Shown here in pieces: positions 1 to 64,000 of a stretch of 64,000 nt of DNA. The DNA lies in assembly GCF_032917945.1 (NCBI RefSeq), contig NZ_CP136624.1, forward strand, positions 8,479,001-8,543,000, written 5' to 3'. The position numbers and the translations under genes are program-made. This DNA is from Bradyrhizobium sp. sBnM-33. GTDB taxonomy: Bacteria; Pseudomonadota; Alphaproteobacteria; Rhizobiales; Xanthobacteraceae. Numbering within the stretch: position 1 is the stretch's first letter; every line of letters begins with the position of its first letter. The notes under the pieces were generated by a model. It was given only the letters and a program-made list of their open reading frames with translations, searched no databases and was not told the origin of the DNA.

Positions 1-93
1 GACGTCCTTCTCGATCTTGGCGTCGCAGGGCACGATGGTGGAAAGCCCCAGCAAAGCCACAACGCTCATAGCGACACAGTACCGAATGATCAT
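1..93 (-). CDS. N-terminus of an exported protein (partial)
   Basis: An ATG on the minus strand at 91-93 opens a frame that stays open to the window edge. The first 31 residues have a short basic start (MIIRYC), a hydrophobic stretch (VVALLGLSTIV) and a likely cleavage region before AKIEKDV, which looks like a signal peptide. It lies 39 bp downstream of hyuB on the same strand and is probably in the same operon. A periplasmic solute-binding protein of an uptake system is the likeliest identity by context, but only the leader is visible, so the function is inferred. Confidence 0.55.
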   Translation of the reverse strand, partial: MIIRYCVAMSVVALLGLSTIVPCDAKIEKDV

Positions 94-132
94 GGGTGAT
101 GCCTCATCGTTGCTGAAAACGCGCCGTCCATC

Positions 133-1809
133 TCATCGGACGATGCTTCGATCGATCATCGCGGAGGTGTCCTCCGCCATGACCAGACCTTGCTCACAAT
201 CGTTCCGAACGTGCCTGGGGTCGCGATCCCGGGGATCGCCATATCCGCCTCCGCCGGCGGTCTCGATCACGAGACGATCGCCCCGCCAAAGCTCCGTGTT
301 GCCTTTCGACGGAAGCGTGATCAGCTCGCCATCGCGTTCCACGACAAACCGGGATTTCGCGCCGGCCTTCCCGCCGAACAATCCCCATGGCGGTATCTTG
401 AACCGATCGGAGTAGGAATTGAACGTTACGCCATCGTCCATGATGCGATAGACCCGTCGCGCACCCAGGCCTCCCCGGTGTTTCCCCGCACCGGCCGAGC
501 CGCGGCGCAGCGCGTACTCCTCCACCCGCATGAAGGGGTAATCGGCCTCGAGCGACTCGACAGGTACATTCGAGCAATTTCCCACGTAGCCATCGACGAC
601 GTCCGCCCCGTCCGAGCCGGCCGAGGCGCCCCACCCTCCACCGACGACCTCCATGTAGACACGGTATCGATCGGAGCCCATATGACCCATGCCGATCGCG
701 TTCGTCGTATCGTGACCGGACGTCAGTACCTGGTCCGGAACCACTTCAGACATCGCGAGCATGATCGAATTGTAGACCCGATGGCATGCGTTGTTGCGGG
801 CCCTTACCGCCAGGGGCTGGCTAGGATTGAGAAACGATCCATAAGGTACTTTCACGCAGCGGATCGGCCGATAGAGACCGTCATTCACCGGAATGCGCCC
901 TCCCCCCAGCAAGATCGCAATGGCTCCATAGGCCGCCGATACCGTCGACGCGTGCGGTGAATTGATCATTCCCTTCGTCTGCGGCGAGCTGCCGTCGAAA
1001 TCGATTTCGATCTCGTCGCCATCGATGGTAATTTTGACGGCAACCCGTAATGGATCCGCTGTGAATCCGTTGTCGTCGACAAAATCTTCCGCGCGATAAA
1101 CGCCGTCAGGAATTGCGCGCACGGCGTCGCGGGCGAGCCGCTCGGAATAATCCTGAAGATCACGCGCCGCAGCCAGCACCGTCTCCTCGCCGAATCGATC
1201 GAGCATCTCTATGAAGCGAGCCTGACCGGTCCGATTGGCGGCCAGCTGTGCATAGATATCGCCCATAACGTCGTCGGGCGGACGGACGTTGATTCTGATG
1301 AATTGTTCCAGAAGGCCGTCGCCGAGATCGCGATCCACGTCGAACCGGCATAGCGGGATACGCAGGCCTTCCGAGAACACGTCAGTGGCGCTCGCGTTGG
1401 GGCCGGCCGCGCCTCCTCCGACATCGATGTGATGGCCGAGCGAAGCGCTAAACGCCAGCAACTTGTCACGATAGAAAACCGGTGTGAATAGAACGATGTC
1501 GTTGAGGTGCTGGGCACCGTGATAGGGATCGTTCGTAATCAGACCTTCGTTTGGCTTGATGGTCGAGAGATCGAACTTCGCGGCAAACGCCTCAAACACC
1601 TTGCCGAAGGAGTTCATGTGGATCGGGCAAAACTGTGCCTGGGCGATGATGCGGCCATTGCGATCGAGAAAGGACGTCGAACAGTCTCTGGCTTCGCGGA
1701 TGATGGTGGAATAGGCCGAGCGCACGAGCTTCTCGCCCATTTCCTGCGCCATGCCGTGCAGCCCGTGGCTGATGATGTTGAAGGTCGCTTGATTGAGATT
1801 CGTGCGCAT
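133..1809 (-). CDS. hyuB: Hydantoinase/oxoprolinase B subunit (HyuB)
   Basis: This 558-aa protein belongs to the hydantoinase B / oxoprolinase family, which with HyuA carries out ATP-dependent ring opening of hydantoins, 5-oxoproline or related cyclic amides in the cytoplasm. The N-terminus (STIIREARDCSTSFLD, then FCPIHMNSFGKVF) and the middle (ITNDPYHGAQHLNDIV, SLGHHIDVGG) are characteristic, and the length is normal for a separate B subunit. The start ATG lies 3 bp after the hyuA stop, so the two are translationally coupled. The exact substrate cannot be read from the sequence. The neighbouring saccharopine-dehydrogenase-like and FAD-oxidase genes suggest amino-acid derivative catabolism. 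Confidence 0.92.
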   Translation of the reverse strand: MRTNLNQATFNIISHGLHGMAQEMGEKLVRSAYSTIIREARDCSTSFLDRNGRIIAQAQFCPIHMNSFGKVFEAFAAKFDLSTIKPNEGLITNDPYHGAQHLNDIVLFTPVFYRDKLLAFSASLGHHIDVGGGAAGPNASATDVFSEGLRIPLCRFDVDRDLGDGLLEQFIRINVRPPDDVMGDIYAQLAANRTGQARFIEMLDRFGEETVLAAARDLQDYSERLARDAVRAIPDGVYRAEDFVDDNGFTADPLRVAVKITIDGDEIEIDFDGSSPQTKGMINSPHASTVSAAYGAIAILLGGGRIPVNDGLYRPIRCVKVPYGSFLNPSQPLAVRARNNACHRVYNSIMLAMSEVVPDQVLTSGHDTTNAIGMGHMGSDRYRVYMEVVGGGWGASAGSDGADVVDGYVGNCSNVPVESLEADYPFMRVEEYALRRGSAGAGKHRGGLGARRVYRIMDDGVTFNSYSDRFKIPPWGLFGGKAGAKSRFVVERDGELITLPSKGNTELWRGDRLVIETAGGGGYGDPRDRDPRHVRNDCEQGLVMAEDTSAMIDRSIVR

Positions 1810-1812
1810 GAT

Positions 1813-3846
1813 CTAGGATTCCGGAGTGAGAATGAGCGCGCCGGTCTTGTCGACGGTGAGTATCCATCCCGGCGGTACGAACGTTGTTGCTGTCGGCTCC
1901 TCGATCACTGCGGCGCCCTTGACGACCGAGCCCGGAGCCAAACTGCCGCGCCAGGCGAATCGACAGGCGATTTTTCCGCCTCCGAAGATGATCTGTCCCT
2001 TCTCGATTTCTGCCTCGCTTTTCTCTTCACTCATCTTGGTCAACGAGTTCAGCACTGTTGAGGGCGTCGGCGCTTGCGCGGTCAGACGGAATGTCACGAT
2101 TTCGATCGGCGCAGCGCGGGATGTCGAGCCGTAGCGGGCCTGGTGAGCTGCGCCGAACACTTCGCGAAGGTAAGCGACGCCTTCGCGATCCAGGCGATCA
2201 AGGTCGATCGTCGCCAAGAGCTCGAAGCCCTGCCCCGCATAACGCATTTCGAGCGCATATTCGTAGACGATATCTGCTGCCGCATAGCCGTATCTGATGA
2301 ACTCCGACTCCGGCTCGCGCTGCATTTGGCGGAATGTGCTTGCGATTGTCCGGGGGCTTTCGCCATCCACGGGCAAGAATCGGGTCTCGCGATAGATTCG
2401 CTTGACGTCGGCAACGAGGAGACCCAGTGCGGAGAACAAGCCGGGATAAGGTGGAATCACGACGCGGCGTATCTTTAGTTCGGAAGCAGCGAGCGCGCTG
2501 ATCATCGGCCCCATGCCCCCGTAGCCGTAGAGCGAATAATCCCTTGGGTCGTGGCCGCGCTGAACCGAAACGAGGCGCATTCCCTGGCTGATATGCGCGG
2601 TGCTGATTTCGACCATCGCCTGGGCCATTTCGTCGACGGTCTGGCCGAGCGGTTCAGCAAGCGTCTTCAGCGCCTGGTCGGATTTTTCCGGATGCAATGT
2701 CATCCTGCCGCCGAGAAAACGGTGCGGCCGGATCAATCCAAGGCGCACCAGCGCGTCGGTCAAGGCAGGAGCGCTGCCGCCGTGTCCGTAGCATGCCGGG
2801 CCCGGCTTTGCGCCCGCCGAGCGGGGCCCGACCTGCAGCATTCCGCCTTCGTCGATCCATCCGATGCTGCCACCGCCTGCGCCTATGTTTGCGATGTCGA
2901 CGCTGGGCAGACCGACCGGCAGCCCGTCCACTTCCGTCTCGGCGGTGATGCCGGGAACCCCATTCGCAATGAGGCAGATATCCGCGCTCGTTCCGCCTAC
3001 GTCCAGCGTAATGACGTTGCGATCACCAGTGACGTCCGCCATCCGCGTCGCCCCGATCACGCCGGCCGCCGGCCCCGAATTGAGCATCTCCACGCCCCGG
3101 CCATGCGATCCGGAGCTTGGAAGCACACCGCCCGACGATTGCATCACGAACAGACCGCTGCCGGGCGCGCGCTCGCCGAGATGGTCCTCGAGGCGGCGCA
3201 GATAACGACCGACCAGCGGCACCAGATAGGCCGCCATCACCGTTGTCGACGCCCGCTCGTACTCGCGGAATGTCGGCAGCACGTCCGACGACAGCACCAC
3301 GGGTAGATCCGGATAGCGCTTGTTCACGATCCTCCGCACTGTCTGCTCGTGCTCGGGATTCCGGTAGGAGTGCAGCAGGCAGACCGCAAGCGCTTCGGGC
3401 TTTTCCTTTTCGATCAACTGGTCGATCGTCCGACACAATTCGTCTTCGTCGAGAGAAAGAACGGCTTGCCCAGAAACGTCCATGCGCTCGGTCAGTTCGA
3501 CGGAGCGCTTGAGGGGTATCAACGGCTCCGGTTTTTTGCAGGCGATCGCGTAGACGTTCGGACGAAGCTGTCGCTGCAAGACCAAAAGATCGCGGAAGCC
3601 GCGGGTCGCCAGAAACGCCGCGCGGCACCCCTTCCGCTCGATGACCGCGTTGGTGGCCACCGTCGATCCGTGAAACAGGTGCGTCAGCTTGGGATGGTTA
3701 GGGCCAAGGGACTGTGAAAGACCATCGATCACACCGACCGACGCATCATGAGGGGTTGAGGGCAGTTTGTGCGAACGGACGTCATCGCCTTCAATCCAAA
3801 TTAGATCGGTAAAGGTACCCCCGACCTCGATCGCCATCTTGATCAT
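1813..3846 (-). CDS. hyuA: Hydantoinase/oxoprolinase A subunit (HyuA)
   Basis: This is the ATP-binding subunit of a two-subunit hydantoinase/oxoprolinase. The frame is open up to 4029, but family homology begins at MIKMAIEVGGTFTDLI, so I place the start at 3846, giving 677 aa. An alternative ATG is at 3837. N-terminal hydantoinase A features (VGGTFTDLIW, LFHGSTVATNAVIERKG) are followed by the actin-like ATPase core (LDVGGTSADICLI) and a C-terminal beta domain. It is immediately upstream of hyuB and divergent from an XRE-cupin regulator 110 bp away, which probably controls it. Confidence 0.9.
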   Translation of the reverse strand: MIKMAIEVGGTFTDLIWIEGDDVRSHKLPSTPHDASVGVIDGLSQSLGPNHPKLTHLFHGSTVATNAVIERKGCRAAFLATRGFRDLLVLQRQLRPNVYAIACKKPEPLIPLKRSVELTERMDVSGQAVLSLDEDELCRTIDQLIEKEKPEALAVCLLHSYRNPEHEQTVRRIVNKRYPDLPVVLSSDVLPTFREYERASTTVMAAYLVPLVGRYLRRLEDHLGERAPGSGLFVMQSSGGVLPSSGSHGRGVEMLNSGPAAGVIGATRMADVTGDRNVITLDVGGTSADICLIANGVPGITAETEVDGLPVGLPSVDIANIGAGGGSIGWIDEGGMLQVGPRSAGAKPGPACYGHGGSAPALTDALVRLGLIRPHRFLGGRMTLHPEKSDQALKTLAEPLGQTVDEMAQAMVEISTAHISQGMRLVSVQRGHDPRDYSLYGYGGMGPMISALAASELKIRRVVIPPYPGLFSALGLLVADVKRIYRETRFLPVDGESPRTIASTFRQMQREPESEFIRYGYAAADIVYEYALEMRYAGQGFELLATIDLDRLDREGVAYLREVFGAAHQARYGSTSRAAPIEIVTFRLTAQAPTPSTVLNSLTKMSEEKSEAEIEKGQIIFGGGKIACRFAWRGSLAPGSVVKGAAVIEEPTATTFVPPGWILTVDKTGALILTPES

Positions 3847-3874
3847 CAATGCAAATCCGCACTTCACTGAGTGG

Positions 3875-3892
3875 ACCGCCAAAAGGGGCGGT
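3875..3892. promoter_or_regulatory. Inverted repeat in the hyuA/XRE intergenic region
   Basis: ACCGCC and GGCGGT form a perfect 6-bp inverted repeat with a 6-bp spacer, 29 bp upstream of hyuA. It could be an operator or a leader hairpin; nothing in the sequence decides between them. Confidence 0.3.
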
Positions 3893-3939
3893 TCCGGCTG
3901 GAATTCGCCTTCCCGGTGGAGTACGACAGAAACCTGAAA

Positions 3940-3957
3940 TTTTAGCAAGAGTGAAAA
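3940..3957 (-). promoter_or_regulatory. Probable XRE-regulator operator, site 1
   Basis: Read on the minus strand this is TTTTCACTCTTGCTAAAA, a partial palindrome (TTTnnC...GnnAAA). It matches a second site at 4652-4668 in 14 of 17 positions. It overlaps the proposed start of the XRE gene and faces hyuA, so it could serve both autoregulation and hyuAB control. Binding by the adjacent regulator is inferred. Confidence 0.45.
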
Positions 3958-4604
3958 TGAAGCGAGACGAACGAAAAGCGGGCAAGTCAGGGTTAACCCC
4001 GCCAGCGGGTCCGAAAAGGCCCAGCCCAAAGGGCAGTCCGGCCCGCAATCCGGCCCTGGCCGGCCTTCTGCGGGAGGCCAGGAAGAGCAAAGATTTGAGC
4101 CTCAAGGACGTCGCGGACGCCACTGGACTGTCGATCGGGCTGATCAGTCAGATCGAACGGGGCCTGACCACACCTTCGATGCGATCGCTCAGGCAGATCG
4201 CCGATGCTGTCGGCGTCTCCGTGAGCTCCCTCTTCGCCAGGACCGACGCTGAAGATGCGGGCGAGAGCCGTCACATCACGAGAAAGCACATGAGACGCGT
4301 GCTAAATCTCGACAGTATCGGCATGCACATGGAAATAATGACACCCGAGGAAGGGACTCCAATACAGGCTTTCGTGGCCTACCTCCTTCCCGGCGGCATG
4401 TCAGGAACCGAATTCGACAGCCACATAGGCCAGGAGTTCGGGATCATCATCGATGGCCAGCTCGAGCTTTTCCTCGGCTCCCAAAGATATCTGCTCAATC
4501 CTGGCGACAGCTTCAGCTTCAATTCGGAAACGCCCCACCGCTACGTCAATTCCGGCCCCACGATGACCTACATCCACTGGATCATCACGCCGCCTATCTA
4601 TTGA
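3957..4604 (+). CDS. XRE-family regulator with C-terminal cupin sensor
   Basis: This 215-aa protein has a helix-turn-helix at residues 37-95 (LSLKDVADATGLSIG, LISQIERGLTTPSMRSL) and a cupin domain at the C-terminus (GQEFGIIIDGQLELF, PGDSFSFNSETPHRY). The layout is that of the PuuR/SutR-like regulators, which usually sense small metabolites and control nearby catabolic genes. The frame is open from 3849, but the ATG at 3957 has a GAGTG ribosome-binding sequence and gives the normal family length. It is divergent from hyuAB and 104 bp before a co-directional saccharopine-dehydrogenase-like gene. Similar candidate operators occur on both sides. Confidence 0.85.
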   Translation: MKRDERKAGKSGLTPPAGPKRPSPKGSPARNPALAGLLREARKSKDLSLKDVADATGLSIGLISQIERGLTTPSMRSLRQIADAVGVSVSSLFARTDAEDAGESRHITRKHMRRVLNLDSIGMHMEIMTPEEGTPIQAFVAYLLPGGMSGTEFDSHIGQEFGIIIDGQLELFLGSQRYLLNPGDSFSFNSETPHRYVNSGPTMTYIHWIITPPIY

Positions 4605-4651
4605 TCCATCCCCCAAAAACCCTTTGCATTGCGACCGCTCGGGCTGATAAA

Positions 4652-4668
4652 TTTCACTTTGGCTAAAT
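4652..4668 (+). promoter_or_regulatory. Probable XRE-regulator operator, site 2
   Basis: TTTCACTTTGGCTAAAT lies 40 bp upstream of the saccharopine-dehydrogenase-like gene and repeats the site at 3940-3957 (14 of 17 identical). The pairing of two similar sites around the regulator gene suggests one shared control of the flanking catabolic genes. Confidence 0.45.
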
Positions 4669-4708
4669 ATTTGATGCTTGAGGCTTCGCAAGGCGAAAGG
4701 GAAAACTG

Positions 4709-6067
4709 ATGGCGAAAATACTTGTTCTGGGTGGCGCCGGCGCCATGGCGAGCGGCACGGTGCGGGACCTCGTCGCACCCTACTCGTCCCGAGCCATCGA
4801 CTTGATCACAGTGGCCGACTTCGCTGCCGAGCGCGCCAACAAGCTTGTTGCCGAACTTGCGGATCCACGGCTCAGGGGCGTCGAGCTCAATGTCGATGAT
4901 TCCGGGAAGCTGGCAGCGTTGCTGAAGGAACACGACCTCTGCATCAACGCAGTTCCCACCTTCGCAGGTCATCAGATGGCGATCTTCGAAGCGTGTCTGC
5001 GAGCCCGGCGCACTTACGTCGACTACGGTGGAATGGGTGTCTTCACCGTCCAACAGAAGAAGCAACATGACGCGTGGAAGGCGGCCGGCGTCACCGCCGT
5101 GTTGGGACTCGGAGCCGATCCGGGTGTCTCCAATATGATCTGCAAGGCAGTGGCTGAGCGGCTGGATACGATTGATCGCATCAATCTCTATTGGGCCGCT
5201 ACCTTAGTCGGAGAGGAAAATCCGATTCTTGTGCCGCCCTACAGTGTCTCCACCATTCTCGGCGAATATGCCAATCCCTCGATGCAATTCCTCGACGGCT
5301 CGTTGAAGGAAGTCGCTCCGCAATCCGGAAAGGAAATACTTCTCCTGCCCGAACCGTGGGGCCGCACCGAATTCATGTATACCCAACACTCTGAACCACT
5401 CACCGTACCCTTCGCGGAAGGTATTCGGGAGAAGGGCATTCGCGAATTCACCTGGAAGCTGCATTTGCCGCACCGGGAGCACGAAGCCTGGACAGGATTG
5501 ATCAAGGCCGGGTTCGGAGCCTTTGATCAACCGATCAAGGTCGGAAACGCCAAGATCACGCCGGCCGAGTTCCTCGAAGCCGTGATCGCGCGCAATATTG
5601 CCACCAATCGTCATCGCATTCCTGCACAGCAGAGCCACGAAATTCATCTCGCGATCGGTCACGGCACCAGCGGAGGGAAAAAGACCACGCTGAATTTCGC
5701 TGTGATCGGCCACCCGCATCCTTCGTTCGATGGTTTTGTCGATGCCGGCACGTCGATGGGCCTTTCGATCGGCGTACAACTGCTGCTGTCGAAAGAGCGC
5801 AAAGCCGGCGTCTGGGGACCGGAAGAGTACTATGACGTTCCCTCCTTTTGGCCGAGTTGCAGCGGCGCCACTTCGAGGTCCACGAAAACATCGACGTCGA
5901 ACCTGCCGCGTAGCGGCAGGCTCCATTGTTCCTCAAGGGCATTCCTCCAACTCAGCTCACATGGCGCCGGATTGCCTATCCAGACGCCCCTCGGAAACCG
6001 GGACAATCGGAAGGCATCGAGATCGAGCGGCGCGATGCCATCGAGAATCAAACCCGAAATGACCTGA
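4709..6067 (+). CDS. Saccharopine dehydrogenase-like NAD(P) oxidoreductase, C-terminus frameshifted
   Basis: The N-terminus is a Rossmann fold (KILVLGGAGAMASGTVRDL), followed by the saccharopine dehydrogenase core (CINAVPTFAGHQMAIFEAC, TYVDYGGMG, GLGADPGVSNM). Such enzymes make or split secondary-amine links between amino acids; the substrate here is unknown. Homology stops at YYDVPSF near 5850. One extra T in the TTTT run there would restore LAELQRRHFEVHENIDVEP and a stop at 5911-5913, just inside a strong hairpin. As it stands, about 70 unrelated residues replace the last 22. This is a real or sequencing frameshift, and the catalytic core is unaffected. Confidence 0.8.
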   Translation: MAKILVLGGAGAMASGTVRDLVAPYSSRAIDLITVADFAAERANKLVAELADPRLRGVELNVDDSGKLAALLKEHDLCINAVPTFAGHQMAIFEACLRARRTYVDYGGMGVFTVQQKKQHDAWKAAGVTAVLGLGADPGVSNMICKAVAERLDTIDRINLYWAATLVGEENPILVPPYSVSTILGEYANPSMQFLDGSLKEVAPQSGKEILLLPEPWGRTEFMYTQHSEPLTVPFAEGIREKGIREFTWKLHLPHREHEAWTGLIKAGFGAFDQPIKVGNAKITPAEFLEAVIARNIATNRHRIPAQQSHEIHLAIGHGTSGGKKTTLNFAVIGHPHPSFDGFVDAGTSMGLSIGVQLLLSKERKAGVWGPEEYYDVPSFWPSCSGATSRSTKTSTSNLPRSGRLHCSSRAFLQLSSHGAGLPIQTPLGNRDNRKASRSSGAMPSRIKPEMT

Positions 6068-6192
6068 CCCACGGCGGGCGCCAGCGCGAAGCCGTGACCG
6101 TTGAATCCGGCGACCAGGATCAAGTTCTCGAACCCGCAACGCGACATGATCGGAATTAGATCCGGTGTCGCATCGATGCGGTTCCTACCTCA
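5830..6192 (-). pseudogene. C-terminal relic of an FAD-dependent amine/amino-acid oxidase
   Basis: The minus strand encodes RIDATPDLIPIM and then ILVAGFNGHGFALAPAVGQV and LDAFRLSRF, the FAD-binding C-terminus of DadA/sarcosine-oxidase-type enzymes. A stop codon lies just upstream near 6195 and the N-terminal 250-300 residues are missing. The frame runs on into the saccharopine-dehydrogenase gene. It is a remnant whose 5' part was replaced by a LysR fragment. Confidence 0.7.
5902..5920 (+). terminator. Perfect hairpin at the ancestral stop codon
   Basis: CCTGCCGC and GCGGCAGG form an 8-bp stem with a GTA loop that contains the predicted original stop codon of the saccharopine-dehydrogenase gene (TAG 5911-5913). 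No T-tract follows, so it is terminator-like but not a canonical intrinsic terminator. Confidence 0.4.
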
Positions 6193-6575
6193 TGCTGAGA
6201 ATGTACTGGACGCGGCAGCGTCTGCTCGCGCGGCCTTGGGGCGCGAGCAGACATCACCACGCGGGACACTTCGGGTCGCAGCCCCCTCCTCATTCGCACG
6301 AATGCATATCGTGCCAGGCCTGCCGGAATTTATAGATCGGTATCCAGACCTCAAGCTCGACATGCGCGTCTCCGACAGCGTTGTCGATCTCGTTGAAGGG
6401 GCATTCGATGTTGCCGTTCGATATACTGAGCTCAGTGACTCCTCATTCGTGGCGCGGCGGCTCGCCCCTGATCGGCGTGTTGTCGTTGCCTCTCCCGATT
6501 ATCTTGAACGTCACGGCTACCCCAATCTTCAGCGCGCCAGGACGGATCATCTGGTCGGCACCGGTGCTGTCACGG
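6188..6575 (+). pseudogene. LysR-family regulator fragment (effector domain only)
   Basis: The frame encodes the linker and first half of a LysR substrate-binding domain: SPRGTLRVAAPSSFARMHIV, PGLPEFIDRYPDLKLDM, DVAVRYTELSDSSFVARRLA and VVASPDYLERHG. The winged helix-turn-helix is absent and homology ends around 6540. It abuts the FAD-oxidase relic head to head, which marks a deletion or insertion junction. Confidence 0.75.
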
Positions 6576-6626
6576 TGATGGAAATCGCCGCGATAGAGGT
6601 TCAAAATCGTAGGTTGGCGCACGTGC

Positions 6627-6655
6627 AAATGGCGGAGAGAGTGTCAGTCAACCTC
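6627..6655 (-). repeat. Partial copy of the tRNA-Ser-like 3' end found at the island ends
   Basis: This 29-bp stretch (core TGGCGGAGAGAG then TCAGTCAA) matches the first bases of the 260-bp repeats at 12689 and 58697 at about 26 of 29 positions. Read on the minus strand it ends in CTCTCCGCCA, as a tRNA-Ser 3' end does. The rest of the 260-bp unit is absent here. Confidence 0.45.
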
Positions 6656-6661
6656 CTTTGA

Positions 6662-7034
6662 AAGACAAAGCATTTTTGACTTCCTGGATCAAAAACCACC
6701 GTTTGAGCTACCGCCGGAAAATGGTTTCGCCTTCGACAAAAGCCTGTCCCGCCCAATGGCCCGTCGTCGACAACAGCGCCGTTAAGCGACTGGACTCCGA
6801 GTCGCTTTGCCGTGCGTGCCTCCCGACGAGGGCACTCGCTCACGCCGAAGCGATCGGTGCTTCAATCCGGAATTTGACGTAATGAAGGCGGAGCCCCTAT
6901 CTCGCAAGCCCAGCTACGTCGCGGCCATCGCATTCTCGAGGACGGGAGATCCGTGACGCGACGACTTCAGCAACGCCAGGCTGAATGGCGGGACGCCTCC
7001 CAGGAAGCCGTCCCGCAGTTTCGGTCTCTGGTGA
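6662..7034. other. No recognisable gene
   Basis: Short open frames on both strands show no family features. The stretch follows the LysR relic and the tRNA-like 29-mer and is probably junction debris. Confidence 0.4.
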
Positions 7035-7508
7035 TCAGAGCTTGCCCTCAGCGACCAGTTCGCGGGTCCGCTTCAACGTGGACAGCAGAGCGGCTTTGTA
7101 ACCCGTGTCGCTGTCGAACTGCGCCTGCTCGGCCTGTTCTTCTGGGCCGAAAGGCGTCTTGCCGCGCAAGCCGGTGTAGCAATAGAACTTCAACTGCAAC
7201 GCGCCGGCATCGTCCTCGAAAAGCTCGTTGATGATGGCACCTTCGCGCGGACCGGTGGCCTGGAAGAAGGTGACCTTTTTCTCCGGCTCGAAGGCGATGA
7301 TCTCGCGCAGATCGTCACCTGCGATCGTGGCTTCACGTACGATGTGCGTCGCGCTCTCTTCCACGACCTCGCAACGGGTGCAGAGGTTGGGCGGAAGAAA
7401 CAGCCGGGCGTCGCGGGCTTTGAGAACCAGGCCGTTCCACAGCTGCGCGCGGGTTAGCGGTGTCGCGCCTTTCGGATTCACCGGGACGGTGGCGGTCGAA
7501 TAGATCAT
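7035..7508 (-). CDS. AtaL-like/DUF1857 SRPBCC-fold protein
   Basis: This 157-aa protein has the START/SRPBCC-type layout of the DUF1857 family: an N-terminal TRAQLWNGLVLKARD helix, a central strand region (EESATHIVREATIAGD) and LQLKFYCYTGL with a long C-terminal helix. These small cavity proteins bind hydrophobic ligands, and family members occur near polyketide or aromatic biosynthesis genes. It lies 43 bp downstream of an NmrA-like gene on the same strand and is probably co-transcribed. No catalytic residues are evident. Confidence 0.75.
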   Translation of the reverse strand: MIYSTATVPVNPKGATPLTRAQLWNGLVLKARDARLFLPPNLCTRCEVVEESATHIVREATIAGDDLREIIAFEPEKKVTFFQATGPREGAIINELFEDDAGALQLKFYCYTGLRGKTPFGPEEQAEQAQFDSDTGYKAALLSTLKRTRELVAEGKL

Positions 7509-7551
7509 GGTCGTGCTTCCTTGTTGTCGTGGTTGAATTTCGCCGCTGCCG

Positions 7552-8421
7552 TCAGGCAGAGGCTGCGATTTCGGAAACGAAGTCGCGATAGGACCGCAGG
7601 GGACGGCCCAACAGCTTAGTCAGACGCTCGACGTCGCCGGCCTCGGGAACCATTCCCTCGGTGAGGAATCGCTCGCTCATCACCCGCATGTCGAAGGCCA
7701 TCCAGCTCGGCATGAACTGCCTGAGGTTGTTCTCGAAGCCGGCAGTGTCGTCGCCGGGATAGGTAATCGTACGGCCCAGCACCTCCGACCAGATGGCAGC
7801 GGCATTGGCGCCCGTCAGCGTGTCGGGACCAACGAGATTGAAGCGTTCGAGCGGAAGCGGCACGGCGGAGTGCTCACGGCGGATGAGTTCGATGGCCGCG
7901 ATCTCGCCGATGTCGCGGGCGTCGATCATCGCGAGTCCCTTGCTGCCGATCGGCATCGGGTAGATGCCGTATCCGGTCACCAAGTCCTTGATCGTGAGTT
8001 CGTTGTTCATGAAGTACGCGGGGCGCAGGATGGTAGCCTTGAAGCCCATCTGCTCGATCATGCGCTCGACGCCGAATTTGCCCGCGAAGTGCGGCACGTT
8101 GACGTAGAGGTCGCTGTGGATCACCGAGAGGTAGACAATCCGCTCAATACCGGCTTCGCGGGCAAGGTTGAGCGCGGTCAGGGCCTGGGTGAATTCTTCC
8201 GGCACCACGGCATTGAGTAGGAACAGGGTCGAGACCCCTGAGAACGCGCTCCGCAGCGAGTCGACGTCCAGCAGATCGCCCTTCACTACAGTGACGCCCG
8301 CCGGGAAGATGGCCTTTGCGGGATCGCGGACGAGCGCGTGGACATCGGCGCCGCGCTTGACGAGTTGTTCGACGACTTGGCGGCCGACATTGCCGGTTGC
8401 GCCGGTAACGAGGATGGTCAT
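7552..8421 (-). CDS. NmrA-like NAD(P)-binding protein
   Basis: An atypical short-chain dehydrogenase of 289 aa. The start at 8421 (MTILVTGATGNVGRQVVEQL) has a GGAG ribosome-binding site 8 bp upstream; the frame is open to 8454. The glycine-rich TGATGNVG nucleotide-binding loop is at the very N-terminus, and the NmrA/azoreductase-like middle (RIVYLSVIHSD, FGVERMIEQMGFKATILRP) follows. The family either reduces quinones or azo compounds or senses redox as NmrA does. It is divergent from a LysR gene 97 bp away, the usual arrangement for LysR-controlled reductases. Confidence 0.85.
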   Translation of the reverse strand: MTILVTGATGNVGRQVVEQLVKRGADVHALVRDPAKAIFPAGVTVVKGDLLDVDSLRSAFSGVSTLFLLNAVVPEEFTQALTALNLAREAGIERIVYLSVIHSDLYVNVPHFAGKFGVERMIEQMGFKATILRPAYFMNNELTIKDLVTGYGIYPMPIGSKGLAMIDARDIGEIAAIELIRREHSAVPLPLERFNLVGPDTLTGANAAAIWSEVLGRTITYPGDDTAGFENNLRQFMPSWMAFDMRVMSERFLTEGMVPEAGDVERLTKLLGRPLRSYRDFVSEIAASA

Positions 8422-8518
8422 GAGGATCACTCCGGGTTTGGGGTTAGAAGACACACCCGCAAATTAGTGATCCACATTCGGACCGATAGACGCTATATTT
8501 GGACAGACCGTCTCATGG

Positions 8519-9418
8519 GTGGAACACATGGATTTGCTCGCTCTCGCCGATTTCAACCTGGTCGCCCGTCACGGAGGGTTTGGACGGGCCGGCCGGGCTG
8601 CTGGACGACCGAAGGCGACGCTCTCCCGCCGGGTTTCCGAACTGGAAAGCAACCTCGACTTGCGCCTATTCGAGCGAGGAACACGCGCTCTGAAACTTAC
8701 CGAGGAAGGCCGGGCGCTTTATGAGCGGACAGGTGCATTGCTCGCCGAGCTCGACGAGACGGCGGCGGCGATCGCATCAGGCGGGGAGAAGCCGCGAGGC
8801 AGGTTGCGGATCAGCGCGCCCCTGCTGTTCTCGCAAACCGCGATGGGCAAGCTGGCCGCGGCGTTCGCGCTCAAATATCCGGAAGTCCGGCTCGAGGTCA
8901 CGACGGAAGACCGCGCCGTCGATATGATCGAGGAAGGTTATGACTTGGTTATAAGGGTCAATCCGGATCCGGATGACAGCCTCGTCGGGCGGATATTCCT
9001 GCGCGACCGGCTTGTGGTCGTGGCGAGCCCTGCCCTGGCCCGTCCAAAGCCCAATGTCGCCGTTCCGGCCGTGATGCGCGGGACCGGCGATCTGAGCTCC
9101 GCCTGGGAAGTGGTGGCGCCACGCGGAAAGTCCCGGATAACAATCGATCCGGTGCTTCGCCTCACATCCATCGTCATGATCCGCGATGCCGTCCGCGCAG
9201 GCGTAGGCGCTGCGCGCCTCCCAGTGTCGCTGGTGAGTCACGACCTGACCGCCGGCAAGCTTGTCAGCTGGGGTGATGTCGATGGACCAGAAATCGCCAT
9301 CTGGACTCTATACCCGTCGCGCCGACTGTTAAGCGCTCGCGTATCCGCGTTCCTGGATTTTCTCAGGCAATCCTTCCCCTCGGGGACGCCCGAGGAACTT
9401 GCCGGCTTCATCGATTAG
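8519..9418 (+). CDS. LysR-family transcriptional regulator
   Basis: This 299-aa regulator has an N-terminal winged helix-turn-helix (residues 4-60; AGRAAGRPKATLSRRVSELE, LFERGTRALKLTEEGRALYE) and a LysR effector domain (RGRLRISAPLLFSQTAMGKL). The start could also be the ATG at 8528. It is transcribed away from the NmrA/DUF1857 pair and probably controls it. A GC-rich hairpin lies 58 bp after the stop. Confidence 0.88.
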   Translation: MEHMDLLALADFNLVARHGGFGRAGRAAGRPKATLSRRVSELESNLDLRLFERGTRALKLTEEGRALYERTGALLAELDETAAAIASGGEKPRGRLRISAPLLFSQTAMGKLAAAFALKYPEVRLEVTTEDRAVDMIEEGYDLVIRVNPDPDDSLVGRIFLRDRLVVVASPALARPKPNVAVPAVMRGTGDLSSAWEVVAPRGKSRITIDPVLRLTSIVMIRDAVRAGVGAARLPVSLVSHDLTAGKLVSWGDVDGPEIAIWTLYPSRRLLSARVSAFLDFLRQSFPSGTPEELAGFID

Positions 9419-9475
9419 CACAAGCGCTAAACCGCGGCCCGAGAAAAGATGCGACCCAGCCGACAGGGAGACGGA

Positions 9476-9492
9476 CGCGCGCAAAGCGCGCG
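9476..9492. terminator. GC-rich hairpin downstream of the LysR gene
   Basis: CGCGCGC and GCGCGCG form a perfect 7-bp stem with an AAA loop. It sits between the converging LysR gene and the SRPBCC relic. No T-run follows. Confidence 0.3.
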
Positions 9493-9508
9493 CCCAGAGG
9501 ATATGCGG

Positions 9509-9637
9509 TCATCCGTTGGAGAGGTGCTTGGCCACGTTCTGCAAGCAGACGTCGATGTAACCCTTCCCCTGGGAGTTCACGAACAGAGCCAGAGGAAACC
9601 TGGTAAGCCTGTTCTTGGCACGCAGTTGGAATCGAGC
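9509..9637 (-). pseudogene. C-terminal relic of an SRPBCC-family protein
   Basis: The last 42 codons (AKNRLTRFPLALFVNSQGKG, YIDVCLQNVAKHLSNG, stop) closely match the C-terminus of the intact SRPBCC gene 380 bp away (AKNRLARIPLALFVKTQWSG). Only this tail remains, so it is the remnant of a duplicated copy. Confidence 0.7.
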
Positions 9638-9892
9638 CGATCTCCGCGTGTATCCGTTACGGCAGGTTTCGATTGTGTGCCGGAGAGGCCTCGAAGCGTG
9701 CCCAGGGCAGGCCGGGCCCGCCGCGGACCGCGCCATCTATGTCGATGCGTACGATAAAGAATCGGAGCCGGCTTGTTCCGAGAAGGGCCTTCGGCGCGGT
9801 GGACGCTTTCGCCGCGGAGGTCGCCCCGGCTTGGGCCCGGCCCTGAAGGGCCGAGCTTGCGGCGCGCAAGCGGGTCGAAGAAGACCTTGCGG

Positions 9893-10429
9893 TCACTTGC
9901 CGGCGAAGTTTCCGACGACGTTATGCAAGCAGGTCCTCATATAGCCACTCCACTGCGTCTTCACGAAGAGCGCCAACGGAATTCTGGCCAAACGATTCTT
10001 GGCCGCGAAGGAGTACGTCCATTTGACTCTCGTTCCTCCCTTTTCCTCCATGAACCAGAACTGCCCGCGCGCATCGACCATGAGATGCTTCAAGGAAAAG
10101 CTCGGATTGCTCACGCGATAGGCAAAATAGGATGCGTGGTCGTAATGCGTCACACTCTCTTCGGCGGTGCTTCCGTCCGCCAGGTGCACAATGCGGTGCG
10201 AGCCTACCTGGTCCCATGGGCCGGAAACGTCGGACGTGAATGCTACAGCGGGCACAAGGCCATAGCCGGTGAGGATCTTGGGCAGGACGTCTTCGCCTGC
10301 AACGAAATCGAATACGTCTGCGATGGGGCCTGGCAACCAGATTTCTTGCGTCACTTCGACGTTGAGGAAAGCTGCGCGCCGGGACCTGGAATTGCTGACC
10401 GATCCGCGGACGGGGATGGCTCGAGACAT
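9893..10429 (-). CDS. SRPBCC (polyketide cyclase/START-fold) family protein
   Basis: A 178-aa protein with the SRPBCC ligand-binding fold (VTQEIWLPGPIADVFDFVA, GPWDQVGSHRIVHLADGS, VKWTYSFAAKNRLARIPLAL). The start MSRAIPVRG at 10429 is supported by a strong AGGAGG 6 bp upstream, although the frame is open to 10456. The ligand is unknown. It is divergent from a LysR regulator 111 bp away that probably controls it. A partial duplicate of its 3' end lies just downstream. Confidence 0.8.
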   Translation of the reverse strand: MSRAIPVRGSVSNSRSRRAAFLNVEVTQEIWLPGPIADVFDFVAGEDVLPKILTGYGLVPAVAFTSDVSGPWDQVGSHRIVHLADGSTAEESVTHYDHASYFAYRVSNPSFSLKHLMVDARGQFWFMEEKGGTRVKWTYSFAAKNRLARIPLALFVKTQWSGYMRTCLHNVVGNFAGK

Positions 10430-10540
10430 GTAGTCCTCCTTTGAGTTCACAACCACAGCGGCTGTCTAGAACTACGTAACGAATACCTATTGCCATGATA
10501 ATCCTGTATGATCCGAATGGGCTGTACGGGAATCTGGACA

Positions 10541-11461
10541 ATGGGCGCGAATTTGGGCGACTTAAATGCATTTCTGGCTGTCGCGCAGTGTCGGGGCTTC
10601 CGAGATGCATCCCGCACCGTAGGAGTCAGTCCGACCACGCTCAGCGAGGCGGTGCGCCGGCTTGAGACGAAACTGGGTGTGCGGTTGCTCCATCGCACGA
10701 CGCGGAGTGTGGCGCCGACTGAGGCTGGACTGCGATTAATGGAGCGGCTCACGCCAGCGCTCCGAGAGGTCGATGCGGCGCTCGATGTCGTCAACGGTTT
10801 CCGGGATAAGCCGGCCGGCACGCTGCGGCTTAACGTGCCGGTCAGCGCAGCTCGTCTGGTGCTGCCCGCGATCCTACCTCCTTTTGTCGCTCTCTATCCC
10901 GATATACAGCTCGAAATCATCGCCGAAGACAGCTTCGTGGACGTGCTCGCGGCAGGATGCGACGCTGGCATCCGCTACGATGAGCGGCTTGAGCAGGACA
11001 TGATCGCGGTGCCGATCGGGCCGCGCATCCAGCGTCTGGCGGTCGCCGCTTCCCCCGCCTACTTGGCTCGGCGCGGCGAACCAGTCCACCCCCGTGACCT
11101 CCTCCAGCATGCCTGCCTACGCGGGCGCTTCGGCAATGGCACCCTCATGAGCCCATGGGAATTCGGACAGGGAGCGGAGGTCGTCCGCATCGAACCGCAA
11201 GGCCCGTTGACCGTAAGCATCGGTGGCGCGATGGACCTTGCCGTCGATATGGCCGTTGCCGGTGTCGGAATCATCGCGCTGTTTGAAGAATGGCTCGACC
11301 CGCACCTCAAAAGCGGACGCCTCCTTCCAGTTTTGTCGGATTGGTGGCCATCGTTTCCTGGGCCGTTTCTATATTATTCCGGCCGCCGCCTGGTACCACT
11401 GCCACTGCGCGCATTCTTGGATTTCATCAAAACAAAATCGTCTAATCAAGAGGCGCATTAA
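10541..11461 (+). CDS. LysR-family transcriptional regulator
   Basis: A 306-aa LysR protein. I start it at MGANLGDLNAFLAV (10541), where family homology begins; the frame is open from 10508. The winged helix-turn-helix (FRDASRTVGVSPTTLSEAVR, LLHRTTRSVAPTEAGLRL) is followed by the effector domain (AGTLRLNVPVSAARLVLPAI, DAGIRYDERL). It belongs to the large group that often regulates a divergent oxidoreductase or SRPBCC gene, as here. Confidence 0.88.
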   Translation: MGANLGDLNAFLAVAQCRGFRDASRTVGVSPTTLSEAVRRLETKLGVRLLHRTTRSVAPTEAGLRLMERLTPALREVDAALDVVNGFRDKPAGTLRLNVPVSAARLVLPAILPPFVALYPDIQLEIIAEDSFVDVLAAGCDAGIRYDERLEQDMIAVPIGPRIQRLAVAASPAYLARRGEPVHPRDLLQHACLRGRFGNGTLMSPWEFGQGAEVVRIEPQGPLTVSIGGAMDLAVDMAVAGVGIIALFEEWLDPHLKSGRLLPVLSDWWPSFPGPFLYYSGRRLVPLPLRAFLDFIKTKSSNQEAH

Positions 11462-11511
11462 ATAGCGTTAGCGCCTTGTGGCACCGGAACGGATCGAACG
11501 GCCATCGCGAT

Positions 11512-11990
11512 TCACTTCTGATATCGATGCGCCATCTCAACGATGCGCCGCCCTGCGGCTACTGCCGCGGCATGCCCTGAGAGAAGTTCAGCCGGATACT
11601 GTTCGGATAGGGACCGAACTCGATACCAGGCGTCACGATTACGTCTGCCTGGTGGCGTAGCAACCGAACAAAGTCTTCCAGACTTACTGCGAGGGGGTGT
11701 GGCAGTGTAGGAATAGATAACTGCCGGCTTGCGGCTCGCGAGTAGCCAGTTTCCTCTCGCGAAAGACACTAACGAGATCGTTGCGGATTGCCTGATGCTG
11801 CTGAATCCGCAGTTCCATCCAGCCCAGGGGGCTCCCAAAACCAGGTGCGGAGCACCGCCGCCGGCGCGTGATCGCCATAGGCGCTCGTTGAAGGCTGTCT
11901 GAAAACGGTCATGCCGGACATCGAGTCGCAAACGCCAGGGCGCTCGATATCGGTGAAGACCAAACTGCCAACCTATCGACCTCGACACGT
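11512..11990 (-). pseudogene. Aminotransferase class I/II C-terminal relic
   Basis: Pieces of a PLP-dependent aminotransferase C-terminus appear in different frames: GWMELRIQQHQAIRNDLVSV and REPQAGSYLF, then a shifted frame with VSLEDFVRLLRHQADVIVTP, then GHAAAVAAGRRIVEMAHRYQ. At least two frameshifts are needed, and the N-terminal and PLP-lysine regions are missing. It is a decayed gene between the LysR gene and the FAH relic. Confidence 0.65.
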
Positions 11991-12175
11991 TGAGGTATCC
12001 GGCCGGCCAAAGTCGGCGGTTGCGATGAGATAGGCGAAGTCGGTCCCACGTTGCAAAAGTCAGAGAAATCTACGCTCCGCCCGACTGAAAACGTGCGGGT
12101 CGCATAAGCTGCGCATAGCAGCGTATTGCAACTGAACCTTGGGTTTCGAAGGTTGAGAGAACTCCGGCGAATGGC

Positions 12176-12640
12176 TTACATATTCCGCCGAATGATGCGA
12201 TTTCGCAGAATACCGATGCCTTCCACCTCAAGCTCAACGACATCGCCTGCAGTGAGAAAGCGAGACGTTTCAAGTCCGCACCCCGAACCGACTGTGCCTG
12301 AGCCGAGGAACTCTCCGGGATATAGGGTCTCCGAAGCGGAAATATGCTGAATGAGATCCTCGAACTTCCACATCATCGTCGACGAGCTTCCTATCCCCCA
12401 TTCTTCTCCGTTGACCCTGGCGATCATCGTCAGGTCGTATGGATCGCGGAGTTCGTCATACGTCACGAGGCACGGACCCATGCAATTGCCGGTGTCGAAA
12501 TCCTTCGACTTCGCGGGTCCAAGCTGGCCAGGCATCTCCTTCGTCTGCGTGTCGCGGGCCGATATGTCGTGGACCGCGGCAGTTTCGGTCCGCGGCTGTT
12601 TCGTGGCTCTTGGTCTTCATTTCCCTGCCTGTAGGCCTAG
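12176..12640 (-). pseudogene. Fumarylacetoacetate hydrolase family, C-terminal fragment
   Basis: The frame carries the FAH-family C-terminus: KSKDFDTGNCMGPCLVTYDE, WKFEDLIQHISASETLYPGE, FLGSGTVGSGCG and VVELEVEGIG. Homology extends upstream (ETAAVHDISARDTQTKEM) without a start codon, to about 12640, and the N-terminal half is lost. The break lies about 50 bp from the 260-bp repeat at 12689, so the island boundary probably truncated this chromosomal gene. FAH-type enzymes cleave C-C bonds in aromatic or diketo-acid catabolism. Confidence 0.72.
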
Positions 12641-12688
12641 CGAACCCAAGCGCGCGAAATCGTAGTCTGGCGTACAAAATCGCGTAAA

Positions 12689-12947
12689 TGGCGGAGAGAA
12701 TGGGAGTCAAACTCACGATTTTCAATCATTCCACTTCGAAGAGACTGAAAGCTGCTGAGTAAGCGCTCGCCTGCCTCCGCCAAAGATTTCGAGTCTGAGC
12801 CGGGTTCGATTCCGGTCGGCGATTGTGGAGACCGGGATGGCATGGGCCCTGCCTGCTGCCGAGCGCTTGCTGATTTATTTTTGCGAGCTATTGCCGTCCG
12901 TCATCTTGTTGGTATTCCTGTTGGTATCCGCAGCAATCGGCGACTAA
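12689..12947. repeat. Left copy of the 260-bp island-end direct repeat
   Basis: This copy is about 98% identical to 58697-58956, in the same orientation. I count about five differences, including one single-base indel. Its first 24 bp read on the minus strand as a tRNA-Ser-like 3' end (T-loop TTTGACT, acceptor CTCTCC, encoded CCA). A tRNA-like T-arm sequence on the plus strand lies near 12801-12818. No full tRNA fits. It is interpreted as a duplicated attachment region. Confidence 0.75.
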
Positions 12948-13088
12948 GAGGCTCGTTGAAAACACTGGTTAAAAAGTGAGTCCAGCCGTCCAATCTGTTG
13001 GTATTTTTGTTGGCATCGGGAAATTAAATGATCGCGGCGAATTTCGTTATTCCGAACGACGGAATCGAGCAGATGGCTCGCAGGAGCG

Positions 13089-13283
13089 ATGGCGCGGCGC
13101 CAACCCAAAGCAGATCTGATCGACGTCGACTGCCGCGCCGCGCGACCGAAATTCGACATTGGCGACGGACCGCTTGCGCTTTTCGGCTCGCGCACGAAGC
13201 TGATGCAGCATTGGGCTGGTCGGATCGACCACTGGCTCGGTCCCAAGAAGGCGATGCCGATCAAGGGAGGCGCGCAGGCTTGA
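13089..13283 (+). CDS. Small conserved-looking hypothetical protein (64 aa)
   Basis: The ATG is preceded at 5 bp by AGGAG, and the 64-aa product has sensible composition (IDVDCRAARPKFDIGDGPLA, WAGRIDHWLGPKKAMPIKGG). I do not recognise a domain. It is the first intact reading frame inside the left island end and is followed by the tRNA-Arg fragment. It could instead be a gene tail. Confidence 0.45.
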   Translation: MARRQPKADLIDVDCRAARPKFDIGDGPLALFGSRTKLMQHWAGRIDHWLGPKKAMPIKGGAQA

Positions 13284-13474
13284 GTCTCCTATCATCAGGC
13301 TGGTTGATGTTGTCCAATTCAACTCGCGGCAAGCTCGTGTGATAGTCGTCGACGGTTGTGCATGACGTGCCGGAAAGCGGATCGATTTCGCAGCGCCTTT
13401 GCAACGCGTTGCGCTTGGCCGCCTGAGATAAACGCCGCGCGTACATACGCCGTGACCAAGAGACCGTCTGCGAT

Positions 13475-13532
13475 CCTGACTGCTGCCGTCCGAAGGCAAA
13501 GGTCACACGTTCGAATCGTGTCGGGTGCGCCA
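13475..13532 (+). tRNA. 3' fragment of tRNA-Arg(CCG), possible attachment-site remnant
   Basis: The sequence holds an anticodon arm with loop GTCCGAA (anticodon CCG), variable loop AGGTC, a perfect T-stem ACACG/CGTGT with loop TTCGAAT, the 3' acceptor strand CGGGTGC, discriminator G and an encoded CCA. No upstream GCACCCG acceptor strand or D-arm is present, so it is only about 58 nt of the 3' part. Such 3' tRNA ends are left when integrating elements use the gene as target. Confidence 0.7.
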
Positions 13533-14182
13533 ATTTCTCCCTATTTTACAGCGCCATATGCGCGCCCGAACCGAAAATCAAATACTGTCTCATTCGAACG
13601 AGTAAGCAATCTCTGGAGAAAATCGTCGCCGAGCGCAAATTGCTTAGCAACTGATTAGTCGTCGGAAGCTCGCTATTCTGAGAACGGCGATCGTTTCTAC
13701 AAGCGGTTGGATTGGCGCTCGCAGTGGTGGTCGGTCCAGTGCAGAGTGGAGTTCGTGAGATCCAACATCCACCTCAACGGCCGCTTTGCCACAAGCGGCC
13801 GTTTGCGCCCGATAGTCCGTTGTACCTTTGCTATCACGCTTGAGATTCAACTCTAATTCACGCGAAGAGCCGCTGCCACGAAGTGAGATATCCATCGCGT
13901 GTGAACCGGTTCACATTCACGTCGTTTCCACCGGCATAAGTTGCTCTCATCAGGGGCCAATATGCATCCCACCTGGAACCAGTAGCTTGCGATTAAAGCA
14001 ATGTCGATCACCCTGAGCCTCGATCATATCGAACGCATTGTTCTGCCGGCTCGGAGATTTCTGTGGCATTGCCACCCGCTGCGACAAGCTCGTCCGCAAC
14101 TTCCTCGCTGGCGTCGTTATCGCCGCAACCATGACTTGGTGCCTTATGAGCCGGGACCCTGGCGCACCACTCGGAGAACGCG
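13533..14182. other. Intergenic stretch before the GMC gene
   Basis: Apart from the strong hairpin at 13776-13803, I see no gene with family features. A reading frame from 14001 only shadows the GMC oxidoreductase gene in another frame. Confidence 0.4.
13776..13803. terminator. Strong hairpin, terminator-like
   Basis: AACGGCCGCTT and AAGCGGCCGTT form a perfect 11-bp stem with loop TGCCAC, followed on the plus strand by only TG. It is probably a transcription terminator insulating the GMC gene from the junction zone. Confidence 0.5.
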
Positions 14183-15901
14183 ATGCCGCTCCCTAATCTC
14201 ATCCCTGCCGGTGGGCCGGTTCAAGTCCAGAATACGACGTTTGCTGTCGATGCGCTCGGCCGCTACGTCTGCAATACGTGGGACGAAGCGACCGCGAACG
14301 GCGGCGCACCGTTTGACGCGATCGTCGTCGGTGCCGGAATGTACGGGGCGTATTGCGCGGCGAAGATATTCCGTCGGCACCCGGGCAAGCGCGTACTGCT
14401 GCTCGACGCGGGACGCTTTCTCGTGTCGGAGCATGTGCAGAATCTCGCTCGGATCGGGCTCAATGTGCCATCGCCGATTCCTCCGTCGAGCGATCCCGGC
14501 GTGGCGCGAGAGCTCGTTTGGGGCATTCCTTGGCGCGGCAACGTGGAGTTTCCCGGGCTCGCCTACTGCACCGGCGGCAAGTCGATCTACTGGGGTGGGT
14601 GGTGTCCGCGGCTCACCAGCGCCGACCTGCAGGGCTGGCCATCTGCAGCAACGCTGTATCTCAACGCGAACTATCTCAATGTGGAGAGCGAGATCGGCGT
14701 CGTCCCGGGAGCTGATTTCATTTTCGGCGACCTGCTCAATGTGGTGCGCAACGAAATCGGTAGCGCGGTTGGACTTGTGCCGAACATCGAAACGACCATC
14801 GGAAATAACGGTGTCGAGGTGGCCCCGTTGGCGGTCGAAGGCAGTCCGCCGAGCTCGGGCCTGTTCAGCTTCGACAAGTACAGCAGCCTGCCGCTCTTGG
14901 TCGAAGCTATTCGCGACGCCGTCGCATTCTCAGGCGCGAACGACGCGAACCGCCAGCTTTTCCTCGTGCCGGTGGCGCATGTCGTCAAGCTGCACGCCGC
15001 CGGCGGCGTGGTGCACATGATCGAGGTGGATGTCGACGGCCAACGCAAGTTTCTGCCCGTCGGCTCGCAGAGCGCCGTGATTCTAGCCGCGAGCGGCATA
15101 GAGAGCACGCGGCTCGCGCTGCTTTCCTTTCCGACTTCCTTAATGGGGCGCAATCTGATGGCGCACGTGCGCAGCGACTTCACAGTGCGGGTGCGCAGGT
15201 CAGCATTACCTCCTGTGCCGGCTCACGTGCAGACCGCGGCGCTCCTCGTTCGCGGCGTGACAGCCTCCGGCCGCTTCCACATTCAAGTCACGGCCTCCAC
15301 ACACGCGGCCGGCTCCGACGAGCTCCTGTTTCGAATGATTCCCGACCTGGATATCCTCTCGGCGCAACTCGCCAACCAGGATCCGAACTGGATTACGATC
15401 ACGTTTCGCGGCATCGGTGAGATGCGCGGCGACAAAACGACCGCCATTCCCAACGCTACGACGAGCTGGATGAACCTGAGTCCTTATGAGTCCGATGAAT
15501 ACGGCGTGCCGAGAGCGTATGTCCAGCTCACGCTCAGCGTGGGCGATTTACAGGTATGGCAGGCGATGGACCAGACTGCAATCACACTCGCTCAGAAGAT
15601 CGCTAAAGCGCCCAGCAATATTGAGTACCTCTACGACGGCGGCTGGCAGACGCAACCCTTTCCGCTCAATCGGCCATTTCCGGAATGGCATCGCGGGCTA
15701 GGCACGACCTATCACGAATCCGGGACGCTCTGGATGGGCGATGCGCCGGCGAGCTCGGTGACCAATAGCTTCGGACGGTTCCATCACATTAGCAACGCAT
15801 ACGCTTGCGATCAGTCTTTGTTCCCGACGGTCGGCTCGGTCAACCCAGTGCTGACCGGGTTAACACTTGCGAGGCGGATCGCCGAGCATGTCGCGATATG
15901 A
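14183..15901 (+). CDS. GMC-family FAD-dependent oxidoreductase
   Basis: A 572-aa flavoprotein of the glucose-methanol-choline oxidoreductase superfamily. FAD-binding motif DAIVVGAGMYGAYCAAKI is at residues 45-62. The conserved YCTGGKSIYWGG loop follows, and the C-terminus has YHESGTLWMGD and the flavin-contacting GSVNPVLTGLTLARRI. The start has GGAG 6 bp upstream. Substrate class (alcohol, sugar or cholesterol-type) cannot be deduced. It stands alone, with a T-rich intrinsic terminator 43 bp after the stop. Confidence 0.85.
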   Translation: MPLPNLIPAGGPVQVQNTTFAVDALGRYVCNTWDEATANGGAPFDAIVVGAGMYGAYCAAKIFRRHPGKRVLLLDAGRFLVSEHVQNLARIGLNVPSPIPPSSDPGVARELVWGIPWRGNVEFPGLAYCTGGKSIYWGGWCPRLTSADLQGWPSAATLYLNANYLNVESEIGVVPGADFIFGDLLNVVRNEIGSAVGLVPNIETTIGNNGVEVAPLAVEGSPPSSGLFSFDKYSSLPLLVEAIRDAVAFSGANDANRQLFLVPVAHVVKLHAAGGVVHMIEVDVDGQRKFLPVGSQSAVILAASGIESTRLALLSFPTSLMGRNLMAHVRSDFTVRVRRSALPPVPAHVQTAALLVRGVTASGRFHIQVTASTHAAGSDELLFRMIPDLDILSAQLANQDPNWITITFRGIGEMRGDKTTAIPNATTSWMNLSPYESDEYGVPRAYVQLTLSVGDLQVWQAMDQTAITLAQKIAKAPSNIEYLYDGGWQTQPFPLNRPFPEWHRGLGTTYHESGTLWMGDAPASSVTNSFGRFHHISNAYACDQSLFPTVGSVNPVLTGLTLARRIAEHVAI

Positions 15902-15944
15902 ATCGCATGAGCAAGATCGCATGGTCGGGTGAAGTTGTCAGCGT

Positions 15945-15980
15945 GCAGCCGTGCATCGATCGGCTGCGCTCTTTTATTTA
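15945..15980 (+). terminator. Intrinsic terminator of the GMC gene
   Basis: GCAGCCG and CGGCTGC form a 7-bp GC-rich stem with a 9-nt loop and are followed by GCTCTTTTATTT. Confidence 0.65.
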
Positions 15981-16009
15981 CGTTCCCGATTACGCTCTCA
16001 ATTATGGGC

Positions 16010-16110
16010 TCATTCATGAATGAGCTTACTGGCGATGGCCTTGTTGGTCTGGCCGGTCGCAACCATGCTCAGGACCTTGGAGCTCGCGCAGCGTCAGCCG
16101 ATGAGTATGA
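16010..16110 (-). pseudogene. LuxR-type helix-turn-helix relic
   Basis: The minus strand encodes RLTLRELQ and, after a one-base shift, VLSMVATGQTNKAIASKLIH then a stop, which is the LuxR/FixJ DNA-binding helix-turn-helix. An extra G in the CAAGG run accounts for the shift. The receiver or sensor part is not recognisable upstream. Confidence 0.6.
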
Positions 16111-16112
16111 CC

Positions 16113-16480
16113 GGAAGGGCCGCTCGATGCTGCAGTCGAATTCAGCCCTGCTGGTGGCGGGCACAGGCGATGAGGTCGGAGTCGCCGCAGCGCTCGCCGA
16201 TTGCGGCGACATCGGCTGCAGCGGCGTACGCGGTCGGCGCAACGCTGGCGGTCTCGCGCAAGCGTCTCACCCAGCACGGGTAGACTTAGGATGATTTGCA
16301 CAGCCGAGATTTTCCGCACGACAAAAGCTCGGACCTTGTTCAACCGCTTCGAAAGTCCGCTTCGCGCCAGCAGCGGCCGTTCACAATCTTTGAATTTACG
16401 GGTCGTCGTTCTCCGCTAACTTGCGCTTCGGTGGCACGGCAGATCTGTTGAGAGTAGTTGGAGGCCGCGCGTTCCAGCTG
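16113..16480. other. No recognisable gene
   Basis: Only short frames without family features are present, between the LuxR relic and the TctC relic. The DNA probably derives from decayed genes. Confidence 0.35.
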
Positions 16481-17255
16481 TTACTCGGACCTGACCTGGC
16501 GCTCTTCAATTACTTTGCGCAACAAGGGAATTTCGGCCTCAATGATTGCGGTAAGTTCAGTGGGAGTACTAGCCCCAGCCTCTACGCCAAAGGTCATGAA
16601 GCGATCGCGCAACTGCGGACTGGCCAGCGTCATACCGATTGCGGCGTTGAGCCTATTGATGATTTTAGCCGGCGTGCCGGCCGGCGCGAGAATCCCGAAC
16701 CAGGTTTCGACGGAGTATCCTTTCAAGAAGTTTCCGATGGGCGTGGCACCCGGCGCCACGGCGGAGGGCTCAGGCGACGAGACGCCGAGCAGCTTCACTT
16801 TGCCGGAACGAATATGCTCGTTCAGTGTGTCGGAAGGGGTCGTCAGCAAGACGTCAACCTCGCCGGCGAAGATCGCCAGCGTCGTCGGTGCCTGGCCGCG
16901 GTATGGGACATGGACCATCTGTAGCCCGGCCTGATTGAGAAAGCGCTCGGTGCTCAGATGTCCAAGCGAGCCAGGTCCAGCGGTCGCATACAGCATTGGC
17001 TTACTCTGCGCCTTGGCGTAGGCGATCAGGCTGGCTGCGTCGTTCACTGGCACCTTTTCACTCGCAACGAGAACCAGCGGTGCCTTGGAGACAAGCGAGA
17101 CCGGTGCAAAGCTCTTCAGCGGATCGAAGTCGACGCCCTTCTGCAGCAGTGGGGCGATCGAGATTGGCCCGTTGTTCGCAGCGTGTAGCCATCCGCATCG
17201 GCCCGGGCGGCTTCGTTGGCGCCGGTTGTGCCTGCCGCGCCGCCACGATTCACGC
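16481..17255 (-). pseudogene. TctC/Bug-family solute-binding protein, truncated and frameshifted
   Basis: The frame has Bug-family features: ISIAPLLQKGVDFDPLKSFA, ATAGPGSLGHLSTERFLNQA, VHVPYRGQAPTTLAIFAGEV and WFGILAPAGTPAKIINRLNA. The expected preceding segment (NRGGAAGTTGANEAARADAD then GYTL) lies in another frame near 17190-17252, so a frameshift has occurred. The signal peptide and first third are missing, cut exactly where the gap gene ends. In life such proteins deliver carboxylates to the TctAB transporter. A tctA scrap also lies at 57.0-57.2 kb. Confidence 0.75.
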
Positions 17256-18245
17256 GTGAGAAACGGCAAGGTCCTGGGCCACACGGACGAGCTGGGCCGA
17301 GTAGCCCCACTCGTTGTCGTACCAGCTGAAGAGCTTGACGAGATCGCCGTCGACGACCTGGGTGAGCGTCAGGTCGACGATCGCTGCTCGGGGATCGCCG
17401 ATCACGTCGCTCGACACCAACTCGTCATCTGAGACGCCAAGCACGCCGTGGTAGCGTTCGCTCACCGCCTCTTCGCGGAAAACGGCGTTTATGGCCTCGA
17501 CTGTCGTGGGAGCCACCACGAGGCAGGTAATGTCGGCGATCGAACCGACGGGCACCGGAGCGCGGATGGCGACGCCATCGAACCGGCCCGCAAGCTCCGG
17601 CAGCGCCTTTGTCGTTGCGCGCGCTGCGCCCGTGGTCGAAGGCACCAGGTTCGCGGCCGCCGCACGTCCGCGGCGGCGATCAGCGAGCGGACCGTCGACA
17701 AGCGCCTGGCCGGCGGTGTAGGCGTGAACAGTCGTCATCGTCGCCTTGCGCACCCCGACGCGCCGATTCAGGATTTCCATCACTGGCGTGATCGCGTTCG
17801 TCGTGCAACTCGCGCAGCTGACGATCCGTTTGCCGGCGGCGGTATTGACGCCGTGCGCGAGCGTCGGCACGTCGCCGTCGCGCACTGGAGCCGAGAGGAT
17901 GACGAAGCCCGCTCCCGCCGCGAGATGCCGCTCAAGATCGGCAGCATTCGTGAACCGGCCGGTGCACTCGAAAACCAACTCGACACCGAGCTCGTCCCAC
18001 GGCAGCTGCTGGGGATCCCGCTCTCGAAGTATCCGCGACGTGCGGCCGTCGACAATCATGCGGTCGCCCGCGACCTCCACGTCTCGGCCGTAACGGCCGC
18101 GCACAGTGTCGTACTTAAGCGAGTACGCAAGATCGTCAGCGGACGCGATGTCGTTGACGGCGATGACATCAAAGCCTCCCGCGTCGAGGAGCTGCTTGAA
18201 CAGCGTCCTTCCGATACGGCCGAAGCCGTTGATCGCGACCTTCAT
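17250..18245 (-). CDS. gap: Type I glyceraldehyde-3-phosphate dehydrogenase
   Basis: This 331-aa protein is a full-length NAD(P)-dependent GAPDH, which converts glyceraldehyde 3-phosphate to 1,3-bisphosphoglycerate. Rossmann motif INGFGRIGR is at residues 4-12, catalytic Cys in SCASCTTN at about residue 150, catalytic His in TTVHAYT, and the terminal NEWGYS motif is present. No glycolytic neighbour (pgk, fba) is nearby, so it is probably a second, mobile copy. Such isolated copies may give a GAPDH resistant to oxidants or natural inhibitors, which would fit this island but is inference. Confidence 0.93.
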   Translation of the reverse strand: MKVAINGFGRIGRTLFKQLLDAGGFDVIAVNDIASADDLAYSLKYDTVRGRYGRDVEVAGDRMIVDGRTSRILRERDPQQLPWDELGVELVFECTGRFTNAADLERHLAAGAGFVILSAPVRDGDVPTLAHGVNTAAGKRIVSCASCTTNAITPVMEILNRRVGVRKATMTTVHAYTAGQALVDGPLADRRRGRAAAANLVPSTTGAARATTKALPELAGRFDGVAIRAPVPVGSIADITCLVVAPTTVEAINAVFREEAVSERYHGVLGVSDDELVSSDVIGDPRAAIVDLTLTQVVDGDLVKLFSWYDNEWGYSAQLVRVAQDLAVSHA

Positions 18246-18642
18246 GACATTCTCCTCTTCATCCTGCTGCTAGCACCAAGCGCGCAGCTGAGATCGGCCG
18301 AGGCGGCTACTGGAGTCGGGGCGGGCTACCGCTGTCGGTTGCGCGCACCGCCGTCGATCATTGGCCCCTCTCGCCCGTGCGGGTGCAATGCTACCAGACC
18401 TGCCCTTGGCGTACGTCGCCGCGATTATGGGCGTCGCGGAGCCAAGCAGCATCGCGATTGAGAGCATCATACGCAAGGCTATGCCCGGCTCCCGTCTGAG
18501 CAAGGCAGCCTGTCACAAGAAGGGGTCGAATTCCACCCCAACCAGGACCTCGGCGGCACGTCCAAATGAATCGCATATCGGTTTGGGACCATCTCGCCTT
18601 CGGAAACTCACCACAAGCAAAGACTGTCACGTGAGCACGAAA
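18246..18642. other. No recognisable gene
   Basis: About 400 bp upstream of gap and downstream of the ClpP-like gene. Short frames here lack family features. The gap promoter should lie within it, but no clear signal was identified. Confidence 0.35.
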
Positions 18643-19698
18643 TCACCATCTGCCGCCCGACTCAGAGGGTACCGATGGTGCGCGGGAGACGACCGGCGAT
18701 CGCGAGGGCTCTATAGCACTGCTCCTTCCGCAGGCGACTTGCGGCTGCGCTGGATGGGCGCTGGAAGTGGCACAGCCTGTCGGAATGATTGCTTCGGCGG
18801 CCCTGATCGACGAGGCCGCTGGCAACGAGTTCTTCGCTTCGTCCGCAATCCGGCTCTTCACCGATGTCGTGCCCACGTCATCAGCGGACGTCCCGTCGCC
18901 GTTCGGTGGGAGCACTTCGGCAACCGAGTAAGCCGTGACCAGATTAGTCAGCCGCAATTCTGCAGGCGACAATTCGTAGAGGTCCGTCCAGGGCGGTACG
19001 CTCAGCGAGAGCGACAGGAGATCGCCTCCGCCGCCCATCTCGAATGTGTATTTAGCGAGGCGTCCAATGTCGCGCTCCAGGATCATGATATCGTGCGCGC
19101 TGTAGCTCGCAGCCATGGCATCATGGGCGCGATCGCCGAACCAGATCTGGTGCACCCGCACATGTGCGCCATCAGGCACGTAACGCACCTTGCCCGAAAG
19201 GAGCAGAAACACACACATGGATTCGCAATATGCCTGGGACGCGATGTAGGCATGACGTCCGTTCGCTTGGATGCTTGCGCCAACTGTCGTCAGCATTCCA
19301 AGACTGCGCCAGCGCCGCCCCAGCGCGATGGCATCATTCACCGATCCGCCGCTGGAATTAAGCACGATGGTCGCGCCGACGAGCTGATGCTCGCGCGCAA
19401 ATGCATCGAACTCATTCGGTGTGTCCGCCGTGACGACGCCGACGGCGGCGACCCAGCCGCGGCAATTCGGTTGACATGCGACCCAAGTGAATCGCATCGG
19501 CAATTTGCGTTCCTCAAGGGTCGAAACTGCGTGCGCTTCAGCGCCGGACGCGATGGGGAGGTGAACCGAGCTCGATGCCCGTTCTGACGTTAGATTAGTT
19601 AGCATAAAGGGGGCCGCGGCAATCCCAAGAAACAGAACAAGCGCGGTCGCTACGTACAGTGCACGCTTTATCGTCAATGCAAATCGAGCGGTTTCCAT
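18643..19698 (-). CDS. Exported ClpP-like (crotonase-fold) protein
   Basis: I start this 351-aa protein at METARFALTIKR (19698), giving a signal anchor (ALYVATALVLFLGIAAAPFM at residues 13-32); the frame is open to 19827. The core matches the ClpP-like periplasmic family common in Bradyrhizobium: IVLNSSGGSVNDAIALGRR, then the C-x-S-x-C segment YCESMCVFLLLSGKVRYV carrying the likely nucleophile Ser, then AHVRVHQIW with a possible His. The last 100 residues are low complexity. The fold suggests a protease or a non-catalytic relative, and no substrate is known. Confidence 0.72.
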   Translation of the reverse strand: METARFALTIKRALYVATALVLFLGIAAAPFMLTNLTSERASSSVHLPIASGAEAHAVSTLEERKLPMRFTWVACQPNCRGWVAAVGVVTADTPNEFDAFAREHQLVGATIVLNSSGGSVNDAIALGRRWRSLGMLTTVGASIQANGRHAYIASQAYCESMCVFLLLSGKVRYVPDGAHVRVHQIWFGDRAHDAMAASYSAHDIMILERDIGRLAKYTFEMGGGGDLLSLSLSVPPWTDLYELSPAELRLTNLVTAYSVAEVLPPNGDGTSADDVGTTSVKSRIADEAKNSLPAASSIRAAEAIIPTGCATSSAHPAQPQVACGRSSAIEPSRSPVVSRAPSVPSESGGRW

Positions 19699-19942
19699 GT
19701 TCAGAGCTACCAATACTACTTTCACAAGCCAACCACTTTGCTGGCGGATGATGATGTTGGTGACACAAAGCGTGCGATCGGCGTCATCGATCGTGAAGGA
19801 CGCGAAGCGGTGTCTTCTGAACAGCATGGCCGCCCCTTCTAACGGGCACAGCTGCCTGCACCCACGCGAACCGTGCGTTCACGATCAAAATACGTGCGAA
19901 GGTCACCATAAGCATCAAGTTCGTCACTGTAGAATTCCTTTC

Positions 19943-19976
19943 TGTGAATGCGTTGTGTCGTTTGTAGGTTATTAGG
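19943..19976 (-). promoter_or_regulatory. Weak seventh match to the island operator
   Basis: ATGCGTTGTG followed by a degenerate GTTATTAG resembles the plus-strand form of the CTAACA-repeat element. It lies about 245 bp upstream of the ClpP-like gene, but the 10-bp phasing is not kept. It is listed as a doubtful site. Confidence 0.2.
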
Positions 19977-20012
19977 CAAACGGCAGATTGGCCTTGATGC
20001 CGAGGACTAGTA

Positions 20013-20234
20013 TTATGACCAGACGCTGGCGTCACCAATCGGCAAACCGTCGATGCCAGCGCCTGCGCGCGATACGACCGGTACTGACTTGGCCTTCCTC
20101 GCGAGATAACAGGCGTGGTCGCAGTAGAACTGTCGAGAAAACACTTCATGCAGATAACCGAAACCGATCGGCGTGGAGCACGTCGCACATGTCGATGCCC
20201 GAGCGGCCCTATCATTCACCAATACGAATTTCAT
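20013..20234 (-). CDS. Small Cys-rich (zinc-ribbon-like) protein, 73 aa
   Basis: The start MKFVLVND at 20234 has GGAGG 6 bp upstream. Two cysteine pairs (CATC at residues 16-19, and YCDHACY) could bind one zinc ion. Similar small proteins starting MKFVLVND are familiar from Bradyrhizobium, where they have no known function. An island-type operator (20310-20340) sits 75 bp upstream, so this peptide would be part of that regulon. Confidence 0.7.
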   Translation of the reverse strand: MKFVLVNDRAARASTCATCSTPIGFGYLHEVFSRQFYCDHACYLARKAKSVPVVSRAGAGIDGLPIGDASVWS

Positions 20235-20309
20235 GGCTGTCCTCCGCTGTTCTCTGTGCAAGTCACAAACGTCTTAGCAGCCGCACTCTGCACTCAAGCC
20301 TGGGGTGTT

Positions 20310-20340
20310 GGCTCGTTAGGCGTTGTTAGACGTTGCGAGC
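20310..20340 (-). promoter_or_regulatory. Island operator 1 (tandem CTAACA repeat)
   Basis: Read toward the gene: GCTCGCAACGT then CTAACAACGC then CTAACGAGCC, with units phased at 10 bp. The first unit is degenerate. It lies 75 bp upstream of the 73-aa Cys-rich protein gene and has the same layout as the five other copies. Confidence 0.6.
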
Positions 20341-20464
20341 AAGTAACCGCGTTACGCCAGTTCACCTATCGATAAAGTGATGATATGATGCATATCATTG
20401 TATTGATCGGCGTAGCGCCCCGACTATTTCAGAGGGCGGATCAATTCCAATTAGGGAGATTTCA

Positions 20465-20617
20465 GTGACGAAACACACCGAAGGGGCAATCTGGTACCAT
20501 CGCTATGAATTCGTGCACGGCGACGATGCCGACTTCATCGCCTATCAACGGCATCTAGGCGATGGCGCTTGGCAGACGTTCTCAACATGGATGATCCCGC
20601 GCGTGGACTTTAACTAG
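20465..20617 (+). CDS. 50-aa protein of unknown function, GTG start
   Basis: A GTG codon preceded by AGGGAG at 6 bp opens a 50-codon frame ending in TAG at 20615-20617. The product is rich in aromatic and acidic residues (AIWYHRYEFVHGDDADFIAY, GAWQTFSTWMIPRVDF) and has no signal or membrane segment. Composition and ribosome-binding site argue for a real gene. No family is recognised. It lies alone between the Cys-rich peptide and the truncated STAND regulator. Confidence 0.5.
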   Translation: MTKHTEGAIWYHRYEFVHGDDADFIAYQRHLGDGAWQTFSTWMIPRVDFN

Positions 20618-20709
20618 TTGGATCCTGCGCCGACAAGCTGCTAACGCCGGTGCGTCTTGGACGATTGCATCAAGGCAATGGTAGCTTGCAATCATCGGCG
20701 AAGTTAAGG

Positions 20710-22200
20710 TCACACTGGGACGCAGAGATCAGCTCTTACCCTTGCATCGACCGCAGCGGTTCGCATGGCGAACGGCCAGGCGGACAGTTCATCCTCGTCA
20801 GCGCTGATCATGAGCGCGTAGGAGCGCGTTGTGTCGAGCAATCGATAGCGCATTACGGCGCCGATCGGGTGGGTCGCGACCATCGACTTGGCGACCAGAC
20901 TGTCAATTGCGCCAAAAACTACCGATTCATCCAACGTCGCGCTGGTCGCAGCCGCGAGAGCGGCGTCGAGCGTAAAGTTCCCAACGAGTACGGCGAGCCG
21001 ACGAAGCACCGTGCGCTCCAGTTCGGAAAGCAACGCGTAGCTCCAATCCAGCGTGGCCTGCAGGGTCTTTTGGCGCGGCGTCGCTCTACGCGGGCCGGGC
21101 CACAGCAGCGGCGGGCGCAGGTTGAGCAGGGCGGCAGTCTGCGCCAGGCCGTAGGATTCGACATGCCTGGCTGCCAGCTCGATTGCCAGCGCCATCCCGT
21201 CGAGCTTCCGGCAGATACCCGCCACAATAGTCGCTTCCGGGTCGCTAAAGTCAGGGTGCGCGCCGCTCGCCACCGCCCGCTCTACGAATAACCGAGTCGC
21301 AGGAAATGTAAGAAGTGCAGCGGCCGTAAGCCCCTGATCCTCCGGTGGACAGGCAAGAGAGTCCAGTCGGTAGACATGTTCATCCTTGACCTGAAGAACC
21401 TCTCGGCTTGTCGCGAGGAGGTGTACTTGCGGCGCTGCTGTGAAGATTAGTGACGTCAGTTCCGCGACCGTCTCGATGAGATGTTCGCAAGTGTCGAGAA
21501 TCAGCAAAAGTCGCTTGTCCCGCAGACAAGCGAGCAGGTTCGGCGTCGCGTCCTCGGATTCGACAGACAGGCCCAGCGTCGACGCTATGGCCGAGGCGAC
21601 GAGCTTGGGATCGTTTAGCATGCCAAGATCGACGAAGACCACGGCACCCGTGAATTCATCGAGCAGATGATGCCCAACCGCTAGGGCGACCGTCGTCTTG
21701 CCGACGCCACCGGCGCCAACGATTGTGACAAAGCGCGTTGCGTTCAGCCGGTTTGATAGTTTGAGAACATCATCATCGCGTCCGATCATCCGGATAGATC
21801 GGCTCGCCAGGTTGGCGTGCGGGAAGCCTGCTGCGACCTCTGCAACTGCCTGGCTTCGTTTGCTCGACCGCGAGACCGGAGCCACGAAGCAGTAGCCTCG
21901 CCCAGACGATGTCGAGATGTATCTGGCACCGTCCCTTCCATCACCGAGCGCCTTACGGATACTCGCGACGTGAAACCGCAGGCTGCCTTCTTCTACCGTG
22001 ATGCCAGGCCAGACCTCAGCCATCAAATCGCTTTTACTAATGACTTCGTTAGGACGCGACAGCAGTGTCACCAAGAGGTCATAGGCCCGCCCGCTGAGTT
22101 CTACGGGCTCGCCATCCTTTGTCAGCAGTCTCTCGCTCGCGACCAAGCTAAAAGAACCGAACGATATGACCTCTTTGGTCTGCGCTATCCCCGTCGTCAT
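20710..22200 (-). CDS. Winged-helix / NB-ARC ATPase regulator, truncated before the TPR part
   Basis: The start MTTGIAQTKEVISFG at 22200 has GGAG 7 bp upstream. An OmpR-type winged helix is at residues 7-105 (LMAEVWPGITVEEGSLRFHV, RYISTSSGRGYCFVAPVS). An AAA/NB-ARC ATPase follows, with P-loop GAGGVGKTTVALAV, Walker B LLLILDTCEHL and sensor LLATSRE. It is closely similar to the 951-aa protein at 49565-52420 but stops at about 496 aa. Near 20750 homology continues in another frame (LAVRHANRC), so a frameshift removed the roughly 450-residue TPR sensor region. A truncated regulator could act constitutively, dominantly or not at all. Confidence 0.82.
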   Translation of the reverse strand: MTTGIAQTKEVISFGSFSLVASERLLTKDGEPVELSGRAYDLLVTLLSRPNEVISKSDLMAEVWPGITVEEGSLRFHVASIRKALGDGRDGARYISTSSGRGYCFVAPVSRSSKRSQAVAEVAAGFPHANLASRSIRMIGRDDDVLKLSNRLNATRFVTIVGAGGVGKTTVALAVGHHLLDEFTGAVVFVDLGMLNDPKLVASAIASTLGLSVESEDATPNLLACLRDKRLLLILDTCEHLIETVAELTSLIFTAAPQVHLLATSREVLQVKDEHVYRLDSLACPPEDQGLTAAALLTFPATRLFVERAVASGAHPDFSDPEATIVAGICRKLDGMALAIELAARHVESYGLAQTAALLNLRPPLLWPGPRRATPRQKTLQATLDWSYALLSELERTVLRRLAVLVGNFTLDAALAAATSATLDESVVFGAIDSLVAKSMVATHPIGAVMRYRLLDTTRSYALMISADEDELSAWPFAMRTAAVDARVRADLCVPV

Positions 22201-22272
22201 CGGCGTGCTCCAATTCATTAGCCGTCACTGTCACTCATGGATCTCCAACAAGTCTGCTGCGCGTTAAATCTT

Positions 22273-23250
22273 TCATTCAAGAATGGATCGGAGAAGGGCG
22301 TTAGTCTGCGCAATAGCGCCTCGGGCCGCAGGAGTGTCGGCCAATGCGTTGAGCATGACGAAATCGTGAATGGTGCCGTTGTATCTCGTGGAGGTGACAC
22401 GTACGCCCGCGCAGACCAATTTGCGCGCGTAGCACTCGCCTTCATCACGGAGCACGTCGTTCTCGGCGACTATGATGAGCGCATCCGGAAGACCCGCCAG
22501 CTGATCAATCGAGGCGTTGAGTGGTGCAGCGGTGATCTGCTTACGCGCGGCGACGTCCGGAAGATAGGCGTTCCAGAACGATTCCATGGCTTGCTTGGTC
22601 AGCCACGGACCATTTGCGAACAAGGCGTAGGACTCGGTGTCGAACATTAAGCTGAGAGCGGGATAGAACAGCACCTGCACGTCTATCTTGGGACCACGCC
22701 GCTCCTTCGCCATGAGAGTGACAGCGGCGGCCATGTTGCCGCCGACGCCGTCGCCAACGATGGCGAGGCGCGTGGGATCGATTCCAAGTTGCCTGGCATG
22801 TTCTACCAAGTATTTGGTGACGGCATAGACTTGTTCGATTGCTACGGGATATTTGGCCTCCGGCGAGCGATCGTAATCTACGAAAAACAACGCAACGTGC
22901 GCACCGACCGCGATTTCGCGAATCAAGCGGTCGTGCGTTTCCCTGTCACCGAAAATCCAGCCGCCGCCATGGACATATATCAATGCGGGTAGCGCATCAC
23001 TTGCTCTCTCCGGTCGAACGATCCGAACAGGCACCGGTCCGGTGGGGCCGGTAGGCACAACCATATCCTGCAAATGCGCGGCCGGCTTGCCGATGATGCC
23101 TGATTGGGTATCCGTCAGAATGCGTCGTGCGTCTTTGGGAGACAGTTCGCGCATAATCGGGCCGTCAGCTATCGCCTCGACAAACTGCTGTGTCAGGGGC
23201 TCAAGCAACGGTTCGTTGGGGATATTTGCTGGTGCGGCTTTCTCTGGCAT
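22273..23250 (-). CDS. HSL-family alpha/beta hydrolase lacking the nucleophile serine
   Basis: I start this 325-aa protein at MPEKAAPANIPNEP (23250). It is a hormone-sensitive-lipase-type esterase with oxyanion motif HGGGW (residues 94-98) and cap helix. It has likely catalytic Asp (AENDVLRDEG) and His (GTIHDF) near the C-terminus. The nucleophile elbow, normally GDSAGG or GDSVGG, reads GDGVGG: the Ser codon position (22747-22749) is GGC instead of AGC. If the base is right, ordinary ester hydrolysis should be lost. Degenerate 42-bp repeats lie upstream of the gene. Confidence 0.82.
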   Translation of the reverse strand: MPEKAAPANIPNEPLLEPLTQQFVEAIADGPIMRELSPKDARRILTDTQSGIIGKPAAHLQDMVVPTGPTGPVPVRIVRPERASDALPALIYVHGGGWIFGDRETHDRLIREIAVGAHVALFFVDYDRSPEAKYPVAIEQVYAVTKYLVEHARQLGIDPTRLAIVGDGVGGNMAAAVTLMAKERRGPKIDVQVLFYPALSLMFDTESYALFANGPWLTKQAMESFWNAYLPDVAARKQITAAPLNASIDQLAGLPDALIIVAENDVLRDEGECYARKLVCAGVRVTSTRYNGTIHDFVMLNALADTPAARGAIAQTNALLRSILE

Positions 23251-23319
23251 CGAGATCCATCCGAAAAGTAGCGCTCGCCAGTCTTCATGAGCGCTCCCGC
23301 GAGAAAATCCCAACCAAAC

Positions 23320-23415
23320 GTTGTGAATTCTCGCAAAAATCCCGGAGGGAGACGTGAAATCGCCCCACGAAGCATTGTGAATTTTCGTGAAATTTCCACG
23401 GGGACGTGAAACGGT
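23320..23415. repeat. Two imperfect direct repeats upstream of the esterase
   Basis: TTGTGAATTCTCGCAAAAAT (from 23321) and TTGTGAATTTTCGTGAAATT (from 23375) begin two similar units, each ending in GACGTGAAAtCG/aCG, spaced 54 bp. They fill the space between the esterase start and the STAND regulator stop. They could be binding sites or a duplicated terminator or operator. Confidence 0.4.
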
Positions 23416-23435
23416 CTGCTCTGACCAAGTCCGAG

Positions 23436-26351
23436 CTAACGTTGTCCCGAGAGTTCATCCAGTAGAACCTTCGCGGCCCTAAGATCGTTGGTTTCGTACC
23501 CTTCGGTGAAGCGGCTATAGATCGGCGCGAGCAGCTCGTACGCTTCGCCGATCCTCCCCTGATCCTGCCGCAGTCGCGCTAGGCTAGTTGTGGTGCGTAG
23601 CTCCCACGCGAGGGCCTCCTGCGTTCGGGCTAGCTCGATCGACTCTAGAAAGTCCTCCTCGGCCTTGCCCGCGGTGTGACTAGCATCCCGCTGCAAAACG
23701 ACTACACCCCTGATCCGCAACAGCTCCGGGCTACACCAGCGCTCCGCGCTCTGCTCACTTCGTACGATCGCTTCATCGATCGTTGCCTTTGCCAGTAGGG
23801 CGTCTCCGGTGACCGCCAACCCCTCGGCCAGCGCGCCCAGGAACGTCGTGAGATACTGGACGAATCTGGCTCGGCGCAGCTCGTCTATACCAGCTTTAAG
23901 CTGCTGCAATCCGGCAGCGCCGCGCTTGACGTGCAGTTCTCCTTCGAAACAGCGGCCGTAAGCGCGCCAAATATCGAGCTCATCGCTGGCAGTTTGATCG
24001 AGCAGCATCTTTGTGTAGCGCTCCGCGGCCAACAGATCGCCAGCCATGAGCGCAACCGGACACGCTGCTTGAGCAAGCGCGTTGCAGAGCGAAAGCCTGT
24101 GATTGATCGAAAGAGCCTCGCCGACATTAATCTCGACACAGCGTAACGCCTGATTCGCAAACCCTTGCAGCCATAGTACTCGCGCGAGCGTGATGCGTGC
24201 TGTCACCCGTTGGTCGAATTGGAAGCGCACCGCATGTGAGCGACGGACCGGGGTAACGTAGCTCGCAAGCATCCGCTCAATGTGCTGTCGCGCACTCGAT
24301 TGTCTACCCAGGAAATGCAGCGTCGCACCTGTCAATCGGTCACCGAGCAATCGATCATTCATATCCGCGGTCTTGTCGGCAACGGAAGAAAAACGCTTCG
24401 CGATGGTCAGAGCTTCGCCAAACTCTCCCCGATTAACTCGCGAAGCCCACATTCCCCAGAGCGCTCGTAAGCGGTAGTCAGTATCGTCCAGCCCCTCCGC
24501 GATTTCGGAAGCAGTCGTCCACGCCACTTCCGTGTCTCGGGCCGATGCCGTTGTGTACATCTGCGACCAGGCAACCGCAGCATAGAGTTGCATCCGGCGG
24601 CGGTCATCCTTCGTCGTACTTTCCCCGAGTGTGGCTAGCGCACGTTCGGCGCGCGCGCGGCATTCCTCCATCAGCGACATCTCGAACCAAAGGGGCGACG
24701 CGGCGACCGTCAGCTCTACACCGAGGCCAACATCACCGCTTGGCGAAAAGGCCCAGTCTAGCGCGTTGCGAAGATCGTCGATCTGCGGAGCATAGGCGGA
24801 CAACCATTCGGTCGTGGGCCATGTATCCCACTCTGCATGGGCACGCTCGAATCGATCGAGTAGGTAAAGCGCGTGTCGTCTTCTCACAGCTTGCGTTTCT
24901 TCGTCAGTCAACCTATTCAGCGCGTAGGCTCGTGCTGTATCTGTTAGGCGATAGAATACGTTCGCGCCTCCCACATCCGCGATGACCAGTGACTTCTCGA
25001 CAAGATCGGCAATGACATCGTCTACCTCGGACGCGATAGTTGTGCCGTCTCCAGCAATGGCGGTTGCAGCGTCCATCGTAAAGCGTCCAGCAAATACTCC
25101 CAGCCGGCGCATGACGACGCGTTCGGTTTCGGAGAGCAGTTCATAGCTCCAATCGAACGCTGCACGAAGCGTCTGATGCCGTGGCAGGGCGGTCCGCCGG
25201 CCGCGTGACAACAGATGAAATCGATCATCCAGGCGACTGGCCACTCCGCGAACGCCAAAGGCGTCAACGCGACACGCGGCAAGTTCGATTGCTAGTGCGA
25301 TTCCGTCGAGCCGACGGCAAATCTGCGCGACAACTGGGATATCTTCGTCCTTGAGTTCGTATCCGCCGCTTGCTGCCGCCCGCTCGACAAAGAGTTGTAC
25401 CGCCGGGTAGCTAAGCGCTTCCGTGACTGTTAATCCTGGTTCGGTAGGGGCGGTTTCCAGTGGCGGGAGGCGCTGCACGCGCTCATCTTCGGCACGCAAA
25501 GGTTCTCGACTGGTGGCAAGGACGTGAATACCCGGTGCTCCTTTCAATAGTTCTTCCGCCAACGCTGCGGCTGCCAGCAGGACATGCTCGCAGTTGTCGA
25601 ACAGGAGCAGCATCTGCTTGTCTTTCAGAAAGGAGGTCAGTGCGGGATATGGATTCTCTGAGCGGACGGCGACACCAAGCACTGCGGCGAGTGCGCTCGG
25701 CACAAGCTGGGGATCGCTGAGGGGAGCAAGGTCAACAAGCCGTCCACCGTCTTTGTAAGTGGCAATCAGCTTGTCGGCGACCGCCAGAGCAACTGTCGTC
25801 TTGCCGATTCCGCCTGGTCCGACAATCGTGACGAAGCGGCCTCGCTTCAATCGACTGCTTACCATTGCAACGATATCGTCGCGGCCGATCGGCCGGGTGA
25901 GGCGGTCAGGAAAGTTGTGCCCCTTAGGGCCGGCGGCGGTGAATGGCTCGGCCGCATCGCTCGTGGACCGTGCTACCGCCGCAACGAAGCGATACCCCCG
26001 ACCGGGCACCGTGACGATGTAGTTTTCGCCCGTGCCACCCTCCGCGAGTGCGCGCCGCACAGCATTGATTTGAGCTCGAAGATTCGATTCTTCGACGGTG
26101 AGGCCAGACCACACGCGAGCAATGAGTACATCTTTGTCGACTACTTCGCCGGCGCGCTCAACCAACGCAACGAGAATTTCAAAGGCTCGACTTCCGAGCG
26201 GAACTGGATTGTCGCCTTGAAGCAGTAGTTGCTGCCGTGGGGAAAGGCGGAACGGGCCAAATGAGAACGTAAGCGCGCTTACGTGATTGCGTCCGTCACT
26301 TTCCGTGACGGATGCAGAAGGATGATCACGGTCGCCTCTGCTAGGTGCCAT
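23436..26351 (-). CDS. Winged-helix / NB-ARC / TPR (STAND) transcriptional regulator, 971 aa
   Basis: A large signal-transduction ATPase. The order is an OmpR-like winged helix (residues 27-125; VIARVWSGLTVEESNLRAQI-like region, YIVTVPGRGYRFVA), then an NB-ARC-type ATPase (P-loop GPGGIGKTTVALAVADK, Walker B MLLLFDNCEHVL, LATSREPL), then about 450 residues of alpha-helical TPR-like repeats. In this class the TPR part usually holds the ATPase inactive until an inducer is bound. It is a paralogue of the proteins at 20710-22200 and 49565-52420 and a candidate to bind the repeated island operators. The esterase gene follows on the same strand. Confidence 0.85.
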   Translation of the reverse strand: MAPSRGDRDHPSASVTESDGRNHVSALTFSFGPFRLSPRQQLLLQGDNPVPLGSRAFEILVALVERAGEVVDKDVLIARVWSGLTVEESNLRAQINAVRRALAEGGTGENYIVTVPGRGYRFVAAVARSTSDAAEPFTAAGPKGHNFPDRLTRPIGRDDIVAMVSSRLKRGRFVTIVGPGGIGKTTVALAVADKLIATYKDGGRLVDLAPLSDPQLVPSALAAVLGVAVRSENPYPALTSFLKDKQMLLLFDNCEHVLLAAAALAEELLKGAPGIHVLATSREPLRAEDERVQRLPPLETAPTEPGLTVTEALSYPAVQLFVERAAASGGYELKDEDIPVVAQICRRLDGIALAIELAACRVDAFGVRGVASRLDDRFHLLSRGRRTALPRHQTLRAAFDWSYELLSETERVVMRRLGVFAGRFTMDAATAIAGDGTTIASEVDDVIADLVEKSLVIADVGGANVFYRLTDTARAYALNRLTDEETQAVRRRHALYLLDRFERAHAEWDTWPTTEWLSAYAPQIDDLRNALDWAFSPSGDVGLGVELTVAASPLWFEMSLMEECRARAERALATLGESTTKDDRRRMQLYAAVAWSQMYTTASARDTEVAWTTASEIAEGLDDTDYRLRALWGMWASRVNRGEFGEALTIAKRFSSVADKTADMNDRLLGDRLTGATLHFLGRQSSARQHIERMLASYVTPVRRSHAVRFQFDQRVTARITLARVLWLQGFANQALRCVEINVGEALSINHRLSLCNALAQAACPVALMAGDLLAAERYTKMLLDQTASDELDIWRAYGRCFEGELHVKRGAAGLQQLKAGIDELRRARFVQYLTTFLGALAEGLAVTGDALLAKATIDEAIVRSEQSAERWCSPELLRIRGVVVLQRDASHTAGKAEEDFLESIELARTQEALAWELRTTTSLARLRQDQGRIGEAYELLAPIYSRFTEGYETNDLRAAKVLLDELSGQR

Positions 26352-26657
26352 CGTTGGCTCGCCCCTTTGAGGCCAAGGACGAGCAACTTACCACCTCAGT
26401 AATGGGTTGAAAAGCACTGCAGTCAATCCGTCATTGACAGTGAAATACTTTGTAGGCCGGAAAAGTCCGGCTCGGGAAACAAGTTGATTGAGCGCAGTTA
26501 AGCGCCGCTGCCGGGTAATCGAAAGCGTCGACGCGTACGGTGAGAAGGCGAGACTTCATGTTCCATAGGCTTTTGGTAAAGCGCTCCTTGGCAAGTTCGA
26601 TCACGCCCTGCGCGTCGGCCAAAATCGCTCTCCGGCAATCTAGGTGTCCCGACGCCG
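26352..26657. other. No recognisable gene
   Basis: This is the region between the STAND regulator start and the ADH stop. A 76-codon minus-strand frame (26431-26661) shows no family features. The regulator promoter should lie here, but I see no island-type operator. Confidence 0.35.
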
Positions 26658-27644
26658 TCACGTAGCTTGGCGGATATCTCCAGCCCGTTCCACACTGATG
26701 ATGATTTTTCCTTTCGGTTGCGGTCGCCGGCCATCCAACATCAGGTGGGCATCTCGCGCATCGGCTAGAGGAACGACCACGCCGATTCGTGTCTTGAGCT
26801 CACCATGATCAACAAGTTCAGCAATTCTGCCCAGCCGTTCGGTCGTCACTTCCACTAGAAAGAAGCCTGCAGTTACGCCGTGGCGCTTTGCGCGGTCTTG
26901 ATCAGGCTGGGACACGGCGGAAACAAGTCTGCCGCCCGGGCGAAGTACTTGGAAGGAACGTGCTTGCGTGTCACTACCAACGAGATCGAGCACCGCGTCG
27001 GCATCCTCGACTTCATCTTCGAAGCGCTGCGTTCGAAAGTCCACCACTGTCTCTGCACCGAGGGACCGCACGTAATCGATGTCTTCCGTTCCAGCCGTCG
27101 CGACGCAGCGTAGGCGAGCGCGACGAGCGAGCTGAACAGCATATGCTCCGACGTTTCCCGCGGCTCCATGGATGACTACCGTCTGACCAGCTTTGAGGCC
27201 ACCGTGCTCGAACAAACCCTGCCAAGCCGTGACGGCGATGACGGGAACGGAGGCCGCTTCGATAAAGCTAAGCGAGGTGGGCTTCTTCGCGAGCATCCCA
27301 GCGGATGCCACCGCGTACTCCGCGTACGCGCCAATGAACCGGGGGTTGGTCACTCCGAAGACCTGATCCCTGACGGCCATGTTGGATACGTCTGTACCCA
27401 GTGCCTCAACCTCACCGGACAGATCAGAGCCCAACGTGAGCGGAAGAGGTTGCGGTAACGCGCTCTTTCCGGCCCTTATCCACCCATCCCACGGGCCCAC
27501 CCCTGCTGCGCGAACTTTGACAAGGACTTCGCCTGGGCCGGGGACCGGCCGGGGAATGACCTCGAGAACCATCACTTCCGGCGGGCCAAACTCGTGCACA
27601 CGCCAAGCCTTCATCGTCGCTTCCCGGATGACGGTATCTGGCAT
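26658..27644 (-). CDS. Zinc-independent NADPH:quinone-type alcohol dehydrogenase (MDR family)
   Basis: A 328-aa medium-chain reductase. The GroES-like N-terminal domain (MKAWRVHEFGPPEVMVLEVI) is followed by the Rossmann domain with VVIHGAAGNVGAYAVQLARR at residues 152-171. Structural-zinc cysteines are absent, as in quinone oxidoreductases, which reduce quinones, enones and other electrophiles. Two starts are possible, 27644 and 27614, both with purine-rich upstream sequence. It is a single gene unit at the edge of the detoxification cassette. Confidence 0.85.
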   Translation of the reverse strand: MPDTVIREATMKAWRVHEFGPPEVMVLEVIPRPVPGPGEVLVKVRAAGVGPWDGWIRAGKSALPQPLPLTLGSDLSGEVEALGTDVSNMAVRDQVFGVTNPRFIGAYAEYAVASAGMLAKKPTSLSFIEAASVPVIAVTAWQGLFEHGGLKAGQTVVIHGAAGNVGAYAVQLARRARLRCVATAGTEDIDYVRSLGAETVVDFRTQRFEDEVEDADAVLDLVGSDTQARSFQVLRPGGRLVSAVSQPDQDRAKRHGVTAGFFLVEVTTERLGRIAELVDHGELKTRIGVVVPLADARDAHLMLDGRRPQPKGKIIISVERAGDIRQAT

Positions 27645-28031
27645 AGCGGCGTCCTCGCGTCTCCAAAGTTAATTGTACGCGCGCGATGTGACTTGTGACG
27701 ATCCTACTCGATGTTCGTGCGGGATGCCATCGCGACAGCCCGCGTCTGGCGCGCGGCCGCCGCTGTGCGTTAGGTGCGGGCGAAACCGGAGAATCCCACT
27801 AGCACAGCCCAGGTCGCGGCCGAATCCTCTTCATTGTACTTGATATCCGGACGTAGGGCCCGTCGCCGGTCTGACGAAGTGTTTGAAAGCTCGCCAAGAA
27901 AACCCCCAGCTCCAGGGAATTGTGCTCGACCAAGGGCAATAGCGACCGATAGCCCTGAGCAGTTCATGCGCGCGCGGATAACGCCCAACTAAGCGAGTGT
28001 CTCGGCGCTGCGCCTGTCGCTGATGGCAACA
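27645..28031. other. Divergent intergenic region, no gene seen
   Basis: About 390 bp between the quinone-reductase start and the operator ahead of the cytochrome gene. Short frames on both strands lack features. Promoters for both sides should be here. Confidence 0.35.
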
Positions 28032-28062
28032 GCTAACAGCCTCTAACAATACCTAACGAGCG
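28032..28062 (+). promoter_or_regulatory. Island operator 2 (tandem CTAACA repeat)
   Basis: GCTAACAGCC, TCTAACAATA and CCTAACGAGCG follow each other with TAAC at 10-bp spacing. It lies 104 bp upstream of the cytochrome P460 gene, in the same orientation relative to the gene as the other five copies. Confidence 0.65.
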
Positions 28063-28166
28063 GTTTGCCGGCTTCTGCACCAATGTCGGCTCGGCCTTAC
28101 CGGCTCGTCACGCTGCGCGGTGGCACAAGAGGTATCGCCGGTGACGTCGTCAGAAGGGGACAGACC

Positions 28167-28739
28167 ATGCAGAACGCCAACGTCGTGATCAATTGGATTG
28201 CAGGAGCCGCCGTAGTGGCGACCGTCGCGGCTTGGGGGGTGATCGGTGGGAGTGCAGAAAGTAACGAGAAGGTCATAGCGGATGCCAATGGAAATTTGCA
28301 TGTGCCGCAGGGTTATCGATCTAGCTACCAAATGCTAGGGAGCTGGGCGGTGGCTGCGGATCAAGGACAGGGCTCAAAGGAGATCCATGCTGTCTATGCG
28401 TCACCTGGAGTAATCGCCTCTTATCTAAAGAATGGACGATTTCCGGATGGTGCCGTTTTTGTCAAAGAAGTCTTTGAAGCCGCCACTCAACACATGACGA
28501 CTGGTACGGTAAGTCACGCTGGGAACTTTAAGGGTTGGTTCGTCATGTTGAAGGACAGCAGTAATCGCTATCCGGCCAATAAGCTGTGGGGAGACGGTTG
28601 GGGCTGGTCATGGTTCGAAGCCGACAACCCATCGAGAACAACTTCCACCGATTACAAAACCGATTGCCAGTCGTGTCATACGCCAGCTCAAGCAACTGAT
28701 TGGATTTATGTAGAGGGATATCCCCCACTTAAGCGATAG
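28167..28739 (+). CDS. Cytochrome P460-family c-type haem protein
   Basis: The start MQNANVVINWIAGAAVV at 28167 has AAGGGGA upstream. An N-terminal hydrophobic segment (residues 7-27) should export the 190-aa protein to the periplasm. The P460 domain (QGYRSSYQMLGSWAV, EIHAVYASPGVIASYLKNGR, FPDGAVFVKEVFEA) ends in the haem-binding motif CQSCH near residue 172. Family members oxidise hydroxylamine or bind NO through a lysine-crosslinked haem; here only the fold and haem site are visible. It is first in a run with a molybdenum oxidoreductase, a flavin reductase and a copper-type Cys-rich protein. Confidence 0.85.
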   Translation: MQNANVVINWIAGAAVVATVAAWGVIGGSAESNEKVIADANGNLHVPQGYRSSYQMLGSWAVAADQGQGSKEIHAVYASPGVIASYLKNGRFPDGAVFVKEVFEAATQHMTTGTVSHAGNFKGWFVMLKDSSNRYPANKLWGDGWGWSWFEADNPSRTTSTDYKTDCQSCHTPAQATDWIYVEGYPPLKR

Positions 28740-28823
28740 ACGCAACAAATTCTCAGATGGGGGCGCAGCTTGTATCGCGCTCAGAACCGCAAGCGCGATC
28801 AGCTAAAATCAAGGAGCATTATT

Positions 28824-29429
28824 ATGGTGACACGTGGATTCACCGGCAAGCGGCCCGCATCAGATCAATCAGATCGAATCCCCCCCGGGCAACACCTTGT
28901 CGGGGATTTCCCTGTCCTCTCCGCCGGCCCGACTCCGCGAGTCTCGGTTGAGAACTGGTCGTTCGCACTCAAGATCGGTCCACGCCCGGTGAAGCGCTGG
29001 ACATGGGCGGAGTTCAATGCTCTGCCGCAGACCAAGATGACCCGCGACATCCACTGCGTCACCAAGTGGTCGAAACTGAATACACCGTGGACCGGTGTCC
29101 TGATCGATGATCTCCTCGCCGATGTCGGTCTTGAGCCGCCAACCTCCCATACACTGGCGCATTCACATGATGGCTACTCGACCAACGTGCCAGTGGGCGA
29201 CCTCGTTGGTGGCAAAGCCATGATCGCAACCTACTACGACGGCAAGCCTTTGACCCCAGACCATGGCGGTCCGGCAAGGCTACTCGTCCCGCATCTCTAC
29301 TTCTGGAAATCGGCGAAGTGGATCAATGGGCTTCAGTTCACCGAGCGCGAGGAGGCGGGTTTCTGGGAGCTGCGTGGTTATCATATCTATGGCGATCCGT
29401 GGCGCGAGCAGCGCTACTCAGGCGATTGA
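28824..29429 (+). CDS. Sulfite-oxidase-fold molybdopterin oxidoreductase (YuiH-like)
   Basis: The start MVTRGFTGKRP at 28824 has AAGGAG at 8 bp. This 201-aa protein is a single sulfite-oxidase molybdopterin domain: WTWAEFNALPQTKMTRDIHC, where the Cys should ligate molybdenum, then VTKWSKLNTPWTGV and DHGGPARLLVPHLYFWKSAK. It has no signal peptide, dimerisation domain or haem, so it is a cytoplasmic small form. The next gene, a flavin reductase, starts 2 bp after its stop. The pairing suggests NAD(P)H-driven reduction, perhaps of an S- or N-oxide; the substrate is unknown. Confidence 0.87.
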   Translation: MVTRGFTGKRPASDQSDRIPPGQHLVGDFPVLSAGPTPRVSVENWSFALKIGPRPVKRWTWAEFNALPQTKMTRDIHCVTKWSKLNTPWTGVLIDDLLADVGLEPPTSHTLAHSHDGYSTNVPVGDLVGGKAMIATYYDGKPLTPDHGGPARLLVPHLYFWKSAKWINGLQFTEREEAGFWELRGYHIYGDPWREQRYSGD

Positions 29430-29431
29430 CC

Positions 29432-30184
29432 GTGACGGGCGCGGTCATTCAGGCAGCTCACATTCCATGGCAGGAGGCCGTGATCGAACGTATCCGGCGC
29501 CAAACGAAGAGTGTGACGAGCTTCTTCCTTCGCCCCCAGAACTGGCGCTCCTTTCAGGCTGGCCAGCACCTCGACGTCCGGCTTACCGCGCAGGATGGTT
29601 ATGTGGCACAGCGAAGCTACTCGGTCGCATCTGCGCCAGGGTTCGAGGGCCTTTACGAACTCATCGTGGAGCGTCTTGAAGGCGGAGAGGTTTCTCCCTT
29701 CCTCCACGATGTTGCCGAGGTTGGCGATACGATTGAGATACGCGGCCCGTTCGGCGGTCACTTTGCATGGAATCCCGGGGACGGCGGCCCCCTCCTTCTC
29801 ATCGGCGGGGGCTCCGGGATCGCGCCACTCATGTCGATCCTGCGCCACCGCGCTACGGTCGGCGCCGCTGTCCCAACGATTCTTCTTTATGCCGCGCGCA
29901 CCTGGGAGGACGTGATCAACCGTGAGGAATTGATCGCGCGCGATGCAGCCGAGCTCGATTTCACCGTTCTCTTCAGTCTGTCCAGGGACACCGCGCGCCG
30001 GTCGCAGGACGCTGGCCGCAGGATCGATGGGCCGATGCTCAAAGCTACGCTGGCGAGGCTTGGCGCTGCGCCCCGATTGACCTTTGTGTGCGGCTCAGAT
30101 GGTTTCGTGGAAGCCGTCACCGGTCATCTTCTCGATTTAGGTCTGGTTCCAGAGACGATCCGTACTGAGCGATTTGGCGGTTAG
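29432..30184 (+). CDS. Ferredoxin-NADP reductase-type flavoprotein
   Basis: The 250-aa product starts at GTG 29432 (TTG at 29426 is an alternative), directly after the molybdenum gene stop. FAD-binding motif RSYSVAS is near residue 62, NAD(P) motif GGGSGIAPLMSILRH follows, and the C-terminus has the FVCGSDGFVEAV pattern. There is no [2Fe-2S] domain. It probably passes electrons from NAD(P)H to the neighbouring molybdopterin protein. The close coupling supports a two-subunit enzyme. Confidence 0.87.
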   Translation: MTGAVIQAAHIPWQEAVIERIRRQTKSVTSFFLRPQNWRSFQAGQHLDVRLTAQDGYVAQRSYSVASAPGFEGLYELIVERLEGGEVSPFLHDVAEVGDTIEIRGPFGGHFAWNPGDGGPLLLIGGGSGIAPLMSILRHRATVGAAVPTILLYAARTWEDVINREELIARDAAELDFTVLFSLSRDTARRSQDAGRRIDGPMLKATLARLGAAPRLTFVCGSDGFVEAVTGHLLDLGLVPETIRTERFGG

Positions 30185-30239
30185 TAGCACCACGCTGCTT
30201 TGAAGCATAAACGTCCATTTTTTCGACTGGAGAGGGATC

Positions 30240-30653
30240 ATGGGAAACATCGGCGCCATCTTCGCAACTCATCCCCAGCGGCCTCCGGACCCATCACTGC
30301 TCGAGGCGTGCGTTGCGGCCTGCTACGATTGCGGTGGAGTATGCGCCGCCTGTTCCGATGCATGCCTGGGCGAGGCTCACGTGGCTGACTTGGGCTGCTG
30401 CATCCGAACCTGCCTTGATTGCTCGGATATATGCCTCACCACCGCGCGTATCGTCTCACGCCTTACAGAGCCGAGTCCGATGCTGGTGGAAGTGCAGTTG
30501 ACGTCCTGCGCCGAGGCCTGCCTTATCTGCGCGGCAGAATGCGAACGCCATGCCGCCATGCATGAGCACTGCCGCATCTGCGCCGAGGCTTGCCGAGAGT
30601 GCGAGCAGGCGTGTCGCGCTTTGCTGCATGGCGCAGAAGCTGGTCAACAATGA
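30240..30653 (+). CDS. Cys-rich four-helix-bundle protein (Csp/DUF326-like)
   Basis: This 137-aa protein contains 20 cysteines, mostly in CxxC and CxxxC spacing along predicted helices (ACVAACYDCGGVCAACSDAC, CCIRTCLDCSDIC, CRICAEACRECEQAC). That is the pattern of Csp copper-storage proteins, which hold many Cu(I) ions inside a helix bundle. No Tat or Sec leader is present, so it would be cytosolic. GAGAGGGATC precedes the start. It closes the P460-molybdenum-reductase run and could sequester copper or protect thiols; the metal is not proven. Confidence 0.82.
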   Translation: MGNIGAIFATHPQRPPDPSLLEACVAACYDCGGVCAACSDACLGEAHVADLGCCIRTCLDCSDICLTTARIVSRLTEPSPMLVEVQLTSCAEACLICAAECERHAAMHEHCRICAEACRECEQACRALLHGAEAGQQ

Positions 30654-30704
30654 TGCGCTGAGTGTGAGCGTTGTGGCTCATTTAAGGCCTGCCCTCTAAC
30701 GGGA

Positions 30705-31007
30705 CTACTCTTTTACATGAAACTGGCGCGCATGCGCGCTGCAGATCTGGTTACGGAACCGCCGCGCGAGCACCAGGATGATCGCGAGGGCGATGATGTT
30801 CACGAGCTGTGTAACCATGAACACGGGATCGCCGATGGTGATCGAATGACCGAGAAAGACCGCTGACGACAACACCCATAGCGCGTAAGCGCGCTCGCTG
30901 ATTCCGGCGGAGCACTGCTCAGTCCAGAGGTGCCAGATCTGAGGAGCGTAGGCGCCGATGACAAGCCCAGTCCCAATATACCCGATGACGGACAGCAAGT
31001 TTTCCAT
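30705..31007 (-). CDS. SemiSWEET-type PQ-loop membrane protein
   Basis: A 100-aa protein with three hydrophobic helices and one PQ-loop (YIGTGLVIGAYAPQIWHLW) at residues 10-28, followed by WVLSSAVFLGHSITIG and TQLVNIIALAIILVLA. Such half-transporters dimerise to move sugars or other small solutes. It converges with the Csp-like gene and has no obvious partner. Confidence 0.75.
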   Translation of the reverse strand: MENLLSVIGYIGTGLVIGAYAPQIWHLWTEQCSAGISERAYALWVLSSAVFLGHSITIGDPVFMVTQLVNIIALAIILVLARRFRNQICSAHARQFHVKE

Positions 31008-31519
31008 ACCGTTCGCCCGCGTTGCCGGACTAACTATGAAGCATTCCTCGCGTCGCCCGCAAGGACGGGCCGGATCGGCCGCACGACAACCATCGCCCGG
31101 GGGTGCAGTCCTGATCGTCCTTGCGGCGGCCGTGGTCTACGATTCAGACGTGACCTTACCTTCCTGGGTATCACTCCAAGCGTATATAGAAGCATGCTGA
31201 GAATGCAATGGGCCTAGCGGTTTCACCGTTTGCTGATACGAAAGAGGCACAGTCGAACTGCTGGGATGGTTGGCGACTCGCGCGACCGGCATCCGGCCTT
31301 CGAAGGTCATCGCTTCGGTCCCCCGGCATCGAGCAGATAAAGAATGCGCGTGGGTCTCCGTATGCCTTCATGCCGACTGGCCGCACAATCATCGCCTGCG
31401 AAATGGACTAGGAATCCCAGATCGGTGATCGCAAGAACTCAAGGAAGCAGGAACGTCGGGGCAGATTGCGAGGCGAGCACCTACATGCTTTGGAATGCTC
31501 TTCCGCTCGGGCTGAGTGG
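31008..31519. other. No recognisable gene
   Basis: About 510 bp between the SemiSWEET start and the msrA terminator hairpin. Several short frames exist, the longest of about 80 codons, but none shows family features or a good ribosome-binding site. Confidence 0.35.
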
Positions 31520-31548
31520 CCTCATCGCTCGCATTAAGAGCGATGAGG
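31520..31548 (-). terminator. Hairpin after the methionine-sulfoxide repair operon
   Basis: CCTCATCGCTC and GAGCGATGAGG form a perfect 11-bp stem with loop GCATTAA, 15 bp downstream of the msrA stop. No T-run follows on the minus strand. Confidence 0.55.
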
Positions 31549-31563
31549 GTTTGCAGCGCCGCC

Positions 31564-32065
31564 TCAGGCGGTCGCCCCTACTCGCCGGCGCAGTCTCCAG
31601 CCCGGGCGCGGGAAGTGACACGTATAGCCGGACGAATAGCGCTCGAGATAGTCCTGGTGTTCCGGCTCGGCCTCCCAGAATTCGCCGGCGGGCGTGACAT
31701 TCGTCACAACGCGGCCTGGCCACAGGCCCGAGGCGTTGACGTCGTCGATTGTTCGGAGCGCCTCGTCGAGCTGCGCCTCGGAGACATAGAAAATCTCCGA
31801 GCGGTACGAGGTTCCGACATCGTTCCCTTGGCGATCCACTGTCGTGGGATCGTGAATCTGGAAGAACAACTCCAGAAGGTCGCGATAGCTGATGCGGTTC
31901 GGATCGAACTCGATCTCGATGGCTTCGGCGTGAGATCCATGGTTGCGATAGGTCGCATTCGGCACATCGCCGCCTGTGTATCCGACACGTGTGTTGACTA
32001 CGCCGGGCAGTTTGCGGATCAGGTCTTGCATGCCCCAGAAGCAACCGCCGGCAAGGACGGCACGT

Positions 32066-32082
<17 letters not shown>
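31564..32082 (-). CDS. msrA: Peptide-methionine (S)-S-oxide reductase MsrA
   Basis: A 172-aa MsrA, which reduces S-methionine sulfoxide in proteins and free methionine. Catalytic Cys lies in AGGCFWGMQ (residues 11-19), followed by [34 protein letters not shown] and the [11 protein letters not shown] signature. The start at 32082 lies inside the end of the upstream Trx-MsrB gene (17-bp overlap), so the two are coupled. Typical second resolving cysteines near the C-terminus are not evident. Confidence 0.93.
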
Positions 32083-34143
<2,061 letters not shown>

Positions 34144-34181
34144 TCATATCTCCTTTGTCATCTCGGATCGGCCTTGATTCT

Positions 34182-34195
34182 TAACCGATCGGTCA
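34182..34195. promoter_or_regulatory. TetR operator A
   Basis: TAACCGATCGGTCA is a near-perfect palindrome centred on ACCGATCGGT, 41 bp upstream of the Grx-TrxB start. It shares its core with operator B. Confidence 0.65.
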
Positions 34196-34256
34196 TTATT
34201 TCATGCAAACGAAAGCGACCTATTGGCCGCCTGTACCGTCTGCAAATGGTCGTTCG

Positions 34257-34270
34257 TGACCGATCGGTCA
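34257..34270. promoter_or_regulatory. TetR operator B
   Basis: TGACCGATCGGTCA is a perfect 14-bp palindrome, 19 bp upstream of the tetR-type start. Paired with operator A 75 bp away, it suggests autoregulated, divergent repression. Confidence 0.7.
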
Positions 34271-34289
34271 AGAAAGGGAGACGTCACAA

Positions 34290-34886
34290 ATGCTTGAGCG
34301 GAAGGTGATCGGCCGGCCCCGCGAGTTCGACGAGGACCAGGCCATGGCGAAGATCATGGATGTGTTCTGGGAGAAAGGCTTCGAAGGCGCGTCCATGAGC
34401 GATCTCGAGTCCGCCACCGAGCTGAGAAAAGGCAGCCTCTACGCGGCTTTTGGCGACAAGCGCGCCATGTATCGGAAAGCACTTGCGCTCTATGATCGAA
34501 CGGCTATCGACGAGTCCGTGCATATGCTCACTGGCATCGATACGCCAGAGCGACGCATCGGCAAGTTCCTCCAAGCGCCAATTGATGCCTTAGCGGTCAC
34601 AAATGATCCCCGAGGCTGCTTCTTATGCAACGCGTCGATTGACCAAGCGGTCGTGGATCCGGAAACAGAGCGCTTGGTCAAGGGAAGCTTAGAACGTCTT
34701 GGGCGCGTGCTGGAAAAAGTGCTCTCAGAGTTGAGCGCGATCGACAACACCCGGCGTCGCGCGGCCGCTCAACATCTCTTGTCAGTTTATTTCGGACTGC
34801 GAGTTCTGGCTAAGGCCGGTCAGCCTGTTAGGATGCTGAAGGCTGCCAGGGAAGCAGCGCTTCGCAGCGTTTTGCCGATCAAATGA
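34290..34886 (+). CDS. TetR/AcrR-family regulator of the Msr operon
   Basis: A 198-aa repressor. The N-terminal helix-turn-helix (VFWEKGFEGASMSDLESATE, LRKGSLYAAFGDKRAMYRKA) is followed by an effector domain with PRGCFLCNASID, two cysteines three residues apart. Related regulators of this type sense electrophiles or reactive chlorine through cysteine. AAGGGAG precedes the start. It is divergent from the methionine-sulfoxide repair operon, and both promoters contain ACCGATCGGT operators. Redox sensing by the CxxC is inferred. Confidence 0.88.
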   Translation: MLERKVIGRPREFDEDQAMAKIMDVFWEKGFEGASMSDLESATELRKGSLYAAFGDKRAMYRKALALYDRTAIDESVHMLTGIDTPERRIGKFLQAPIDALAVTNDPRGCFLCNASIDQAVVDPETERLVKGSLERLGRVLEKVLSELSAIDNTRRRAAAQHLLSVYFGLRVLAKAGQPVRMLKAAREAALRSVLPIK

Positions 34887-34929
34887 AACAAGTATCTCTG
34901 GCTGCGCTGAGGTCGCGCGCGAAAAGGGA

Positions 34930-35403
34930 TCACGTTGCGAGTCTGCGCGGAACAACAAGTTTGGCCTTCAGAATCTGAACGACCTCGCCACGCTGGTTTA
35001 TCGTCCGGCTGAGAAGGACTATCGTGCCGCGATCGGGTCGCGAGCGCGATGGCGTAATTTCAACGATTTCGCTCTCAACGTGGAGTACATCTCCGGGGCG
35101 GGTCGGCGCCGGCTAGCTCAACTCTCCCCCGGCCCCGACAATGCCGCCAGCGAGTGGCGGGCCACTCTCAACATTGAGACGCATCGTGATCGCAGCGGTC
35201 TGCCAGCCGCTTGCCGCTAAGCCATTGAAAAACGTGCGTTCCGCCGCTTGCTTGTCCGTGTGAAAAGGCTGCGGATCGAATTGAACCGCGAACGCCTTGA
35301 TCTGGGCTTCGTCAAGCGTGTGTGTCCCGCTGGTAAAGCGCTGTCCGACATGCAGATCGTCAAGATAGAGGCGGTCTGACAGGGTCGACTCGTCCATGTT
35401 CAA
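34930..35403 (-). pseudogene. MaoC-like hydratase interrupted by an in-frame amber codon
   Basis: The gene starts MNMDESTLSDRLYLDDLHVG and carries MaoC/hot-dog features (VQFDPQPFHTDKQAAERTFF, GLAASGWQTAAITMRL). After GGIVGAGGELS a TAG at 35113-35115 stops translation, yet the same frame continues with PAPTRPGDVLHVESEIVEIT and LLSRTINQRGEVVQILKAKL to a TGA at 34930-34932. Family members have Trp at this spot, so TGG has probably become TAG. The intact enzyme would hydrate enoyl-CoA, matching the enoyl-CoA hydratase gene upstream. Confidence 0.8.
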
Positions 35404-35493
35404 CCTCTTTCGTTACGGCTAGTTGCAAAGGCCCTTGTCGCACGGTGGAGAAAGCGTTCAGCCGCGCCGCCCCGCGGTTCGACCCCCGTTACT

Positions 35494-35525
35494 CGCGACA
35501 TCCACTGCGTCACCAAGTGGTCGAA
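35494..35525 (+). repeat. 32-bp duplicate of the molybdenum-cysteine motif of 29043-29074
   Basis: The 32 bases are identical to part of the YuiH-like gene that encodes RDIHCVTKWSK around the molybdenum-ligating Cys. Flanking bases do not match. It lies in the gap between the MaoC start and the 239-aa gene. Confidence 0.7.
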
Positions 35526-35546
35526 GCCGTCGTGCCAGCCTGATCC

Positions 35547-36266
35547 TCAGGTGAAGCGAAAGTCTGAGAGGTCAATGGTCACCAATGGCGCATCGAGAAC
35601 CGGCATCAAGTTGTCGTCGCGCAGATAGGCTCGCCGCTTAGTCGGAATCTTGATGCCTTCGACGCTGACTGGATTGGAGATGTATTGGGCAGCCGGGAAG
35701 CTTCCAGCGATCTCCACCCTGTAATCGTGCCGACGGATAAGCATATCCGGTCCGAAATAGAAATCCTGCTCGGTGCTGTGGCTTGCGATTTCCGGAGGGA
35801 AGGTCGCCCTCAATCCGCGCCACGTCTCCGCACCCTCGCGCCATGGCTCAATTTCGCGGACCTTGAAGCCGTCCATTGCAAGCAGGAATGGCGCGGTCAG
35901 GTACGTCCAGAGGGCATACCCATTGAAATAGGCGCGCTGCAGCGGATCCCAAGTGGTCCTCATGTCGTGTCCCGCGAATGACGTGCGCGGATTTAGTCGC
36001 TCTGCCACGGTTCCCCTTCCCTCAGCTTCGATCGCGATACGCTCCGGAGTAAAATCTGTACGTTGTCCGGCCTTCCCGTATGGCTCAACGGAAGCCCATT
36101 CTCGATGGAGATCGACTCGCATCGTTCGCGGGCTTGGATCCTGATTGACGGATTTCAATGCCCAAAGCTCGCCACCGGTCACGATCGTTGCTGTGAGGCG
36201 ACGGTGGCCTTTCCACCGATCCAGACCGCCATGTGCTTGGATGGCGTCAGCCAAAAGTTCAATCAT
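35547..36266 (-). CDS. Conserved hypothetical protein, LolA-like fold suspected
   Basis: This 239-aa protein begins MIELLADAIQAHGGLDRWKG, the opening of a group of bacterial proteins whose beta-rich remainder (GKAGQRTDFTPERIAIEAEG, DFYFGPDMLIRRHDYRVEIA) resembles outer-membrane-lipoprotein-sorting LolA-type barrels. No signal peptide is evident. It lies 16 bp after the molybdenum hydroxylase large subunit on the same strand and is probably co-transcribed. The function is unknown. Confidence 0.65.
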   Translation of the reverse strand: MIELLADAIQAHGGLDRWKGHRRLTATIVTGGELWALKSVNQDPSPRTMRVDLHREWASVEPYGKAGQRTDFTPERIAIEAEGRGTVAERLNPRTSFAGHDMRTTWDPLQRAYFNGYALWTYLTAPFLLAMDGFKVREIEPWREGAETWRGLRATFPPEIASHSTEQDFYFGPDMLIRRHDYRVEIAGSFPAAQYISNPVSVEGIKIPTKRRAYLRDDNLMPVLDAPLVTIDLSDFRFT

Positions 36267-36282
36267 CTTGTCCTCCCAACGC

Positions 36283-38457
36283 TCACGCGGGCTGTTTGAG
36301 CGATCGAATATCGATCGGCATTTTTCGCAGACGTTTGCCAGTTGCCGCGAAGATGGCGTTGCTGATGGCTGGCACGATCGCTGACGTGCCCGTCTCGCCC
36401 ATACCGCCCGGTGCCTCCGAGCTTTTGACGACGTGGACCTCGATCGTAGGCGCTTCGTTCATGCGCAGGATTTGATAAGTGTCGAAGTTCGTTTGTTCGA
36501 CACGGCCGTCCTTCAGCGTAATCTCGCCATAGAGCGCCGCAGTGGTGCCGAAGATGATCCCGCTCTGTATCTGCGCCTGGACCGTGTCAGGATTGACCAC
36601 GGTGCCACAATCAACGGCGCACACCACGCGATGAACGCGGACGGCTCCGCCCTTTGACACCTCAACCTCGGCAATTTGTGCGAGGTAGCTGCCGAAGGCG
36701 AATTGCAACGAGACGCCGCGCCCCCTTCCTTTCGGCAGAGGCTGTCCCCAGCCTGCCCTTTCGGCGGCAAGCTCAAGCACCGCCCTGGCACGTGGCGACT
36801 TGTCAAGCAGAGCCCGCCTATAGCCGACCGCATCCTGCTTCGCCGCGGCCGCCAGTTCGTCCATAAAGCTTTCGACGACAAAAACATTGTGCGACGGACC
36901 AACGGACCGCCAGAAGGCCGTCGGTATACCGGCCGGCTCGACCCGCACATACTCGACGTGGAAATTCGGAAGGGCGTAGACGAGATCGATCGCGCCTTCG
37001 ATCGAGTCCGGATCGAGCCCGTTCTTGAAAGCCGGAGGCAGATACCGCGCGATCACGGACGAGCCCGCGAAGCGATGACGCCAAGCCACCGGCTTGCCTG
37101 TTTCGTCGAGACCGGCGGTGAACCGGTCGAACCAATAGGGCCGGTACATGTCGTGCTGGATGTCTTCTTCGCGAGTCCAAACGACTTTCACGGGGCCATT
37201 CACATGTTGTGCGATCTGAACGGCACGGATCACACCGTCGACCTCGAGCCGCCGGCCAAAACCGCCGCCGATCAGATGGTTGTGTACGATCACCTTCTCG
37301 GGCGGCAGGCCGACCGTCTTTGCCGCTGCGGCTTGGACACGCGCCACCGCCTGGCTGCCAACCCAGATCTCGCACGTGTCCTTGCGAAGATGAACCGTGC
37401 AGTTCATCGGCTCCATCGTCGCGTGGGCAAGGAACGGAACCTGATAGTTTGCCTCAACTTTGCTCGCGGCGCCTGCCATCGCCTTGTCTGCATCACCGAT
37501 ACTCTGCGCCACAGCGCCCGCCGAAAGTGTCGCTTGCTCAAGCTCTTTCGCAATCACTTCAGTGGTGAGCCCAGCATGCGGGCCGTCGTTCCATTCGACC
37601 TTGAGCGCTGCTAGTCCTTTTTTGGCGGCTCCCATGTGGTCGGCGACAACCGCAACAGCATCGTCGAGCCGCACAATTTGACGCACGCCCGTTACGGCCC
37701 TAGCCGCCGCATCGTCCAGACTCTTCACTCGGCCCCCGAACACGGGTGACTGCGCGAGCGTCGCAAACTTCACGCCTTGCGGACTTGCGTCGATGCCGTA
37801 GACGGCCGTCCCATTGACCTTCGCCGGTGCGTCGAGGCGCTTGGTCGGCGTACCGATCAGCTTGAAAGCCCCGGGTTCCTTCAGCATGACACTGACTGGA
37901 ACAGGTATCTTCGCTGCGTCGGCGGCGAGCGCACCGTATGTCAGGCGTCGCCCGGTCTCCGCGTGGATCACCTCACCGTCCTGTGCACTGCAGGCCTTCG
38001 GATCGACGCCCCAGCGCTTGGCCGCTGCGGCGATGAGCATGGTCCTTGCGGTTGCTCCCGCCTCGCGCAGCGGTTTCCATGCCCCGCGCATCGCGTTCGA
38101 ATTACCGGTAAGCTGCACCCCAAGCAGCGGATTGGCGTAGAGCTTTTCGTTCGGCGGGGCATGCTCCAGGCGCACCTGGTTCAGACTGACTTCGAGCTCT
38201 TCCGCGATTAGCATAGGAATAGACGTGTATGTTCCTTGGCCCATCTCCACATAGGGCATGGTAAGCACGACCCGTCCGTCCTGCGCGATGCGAATGAAAG
38301 CGTTCGGCACGAAACTGTCGGAAGCAGCGTCACTGCGGCCGAAAGGCAAGCTCAAACTCAGCATCAAGCCGCCGCCGGTGGCCGCAGCCGTGGCCAGGAA
38401 GCCACGCCGCGAAAGGCTGGTGTCGGAAGCGCGGGGTTCGGTGCGATCCAGCGTCAT
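36283..38457 (-). CDS. Molybdenum hydroxylase large subunit (IorB-like)
   Basis: A 724-aa xanthine-oxidase-family molybdopterin subunit. It has a Tat leader (SRRGFLATAAATGGGLMLSL) and molybdopterin-binding segments (PYVEMGQGTYTSIPMLIAEE, HNHLIGGGFGRRLEVDGVIR). The C-terminal GGMGETGTSAIVPAIS contains the catalytic Glu. The layout matches isoquinoline 1-oxidoreductase beta and related periplasmic aldehyde or N-heterocycle dehydrogenases. The small [2Fe-2S] subunit gene ends 2 bp upstream. The substrate is not determined; an aldehyde fits the detoxification context. Confidence 0.9.
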   Translation of the reverse strand: MTLDRTEPRASDTSLSRRGFLATAAATGGGLMLSLSLPFGRSDAASDSFVPNAFIRIAQDGRVVLTMPYVEMGQGTYTSIPMLIAEELEVSLNQVRLEHAPPNEKLYANPLLGVQLTGNSNAMRGAWKPLREAGATARTMLIAAAAKRWGVDPKACSAQDGEVIHAETGRRLTYGALAADAAKIPVPVSVMLKEPGAFKLIGTPTKRLDAPAKVNGTAVYGIDASPQGVKFATLAQSPVFGGRVKSLDDAAARAVTGVRQIVRLDDAVAVVADHMGAAKKGLAALKVEWNDGPHAGLTTEVIAKELEQATLSAGAVAQSIGDADKAMAGAASKVEANYQVPFLAHATMEPMNCTVHLRKDTCEIWVGSQAVARVQAAAAKTVGLPPEKVIVHNHLIGGGFGRRLEVDGVIRAVQIAQHVNGPVKVVWTREEDIQHDMYRPYWFDRFTAGLDETGKPVAWRHRFAGSSVIARYLPPAFKNGLDPDSIEGAIDLVYALPNFHVEYVRVEPAGIPTAFWRSVGPSHNVFVVESFMDELAAAAKQDAVGYRRALLDKSPRARAVLELAAERAGWGQPLPKGRGRGVSLQFAFGSYLAQIAEVEVSKGGAVRVHRVVCAVDCGTVVNPDTVQAQIQSGIIFGTTAALYGEITLKDGRVEQTNFDTYQILRMNEAPTIEVHVVKSSEAPGGMGETGTSAIVPAISNAIFAATGKRLRKMPIDIRSLKQPA

Positions 38458-38459
38458 GG

Positions 38460-38930
38460 TCAGCCTCCGCTAACGTTCGATTGCGCCGCGAGCTTGATGG
38501 CTTCGCGGATGCGGATGTAAGTGCCGCAACGACAGATATTGCCGCTCATGGCGTCATCGATGTCGGCGTCGGTCGGGCGCGGATTGCTCGCCAGCAGCGC
38601 CGCGGCTGACATGATCTGCCCGGACTGACAGTAGCCGCATTGGACGACCTCATGCTCCAGCCATGCCTTCTGAATTTTCGCGCCGACATCCGTCTTGCCC
38701 ACCGCTTCAATCGTCGTGACCTGCGCGCTTCCGATACTGTCAACCGGTGTGATGCAAGACCGGGTGGCAACGCCGTCAACATGTACCGTGCAAGCGCCGC
38801 ACAGCGCCGCGCCACAGCCGAATTTCGTGCCGGTCATGCCGAGTATGTCGCGCAGGACCCAGAGCAATGGCGTGTCGCTATCAACATCGGCACTACGCGT
38901 GGTTCCGTTGACTTCGATTGTGAAGCCCAT
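38460..38930 (-). CDS. Molybdenum hydroxylase [2Fe-2S] subunit (IorA-like)
   Basis: A 156-aa protein with two [2Fe-2S] clusters: the plant-ferredoxin type ([18 protein letters not shown], with a further Cys at ATRSC) and the helical type ([21 protein letters not shown]). It transfers electrons from the large subunit to an acceptor, often a cytochrome. It carries no leader of its own and would be co-exported with the Tat-tagged large subunit encoded next. Confidence 0.93.
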
Positions 38931-39016
38931 GATGTCGTCTCCTTCCTGATTGCCGGATTAGCCGCACATTCCCGGCATGCTCGCGTGTTCGATCAGATTG
39001 GACTAAGTGAAATGTT

Positions 39017-39865
39017 TCAGCTGCCAAGCAGGCCGACGTGGTACCCAAGGCGGTTCTCCACATCACCAGATCGATGGAAGCCGCGCGCCATTAGCGCCTT
39101 GATCCTGGCCTGAGTGGCAGGACGTCCAAGGGAAGCGATGAAGGCGTCCCACTCGGGTGCGATGTCCGCGTCGGCTGGCAGGCTTGCCGCATTAACTAAG
39201 CGCTTGGTATCCGCAATCGCCTGCTTATCGAAAGACGCGATCCGCATCGCCAGCGCATCGACAAAGCTGTCGAGCTCCGCGTCAGGAAAAGAGCGGTTCA
39301 CGTATCCGTAACGCTCGGCGAGATCCCCGCGAACATCATCCGCCCCAAGGAGAATCTCCAGCGCACGTCCGCGGCCAACGAGACGAGGCAATCGAGCCAT
39401 CGGTCCGCCACCGGGGACTAGGCCGGCGCCGACTTCCCATTGCGACAAGATGGCCTTTTCGCGGCTGGCAAAACGCATGTCGCTCGCCAGCGCAAGCTCA
39501 CTGCCGACCCCTGTCGCTCGCCCACGGATCGAGGCGATCGAGACGACCGGCGCTCGGCTAAGCCGTACCAGCATGTCAGGGAGTGCTTGCAGGCCAGTCG
39601 GTCCGGGCGGAATGCTCGTCGAATCCTCAAGGGGTGAGAGGAAATCGTAATGGGTCAGGAAGAAGCCTTCTACTGCGCTATCGAATACGACGACCTTAAC
39701 ATGATCGTCCGTTTCCAGAGCCGTGATGATCGCATTCAATTGCGGGATAGTCTCTGGTCCGAAGACGTTCAGTGGCGGATGGTCAAACGTGACCCGCCAA
39801 TATGAGGGCAGGCGTCGCTCAAGTAAGACGCGTGGTGTCGCATTTGGCTTTTCCGGAAAGTTCAT
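39017..39865 (-). CDS. Enoyl-CoA hydratase/isomerase family protein
   Basis: I place the start at MNFPEKPNATPRVLLERR (39865), giving 282 aa; the frame is open to 39952. Crotonase-fold features include PPLNVFGPETIPQLNAII, SRAPVVSIASIRGRATGVGS (oxyanion loop), ELALASDMRFAS and VPGGGPMARLPRLVGRGRA. It heads a minus-strand unit with the IorAB genes, the 239-aa gene and the broken MaoC gene, with an island operator 99 bp upstream. The substrate is unknown. The classical catalytic Glu pair is not clearly assignable. Confidence 0.83.
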   Translation of the reverse strand: MNFPEKPNATPRVLLERRLPSYWRVTFDHPPLNVFGPETIPQLNAIITALETDDHVKVVVFDSAVEGFFLTHYDFLSPLEDSTSIPPGPTGLQALPDMLVRLSRAPVVSIASIRGRATGVGSELALASDMRFASREKAILSQWEVGAGLVPGGGPMARLPRLVGRGRALEILLGADDVRGDLAERYGYVNRSFPDAELDSFVDALAMRIASFDKQAIADTKRLVNAASLPADADIAPEWDAFIASLGRPATQARIKALMARGFHRSGDVENRLGYHVGLLGS

Positions 39866-39963
39866 GAAGTACTCCCCCAGACCGCAGGGAAGTGAGCACA
39901 CCGCTCTTTTCCCCTCAACGTCTGTCGCTTTGGCTCGGGAATATTCGCGCACAAGGCGGCAAA

Positions 39964-39994
39964 TTGCTTGTTATGTGTTGTTAGACAATGTTAG
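39964..39994 (-). promoter_or_regulatory. Island operator 3 (tandem CTAACA repeat)
   Basis: Toward the gene it reads GCTAACATTG, TCTAACAACA, CATAACAAGCA, with TAAC units spaced 10 bp. It lies 98 bp upstream of the enoyl-CoA hydratase start. The rest of 39866-40183 shows no gene. Confidence 0.65.
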
Positions 39995-40183
39995 CGCATG
40001 GACGCGAGAGTGCAGCGGAGGAGCCTCCGGCCGGCAACAAACCACATTGATCGTTTGCTGCTTCCAAACCCGGTCGGAGACGATCAGATTGAGCGTGTAC
40101 GTTGTTCGCGCCAGAATAGCTCGAGCGGTAGCAGATTGAGGATAGCAGCACGAACTACGGTGCGGAAGCGCGACTTTCCTTTA

Positions 40184-40639
40184 CTACTTTCCGAGTGCGG
40201 CCTGCGGCGGGTTCCGAAAACTGATTGCCATGCGGTTGTAGGCGTTCATCAGGCCGATCGCGATCGTGAGGTCCACGAGCTCGCGCTCCTCGAACACGGC
40301 GCGTGCGGCCTGATACGCGTCATCCGGCACGCCGGTATCGGCGACGCGCGTCACCGTCTCGGCCCACGCAAGCGCGGCGCGTTCGCGCTCGTCGAAGAGA
40401 TTGCCGGCTTCCGCCCACGCCTGCACCAGCGCGAGCTTTTCGATCTTCTCTCCCTTCTTGAGCAGGTCGCGCGTGTGCATGTCGAGGCAGTAGGCGCAGT
40501 TGTTGATCTGGGAAATTCGCAGGTACACCAGCTCGACCAGCGCAGGGGGAAGGCTGCTCTGCATGACGTAGCCGTAGACGCTGCCCAGCGCTTTCACGCC
40601 TGCCGGTGCAATCTGGTTGTAATCGAGGCGCTTGCTCAT
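40184..40639 (-). CDS. AhpD/carboxymuconolactone decarboxylase-family peroxidase-like protein
   Basis: A 151-aa protein of the AhpD-like superfamily with redox motif CAYCLDMHT near residue 49, the CxxC-xxxH arrangement of alkylhydroperoxidases, and downstream helices ERERAALAWAETVTRVADTG and AIGLMNAYNRMAISFR. It probably reduces organic peroxides. It overlaps the preceding cupin gene by 4 bp and closes the operon headed by the SDR gene. Confidence 0.9.
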   Translation of the reverse strand: MSKRLDYNQIAPAGVKALGSVYGYVMQSSLPPALVELVYLRISQINNCAYCLDMHTRDLLKKGEKIEKLALVQAWAEAGNLFDERERAALAWAETVTRVADTGVPDDAYQAARAVFEERELVDLTIAIGLMNAYNRMAISFRNPPQAALGK

Positions 40640-41079
40640 TTTTTGCTCCTGAATGACGGGTCTCGCTCAACGGGGGTAGTCAGTTCTTTTTCGTCGGTAT
40701 CGACGACGAAAACTGCGAGCAGCCTTGCCGGCTTGGCCTTGCTCGCATTGCGACTGACGGGATGACGTGAGCCCGGCGTCTCGTAAAAGCTTTCGCCGGC
40801 GCGGTAGACCCGCTTGGGTTCGTCATTCACCTGGGACTCGATTTCTCCCGACAAGACGTAGCCGAAGATGAAAGCCGATTTGGCATGGATGTGCGAAGGC
40901 GACGCCCCGCCCGGCGCATAGTCGACAACCAGGGCGACCAGTGACTTGCCTGGGATATTGGGTATTGTCTGCTGAAAGTGCGGCGTGACCGTTTCGCCGA
41001 CGCCATGCGCGGCGGCAGGCACCGCAGTGGCGATGGCAATCGCAGCATAGGCCGCGCCGAAGATCGATCGTATTTTCAT
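40636..41079 (-). CDS. Exported cupin-domain protein
   Basis: The start MKIRSIFGAAYAAIAIATAV at 41079 is preceded by AGGAG and gives a clear Sec signal peptide; the mature part begins near AAHGVGETV. The single cupin core has the metal-type motif GASPSHIHAKSAFIFGYVLS followed by YRAGESFYETPGSRHPVSRN. This small periplasmic cupin (147 aa) has no known substrate. It resembles the second exported cupin at 47575-47988. Confidence 0.85.
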   Translation of the reverse strand: MKIRSIFGAAYAAIAIATAVPAAAHGVGETVTPHFQQTIPNIPGKSLVALVVDYAPGGASPSHIHAKSAFIFGYVLSGEIESQVNDEPKRVYRAGESFYETPGSRHPVSRNASKAKPARLLAVFVVDTDEKELTTPVERDPSFRSKK

Positions 41080-41242
41080 GGTGGTGTTCTCCTTTGCGCT
41101 CATGGGTGCTGTTGTACTGGCCCCGAAAAAAAGCCGCGAGACCGATCGGCTGCTCACCTGCGAACCACATCCAGTCGACGAACACCCACCGTGTATGACT
41201 GATGGGATCTCGTCTCTCCGATCCTCAAACCTTACAGCGAAG

Positions 41243-41671
41243 TCAGCGCGAGACCGGCTCGGCCAGCTTGATCGCTACGTCGATGTTGCCCCGTGTCGCT
41301 TTTGAGTACGGACAAATCTCGTGTGCTTCGTCGACCAGAGCTTGGGCAAGGTCGCGCTCGACGCCCCGAATGCTGACGTTGAGGCCAGCGCTTAGGAAGT
41401 CGCCGCTGGCCGCAACGTTCAGATTTACTTCTGCGTCGATCGTGATGCCGGCCGACAGGGTAATGTTCCTCCTTTGGGCGGCCAATCTGATCGCATGCTC
41501 AAAGCAGGCCGACCAGGCTGCAGCGAACAGGTGCTCCGGGTTGGTGCCGATGCGGCCTGGAGCCGCCAGCCTGATGTCCAAGTACCCGTCCGAGCTGCGC
41601 GAGACGCCATGCTTGCGGCCACCTGTGGTGTGGATTCTGGCAGTGTACACGACCTTTGAAGTCTCGCTCAT
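41243..41671 (-). CDS. ohr: Organic hydroperoxide resistance protein (Ohr/OsmC family)
   Basis: A 142-aa Ohr protein starting MSETSKVVYTARIHTTGG (41671). Both redox cysteines are present: the peroxidatic one in WSACFEHAIRLAA and the resolving one in EICPYSKATRGNIDV. It detoxifies organic hydroperoxides using lipoylated protein thiols. It sits between an alpha/beta hydrolase and a cupin gene in the operon starting at 43591. A MarR-type OhrR partner is not seen. Confidence 0.92.
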   Translation of the reverse strand: MSETSKVVYTARIHTTGGRKHGVSRSSDGYLDIRLAAPGRIGTNPEHLFAAAWSACFEHAIRLAAQRRNITLSAGITIDAEVNLNVAASGDFLSAGLNVSIRGVERDLAQALVDEAHEICPYSKATRGNIDVAIKLAEPVSR

Positions 41672-41693
41672 GGGCCCATCCTTCGTATCTGCG

Positions 41694-42752
41694 TCACGCC
41701 TGGGCGACATCGATGATCGCATCGACGAAAGACTTTGGGGCCTCCTGAGGCAGGTTGTGCCCGATGCCGCCCTCGATATGGCGGTGCTCATACTTGCCGA
41801 CGAATTTCTTCGCGTAAGTTTTAGGGTCCGGGTGTGGCGCGCCATTCGCGTCACTTTCCAGGGTAATGGTGGACACCGTAATGATCGGGAATTCGGCAAG
41901 CCGCTTTTCGAGGCCGGCGTATTTCGGCTCACCTTCGGCCAGACCGAGCCGCCAACGGTAGTTATGGATCACGATATCGACGTGATCGGGGTTGCCGAAT
42001 GCCGCCGCGCTGCGGGCGAACGTCGTATCGTCGAAGCTCCATTTCGGAGAAGCGAGCTGCCAGATCAACTTATTGAAGTCGTTCCGGTTTGTCTCGTATC
42101 CCAGCCGTCCGCGCTCTGTGGCAAAATAGAACTGGTACCACCACTCGAGTTCGGCCTTCGGCGGCAGCGGCATCCTGCCAACGTCCTGGCTGCCGATCAG
42201 ATATCCGCTAACGGCGACGAGCGCTTTGACGCGCTCCGGCCAGAGTGCGGCGACGATGCCCGCCGTTCGCGCGCCCCAGTCGAAGCCGGCGAGGACTGCC
42301 TTATCGATCTTCAGCGCATCCATGAAAGCGATGACGTCAACCGCCAGAGCCGACGGTTGGCCATTGCGGAAGGTCTCGCTGGAAAGAAAGCGCGTCGGGC
42401 CGTAACCGCGCAGATAAGGAACCAGCACGCGGTAGCCGGCCGACGCCAGCATCGGCGTCACATCGATGAAGCTGTGAATGTCGTAGGGCCAGCCATGCAG
42501 GAGAATCACCGGTGGACCATCGGGCGGGCCCGCCTCTGCGTAAGCGACATTCAGGACCCCGGCGTTGATGTGCTTCAGTGGCCCAAGCGAGGCGTTTGTA
42601 CCTGGTTTGATGAGTGGTAACGTCGCTTTTCCTGCCTGTGCCTCCGCTGAAGGCACGATGCCGAACGAAGTGGCTGCCGCGATCGCGGCCGCTCCGCTCA
42701 CGAAGGTTCGGCGACGCCGGTCGATGTTTTCTGGGGTTTTGGGATTGTCCAT
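41694..42752 (-). CDS. Tat-exported alpha/beta hydrolase (epoxide hydrolase/dehalogenase type)
   Basis: The 352-aa product starts MDNPKTPENIDRRRRTFVSG, with a twin-arginine leader ending near SAEAQA. Oxyanion motif HGWPYDIHSF and nucleophile elbow AGFDWGARTA indicate an Asp nucleophile as in epoxide hydrolases and haloalkane dehalogenases. The His is likely in GGIGHNLPQEAP. Periplasmic location suggests it handles incoming epoxides or halides. It is part of the SDR-to-AhpD operon. Confidence 0.87.
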   Translation of the reverse strand: MDNPKTPENIDRRRRTFVSGAAAIAAATSFGIVPSAEAQAGKATLPLIKPGTNASLGPLKHINAGVLNVAYAEAGPPDGPPVILLHGWPYDIHSFIDVTPMLASAGYRVLVPYLRGYGPTRFLSSETFRNGQPSALAVDVIAFMDALKIDKAVLAGFDWGARTAGIVAALWPERVKALVAVSGYLIGSQDVGRMPLPPKAELEWWYQFYFATERGRLGYETNRNDFNKLIWQLASPKWSFDDTTFARSAAAFGNPDHVDIVIHNYRWRLGLAEGEPKYAGLEKRLAEFPIITVSTITLESDANGAPHPDPKTYAKKFVGKYEHRHIEGGIGHNLPQEAPKSFVDAIIDVAQA

Positions 42753-42784
42753 TGTCTGACTCCTAGAGGGCGAAACCGTCTTCG

Positions 42785-43591
42785 CTACGCCGCATCGGCG
42801 GTTCGGTATCGCGCCGCCACGGAATTGAGAGAAAGATTCGGCATGAGCGTTTGACGCGCCTCTTCGAAGGCGGTCCAATCCCCTGCGTCGGGAAGCGAGG
42901 GGATGGTGACGAGTTCGCCCTGATCGAAGCCGGCAAGCGCAGCATCGACGAGGTCGTCCGACCGCATGACGATATTGCTCGGCAGATTTTCGTGCGAGCC
43001 GCCCGCCGCGTTCCAGAAGTTGGTCGCGGTCGCACCGGGCAAGACGGCCTGGATACGCACGTTCTTGTCAACCAGCTCCTTGTGAAGCGATTGGCTCAAG
43101 GCCAGCACGAAAGCTTTCGTCCCGCCATAGACGCCATTCAGGACTTCCGGCGCGATGGCCACCACTGAGCTGATGTTGATGATCGCGCCACCCCCGCGGC
43201 CGACGAACGCCGGAGCAGCGGCATAGGCGAGCCGCGTCAGCGCCGTGACATTGAGGCCAATCATCGCCTCCATGGCGTCAACGTCGGACTGCAGAAGCGG
43301 TTCGAGCGCGCCGACGCCCGCATTGTTGACCAGCATCGTGATCCTGGTGTCGGTGGCGAGGATCGTCTCGATTCGCTTCAGATCTGCCCTGTTGTTGAGG
43401 TCGGCGGCGACAGGCTTGACCACACGTCCCGTCGCGCCGGTGATGCGCGTCGCCAGGTCGTCGAGCCGGGCTTGGTTGCGTGCGACGAGGATAAGGTCGT
43501 GGCCGCGGCGGGCCAGCCGGTCGGCATAGATCGCGCCGATTCCGGCGGAGGCTCCTGTCACGACTGCGACGCCTTTAGGGGAGGTCGACAT
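42785..43591 (-). CDS. Short-chain dehydrogenase/reductase
   Basis: A classical 268-aa SDR: cofactor motif TGASAGIG (residues 12-19), NNAG at 89-92, and catalytic Ser in INISSVVAIAP with YGGTK. Carbonyl reduction or alcohol oxidation is expected; the substrate is not known. It is the first gene of a five-gene unit (SDR, hydrolase, Ohr, cupin, AhpD-like), with an island operator 100 bp upstream. Confidence 0.92.
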   Translation of the reverse strand: MSTSPKGVAVVTGASAGIGAIYADRLARRGHDLILVARNQARLDDLATRITGATGRVVKPVAADLNNRADLKRIETILATDTRITMLVNNAGVGALEPLLQSDVDAMEAMIGLNVTALTRLAYAAAPAFVGRGGGAIINISSVVAIAPEVLNGVYGGTKAFVLALSQSLHKELVDKNVRIQAVLPGATATNFWNAAGGSHENLPSNIVMRSDDLVDAALAGFDQGELVTIPSLPDAGDWTAFEEARQTLMPNLSLNSVAARYRTADAA

Positions 43592-43691
43592 GGCACTTTA
43601 TCCTTTTGGGTTGCGCCGCTGGCGCGTGGGTTTTGTTCGGGTTTCCTGATGCTCTCGAGTTGCTCAAGACCTACCCTCGGAAAGCAGGAAA

Positions 43692-43722
43692 CGCCCGTTA
43701 TGCGTTGTGAGATGCTGTTAGC
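43692..43722 (-). promoter_or_regulatory. Island operator 4 (tandem CTAACA repeat)
   Basis: Toward the gene: GCTAACAGCA, TCTCACAACG, CATAACGGGCG. It lies 100 bp upstream of the SDR start. It shares 29 identical bases with operator 5, plus a similar downstream GTAGnTCTTGnGCAAC. Confidence 0.68.
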
Positions 43723-43736
43723 CGTTGTCCGGCGGG

Positions 43737-44852
43737 TCAGCCGAACGTGAAGGCGAAGACCTCCGCGCCGGAGCCGAAGAACTCGATTTCGAACTGGCGA
43801 TCGGCGATTGGGCCGGGTTGCCGGATCAGCGTGTACATCCGCTGTTCGGTCACCGTGCCGTAGCCCTGCTCGTCGACGTCGACCCCACGGGCGGAGCTTG
43901 GCGGCTGTCCGTCGATCAGCACACGGAATTTTATGGGCGATCCACGCACTGCCGGACCCATGACGAGGTGAAGGTCGCGGGCGTGAAAGCGGTACGTGAC
44001 GCTTCCTCCGGCTTTGTTCAGAGCGGCGGCATCCCGCTTCACCGTCCACTCGCCGGAGAGAGCCCATTCATTCAGGCTCAGCTGCGCGGGCGGTCGATAC
44101 AGGCGCGGTTTGTCCCGCAATACGCCGTCTGGTGACGCAAAGTTCTCGGTGCGCTCGAACCCGACATAGTTTTCGAGAGATTTGAGATTGGCCCAGTCGG
44201 GGGCAGCCTCGTGGGCGCGGGCATCCACCGTAACCGGCTTGTCACTGACGCTAGTGGCTCCGGCCTCTCGCAGCAGCGCCTGGATGACCATCTCCGACTG
44301 CTCATAGGAGCCTTCGCCAAAAAAGGAATGGCGGACACGTCCTTGCGCATCAATCAAGTAGAGAGCCGGCCAGGCTTGGTTCTCGAATGCGCGCCAAATG
44401 GTATGATTGTTGTCGACCGCAACTGGGTAGTCGACCTTCATGTCTTCCGCGGCCCAGCGAACGTTTGCCGTGTTCGTTTCGAATTCGAACTCCGGGGCGT
44501 GAATGCCAATCACCACCAGTCCCTGGTCCTTGTATTTCTCATGCCAGGCACGGACATACGGAAGCTGACGACGCCAGTTGATGCAGGTGTAAGTCCAGAA
44601 ATTGACCAGGACGACCTTTCCGCGCAGAGATTCCGAGGTCAGAGCCGGCGAATTTAGCCATTCGTTCGCGCGGTCAAGCGATGCCAGCGCATTTTGACCG
44701 GCAGACGGGCCGATAGGGAATCCGTGAAGGAACGGAACGCGCGCTCCGGTGGACGTCATCGGCTGACCTTTCATTTCGCTGACAAAGCCGGCGATCGGCG
44801 CCCCGATCGCCGCGGCAAGGATTGCTGCCACCAAGAGTTTGTTTATGTTCAT
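43737..44852 (-). CDS. DipZ/TlpA-like redoxin with altered active site
   Basis: A 371-aa protein with an N-terminal membrane anchor or signal (LLVAAILAAAIGAPIAGFVS). A thioredoxin-fold domain follows (VVLVNFWTYTCINWRRQLPY, VVIGIHAPEFEFE, NQAWPALYLIDAQGRVRHSF), then a C-terminal beta domain like that of DipZ proteins. The usual CINC pair reads CINW, so the resolving Cys is replaced by Trp and a dithiol cycle is not possible at this site. It could act as a one-Cys peroxidase or with glutathione; this is inference. It ends the unit headed by the epoxide hydrolase gene. Confidence 0.83.
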   Translation of the reverse strand: MNINKLLVAAILAAAIGAPIAGFVSEMKGQPMTSTGARVPFLHGFPIGPSAGQNALASLDRANEWLNSPALTSESLRGKVVLVNFWTYTCINWRRQLPYVRAWHEKYKDQGLVVIGIHAPEFEFETNTANVRWAAEDMKVDYPVAVDNNHTIWRAFENQAWPALYLIDAQGRVRHSFFGEGSYEQSEMVIQALLREAGATSVSDKPVTVDARAHEAAPDWANLKSLENYVGFERTENFASPDGVLRDKPRLYRPPAQLSLNEWALSGEWTVKRDAAALNKAGGSVTYRFHARDLHLVMGPAVRGSPIKFRVLIDGQPPSSARGVDVDEQGYGTVTEQRMYTLIRQPGPIADRQFEIEFFGSGAEVFAFTFG

Positions 44853-44967
44853 CGGTAGATCACTTCAGGTTTGAACGAGATTGTCGTGGCTTCGCGACGG
44901 AGCGGTCGGGCAATTAGGGTAGCTGCTGGTTCAGGCCTCGATCGAGGTCTCACGGGCCATTGCGCAC

Positions 44968-45924
44968 TCATCGGAATGAAGCACGCACCTCATCGATGGC
45001 CTGCTTCGGGGTCTGGAGATGAGGGTAGTGCCCGATGCCGGTAAGAAGCGTGAGTTCGGCGTTCACCCTTTCGGCGAACTCGATTCCCATTTCTTTCTTG
45101 ATGTAGAGGTCTTTCTCGCCCCAAACCACCTTCACCGGAGTTTTGAGCCGGGCCAGTTGCGACTCGAAGTGATCTTGGTCCCGCGTAAAGTGCGCGTAGT
45201 AGTGGGAGAACGCGTCTGCCGTCGTCATCGAACCCTGGCTCCATCCACGGGACATGTCATCCTTGAATTCCGGCGAAACCTCGAATTGCGTTTCATTGGA
45301 CAAGCCTCTTCTGAAGGCGTTTTCGAGGATATCGTCGCGATTCTTGTTCAGATTGGCGCGGGCCTGCTCCATCGAAGGCCCCGCCTTCAGGCTTTGCAGG
45401 CTTTCGTACATGTAATGGGGTCGGTTGAACGGGGCGAAGTCGCCGACGATGAGAGTCTTCGCGATATCGGGTTTTTCCAGGCCCAGGAGAAGCGCTGGCA
45501 GGGCCCCGATATCCGTTGCGTAGATCGTGAGCTTCGACGTGTCGATGCCTGCTTTTGCTATGTAGTCATTCAGAACACGCGCGTAGTCCTTGGGCGCGTA
45601 GGAGAACCTGTCGACCGTCGGCCGCGATGAAAGGCCGTAGCCCGGCCAGTCGAAAGCATGGACTTCGTAGTCATCGGCGAGGGCGAGGGAAATGTTCTTC
45701 CAGGCGTACAGGGTCTCCGGAAACCCGTGCAGAAAGAGAACGGTTCCTTTCGGTCGCGGATTGTACACAACCATTCTTCTGAGCGTGATGTCCTTGTCGA
45801 TTTCGAAGAAGCCGATATCGGCTTTCCTTTCTTGCTCGGAGGGAGCTTGGGCGTGTCCCGGCGCGGCAGAACTGCAGAGCATTGCAATGCCTGCGAACAA
45901 GTTCCGGAATAATGGCTTTGGCAT
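44968..45924 (-). CDS. Exported alpha/beta hydrolase (Asp-nucleophile type)
   Basis: A 318-aa hydrolase with a Sec leader (NLFAGIAMLCSSAAPGHAQA). Motifs are VLFLHGFPETLYAWKNI (oxyanion region), elbow IYATDIGALPALL with Asp as probable nucleophile, and catalytic His in TGIGHYPHLQTP. This places it with the epoxide hydrolase/haloalkane dehalogenase group. It is one of three such periplasmic hydrolases in the run 41.7-49.3 kb. Confidence 0.87.
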   Translation of the reverse strand: MPKPLFRNLFAGIAMLCSSAAPGHAQAPSEQERKADIGFFEIDKDITLRRMVVYNPRPKGTVLFLHGFPETLYAWKNISLALADDYEVHAFDWPGYGLSSRPTVDRFSYAPKDYARVLNDYIAKAGIDTSKLTIYATDIGALPALLLGLEKPDIAKTLIVGDFAPFNRPHYMYESLQSLKAGPSMEQARANLNKNRDDILENAFRRGLSNETQFEVSPEFKDDMSRGWSQGSMTTADAFSHYYAHFTRDQDHFESQLARLKTPVKVVWGEKDLYIKKEMGIEFAERVNAELTLLTGIGHYPHLQTPKQAIDEVRASFR

Positions 45925-45951
45925 GTCAGTTGCCCTCCCTGTATGACCGGA

Positions 45952-46173
45952 TCACTTAACGAGACGATCGACTTGCGCTTGCAGTCGCGGGCCGAGCAGC
46001 AGGGTCGCGGGAATGACAATAACGTACCCAATAGCCCAGGAACGCAGCCATGCGAGGGCCAATTCGTTCGAGAAGCCCAGATTGAGGGCGAGAAGGACGA
46101 AGGAAATGATTCCGGTCGTCACGACGCCCATCGAAAGTGAGAAAGCGATTTTCCGTTTCAGCTGCGTGTTCAT
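45952..46173 (-). CDS. DUF2798 two-helix membrane protein
   Basis: This 73-aa protein starts MNTQLKRKIAFSLSMG after AGGAG. It has two transmembrane helices (VVTTGIISFVLLALNLGF and AIGYVIVIPATLLLGPRLQA) joined by a short loop, the pattern of DUF2798 proteins of unknown role. It lies between the flavin reductase and hydrolase genes in the same direction. Confidence 0.78.
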   Translation of the reverse strand: MNTQLKRKIAFSLSMGVVTTGIISFVLLALNLGFSNELALAWLRSWAIGYVIVIPATLLLGPRLQAQVDRLVK

Positions 46174-46250
46174 GGATAGTCTCCTTGGTTCGGATGTCGT
46201 CTGCGTCGCGGGTTCAATGTCTTCGCCGCGCTTTCCTTTTGCTCTCGCGG

Positions 46251-46841
46251 TCAATACGGCGGCGCCTTGCGCTGTCGCTGCGCCTTGGCCGCTTCCACCC
46301 ACCACGTAAGGTCGTCGGCAAAACGGGGGAACGCCTGCTTAAGCGCCTGACCGTTTTCCCCAACAGGTTGGCCTTCGACCGACAAGGTCTGTCCGATCGG
46401 ACCAACACCAATAGTGCTGGAAACCACCACCATTCCCATCTCGGAGAGTGTACCGTGCCAGGCGGTTGCCGCGCGCGCACCGGACAAACGACCGGCGGAA
46501 TAGCTGACGATCGCTGCGGGCCGCCAGAACCATTCCTCCAGGAAATGATCCGTGAGGTTCTTCAGCCCGGGCTGGACGCCCCAATTGTACTCGCCAGTGA
46601 TGAACACGAACCCGTCGGCGTCGCGGATCTTGCCGGCGAGCTGCTCAAGGCGTTCGGGAGCTTCGCCCTTCGGATATTCCTTGTACATTCGATCAAGTAT
46701 CGGGAGATCGATCGCCTTGGCGTCGATCAACTCGACGTCATCGCCCCGGCGTCGCAACTGCTCGATCACAAATTGAGCGAGCCGAATCCCCATCCGATCC
46801 GAACGATAGGAGCCGTAAAAGACGAGAATGCGATTGCGCAC
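46251..46841 (-). CDS. NADPH-dependent FMN reductase family protein
   Basis: A 196-aa flavodoxin-fold reductase: phosphate-binding start ILVFYGSYRSDRMGIRLAQF, FVFITGEYNWGVQPGLKNLT and AAIVSYSAGRLSGARA. Such enzymes reduce FMN, quinones, chromate or azo compounds with NAD(P)H. The operon context favours quinone or electrophile reduction. Confidence 0.88.
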   Translation of the reverse strand: MRNRILVFYGSYRSDRMGIRLAQFVIEQLRRRGDDVELIDAKAIDLPILDRMYKEYPKGEAPERLEQLAGKIRDADGFVFITGEYNWGVQPGLKNLTDHFLEEWFWRPAAIVSYSAGRLSGARAATAWHGTLSEMGMVVVSSTIGVGPIGQTLSVEGQPVGENGQALKQAFPRFADDLTWWVEAAKAQRQRKAPPY

Positions 46842-46874
46842 GGCAAACCTCCGTTGGTGAAGTTTGAGCTGCTG

Positions 46875-47531
46875 CTATTGCGGCAGGTCCTTGCCGGCCT
46901 GCTCTGCAATCAGGTACTCGGCGTACCATTCAGGCCAGTTCTCATCGTGCCGTCCCCCGAGGCGCTTCTCGTACTGGCCGTGTGCTTCTGCCGCCCGCCG
47001 GAGAGCGGCCGCCAGATCGGCTCCCGAAGAAAACTTCGTTTGGCTCGCGTCTACGCGTCCGGGAAAGCGCGCGGTGACCTCCTGCAGTAGCCAGGAGTTG
47101 CCGTCCGGGTCGCTGAACGGGGCGTACGAGAAGTAGCTGCGGCGCTCCGGATCCGGGCCGGGCATCGGCGGATGTCCGGGAGCGGCAATGTGGAAGATTT
47201 CGCCCACATCGACGCCGCGCCCGACGAACTCGGCGCGCGCCGCCTCGATATCTGATACCACGAGGAACAACCCTTGTGCCGTGCCGGGTGCGGCTGATGT
47301 GACGCCCATCCCGAAGTGGATCGAAGTCGGCGAGCCTGGAGGCGTGAATTGCACGCCCCGAAAATGGTTACCGTCGATAAAGTCGGCGTCGAGTCTCCAG
47401 CCCAGGCGGCTGTAAAACTGCTTGGCGCGATCAACGTCCGAGACGGGAATCGCGACAACCTCGAGTTTGAGGTCAATGCCCCTCGCCCTCGAAGGATCGA
47501 TTTCAGAGTTGTTGCGTACTTGGATGTTCAT
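46875..47531 (-). CDS. VOC/glyoxalase-family protein
   Basis: The start MNIQVRNNSEIDPSRARG at 47531 has AGGAG 7 bp upstream and gives 218 aa. One vicinal-oxygen-chelate domain is visible (LKLEVVAIPVSDVDRAKQFY, RLGWRLDADFIDG, FSDPDGNSWLLQEVTARFPG), followed by a helical C-terminal extension (LRRAAEAHGQYEKRLGG) seen in a Rhizobiales/Burkholderia subgroup. Members include glyoxalases, dioxygenases and thiol transferases; the reaction is not identified. Confidence 0.85.
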   Translation of the reverse strand: MNIQVRNNSEIDPSRARGIDLKLEVVAIPVSDVDRAKQFYSRLGWRLDADFIDGNHFRGVQFTPPGSPTSIHFGMGVTSAAPGTAQGLFLVVSDIEAARAEFVGRGVDVGEIFHIAAPGHPPMPGPDPERRSYFSYAPFSDPDGNSWLLQEVTARFPGRVDASQTKFSSGADLAAALRRAAEAHGQYEKRLGGRHDENWPEWYAEYLIAEQAGKDLPQ

Positions 47532-47574
47532 TTTCAGCTCCTGTGGTTCGTGTGACTTGAGATGGTGACGAGTT

Positions 47575-47988
47575 TCACTTGCCCAGCGCGGAGAGCGGCC
47601 TGCCTTTTTCGACGATGTACGTGGCGAGCTCCGCGGCATTGCCGCTGCCGACATTCTTCACCGCGTGATGCGTTCCGTATGGGATGAGCAGCACATCGCC
47701 GGCCTTGAGCGTCGCCGGCGGTCTGCCGTCGAGCTGATATTCGAGCACGCCTTCGATGATATAGACGAGCTCTTCACCTGGATGGCTATGCCTGACGGCG
47801 ACCACGCCCGGGGGGAAATCGACGCGCACCTGAACGACCTCGCGTCCAGGGATGCTCAGATCTTCCTTCATGAGATTTGTGCGCTTAATATCGCCCAGAC
47901 GCACTTCTTGAGATTGCGCTGCGTGCGGAGCCAGACTGACAGTGGCGATCAGCGCCGCGATGACGGCCATCATTCGAGTCGATTTCAT
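47575..47988 (-). CDS. Exported cupin-domain protein
   Basis: A 137-aa protein with signal peptide MKSTRMMAVIAALIATVSLA and a cupin metal motif (AVRHSHPGEELVYIIEGVLE, then LLIPYGTHHAVKNVG). GGAG precedes the start. It is the second exported cupin in the cassette, directly downstream of the epoxide hydrolase gene, and a TG dinucleotide tract lies in the 49-bp gap. No substrate is known. Confidence 0.85.
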   Translation of the reverse strand: MKSTRMMAVIAALIATVSLAPHAAQSQEVRLGDIKRTNLMKEDLSIPGREVVQVRVDFPPGVVAVRHSHPGEELVYIIEGVLEYQLDGRPPATLKAGDVLLIPYGTHHAVKNVGSGNAAELATYIVEKGRPLSALGK

Positions 47989-48005
47989 GTAAATCTCCGT
48001 TTCGA

Positions 48006-48023
48006 TGTGTGTGTGTGTGTGTG
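48006..48023. repeat. (TG)9 dinucleotide tract ahead of the cupin gene
   Basis: Eighteen bases of alternating T and G lie 18-35 bp upstream of the cupin start, beyond its ribosome-binding site and after the epoxide hydrolase stop. Slippage could change spacing but not the coding frame. Confidence 0.8.
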
Positions 48024-48037
48024 AGAACCGGTTTCGG

Positions 48038-49339
48038 TCAGGGTTGTCGGAGCGGCCGGAACGCTGCGCGGATCTCCTGGGAGAAGAGCTCAGGCTGCTC
48101 CCACGCAGCGAAGTGGCCGCCTTTGTCGACCTCGTTGAAGTAAATGAGGTTGCGATAGGCGCGACGAGCCCACGTCTCCGGGGCGCGATAGACCTCTTCC
48201 GGAAACACGGTGATGGCGACCGGGAGCGATATCTCGCTGGTCTTCTGGGCGGTCGCGAGAACGACACTTTGGCCGGCGGTTTCCCAGTAGATGCGCGCTG
48301 CCGATGTCGCTGTATTGGTCAGCCAGTACAGCGTGATGTCGTCTAGAACATCATCTCGGTGAAGCCTGCGCGCGGGCTCGCCGTTGTTATAGTCAAAGAT
48401 CCAGGCCGCAAGCCCAATCGGAGAGTCGGCCAGGGCGTAGCCGATTGTCTGCGGCCGCGTGCCCATCACCACGCCATAGGCACGGTACTTCTTGAAGAAC
48501 GTGTTGAGCGAGTCGAATGCTGCGCGTTCCTTGTCAGAGAGCCCCGCAGGCGCGGGACCGCCGGTGGCGAGCACCGTGACCACGTCGGAGGGTACCGTCG
48601 CCGGGAGGTTGATATGGATGCCGAGCAATCCGGGAACCGCTTGGCGGGCCATCGAGCTCGAGACGGGTGAACCCCAGTCGCCGCCCTGGGCGACGTAGCG
48701 GGAGTAGCCAAGACGCTTCATCAATTCCGCCCAGGCGCGAGCGATGCGATCGGGATTCCAGCCCTTATCCTTTGGCCGGCCGGAAAAGCCGTAACCGGGC
48801 ATCGATGGAATCACGAGATGGAAGGCGTCCAATGCGTTTCCGCCATGCGCCGTGGGATTGGTGAGAGGATCGATGATCTTCAGCTGTTCGATGATCGAGC
48901 CCGGCCAACCGTGCGTGACGATCAGCGGTAACGCATTTTCATGCTTTGAGCGGACATGAATAAAGTGAATGTCGACGCCGTCAATTTCGGTCAGGAACAT
49001 GGGAAGCGCATTCAGTCGCGCTTCCACCTTGCGCCAGTCGTAGTCCGTGCCCCAGTAGCGGATCACCTCCTGGAATTTTGCGAGCTGTGGGCCCTGCGAC
49101 CCGTCATTGACAGTTTCCTGATCCGGCCAGCGGGTGGCAGCGATACGCCGGCGCAAATCGGCGAGCTGCCCTTCCGATACGTGGACGCGGAACGGCCGGA
49201 TGGCGTCCGCGGCAAGAGCGGCGGCGAGCTGTGACGGGAAGAGGCTTGCGGCACCCGCTACGGTGATGCCCATCGCAGCCATGCTCAAAAGCTGGCGACG
49301 GTTGTGGTCGATTGCTTCGATGGTCTTGCTGGTGTTCAT
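48038..49339 (-). CDS. Epoxide hydrolase with N-terminal EHN domain, Tat-exported
   Basis: I place the start at MNTSKTIEAIDHNRRQLLSM (49339), a twin-arginine-type leader; the frame is open to 49375. The EHN domain (FRVHVSEGQLADLRRRIAAT, RWPDQETV, WRKVEARLNALPMF) precedes the alpha/beta hydrolase core with HGWPGSIIEQLK, nucleophile GGDWGSPVSS and catalytic His in GGHFAAWEQPELFS. The 433-aa length fits microsomal-type bacterial epoxide hydrolases. It is the first gene of the minus-strand run 49.3-43.7 kb, with an island operator 60 bp upstream. Confidence 0.9.
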   Translation of the reverse strand: MNTSKTIEAIDHNRRQLLSMAAMGITVAGAASLFPSQLAAALAADAIRPFRVHVSEGQLADLRRRIAATRWPDQETVNDGSQGPQLAKFQEVIRYWGTDYDWRKVEARLNALPMFLTEIDGVDIHFIHVRSKHENALPLIVTHGWPGSIIEQLKIIDPLTNPTAHGGNALDAFHLVIPSMPGYGFSGRPKDKGWNPDRIARAWAELMKRLGYSRYVAQGGDWGSPVSSSMARQAVPGLLGIHINLPATVPSDVVTVLATGGPAPAGLSDKERAAFDSLNTFFKKYRAYGVVMGTRPQTIGYALADSPIGLAAWIFDYNNGEPARRLHRDDVLDDITLYWLTNTATSAARIYWETAGQSVVLATAQKTSEISLPVAITVFPEEVYRAPETWARRAYRNLIYFNEVDKGGHFAAWEQPELFSQEIRAAFRPLRQP

Positions 49340-49399
49340 CGGGCGCTCCGTCAGCTCGGCGGTGGTGTTGCCCAAGAACTACGTCCAAGACGCAGGAAA

Positions 49400-49430
49400 C
49401 GCCCGTTATGCGTTGTGAGACGTTGTTAGA
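49400..49430 (-). promoter_or_regulatory. Island operator 5 (tandem CTAACA repeat)
   Basis: Toward the gene: TCTAACAACG, TCTCACAACG, CATAACGGGCG. It lies 60 bp upstream of the epoxide hydrolase start and 134 bp past the stop of the 951-aa STAND regulator. Confidence 0.7.
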
Positions 49431-49564
49431 CGCTGCCAGCGCTGCCACCGTCTGGGCGGTACTCGAGCGGCAGGTCGGAACCGCCGCGGCGAATTCACCG
49501 GAAGATGGAGACGGCTGATAAGTCAGCGAAAATCAGGACGTGGGCGGTACGTCCGTCGGATGCG

Positions 49565-52420
49565 CTAACCTAAAGTCGTCAATAGGCGCTGGGCGGCTTT
49601 GAGGTCCGGCGAGTTCACGCCTTCGGTAAATTTTCTGACGATCGGAAGCAGGAGCCCGCGCGCATCCTTGACACGCCCTTGGTCGGCCCACAACGCTGCA
49701 AGGTCAGTGGCGGTTCGCAGCTCCCACACGTGAGAGCCGTGATTGCGGCTCAGTTCGAGCGATTGCTTGAAGCAAGTCTCGGCCTCTTTGGTCCGAGGCT
49801 TCGGCATCTTCAGTAGGATGCTTCCTTTGAGGCGCAAGAGCTCGGGGGTGTAAGGGATGCCACCCTTCGCTTCAACCAATTGTATCGTTTCGTCGATTAG
49901 GGTGACGCCTTCCATGAATCGACCCGTGGCGGCGTATCCGCGAGCGAGCATAATGCCGAATCGCGCGGTGAAGCGCTCGTAATGCGCCGCGTGGAGTTTC
50001 TCCAAGCAATCTCTTAACGTTTTGACCCCGGCCTCGACATCGCCGCGGCGGATAGCGAGCTCGGCTTGGAGGCCGCGCCCCACATCGACATAAGGCCCGA
50101 AGTATTGCGTTTCCGCGCGGGAAACAAACCAGTCCAAGTGCTGCTCGGCGGCGTCAAGCTCGTCGGTCCACAGCAGTACAGTGATTGCAGTCAGCGCAAT
50201 GACGAGCGATATCGGATGGTTCATGCGCTCGGCGTCATTGACCGCTTTAAGCGCTTTTGCCGATGCCTGCTCCGAATAGCCCTGCAACCAAAGGGTCGTG
50301 GCCAGTGACGCTCCGGCCAAACTGAGATGATCAAACCCAAAATAGGCTGCACGGCCCGCTGCCGCGCTTGCTTCACGTTCAAGTGCTGCCTCCAATTCCG
50401 CCCGCGCGCCATTGAGATCGCCCGCGAGATGGCGCGAAATCCCCAATAGCGAATGTGCCAGTGTAGTCAGCGTGACGTCATCAAGTTTGCTGGCGATGAT
50501 GGAGCAGTGCTCGGCGCACCGCAAGGCGAGACGATAATCGCTGCCGCGCAGGTGGAATAACTGCAGCATACCCAGCATTGCGGCCGTATGGAAGGCGTCG
50601 CTGCATTGTTGGGCAATCTCAAGGCTTCTGTTTAGAGCCGCGTGGACCCGATCGCTGTTGCCGCGCGTGAACATCAGCGAAATTCCAAAACCGGCCGTAA
50701 GCTGCATTTCTTCGCGGCCGCCCCTGCGTGAATCATCGAGAGCGAGGAGGCCGCGCTCCGACCAGCGCTGGCATTCGATCAACAACGACATCGCCAAGAA
50801 GACCGGCGCAGCGGCGGCTGCTAGCTCAATACCGATTGATACGTTGCCGTTTTCGCCAAGGCACCACTCCAAAGCCGCGCGGACATTGTTGAGACCGGCA
50901 AAGAAAGGTGCCCGTTCCGTGCCGGTCGTCAGTGTCTCCCATTCGTTTCCGGTCTGCTCCAGCCAGCGCCGATAATAGGTCGCATGACGCACGGCCAGAT
51001 CGGCTGCGTCGGTGGGGTCTAAGCTGATGTCGAGGGCGTAAGCGCGGGTGGTGTCGAGCAAACGGTAACGCATCATCGCCCCGATCGGGCGGGTGGCGAC
51101 CATCGACTTGGCGACGAGGCTGTCGATCGCGCCAAACACAATCGATCGATCGAGGGGCGCGCTGGTAGCGACGTCCAGCGCCGCGTCGAGCGTGAAATGT
51201 CCAACGAAAACGGCGAGCCGGCGAAGCACCACCCGTTCCTGCTCGGACAGGAGCCCGTAGCTCCAGTCAAGCGTGGCCTGCAATGTCTTCTGGCGCGGCG
51301 GTGCCGTGCGCGACCCGTGCCACAGCCGTGCCAGACGTTGATCCAAAAGCGTGGCGGTCTGCTGCAACCCGTGGGATTCAACGCGTCTGGCCGCGAGCTC
51401 GATCGCAAGCGTCACACCGTCAAGCTTCCGGCAGATGTCTGCGATAAGGGGAGCTTCCGCATCGCTGAGATCCAGGCGCGCGCCGCTCGCAATCGCGCGC
51501 TCTACGAACAGCTGACATGCCGGAAACTGCTGGACAGCCGCCGCCGTAAGCCCCCCCGGGGCGTCCGGGGGACACGCAAGCGCATCCAGCCGGTAAACGT
51601 GCTCGCCCTCGATCCGTAGGGCCTCGCGGCTCGTAGCCAGGATGTGCACTTGCGGCGCAGCCTCTATGATCCTTGCAGCCAGCGGAGCAACCGTTTCCAC
51701 CAAATGTTCGCAGGTATCGAGAATCAAAAGAATCCGTCGGCTCCTCAGAAATGCAATGAGACCGGGCGTTACATCGTCCGACTGGATCGACTGTCCCAGC
51801 ATGGAGGCGACGGCCGTCGCTGCAAGCTTCGGATCGTTCAGCATCCCGAGATCGACGAAGAGGACAGAACCTGCGAAGGCGTCCACCAGGTGATGTGCAA
51901 CAGCGATCGCGACCGTCGTCTTGCCGACGCCACCAGCGCCGACGATGGTGACAAATCGCGAAGCGGTCAGGTCGGCTGACAGCTTCAGGACATCATCATC
52001 TCGGCCGACGATTCGGCTCAGGCGACCGGGAAGATTGGCGTACGGAAAGTTGGCGGCGGCGGGCGCCACCTCGGGCGCGCTGCTTCCACGCGAGACAGGC
52101 GCGACGAAGCAATAGCCCCGCCCTGCGACGGTGGTGATATATCGCGCGCCGTCCGTTCCGTCGCCGAGCGCCTTGCGCAGGCTCGCCATATGAAACCGCA
52201 AGCTACCCTCTTCGACGGTGACGTCCGGCCAAACCCATGACATCAGTTCCTTCTTGCTGATGATTTCATTCGGCCTGGAAATCAGCGCGATCAGCATGTC
52301 GAGCGCTCTCGCACCCAGATCGACCGGGACGCCGTGTTTCGTGAGAAGCCTTTCGCTCGCCACTAAATTGAAGGGGCCAAACGACAACCTATCGCTGGCC
52401 TGATCCGGTACCGTCGCCAT
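49565..52420 (-). CDS. Winged-helix / NB-ARC / TPR (STAND) transcriptional regulator, 951 aa
   Basis: The OmpR-type winged helix is at residues 10-107 (LMSWVWPDVTVEEGSLRFHM, YITTVAGRGYCFVAPVSR). The ATPase has P-loop GAGGVGKTTVAIAV, Walker B ILLILDTCEHLVE and LATSREALR. About 480 residues of helical TPR-like repeats follow. It is the full-length version of the truncated protein at 20710-22200. Operators 5 and 6 flank it, one behind each end, making it the prime candidate for the protein that reads the CTAACA repeats. The inducer is unknown. Confidence 0.87.
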   Translation of the reverse strand: MATVPDQASDRLSFGPFNLVASERLLTKHGVPVDLGARALDMLIALISRPNEIISKKELMSWVWPDVTVEEGSLRFHMASLRKALGDGTDGARYITTVAGRGYCFVAPVSRGSSAPEVAPAAANFPYANLPGRLSRIVGRDDDVLKLSADLTASRFVTIVGAGGVGKTTVAIAVAHHLVDAFAGSVLFVDLGMLNDPKLAATAVASMLGQSIQSDDVTPGLIAFLRSRRILLILDTCEHLVETVAPLAARIIEAAPQVHILATSREALRIEGEHVYRLDALACPPDAPGGLTAAAVQQFPACQLFVERAIASGARLDLSDAEAPLIADICRKLDGVTLAIELAARRVESHGLQQTATLLDQRLARLWHGSRTAPPRQKTLQATLDWSYGLLSEQERVVLRRLAVFVGHFTLDAALDVATSAPLDRSIVFGAIDSLVAKSMVATRPIGAMMRYRLLDTTRAYALDISLDPTDAADLAVRHATYYRRWLEQTGNEWETLTTGTERAPFFAGLNNVRAALEWCLGENGNVSIGIELAAAAAPVFLAMSLLIECQRWSERGLLALDDSRRGGREEMQLTAGFGISLMFTRGNSDRVHAALNRSLEIAQQCSDAFHTAAMLGMLQLFHLRGSDYRLALRCAEHCSIIASKLDDVTLTTLAHSLLGISRHLAGDLNGARAELEAALEREASAAAGRAAYFGFDHLSLAGASLATTLWLQGYSEQASAKALKAVNDAERMNHPISLVIALTAITVLLWTDELDAAEQHLDWFVSRAETQYFGPYVDVGRGLQAELAIRRGDVEAGVKTLRDCLEKLHAAHYERFTARFGIMLARGYAATGRFMEGVTLIDETIQLVEAKGGIPYTPELLRLKGSILLKMPKPRTKEAETCFKQSLELSRNHGSHVWELRTATDLAALWADQGRVKDARGLLLPIVRKFTEGVNSPDLKAAQRLLTTLG

Positions 52421-52563
52421 GGGGTCTACTTTCCATCTCGCGGGTTTCCGGGCGGCACTTTATTTCAAGAGTCACCTCCACACCACCAAGAGAGTGGTGA
52501 ATCTGCTTCCCCTCGGTCCCAGACCCTCCAACACCGCCCGGAAGGTGGGCGGCGCTGGCAGCG

Positions 52564-52594
52564 TCTAACAACTTCTTACGACGCATAACGGGCG
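52564..52594 (+). promoter_or_regulatory. Island operator 6 (tandem CTAACA repeat)
   Basis: TCTAACAACT, TCTTACGACG and CATAACGGGCG, with the same phase as the other copies. It lies 87 bp upstream of the chosen start of the efflux adaptor gene and 144 bp from the divergent regulator start, so it could act on both. Confidence 0.68.
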
Positions 52595-52681
52595 TTCGTG
52601 TCGTGCTGGAGATATCCAGGCTTCATCCGAACCGTGCACACGAGCACCGCAACAAGCGCCATCAACCGGGAGACATCATCG

Positions 52682-53842
52682 ATGAAGACCAGAACGTTAC
52701 TGGTAGCGGCAGCTATCCTCGCAACCGTCGGCGTACCGCTCGGCCTTCTTGCGGCAACAGGGGAACTGACCGGCAACGGAGAGGCCGCGGCTATGGGCGG
52801 TACCCCTCCTGTTCAGGTCGACGTTGCTCCGGTGCTGCTCAAGCGCGTGCAGCGGTGGGATGAATTCAACGGACGGATCAGCGCTGTTGGATCGGTCGAG
52901 ATTCGCTCCCGGGTCAGCGGATATGTGACGCACGTGGCCTATAAGGAAGGAGATGAGGTTCGCCGTGGCGATCTTCTGTTCGCCATCGACCCACGACCGT
53001 ACGAAGCGGCGTTGAACAGCGCGACGGCACAGCTGCAGCGCGCCAGAGCAACGGCACTGCTGGCGAAGAGCCGCGACGAACGCGCGCGAAGACTCCTGCC
53101 GTCCAGTGCCGTGTCCCAGGATGAAGCTGACGCGCGCCACGCATCCTACGCGCAAAGCGAGGCCGACGTGCTTAACGCAGAAGCTGCAGTCGAGCTCGCG
53201 GAGCTTAATCTTAAGTTCACACAGGTTCGTGCTCCGATCGACGGTCGGGCCGGCCGCGCGCTGCTAACCGTCGGCAACCTTGCTGTGGCGGATCAGAGCT
53301 TGTTGACTTCAATGGTCTCGCAGGACCCGGTCTACGTCGATTTCGATCCGGACGAGCAAAGCTATCTTCGCTACAGCGCCGAGTCGCGCCGGAGCCCTGG
53401 TAACACGCTTGCGGTGCGTGTCGCGCTGGCGGGCGATGAAGGATTCGCGCACAAGGGAATGGTCGATTTTCAGGACAACCAGGTGGATCCGGCGACCGGA
53501 AGCATTCGCATGCGGGCAAAGCTGCGCAACCCCGATCGAATATTCACGCCGGGCTTGTATGCGCGCGTGAAGGTCTCCTCCGGCCACGAAAGTGAGGCTG
53601 TCCTGATCGACGACAAGGCCGTGCTGACCGATCAGGACCGCAAGTATGTTTACGTCCTTGCTGCCGACAACACGGCACAACGAAGGGACGTTCAACCCGG
53701 CCGCAAGAGCGATGGTCTCCGGTTGATCGAGGCCGGCCTGATGCCGGGCGACAAGGTCATCGTCGGTGGATTGCAGAGAATCTACAGCTCTGGTGCTCCG
53801 GTGAAGCCATCCGAAGCCAAAATGCTGGCCGCAGCAAACTGA
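52682..53842 (+). CDS. RND efflux periplasmic adaptor (MexE-type)
   Basis: I start this 386-aa adaptor at MKTRTLLVAAAILATVGVPL (52682), with a signal anchor; the frame is open from 52598. Features are the lipoyl/barrel-sandwich half-motifs (VEIRSRVSGYVTHVAYKEGD, GDLLFAIDPRPYEAALN), a helical hairpin and VRAPIDGRAGRALLTVGNLA. It bridges the inner-membrane pump encoded 10 bp downstream to an outer-membrane channel, which is not encoded nearby. Confidence 0.92.
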   Translation: MKTRTLLVAAAILATVGVPLGLLAATGELTGNGEAAAMGGTPPVQVDVAPVLLKRVQRWDEFNGRISAVGSVEIRSRVSGYVTHVAYKEGDEVRRGDLLFAIDPRPYEAALNSATAQLQRARATALLAKSRDERARRLLPSSAVSQDEADARHASYAQSEADVLNAEAAVELAELNLKFTQVRAPIDGRAGRALLTVGNLAVADQSLLTSMVSQDPVYVDFDPDEQSYLRYSAESRRSPGNTLAVRVALAGDEGFAHKGMVDFQDNQVDPATGSIRMRAKLRNPDRIFTPGLYARVKVSSGHESEAVLIDDKAVLTDQDRKYVYVLAADNTAQRRDVQPGRKSDGLRLIEAGLMPGDKVIVGGLQRIYSSGAPVKPSEAKMLAAAN

Positions 53843-53852
53843 GGAGACGACA

Positions 53853-56800
53853 ATGAATATCTCGAAGTTCTTCATTGAACGCCCGATCTTCGCAATTGTC
53901 TTGTCGATCGTCATTTTCCTGGCAGGCCTCATCTCGATTCCCCTGCTGCCGGTTGGTGAGTATCCTGAAGTTGTTCCGCCCAGTGTGGTGGTGCGTGCGA
54001 CCTATCCGGGCGCCAATCCGAAGGAAACGGCCGAGTCGGTGGCGACGCCGCTCGAGGAGGCGATCAACGGCGTTGAAGGCATCATGTACATGAAGTCGGT
54101 TGCCGGTTCCGATGGTAGCTTGCAGATCGTCGTGACGTTCCAGCCTGGCGTCGACCCCGACACCGCGGCCGTTCGCGTACAGAACCGGGTAAGTCAGGCG
54201 CTCAGCCGACTGCCGGAGCAGGTGCGTCAGTATGGGGTAACGACTCAAAAGCAGTCTCCCACGCCTTTGCTGTATGTGAGCCTTTATTCGTCAGATGGCC
54301 GTTACGATACGCTTTATCTGCGCAATTACCTGACACTGAACGTCAAGGATGAATTGTCGCGTCTCAACGGCATCGGCCATGTCGGACTGTACGGCGCCGG
54401 CGACTACGCCATGCGCGTCTGGCTCGATCCCAATAAGCTGTCGTCACGCAATTTGACTGCCAACGACGTGCTCAAGGCGATACGTGAGCAGAACGTGCAG
54501 GTATCCGCCGGGCAGCTCGGCGCGGAACCGTCTCCCAAAACCACGGACTTTCTGGTCTCGATCAACGTGCGTGGCCGACTCGCCACCGAGGACGAGTTTG
54601 GCGCCATTGTGCTCAAGAGCGGCGAGGACGGCCAGGTGGTTCGCCTTGCCGACGTCGCACGACTCGAACTTGGAGCCGGTGACTACACGATGCGGGTTTT
54701 CGAGGGCAACAAGACCGCAGCAACCGCCGGCGTCTTTCTGTCGCCCGGCGCCAACGCGCTCGGCGTTGCCGATGCGGTTTACGGCCGGTTGAGCAAGCTG
54801 TCGGAAAGCTTTCCCCCGGGCATTACCTACAAGGTGGTCTGGGATCCGACCGTCTTCGTGCGCGAGTCAATTCGTGCAGTGCTGAACACGCTTCTAGAGG
54901 CGGTGTTCCTCGTCATTCTCGTCGTCATCCTCTTCCTGCAAACCTGGCGAGCTTCGGTTATCCCGCTGATTGCCGTGCCGGTGTCCGTGGTTGGCACCTT
55001 TGCTTTCCTGTATCTGCTGGGTTTCTCCATCAACACCCTGACCTTGTTCGGGCTTGTGCTCGCCATCGGCATCGTCGTTGACGACGCAATCGTCGTGGTC
55101 GAGAACGTCGAACACCACATCGGGCGGGGGCTTAGCCCGTATGAAGCCGCCCACCAGGCCATGCGTGAGGTTTCCGGCCCGATTATCGCCATTGCGCTGG
55201 TGCTCTGCGCTGCTTTCGTGCCGATGGCGTTCCTCTCGGGCGTCACCGGTCAGTTCTACAAGCAGTTCGCGGTGACGATCGCAATCTCCACGGTGATATC
55301 TGCGATCAACTCGCTGACCTTGTCGCCGGCCCTGGCCGCGAAGCTGCTGCAGCGGCACGGAGCGCCAAATGACCGGCTGGCGCGGGTTATCGAGGCGGCA
55401 TTCGGCTGGCTGTTCCGCCCGTTCAACCGCCTCTTTCAGGTAAGTGCAGGAGGCTATCAAGGACTGGTGCGCAAGTCGCTCGGCCGACGCGGTGTTGCGC
55501 TTGCGGTTTATGCGGGTCTCCTGGCGATCACGGCTGTGCTGTTCCAGTCGGTGCCTGGCGGCTTTATCCCTGCCCAGGACAAGCTCTACCTGTTCTCGGG
55601 TGCAAAGCTGCCTGAGGGGGCATCTCTTGCCCGGACGGAAGCGGTCACCCGAAAGATGGACGAAATCGCCCGCACCGTCGAGGGCGTGGACTTTGTCAAT
55701 GCCTATGCTGGGTTCAACGCGTTGCAGTTCGTGAATACGCCGAACATCACGACCGCCTATATCCTCCTCAAGCCGTACGGCGAGCGTAACCGCAGCGCGG
55801 CGGAGATCACCGCCGAACTCAACGCCAAGTTTGCTGGCATCAAGGACGGGTTCTCGTACGCGCTGCTTCCGCCACCCATTCAAGGGCTTGGGAACGGATC
55901 GGGCTATTCGTTGTACCTCAAGGATCGAGCGGGCTTAGGTCATGGCGCCCTGCAGGACGCTTTGAACGTGTTCATGGCCGAGATCGCACGAACGCCGGGC
56001 ATGACCCATCCCGTCAGTTCCTATCAGGCCAACATTCCTCAGCTCGAGGTCAAGATCGATCGTGTGAAAGCCAAGGCACAGGGCGTGGCGCTATCCGACC
56101 TGTTCGAAACGTTGCAGGTCTATCTTGGCTCGAGCTACATCAACGACTTCAACAAGTTCGGCCGGGTATACAGGGTCTTGGCCCAGGCGGACGCATCATT
56201 TCGCCAGCAGGCGGAAGACATCGGAAATCTACGCACGCGTAACGCGCGCGGTGATATGGTGCCGATCAGTTCGATGGTGACCGTTGTGCCGACTTTCGGC
56301 CCCGATCCGGTGGTCCGCTACAACGGCTTCCCGGCGGCAGACGTCATCGGTGATTCCGATCCCCGAGTGCTTTCGTCGGCGGAGGTCATTACCAAGATCA
56401 CAGAGATCGCAAAGCGCGTATTGCCCCGTGGCATCGAGATGGAGTGGACGGATCTGAGCTATCAGCAGGTGACCCAGAGCAATGCGGCGCCCGTTGTCTT
56501 CCTGCTCGCGGTGATCCTTGTCTTCCTGGTCCTCGCCGCGTTGTACGAGAGCTGGACGCTGCCCCTGGCGGTGATCCTCATCGTGCCGATGTGCATATTC
56601 TCGGCACTGTTCGGCGTCTGGCTCACGGGCGGCGACAACAACATCTTTGTGCAGGTCGGATTGGTCGTGCTCATGGGGCTCGCGTGCAAGAACGCCATCC
56701 TCATCGTCGAGTTCGCTCGCGAGCTCGAAATTCAGGGCAAAGGCATCGTCGAAGCGGCGCTAGAAGCCTGCCATTTGCGGCTGCGCCCCATCGTGATGAC

Positions 56801-57023
56801 GTCGGTTGCATTTATCGCCGGCTGCGTGCCGCTGCTGCTCGGTCATGGAGCCGGTCACGAGGTTCGTGCGGCGATCGGCGTCACGGTTCTGGCTGGCATG
56901 CTGGGCGTCACCCTGTTCGGTCTGTTCCTGACTCCAGTGTTTTATGTAGCGTTGCGCAAGTGGTCCGCCGCGCGTGCAGTGATCGAGCCATCGCTGACGC
57001 GAGCCTCTCTCAATGCTGAATGA
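53853..57023 (+). CDS. RND multidrug efflux pump (MexF/AcrB-type)
   Basis: A full-length 1056-aa HAE1-family pump starting MNISKFFIERPIFAIVLSIV, with GAGGAG upstream. Twelve membrane helices and two periplasmic loops are expected. The proton-relay residues are present: Asp-Asp in GIVVDDAIVVVENVE (TM4) and Lys in GLACKNAILIVEF (TM10). It exports hydrophobic or amphiphilic drugs driven by protons, together with the adaptor encoded just upstream. No TolC-type partner gene lies in the window. Confidence 0.95.
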   Translation: MNISKFFIERPIFAIVLSIVIFLAGLISIPLLPVGEYPEVVPPSVVVRATYPGANPKETAESVATPLEEAINGVEGIMYMKSVAGSDGSLQIVVTFQPGVDPDTAAVRVQNRVSQALSRLPEQVRQYGVTTQKQSPTPLLYVSLYSSDGRYDTLYLRNYLTLNVKDELSRLNGIGHVGLYGAGDYAMRVWLDPNKLSSRNLTANDVLKAIREQNVQVSAGQLGAEPSPKTTDFLVSINVRGRLATEDEFGAIVLKSGEDGQVVRLADVARLELGAGDYTMRVFEGNKTAATAGVFLSPGANALGVADAVYGRLSKLSESFPPGITYKVVWDPTVFVRESIRAVLNTLLEAVFLVILVVILFLQTWRASVIPLIAVPVSVVGTFAFLYLLGFSINTLTLFGLVLAIGIVVDDAIVVVENVEHHIGRGLSPYEAAHQAMREVSGPIIAIALVLCAAFVPMAFLSGVTGQFYKQFAVTIAISTVISAINSLTLSPALAAKLLQRHGAPNDRLARVIEAAFGWLFRPFNRLFQVSAGGYQGLVRKSLGRRGVALAVYAGLLAITAVLFQSVPGGFIPAQDKLYLFSGAKLPEGASLARTEAVTRKMDEIARTVEGVDFVNAYAGFNALQFVNTPNITTAYILLKPYGERNRSAAEITAELNAKFAGIKDGFSYALLPPPIQGLGNGSGYSLYLKDRAGLGHGALQDALNVFMAEIARTPGMTHPVSSYQANIPQLEVKIDRVKAKAQGVALSDLFETLQVYLGSSYINDFNKFGRVYRVLAQADASFRQQAEDIGNLRTRNARGDMVPISSMVTVVPTFGPDPVVRYNGFPAADVIGDSDPRVLSSAEVITKITEIAKRVLPRGIEMEWTDLSYQQVTQSNAAPVVFLLAVILVFLVLAALYESWTLPLAVILIVPMCIFSALFGVWLTGGDNNIFVQVGLVVLMGLACKNAILIVEFARELEIQGKGIVEAALEACHLRLRPIVMTSVAFIAGCVPLLLGHGAGHEVRAAIGVTVLAGMLGVTLFGLFLTPVFYVALRKWSAARAVIEPSLTRASLNAE

Positions 57024-57166
57024 GCACCACCGTCAGCAAGCAAAGGAAAGAGAATGTTGTAGAGCAGTTTCAGCAGCTGGATCCATAGCCCGATCAGCGG
57101 GAGATTGAGCAAAAGCAGCACGTTCCCGATGTACATGCTGGCGATCCATCGAATGTTATGAAACAA
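57023..57166 (-). pseudogene. TctA-type transporter fragment
   Basis: Forty-eight minus-strand codons (IRWIASMYIGNVLLLLNLPL then IGLWIQLLKLLYNILFPLL) match a transmembrane segment of the TctA permease of tripartite tricarboxylate transporters. Nothing else of the gene is present; the pump gene adjoins directly. It may be kin to the TctC relic at the other side of the island. Confidence 0.6.
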
Positions 57167-57285
57167 CGTTCACGTGTAGGACAGTTCCATCCTGTCTGGC
57201 AGCACCATCTTTTCCCCTGAACGATCAATAGCCTATTGGAAGGCAGCTTTTTGCGCCGCTCCTGATACACGGGGGTGATGCATCT

Positions 57286-58371
57286 ATGGTTCTAAGAATG
57301 GCCTGCCCAACAAAAAGAAAAGGCTCCGACAACTGGTACTACCGCCGCACAATCCCAGCGGATGTCCGAGTGATCTTGCAGAAGCTACCGAAGGAGCGTC
57401 GCCCTCGCGGCTGGTACAAGACGCACATTAGCATCTCACTCGGCACTGCTGATCGCGTTGCCGCCAAGGCGAAATGCCCGGAGGTGTCTGCCAGCGTAGA
57501 GCGACAGCTCAAAGCATTGCGTGAAGGCCCCAAGCCACTCGCAGCCAAGCAGATCGCCTCGCTGTCCGGCATCGTCTACCGCGCCTTTGCAGACGGGCTA
57601 GAGAATAATCCCGGCCTAACGGTCGACGGTTGGCTCAGAGTTGCCGAGGCAAACGAGGCAGCCAAACGGGGCAACCCTCTCCTCATTGCCCAGAGCAACG
57701 CGGAGCGGCGAGCGACCACCATGGAGCAACGCTTTGGAGGACTGGCCGACGCCACGCTGGTCAGAGAAGGCCTCGTAGCTGACGATGAGAGCCGGTGGAA
57801 GCTGATTGAAGCTCTGTCTCGCGATCTCACGGAGGGCGCGAAAAAGCTCGCAAGGAATGCCGACGGCGATTACTCGCCAGACACTTACGTCACCCGCTTC
57901 CCCTTACCGACCGAGGCAAAGCCGTCCGCTCAGGCTGGTCGATCTCTCACTGCGCTCGCAGACGCTTGGCAGACTGGCGCTCTCGCCAGAGGAGTTCGCC
58001 CACGCGACGCAAAGCGATGGAAGGCCGTCGTCCTCCGTTTCCAGAAATGGCTGACCCACGATGATCTGAGCCGCGTTACACCGGCGACCGTTCAATCATG
58101 GGGCGACGAGAAGAGCGCTGCTGGTATCAAGGCCAAAACCATCAACGACACGGACTTTGCTGCGCTGAGAGCCGTGTTTGGCTGGGGCATGGAACGCGGA
58201 TGGATGTCAACAAACCCTGCATTGGGAAGGAGGATCGTGGGACGGGGAAAGAAGATCACCCGCGAGAAGTTCTTCTTACCAGACGAGATCCCATCAATCC
58301 TCGGAGCTGCACTGGCCGTTCAAGGCACTAAGCGGGAAAACCCGAAGACCACGGCGGCTAATCCCCAATGA
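57286..58371 (+). mobile_element. Tyrosine integrase gene lacking its catalytic domain
   Basis: The 361-aa product has the N-terminal region of rhizobial phage/island integrases (GSDNWYYRRTIPADVRVILQ) and a SAM-like core-binding domain (LTALADAWQTGALARGVRPR, TVQSWGDEKSAAGIKAKTIN, AVFGWGMERGWMSTNPA). It ends at KRENPKTTAANPQ, just where the catalytic domain with R-H-R-Y residues should begin. No continuation is found in other frames downstream. It lies 325 bp from the right 260-bp repeat, as expected for an island integrase, but is almost certainly inactive. Confidence 0.85.
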
Positions 58372-58696
58372 GCAGCGCGGCTCTCGGATCGCATGCGCGC
58401 CGATCACCTGCGCCTAACTGCGTTCACGAGGCATGATTTGAACCGGTGAAGTTCAGTACGAGCCTGAACGATCTGCATTGTTTGAAGAGGTCAGAACCCC
58501 ATGAGTCAATCAGCAACTCGGGGCGGTGTCGCGGAGGCAGCCCTGATCGACATTGCAGCCGCTCTTACATTCGGTCACAGGCGCGGTCGGTTTCAAAGAA
58601 AAGCACTGAAGATAACAATGAATGGTTGGCCTAGTGTTAGGGCGCAAATAGCCCGCAAGAAATTAGCTCGATTTGTCAATTGCTTATGCATAAGAG
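58372..58696. other. Remnant DNA between integrase and right repeat
   Basis: Short frames only. I could not identify the missing integrase catalytic motifs in any frame, so a deletion rather than a simple frameshift is likely. Confidence 0.4.
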
Positions 58697-58956
58697 TGGC
58701 GGAGAGAGTGGGAGTCAAACTCACGATTTTCAATCATTCCACTTCGAAGAAGACTGAAAGCTGCTGAGTAAGCGCTCGCCTGCCTCCGCCAAAGATTTCG
58801 AGTCTGAGCCGGGTTCGATTCCGGTCGGCGATTGTGGAGACCGGAACGGCATGGGCCCTGCCTGCTGCCGAGCGCTTGCTGATTTATTTTTGCGAGCTAC
58901 TGCCGTCCGTCATCTTGTTGGTATTCCTGTTGGTATCCGCAGCAATCGGCGACTAA
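58697..58956. repeat. Right copy of the 260-bp island-end direct repeat
   Basis: This copy is about 98% identical to 12689-12947, in the same orientation. It begins with the tRNA-Ser-like 3' end on the minus strand and ends at GCAATCGGCGACTAA. Beyond it the sequence differs from the left copy. It separates the island from the ptx operon. Confidence 0.75.
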
Positions 58957-59150
58957 AACTATTGCAAATTCAACTCGTTATGCGACTAGGCGATTGTCGG
59001 CCAGGGGCACCACGCTTCGCCCTCGCGGGCTACGCGTGGCGCAGGGACGCAGAACTGCGAGACCGGAGCGTGCCCTGCGAAGCTTGAGCGTGCGAAAGCG
59101 AAGACGGACAGCTTTCGCAGCTTCGATTGCAAGCGGCCGGTTAACGACAG
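58957..59150. other. Spacer between island end and ptxE
   Basis: No gene is seen. It contains GC-rich partial inverted repeats (CACGCTTCGCCCT.., GGGCTACGCGTG) that may end ptx transcription. Confidence 0.3.
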
Positions 59151-60029
59151 CTAAATGGGAAGACCTCGCTCCCAGCTCCGCGCCGCGTCGAACATTGCCA
59201 TTGCCGGGGCGGTAGGAGGCAAAGTCGCTGGCACGATCAGCTTGATCTCCTTGTCGAGTTCGACCCCTTCGATTCGAAGAGCGACCAGCTGCTCTGTAGC
59301 AACTTCGTCGGCAACAGAGGCTTCCATGACAATCGAGGCACCGCAGCCGGCGCGGACCGCGCGCTTGACAGCCTCGGTGCTGCCGAAACCATCGATGATG
59401 GTCAGGGATTTCGCGATTGATCCCAGTTGCCGGCGCAAGAGATAACCGGTTCCGGTGCCGGATTCACCGCCCAGCAGCGGCTCGGTCTGCAAGTCAGTCA
59501 CGGACACGGATCCACGTCGGGCCCAACGATGACCGGATCCCACGATGACGACGAGCGGCTCCCGCCTCCAGGTGCGCGCGGTAAAGCCCGGTCGTTCATC
59601 CCACCATTCCATTGCTGCAACGTCAGCTTCGCCTCGTTCCAGCCGGGCGACTACATCCGAGTTCGATCCAAGCCATTGTTCGACCGGGATGCCGGCACTT
59701 TGCCGAAAGGCTGCGATGTGAGGCTGCAGCAAGTATGTACCAACGTTGCTCGATGCCGCCAAACGCAGCGCAGGAAGGTGAATCAGGCTGCGCACGCGGC
59801 CGGCCGTCTCGACCAGCGCGCGCGCCAGCGGAAGAAAGCGGGCGCCTTGATCCGTCGGCGTGGCGCTGCCACGCTGACGTACTAACAGAGGCGCAGCCAA
59901 GACTTCCTCCAATTGGCGGATATGATCCACGATGGTGGATGGCGCCAGATCAAGTTCACGCGCCGCTGCACGAACGCCCCGCGTCGCGATCACGGTCACG
60001 AAGGAGCGGGCATGGATCAGATTCAGCAT
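59151..60029 (-). CDS. ptxE: LysR-family regulator of the phosphite operon (PtxE)
   Basis: A 292-aa LysR protein with helix-turn-helix (VRAAARELDLAPSTIVDHIR, LLVRQRGSATPTDQGARFLP) and effector domain (RLAASSNVGTYLLQPHIAAF). The start lies 1 bp after the ptxD stop, the same position ptxE has in the characterised ptxABCDE operons. Assignment to PtxE rests on this position as much as on sequence. An inverted repeat upstream of ptxA may be its binding site. Confidence 0.82.
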   Translation of the reverse strand: MLNLIHARSFVTVIATRGVRAAARELDLAPSTIVDHIRQLEEVLAAPLLVRQRGSATPTDQGARFLPLARALVETAGRVRSLIHLPALRLAASSNVGTYLLQPHIAAFRQSAGIPVEQWLGSNSDVVARLERGEADVAAMEWWDERPGFTARTWRREPLVVIVGSGHRWARRGSVSVTDLQTEPLLGGESGTGTGYLLRRQLGSIAKSLTIIDGFGSTEAVKRAVRAGCGASIVMEASVADEVATEQLVALRIEGVELDKEIKLIVPATLPPTAPAMAMFDAARSWERGLPI

Positions 60030-60030
60030 T

Positions 60031-61044
60031 TCATTTCGTCAATGCAGGATTTCTGATTTTTCTCGCCGGGCTGTTGATGGCCCCGCGAGGCATCTTGCCG
60101 GCCAAGGCCTCGATGATGCTGGTCGCTGCGGATAACTCGATCTCTCGCCTCACCGACATCACCGCTGACCCGATATGCGGCGTCAATACGGTTCGGGCAC
60201 CCGGCCTGGTCAATCTCGTGTCGATTGACGTTGGCCGGTCGGGCCGCGCCCAGTCCTCGCATTCGAAAACATCGGCGGCATATCCTCCGAGCTGACCGCT
60301 ATCGAGCGCATCGGCCACGGCGGCTTCATTGACGAGTGAACCCCGTGCGGGGTTGACGAGTAACGCGCCGCGCCGCATCCGGCCGATCGCTTCTGCATCG
60401 ATCAAACCGGTGGTGGCCTCCGTCAGCGGCAGACCCAGCACCACGATGTCGGCTGATTTCAACACATTCTCGAGCGCCATCGCTTCCACACCGGGGCTCT
60501 CGAACGGCTCGGCGTCATATGCGACGATGCGGCAGCCAAATCCGGAAAGCCGGCGCGCAATGGCCTGGCCGACCCGGCCGAAGCCGACGATCCCCACCGT
60601 CGAGTTGCCGATGCCGGTTCCGTAAAGCTGAGGCCGCCAGCCGGCGAATCCCGATTTGCGAATTCCCGCATCACCGGCGGCAATATGCCGCCCCAGCGCG
60701 ATCATCAATCCGACAGCCAGTTCAGCCGTCGGTTCGGTGAGAAGGTCCGGCACGATTGTTACCTGGATGCCGCGTTCGCTTGCGGCATCGACGTCGATAT
60801 TGTCATAGCCCTTCAACGCGGCGCCGATGACTTTCAGGTTCGGGCATTGCTCGAGAAACGCCCGGTCGACGCAATCGGTCATGAATGCCATTAGCCCGGC
60901 TGCTTGCCTGCAGCGTTCGATCACCTCGTGATAGCTCCATGGTTCGGGCCTATCGTTTGCAACGATGCAAGCAACGCCGTCGAACACGGCGCGGGTCTCG
61001 GGGAAGATCCGGTTTGTCAGAACGATGAGCGGCAACTCTGTCAT
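60031..61044 (-). CDS. ptxD: Phosphonate (phosphite) dehydrogenase PtxD
   Basis: This 337-aa D-2-hydroxyacid dehydrogenase-family enzyme matches PtxD, which oxidises phosphite to phosphate with NAD. Diagnostic stretches are LKVIGAALKGYDNIDVDAAS, PDLLTEPTAELAVGLMIALG, GWRPQLYGTGIGNSTVGIVG (Rossmann GFGRVGQA), NPARGS, YAADVFECEDWARPDRP and LTPHIGSAV with the catalytic His. PtxD-specific residues (Lys in LKGYDN, the EDWARPDRP loop) set it apart from ordinary 2-hydroxyacid dehydrogenases. It is preceded by its own uptake genes. Confidence 0.93.
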   Translation of the reverse strand: MTELPLIVLTNRIFPETRAVFDGVACIVANDRPEPWSYHEVIERCRQAAGLMAFMTDCVDRAFLEQCPNLKVIGAALKGYDNIDVDAASERGIQVTIVPDLLTEPTAELAVGLMIALGRHIAAGDAGIRKSGFAGWRPQLYGTGIGNSTVGIVGFGRVGQAIARRLSGFGCRIVAYDAEPFESPGVEAMALENVLKSADIVVLGLPLTEATTGLIDAEAIGRMRRGALLVNPARGSLVNEAAVADALDSGQLGGYAADVFECEDWARPDRPTSIDTRLTRPGARTVLTPHIGSAVMSVRREIELSAATSIIEALAGKMPRGAINSPARKIRNPALTK

Positions 61045-61054
61045 CGAGGCACGG

Positions 61055-61861
61055 TTACTTGAGCGATTTTCGCAAGTACGCGCCGACGCTGTCGACGATT
61101 ACAACGCATGCGAGGATCGAAAGCAGGATGGCCGAAACCTGGTCGTAGTTCAGGAGGCGCAGAGCCGAGATCAGCTCGAAACCGATTCCCCCTGCGCCAA
61201 CGATGCCGAGCACGGCGGAAGCGCGGAAATGATACTCCCACCGGTAGATCGTGACATCGGTGAGCTGCGGCAGGACTTGCGGCAGAACGGCGTGCTGGAT
61301 GACTTGCAACGGCGTCGCGCCCGCGGCGCGAGCCGCTTCCAGCGGCTTGGGATCGACATGTTCGATTGCCTCGGCATAGAACTTGCCGACCATGCCGATC
61401 GAATGCAGCGCCAGCGCAAGGACACCAGGCAGCGCCCCGAAACCAACCGCGGCGACAAACAGAACGCCAAGGATGATCTCCGGCACCGAACGCAAGAAGG
61501 CGAGGAATGTCCGAACCGCCAGATAAACGGTCGGGTGCGGGCTCGTATTGGGAGCGGCCAAAAGTGCGAGCGGCAAGGAGAAGGCCACGGCGAGCGCCGT
61601 CCCGGCGATCGACATCGCAAGCGTGTCCAGAAGCGGCCGCAACCATGGTTGCCAGCGGCTGAAATCCGGCGGTACCATTTCAGAGGCTAGCGTACCGATC
61701 GCAGGCCCGCTCTCCAGAAATCGCTGCGCGTCGAAAAAGCCCGTGGCCGCCAGCGCCGCTACGCACGCAGCGATGATCAAGCCGACGAGGCCCGCCCCGC
61801 GCAAGGCGGAGCGGCGTTGTTCTTCGAGAATGGCGTCAAACGTGTGCGAAACCGATTTCAT
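61055..61861 (-). CDS. ptxC: Phosphite ABC transporter permease PtxC
   Basis: A PhnE-type permease of 268 aa starting MKSVSHTFDAILEE (61861), 4 bp after the ptxB stop. Several hydrophobic helices and the cytoplasmic EAA loop (EHVDPKPLEAARAAGATPLQ) are visible. It forms the membrane channel with the PtxA ATPase and receives phosphite from PtxB. The neighbouring ptxD makes phosphite a likelier substrate than organic phosphonates. Confidence 0.9.
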   Translation of the reverse strand: MKSVSHTFDAILEEQRRSALRGAGLVGLIIAACVAALAATGFFDAQRFLESGPAIGTLASEMVPPDFSRWQPWLRPLLDTLAMSIAGTALAVAFSLPLALLAAPNTSPHPTVYLAVRTFLAFLRSVPEIILGVLFVAAVGFGALPGVLALALHSIGMVGKFYAEAIEHVDPKPLEAARAAGATPLQVIQHAVLPQVLPQLTDVTIYRWEYHFRASAVLGIVGAGGIGFELISALRLLNYDQVSAILLSILACVVIVDSVGAYLRKSLK

Positions 61862-61865
61862 TGTT

Positions 61866-62738
61866 TCACAGCTTGGCAATATCGAGTTGGAGCACTTTCG
61901 CCATGTCGCGCAGCACGTCGTAATCCTTGTCAGTCGCCGTCGCGATAGCCTCGACGCGGAACAGCTTGAGGATGGCCGGATCGTTGAGGTCGAGGAACGC
62001 CCGCTTGATAGCGTTCTTGAGCTCGGGTTTCAGAAAGCCCTGCACAGTGAGTGGATAGTTCGGAATCGGTTCGGATAGCGCGAGCTGCCTGAGCTTGGTG
62101 GAATCGATCTTCTTGGTTTCGACCAAGACCCGGTAAATGGATTCGGATAACGCCCCCGCGGGCACCTGCCCGGCAGCGACGGCGCGCGCCACCGCATCGT
62201 GTTGGCCCAGATGGACGACCTTATAGTCGGCGTCTCCGATCAGCCCTTGCTTGGCGAGAAGGGCGCGCGGCGCAAGATGGCTCGACGTGGAAGCCCGATC
62301 ACCGAATGCGAATGGCTTGCCCTTAATGTCGGCCAGTTCCTTCACCGGGCCATCCGCCGTGGCTATCAGGATTGACTGATAATTGGGTTTACCCTTTTCG
62401 ACGCCTACGCCGAAGGGCTCGATTTCCGGCGCTTTCGACTTGGCGAGCACGTAGGAGAACGGGCCAAAATATCCGACCTCGATGCGTCCGAACCGCATCG
62501 CCTCGATCATCGACGAATAGTCCGTGGTGACGATGATCTCGACGGGTCTCTTGAGCACCTCCTCAAGGTACTTCTTGAGCGGCTGTGCATTCTGAATGAT
62601 GGTCGACGCGTTCTCGTCGGGAAGCAGTGCGATACGCAGCTTGTCGGGGTTTGTCTTGTCGGCGGCAAATGCCGGAGCGGCGAGCACGCAGAGCCCGGCC
62701 GCGGCCGATGCAACGAGGAAGTTGCGGCGCTGAATCAT
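61866..62738 (-). CDS. ptxB: Phosphite-binding periplasmic protein PtxB
   Basis: A 290-aa PhnD-family solute-binding protein with signal peptide (RRNFLVASAAAGLCVLAAPA). Ligand-site features of the family include TTDYSSMIEAM, GYFGPFSYVLAK and FGDRASTSSHLAPRALL, whose Ser/Thr residues hold the P-oxyanion. It captures phosphite for the PtxAC transporter. Confidence 0.91.
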   Translation of the reverse strand: MIQRRNFLVASAAAGLCVLAAPAFAADKTNPDKLRIALLPDENASTIIQNAQPLKKYLEEVLKRPVEIIVTTDYSSMIEAMRFGRIEVGYFGPFSYVLAKSKAPEIEPFGVGVEKGKPNYQSILIATADGPVKELADIKGKPFAFGDRASTSSHLAPRALLAKQGLIGDADYKVVHLGQHDAVARAVAAGQVPAGALSESIYRVLVETKKIDSTKLRQLALSEPIPNYPLTVQGFLKPELKNAIKRAFLDLNDPAILKLFRVEAIATATDKDYDVLRDMAKVLQLDIAKL

Positions 62739-62768
62739 CTGATTTCTCCATCTAGATTGAGGGCTCGA

Positions 62769-63527
62769 CTAAGCCGCTTTGGCCAAGCCTTTGCGTTCCA
62801 TCGCATAGATACGATCGAGCGTAACCGACCCGAGTTGATCCGGCGCCCCTTCGAAAACGATGCCGCCCTGCGCGAGGCCGATGATGTGATCGGCGAACCG
62901 ACATGCCAGATCGACCTGATGCAGGCTGACGATCGCGGTGATCCCGTCCTCGCGGCAGATCCGATGAAGATCTTCGAGCACCCGGACGGACGTGGCAGGA
63001 TCGAGGCTCGCGACGGGTTCATCGGCGAGCATGATTTCCGGCTTTTGGGCCATGGCGCGCGCGATGCCGACGCGTTGCTGTTGTCCACCGGAAAGCTGAT
63101 CGGCGCGGTCCAGCGCCCTGTCGGCAAGTCCGACCCGGTCAAGCGCCTCCAGGGCCAGCAGGCGGTCAGCGCACGGCAGCGGAAAAATCGACCGCACCAC
63201 ACTGTGCGCAGCAAGCCGTCCTGTCAGCACGTTGTCGAGCGCCGACAGCCGGCCGATCAAATGATGTTGCTGGAACACCATTCCAGTCCGCCGCCGATGC
63301 GCCCGCAACTGTGTGCGGCTAGAGAAGATCGATCCACGCCCCTCGACGCAAACCTCACCCGACGTAGGCCGCACGAGCCCATTGAGGCTGCGCAGCAATG
63401 TCGATTTTCCCGCCCCTGAGGTGCCGAGAAGAACGATGAATTTTCCCCGCTCGAACATGGCAGTGGTCGGCCGCAGCGCCACGACCCCATTGGGATATGT
63501 AACGGTCACGTTCTGGAGCGACAGCAT
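62769..63527 (-). CDS. ptxA: Phosphite ABC transporter ATPase PtxA
   Basis: A PhnC-type ABC ATPase. I start it at MLSLQNVTVTYPNGVVALRP (63527), giving 252 aa; the frame is open to 63596. Walker A GTSGAGKSTLL, Q-loop MVFQQHH, signature LSGGQQQRVGIARAM, Walker B IMLADEPVASLDP and H-loop VSLHQVD are all present. First gene of ptxABCDE. A Pho-box-like sequence and an inverted repeat lie in its upstream region. Confidence 0.92.
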   Translation of the reverse strand: MLSLQNVTVTYPNGVVALRPTTAMFERGKFIVLLGTSGAGKSTLLRSLNGLVRPTSGEVCVEGRGSIFSSRTQLRAHRRRTGMVFQQHHLIGRLSALDNVLTGRLAAHSVVRSIFPLPCADRLLALEALDRVGLADRALDRADQLSGGQQQRVGIARAMAQKPEIMLADEPVASLDPATSVRVLEDLHRICREDGITAIVSLHQVDLACRFADHIIGLAQGGIVFEGAPDQLGSVTLDRIYAMERKGLAKAA

Positions 63528-63556
63528 CTCGAACCTCGCAGCGTGTTCGCTGTTTC

Positions 63557-63579
63557 CGAACAAAATCGTTAATTGTTCG
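63557..63579. promoter_or_regulatory. Inverted repeat upstream of ptxA
   Basis: CGAACAA and TTGTTCG form a perfect 7-bp inverted repeat with a 9-bp spacer. A further TGTTCG arm at 63544-63549 pairs with CGAACA at 7-bp spacing. The geometry is that of a LysR-type site and could be bound by PtxE. Confidence 0.4.
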
Positions 63580-63602
63580 CTTAGTCCGACTATCAAGCGT
63601 CC

Positions 63603-63620
63603 ATGACGTCAGGATGACAC
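63603..63620 (-). promoter_or_regulatory. Pho-box-like element of the ptx promoter
   Basis: On the minus strand GTGTCAT-CCTG-ACGTCAT matches the PhoB repeat CTGTCAT-N4-CTGTCAT in 11 of 14 positions, with the correct 4-bp spacer. It is followed 7-8 bp later by TTGATAGT, a possible -10 element, and lies 75 bp upstream of ptxA. It implies induction by phosphate starvation. Confidence 0.55.
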
Positions 63621-63670
63621 AGGCCCAAGGCAGGCTCGATGCCCGACCTGCTGGTCCGAGCTACTCTCTC

Positions 63671-63693
63671 AAAACTCGGACGTGTTGAGTTTT
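63671..63693 (-). terminator. Hairpin downstream of the caspase-like gene
   Basis: AAAACTC and GAGTTTT form a 7-bp stem with a 9-nt loop, 20 bp after the caspase-like stop. The 3' arm itself supplies a T-run, so it may be a weak intrinsic terminator. Confidence 0.45.
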
Positions 63694-63713
63694 CTGTACG
63701 CGATTGATCCGCC

Positions 63714-64000
63714 TCACCGCGAAGCTGTCGCTGCGGTACGGAAATAAAAGGGTTCGCTCGGCAGCGAGCCGTAGACAAAAGGCTCCTGCTGCCGTCCGGT
63801 TGCGGCCATCACATCATCGCGGACGAAGCGAAAGAGCATGGAGATCTCCAGCCCCGGCTGCTTCAGCCGATTGAGCAGCGCTTTCATGAACGGAGAGTTG
63901 TCGTCGTCCCCATCGTGCGCCACCTGACCGGCTTTCGCCGCATAGGCGATCATGGTCCCGCCCTCGGGCTCCACGCGCGCTAGCCCCGTTCCGAGCGAGC
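63714..64000 (-). CDS. C-terminus of a caspase-like (peptidase C14) protein, partial
   Basis: The open frame enters from the window edge (SLGTGLARVEPEGGTMIAYA) and ends at 63714. The segment AAKAGQVAHDGDDDNSPFMK, ALLNRLKQPGLEISMLFRFV, RDDVMAATGRQQEPFVYGSL matches the p10-like end of bacterial caspase-domain proteins, including the loop rich in Asp. The catalytic His and Cys lie outside the window. The role is unknown. Confidence 0.75.
   Translation of the reverse strand, partial: SLGTGLARVEPEGGTMIAYAAKAGQVAHDGDDDNSPFMKALLNRLKQPGLEISMLFRFVRDDVMAATGRQQEPFVYGSLPSEPFYFRTAATASR

Follow-up and report, generated by a model that had tools for sequence, protein, structure and literature searches.

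What are the six short repeated elements that head genes and gene units in one island of the Bradyrhizobium sp. sBnM-33 genome, and which protein reads them? The window, that is, the whole 64-kb stretch of DNA analysed, contains these elements at 20310, 28032, 39964, 43692, 49400 and 52564 according to the preliminary description, and we found all six, with the best register at 39964 shifted by one base (Table 1). Each is built as a triple 10-bp direct repeat with the approximate consensus CTMRCAACGT-CTAACAACNC-MTAACGRGC. The units had been called CTAACA-like, which is correct for most of them, the exceptions being unit 1 of the element at 20310 (CTCGC) and the middle unit of three sites (CTCAC/CTTAC). 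All six elements were intergenic, lying between the ORFs taken as genes, and were oriented toward the downstream gene. The distance from the element end to the gene start was ~61-105 bp, matching the ~60-104 bp given earlier, and likely starts with a ribosome-binding-like sequence were located at +69 to +113 relative to the T that opens the last TAAC.

Table 1.— Features of the island: putative operators, genes that they head, and regulator genes.
Feature	Coordinates	Strand	Remarks
Operator 1	20308..20342	-	Subtype B, middle unit CTAAC, TAACGAGC; -10-like GCAGAG 20286-20291
Operator 2	28030..28064	+	Subtype B; -10-like CAATGT 28081-28086
Operator 3	39963..39997	-	Subtype B-like, middle unit CTAAC, TAACAAGC; -10-like GAATAT 39941-39946
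Operator 4	43690..43724	-	Subtype A, middle unit CTCAC, TAACGGGC; -10-like TAGGTC 43668-43673
Operator 5	49398..49432	-	Subtype A; -10-like TAGTTC 49376-49381
Operator 6	52562..52596	+	Subtype A, middle unit CTTAC, TAACGGGC; -10-like TATCCA 52613-52618
73-aa Cys-rich peptide	20013..20234	-	Operator 1; no Pfam match
Cytochrome P460-family protein	28167..28739	+	Operator 2; likely start 28167
Molybdopterin oxidoreductase, FAD/NAD reductase, DUF326 Cys-rich protein	28770, 29318, 30240		After the P460 gene
Enoyl-CoA hydratase-like protein with 2Fe-2S and molybdopterin subunits of a xanthine-dehydrogenase-type oxidoreductase	36283..39865	-	Operator 3; the preliminary description's IorAB
SDR, alpha/beta hydrolase, OsmC/Ohr-like, cupin, CMD/AhpD-like unit	40184..43591	-	Operator 4
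Epoxide hydrolase, cupin, glyoxalase-like, DUF2798, alpha/beta hydrolase, thioredoxin/AhpC-like	43737..49339	-	Operator 5; one strand
Membrane-fusion protein and AcrB-type RND pump	52682..57023	+	Operator 6
951-aa regulator, class A	49565..52420	-	OmpR-type winged helix, STAND NTPase, MalT-like TPR superhelix
971-aa regulator, class B	23436..26351	-	Winged helix from Pfam; other parts assigned by aligning with the 951-aa protein
502-aa truncated regulator	20710..22218	-	Winged helix and NTPase, without TPR
TetR	34290-34886
LysR	59151-60029

Scanning the window with a PWM gave 33.5-41.6 bits for the six elements and 14.6 for the best unrelated match, while the runners-up (17.4, 16.1, and 15.5 bits) were the same sites offset by one 10-bp unit. 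When each element was left out in turn and scored in register, only training sites outscored it among the 127,932 window positions (ranks 6, 6, 6, 5, 2, and 6). Genome-wide, a sequence-only model of the six gave them 30.6-36.6 bits, and the next matches had 15.4, 13.6, and 13.4. The 9.18-Mb genome held no other strong copies; two weaker ones were found outside the island, near regulator-family genes, and in a scan with model R2 the next match after the six strong and two weaker sites had an E value of 0.42. A third weak genome-wide match, at 983180, was regarded as chance, with no regulator-family gene listed nearby and G, not A, at +28 from the last-TAAC T. An exact pattern (three TAAC 10 bp apart, ending in TAACGG) had no match genome-wide, and a probabilistic model is therefore needed.

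Behind the element, counting from the T of the last TAAC, 79 of 82 sites had A at +28 and 56 of 82 had T at +32. Both positions are outside the 35-bp search model, and they place a -10 box at a fixed distance. The last repeat unit lies ~18 bp from this box. No conserved -35-like hexamer was detected among the 82 sites, and the promoter therefore looks activator-dependent. With a fixed-distance -10 box and a degenerate -35, the element-headed promoter looks like an activator-dependent one of the sigma-70 type. The -10 box is part of the element and was absent from the preliminary description.

Three regulators with NB-ARC/TPR parts had been reported in the island; two are full-length, and the third, of 502 aa, is truncated and has lost the TPR part. 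The 971-aa protein is 40% identical to the 951-aa one, and the 502-aa protein, which shares 71% identity with the latter's first half, is probably decaying. The N-terminal OmpR-type winged helix was recognized from a Trans_reg_C match at 32-105 (E 4.7e-15) and from strands and helices at 11-112 of the predicted model. It is followed by a P-loop NTPase with an NB-ARC/NACHT-type NOD, and in the structure model of the 951-aa regulator by a TPR-like superhelix from ~470 to 951, the sensor repeats of a STAND protein. Structural matches of this regulator were the STAND-TPR protein 6mfv and MalT domain III (1hz4), so that its sensor is MalT domain III-like. The N-terminal Trans_reg_C was the sole DNA-binding domain found; the C-terminus is helical repeat throughout, with no LuxR-type HTH. 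A receiver domain with a phospho-Asp, as in OmpR/PhoB response regulators, was not found: no Response_reg match was obtained, and the winged helix is N-terminal. None of the three regulators had a BTA-type Pfam match at E<=0.001, and the model shows a low-confidence linker joining the end of the winged helix, near 112, to the start of the NTPase, near 127-141. A diverged BTA domain could lie elsewhere. SARP structures were not among the Foldseek and VIA matches, which excludes nothing. Two cysteines, C237 and C330, were invariant in a 16-sequence regulator alignment; we take both to sit in general NTPase motifs, and conserved cysteines were accordingly dropped as evidence of redox sensing. Proteins related to this winged-helix STAND regulator are common both in proteobacteria and outside them; matches to it occur in 551 plasmid records, of which 135 cover at least 80% of its length.

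The preliminary description considered that its reading would fall if the motif occurred genome-wide or without the regulators. Across 195 genomes of the genus, scanned with model R1 at E<=0.01 under strict filters, this was not observed. The regulator family was present in all 71 element-bearing genomes versus 75 of the 124 others, and the element in none of the 49 regulator-less ones; the regulator alone was common (75 of 146 regulator-bearing genomes had no element at these settings). The better model R2 revealed three exceptions, since three of five re-examined genomes carried the element without a long regulator match (G016, E 8.6e-7; G091, 1.1e-6; G076, 0.0046; no regulator at E<=1e-50 in these). 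The assemblies of G016 and G091 are fragmented drafts; G076, with its site at locus L313, is assembled into a single contig. Order-wide, with R2 at E<=0.01, the regulator was found in 13 of 13 element genomes, four of them outside the genus; the genomes are related, and these co-occurrence counts are not independent.

The position of the element was also often fixed. In 50 of 58 loci picked by regulator similarity alone, an R2 match (E values reaching 0.11, search space 1.24 Mb) lay just upstream of the regulator on the opposite strand. A PWM built from the six window sites only had its best match just upstream of the regulator in 49 of 56 similarity-chosen loci, while 40 column-permuted PWMs placed theirs there in 0-9 of 56. 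At these 56 loci the repeat spacing peaked only at 10 bp, with no signal at 11, which bears out the 10-bp spacing claimed from the window. On annotated Rhizobium and Phyllobacterium plasmids, sites lie between the regulator and Ohr or epoxide hydrolase genes, and in Ensifer two sites lie between Ohr and epoxide hydrolase. Taken together, between-genome co-occurrence and the often fixed place beside the regulator support the earlier view of an operator-like element tied to the winged-helix/STAND family. The family that travels with the triple repeat probably also reads it. The operator is not extended to the wider family, which includes more distant regulators: neither a recognisable element nor an R2 match was seen in the loci of the Variovorax (L276, ~50% identical) and Paraburkholderia (L277, ~46%) homologues, and a de novo repeat scan (periods 8-13) of 27 distant-regulator loci, in which minus-strand whole-genome loci were poorly covered, gave nothing convincing except L256.

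The site subtype covaries with the regulator subclass. A base other than A occupied position -9 in 58 of 72 class A sites versus 16 of 75 class B sites, and G rather than A stood at +5 in 58 of 64 versus 14 of 58. The recognition-helix segment did not cleanly separate the two regulator classes.

Gene content at the sites upholds the claim that many of the targets are of detoxification type, including Ohr, epoxide hydrolase, DJ-1/PfpI, MOSC-reductase, SDR, RND, and P460 genes, and unrelated genes in many genomes are headed by the same element. Among 30 loci of MOSC-reductase orthologues, taken as a loss control, the operator stood at the gene's own promoter in 18 and only >1 kb away in two (L282 and L291); of the 10 loci without it, two came from regulator-less genomes (G035 and G168) and several from regulator-bearing ones, and the control was not a clean one. 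The regulon cannot be called self-contained, as had been proposed. In sBnM-33 two further sites lie outside the island, and 32 of 84 examined sites had no regulator match >200 aa within the same ~9.5-20 kb stretch; the regulon is dispersed in many relatives, and the term is thus too strong. Judging from sequence, genes that detoxify peroxides, epoxides, and aldehydes appear to be switched on through a triple-repeat tag in Bradyrhizobium-related soil bacteria.

We therefore hypothesized that the element serves as operator for an activator-dependent promoter of the sigma-70 type and that one regulator family, in two subclasses, reads it. The trigger would be a toxic small molecule bound by the TPR part, for which an organic hydroperoxide, epoxide, aldehyde, or similar electrophile is the most likely candidate; the NTPase would then let the regulator oligomerise. 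Two or three winged helices would line up on neighbouring 10-bp repeats, the last of which takes the position of the missing -35, and they would bring RNA polymerase to the -10 box 27 bp past the last TAAC. We consider this whole scheme, with its two regulator subclasses, small-molecule trigger, and oligomerisation, to be likely; binding, activation, oligomerisation, and the inducer are what we infer within it. The sign of regulation could also be negative: the same regulators might silence the promoter until the inducer releases them, and a repressor, too, could act at the -35 position, which the last repeat overlaps. We regard repression as unlikely. STAND transcription factors such as AfsR are activators, and so is MalT. 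Without help the promoter would be weak, given a -10 box that deviates from TATAAT and the lack of a conserved -35, and the site lies upstream of the -10 box, as described for AfsR and class II activators (PMC10936776).

A different reader, such as an OmpR-type response regulator, the TetR or LysR protein encoded in the window, or an ECF sigma factor, would make the STAND regulators mere neighbours. Yet the element stays linked to the STAND family from genus to genus, also on Rhizobium and Ensifer plasmids, the operator subtype tracks the STAND regulator class, and a 10-bp direct repeat is unlike the inverted-repeat sites expected of TetR and LysR dimers; such a reader seems to us quite improbable. 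Bradyrhizobium does have H2O2-inducible ECF sigma factors, and GTAAC occurs within the EcfF promoter motif (PMC3420878), but that motif (GTAAC-N14-15-YCGW) is a single element, and the published ecfQ promoter repeats are GAAAC. The remaining explanation, a small mobile or recombination repeat or an RNA feature, is suggested by a superficial resemblance of GTTAGGC to the core of integron attC sites, and we give it hardly any weight. The units repeat directly and lack the inverted core pair of attC, the orientation to the downstream gene and the fixed-distance -10 box are conserved, unrelated genes in many genomes share this element at their head, and no Rfam family reached its gathering score in 18000-58000.

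The element offers a readable handle from which targets can be predicted genome by genome, and it suggests a co-regulated detoxification programme (Ohr, epoxide hydrolase, DJ-1/PfpI, MOSC-reductase, SDR, and RND) in Bradyrhizobium, Rhizobium, Ensifer, Phyllobacterium, and relatives. The assembly of STAND transcription factors on tandem sites becomes testable on a small, repeat-structured target, and the two operator subtypes matched to two regulator subclasses amount to a natural specificity experiment. Full-text literature searches returned no description of an operator for this regulator subfamily, and none of the large sensor-protein family was found in the papers searched. More tentatively, and with rather more doubt than confidence, these proteins might be MalT/AfsR-hybrid activators (OmpR winged helix, STAND, and MalT-type sensor, no BTA), undescribed in the literature searched, which control a mobile, partly dispersed electrophile-defence regulon in Hyphomicrobiales. 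They would sense plant- or lipid-derived peroxides, epoxides, or aldehydes by the STAND sensor, not by a thiol switch, and would occupy the 3 x 10-bp operator as trimers or larger oligomers, with the two paralogues in one island insulated by the two operator subtypes.

Among known systems, MalT has a C-terminal LuxR-type HTH, whereas the present regulators carry an N-terminal OmpR-type winged helix. OhrR and other thiol-based peroxide regulators resemble the present system in that Ohr-type genes are among the targets of the element. However, OhrR itself is a small repressor of the MarR type that carries a reactive Cys, and C237/C330 give no evidence of thiol sensing. Ohr, epoxide hydrolase, and Msr genes of Bradyrhizobium are H2O2-inducible, and the EcfQ/EcfF response shares H2O2-inducible Ohr and epoxide hydrolase genes with the target types found here; for ecfQ of B. 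japonicum a yet unknown transcription factor was proposed (PMC3420878). The ecfQ/EcfF promoters were considered as a prior description of the element and rejected, their GAAAC repeats and GTAAC-N14-15-YCGW being different from it (PMC3420878). There is also a likeness in build with AfsR/SARP of Streptomyces, which has an N-terminal OmpR-type domain, a nucleotide-binding oligomerisation domain, and TPR, and whose afs box is likewise a direct-repeat operator overlapping a poor -35 (PMC10936776). No BTA was found between the winged helix and the NTPase of the present regulators, in contrast to AfsR/SARP. At afsS, two 11-bp repeats are centred at -29.5 (PMC10936776); here there are three 10-bp repeats, and units 2 and 3 would centre near -40.5, a class II position, if transcription starts near +39. 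Moreover, the present targets are detoxification-type genes and not, as for AfsR, antibiotic genes.

The element is a real operator-promoter, and it most likely belongs to a family of winged-helix STAND activators, whose binding to it is predicted. All six copies announced in the preliminary description were read in the sequence where it had placed them (see the table). Read along the strand of the gene it heads, each consists of three 10-bp units, of which the last is TAAC-RRGC, and columns C4, T5, C8, A9, T13, C14, T15, A17, C18, A20, C23, T25-C28, G31 and C32 were identical in all six. When one element was omitted, the remaining five still recovered it, and a position weight matrix (PWM) scan of the window gave no other unrelated site above 14.6 bits. 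The 35-position, sequence-only model of these sites (R1) was scanned against the whole 9.18-Mb genome; the six elements scored 30.6-36.6 bits, followed by three weak matches (15.4, 13.6 and 13.4 bits). Two of these are meaningful. The match at genome position 3323081 adjoins a broken relative of the 951-aa regulator and heads an oppositely directed ORF. The match at 7482791 precedes an ORF of at most 268 aa, and a 444-residue frame with a winged helix lies about 3.5 kb away. Their E-values with the improved model R2, which includes both sites, were 8.3e-4 and 1.5e-7, and the next genome match had E 0.42. The third weak match has no A at +28, counted from the T of the last TAAC.

Coordinates of operators, regulators and other features (window positions unless marked genome)
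Feature	Position	Strand	Remarks
Operator 1	20308		heads 73-aa Cys-rich peptide
Operator 2	28030		heads P460 + molybdopterin and flavin oxidoreductases
Operator 3	39963		heads ECH + molybdenum oxidoreductase
Operator 4	43690		heads SDR-hydrolase-Ohr-cupin-AhpD
Operator 5	49398		heads epoxide hydrolase-cupin-glyoxalase-hydrolase-thioredoxin
Operator 6	52562		heads MFP-RND
502-aa regulator	20710-22218	-	half length, no TPR part
971-aa regulator	23436-26351	-	class B
951-aa regulator	49565-52420	-	class A
DUF326 (Cys-rich) protein	30240-30653		137 aa, part of P460 unit
Segment of molybdopterin oxidoreductase gene	29040-29074		35 bp
Repeat of this segment	35491-35525		97% identity; perhaps a gene remnant
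Integrase-like gene	57286-58371		DUF6538, Phage_int_SAM_1; directly after RND operon
Second, smaller module copy (L030, 9055-12089)	genome 3323059-3326082		operator, divergent ORF up to 446 aa, regulator
Regulator of this copy	genome 3323241-3326082		65% identical to 951-aa protein; broken by stop/frame break

The anatomy of the promoter was read from 84 aligned sites (82 unique sequences), namely those among 150 listed genus-level matches and two own-genome ones that lay inside fetched stretches (60 neighbourhoods and three own-genome stretches). The consensus was CTMRCAACgT-CTAACAACNC-MTAACGRGC, followed by a stretch with weak base preferences and then by a near-invariant A+28 (79/82) and by T+32 (56/82). 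These bases take the second and sixth places in a -10 hexamer that spans +27 to +32. R1 does not cover the +28 column, which therefore argues independently for the element as part of a promoter. At the -35 position (+4 to +9), which falls within the last repeat, the window sites read GAGCCA, GAGCGG, AAGCAA or GGGCGT, unlike TTGACA. Transcription would start about 6-7 bp past the hexamer, near +39, which would centre units 2 and 3 near -40.5. Likely start codons with ribosome-binding-like sequence were found at +84, +113, +108, +109, +69 and +96.

A non-circular test used 58 loci picked by regulator protein similarity alone, mostly from Bradyrhizobium, the others from Afipia, Rhizobium, Desertibaculum, Mycoplana, Xanthobacteraceae and other Rhizobiales. 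With a PWM built from the six window sites only, and with the partial loci L210 and L214 dropped, 49 of 56 loci had the best match of the whole locus on the opposite strand, within the 400 bp preceding the regulator; 40 column-permuted PWMs gave 0 to 9 of 56. Without Bradyrhizobium the figure was 5 of 10, and the remaining five had strong sites elsewhere in the locus. The TAAC spacing of 10 bp proposed from the window was borne out in these 400-bp regions, where three TAAC units fitted best at spacing 10 (mean 9.04/12 vs 7.05-7.77 at 6-9 and 11-15). R2, which holds some related Bradyrhizobium sites, gave a divergent site in 50 of the 58 loci (E up to 0.11). Among eight annotated plasmid loci, those of Phyllobacterium, Rhizobium johnstonii 3841 pRL9 and Rhizobium sp. 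TH2 carried sites in the gap that separates the regulator from Ohr or epoxide hydrolase; in Ensifer, Ohr and epoxide hydrolase had two divergent sites between them; Bradyrhizobium sp. 195 had five sites and Ash2021 one (18.1 bits); and no element was found in the Variovorax and Paraburkholderia loci.

The preliminary description held that finding the motif without the regulators would speak against their connection. Across 195 genomes of the genus, scanned with R1 under the stricter filters applied above 40 genomes, R1 matched at E<=1 in 111, and a relative of the 951-aa protein was present at E<=1e-50 in 146. At R1 E<=0.01 the regulator was present in all 71 genomes with the element, 75 had the regulator alone and 49 neither (Fisher p 3.5e-12); at E<=1 it was present in 106 of 111. 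The five exceptions were re-examined with R2, which was applied in the genus to a subset of the 195. Two fragmented drafts, G016 and G091, gave convincing matches heading a MOSC-reductase and an epoxide-hydrolase-like ORF, G016 having no more than pieces of the regulator and G091 a 30%-identical relative; the single-contig genome G076 had a match at 0.0046 and no long regulator match; G009 and G132 had weak matches only. Thus, the association was complete with R1 at E<=0.01, but not in G016, G091 and G076 with R2. In the order (397 genomes, 39 with the regulator), all 13 genomes with an R2 match at E<=0.01, four of them outside the genus, contained the regulator; at E<=0.05 it was in 15 of 20, the other five matching just the 3' part of the model. 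One genome of the survey, G188, had seven R1 matches at E<=10.

The sites fell into two subtypes. Operators 4-6, nearest the 951-aa regulator, have CTCAC or CTTAC as middle unit and GGG in the last, and the other three have CTAAC and GAG or AAG. The test set was 149 unique sites, each no more than 3 kb from a regulator, less 2 ambiguous ones, and both columns were neutralised in the scan, class A meaning a regulator at least 50% identical to the 951-aa protein. Non-A at -9 occurred in 58 of 72 class A vs 16 of 75 class B sites (p 3e-13), and G:A at +5 was 58:6 vs 14:44 (p 1.6e-14; 25 C/T sites excluded), both columns having been picked after the alignment was viewed and the sites being non-independent through related genomes. 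Exceptions were Rhizobium and Ensifer class A sites with CTAAC, and operator 1, a subtype B site whose nearest regulator is the truncated class A gene. The recognition-helix segment was LRFH in 67 of 72 class A regulator matches and mixed in class B (LRFH 16, LRVH 14, other 9; n=39), so this segment alone does not explain the subtypes. Class B regulators were also found ringed by at least three operators in a conserved layout, near 60, 260, 880 and 1900 bp (L105, L117, L121, L123, L127, L133, L135, L140 and L147); one of these operators is a variant with a CTTGC middle unit.

Pfam identified Trans_reg_C in all three window regulators, plus NB-ARC or weaker STAND/AAA matches, and PDB-chain matches at E<=0.01 were restricted to the winged helix. 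For the 951-aa protein, AlphaFold (16 sequences, mean pLDDT 78.7, pTM 0.55, parts of 364-467 below 50) predicted a winged helix to about residue 112 and, past a short linker, an NTPase followed by a TPR-like superhelix; VIA-align likened 561-944 to MalT domain III and 127-372 to Apaf-1. The 502-aa paralogue does not resemble the 951-aa protein over its last ~30 residues, and the relative of this paralogue in G099 carries a frameshift; the short form may either function as an always-on activator or be a pseudogene.

The longest ORFs downstream of the 84 sites were clustered as a MOSC-YiiM-FNR-Fer2 fusion (19), epoxide hydrolase (16), DJ-1/PfpI (9), alpha/beta hydrolase (6), Ohr (5), MFP (4) and four pairs (P460, an ORF overlapping the Cys-rich peptide, the 2Fe-2S subunit of molybdenum oxidoreductase, and one unknown). 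Among 17 singletons, including ferritin/Dps-like and AraC-type proteins and two that look HlyD-like on reading, some are probably chance frames. The fusion, of ~585 aa (L281, L290, L292, L296-L310), was the commonest operator-headed gene. The headed genes would point to organic hydroperoxides, epoxides and reactive carbonyls. The DUF326 protein is of a type linked to copper storage. A regulator match above 200 aa lay in the same fetched stretch for 52 sites. The remaining 32, including all 19 of the MOSC cluster and L031 with its short match, had none; in many genomes, therefore, the members of the regulon lie scattered, and the 'self-contained' of the preliminary description is too strong. 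The integrase-like gene suggests a mobile detoxification island; ARAGORN found no tRNA in the window.

Neither the element nor such a regulator was described for rhizobia in the full-text literature searched, most subscription papers lying outside it. According to PMC3420878, Ohr and epoxide hydrolase genes of B. japonicum are H2O2-inducible, and the promoter motifs given there differ from the triple-repeat element. Among known mechanisms, that of AfsR (PMC10936776) comes closest to the one predicted for the window regulators and their element.
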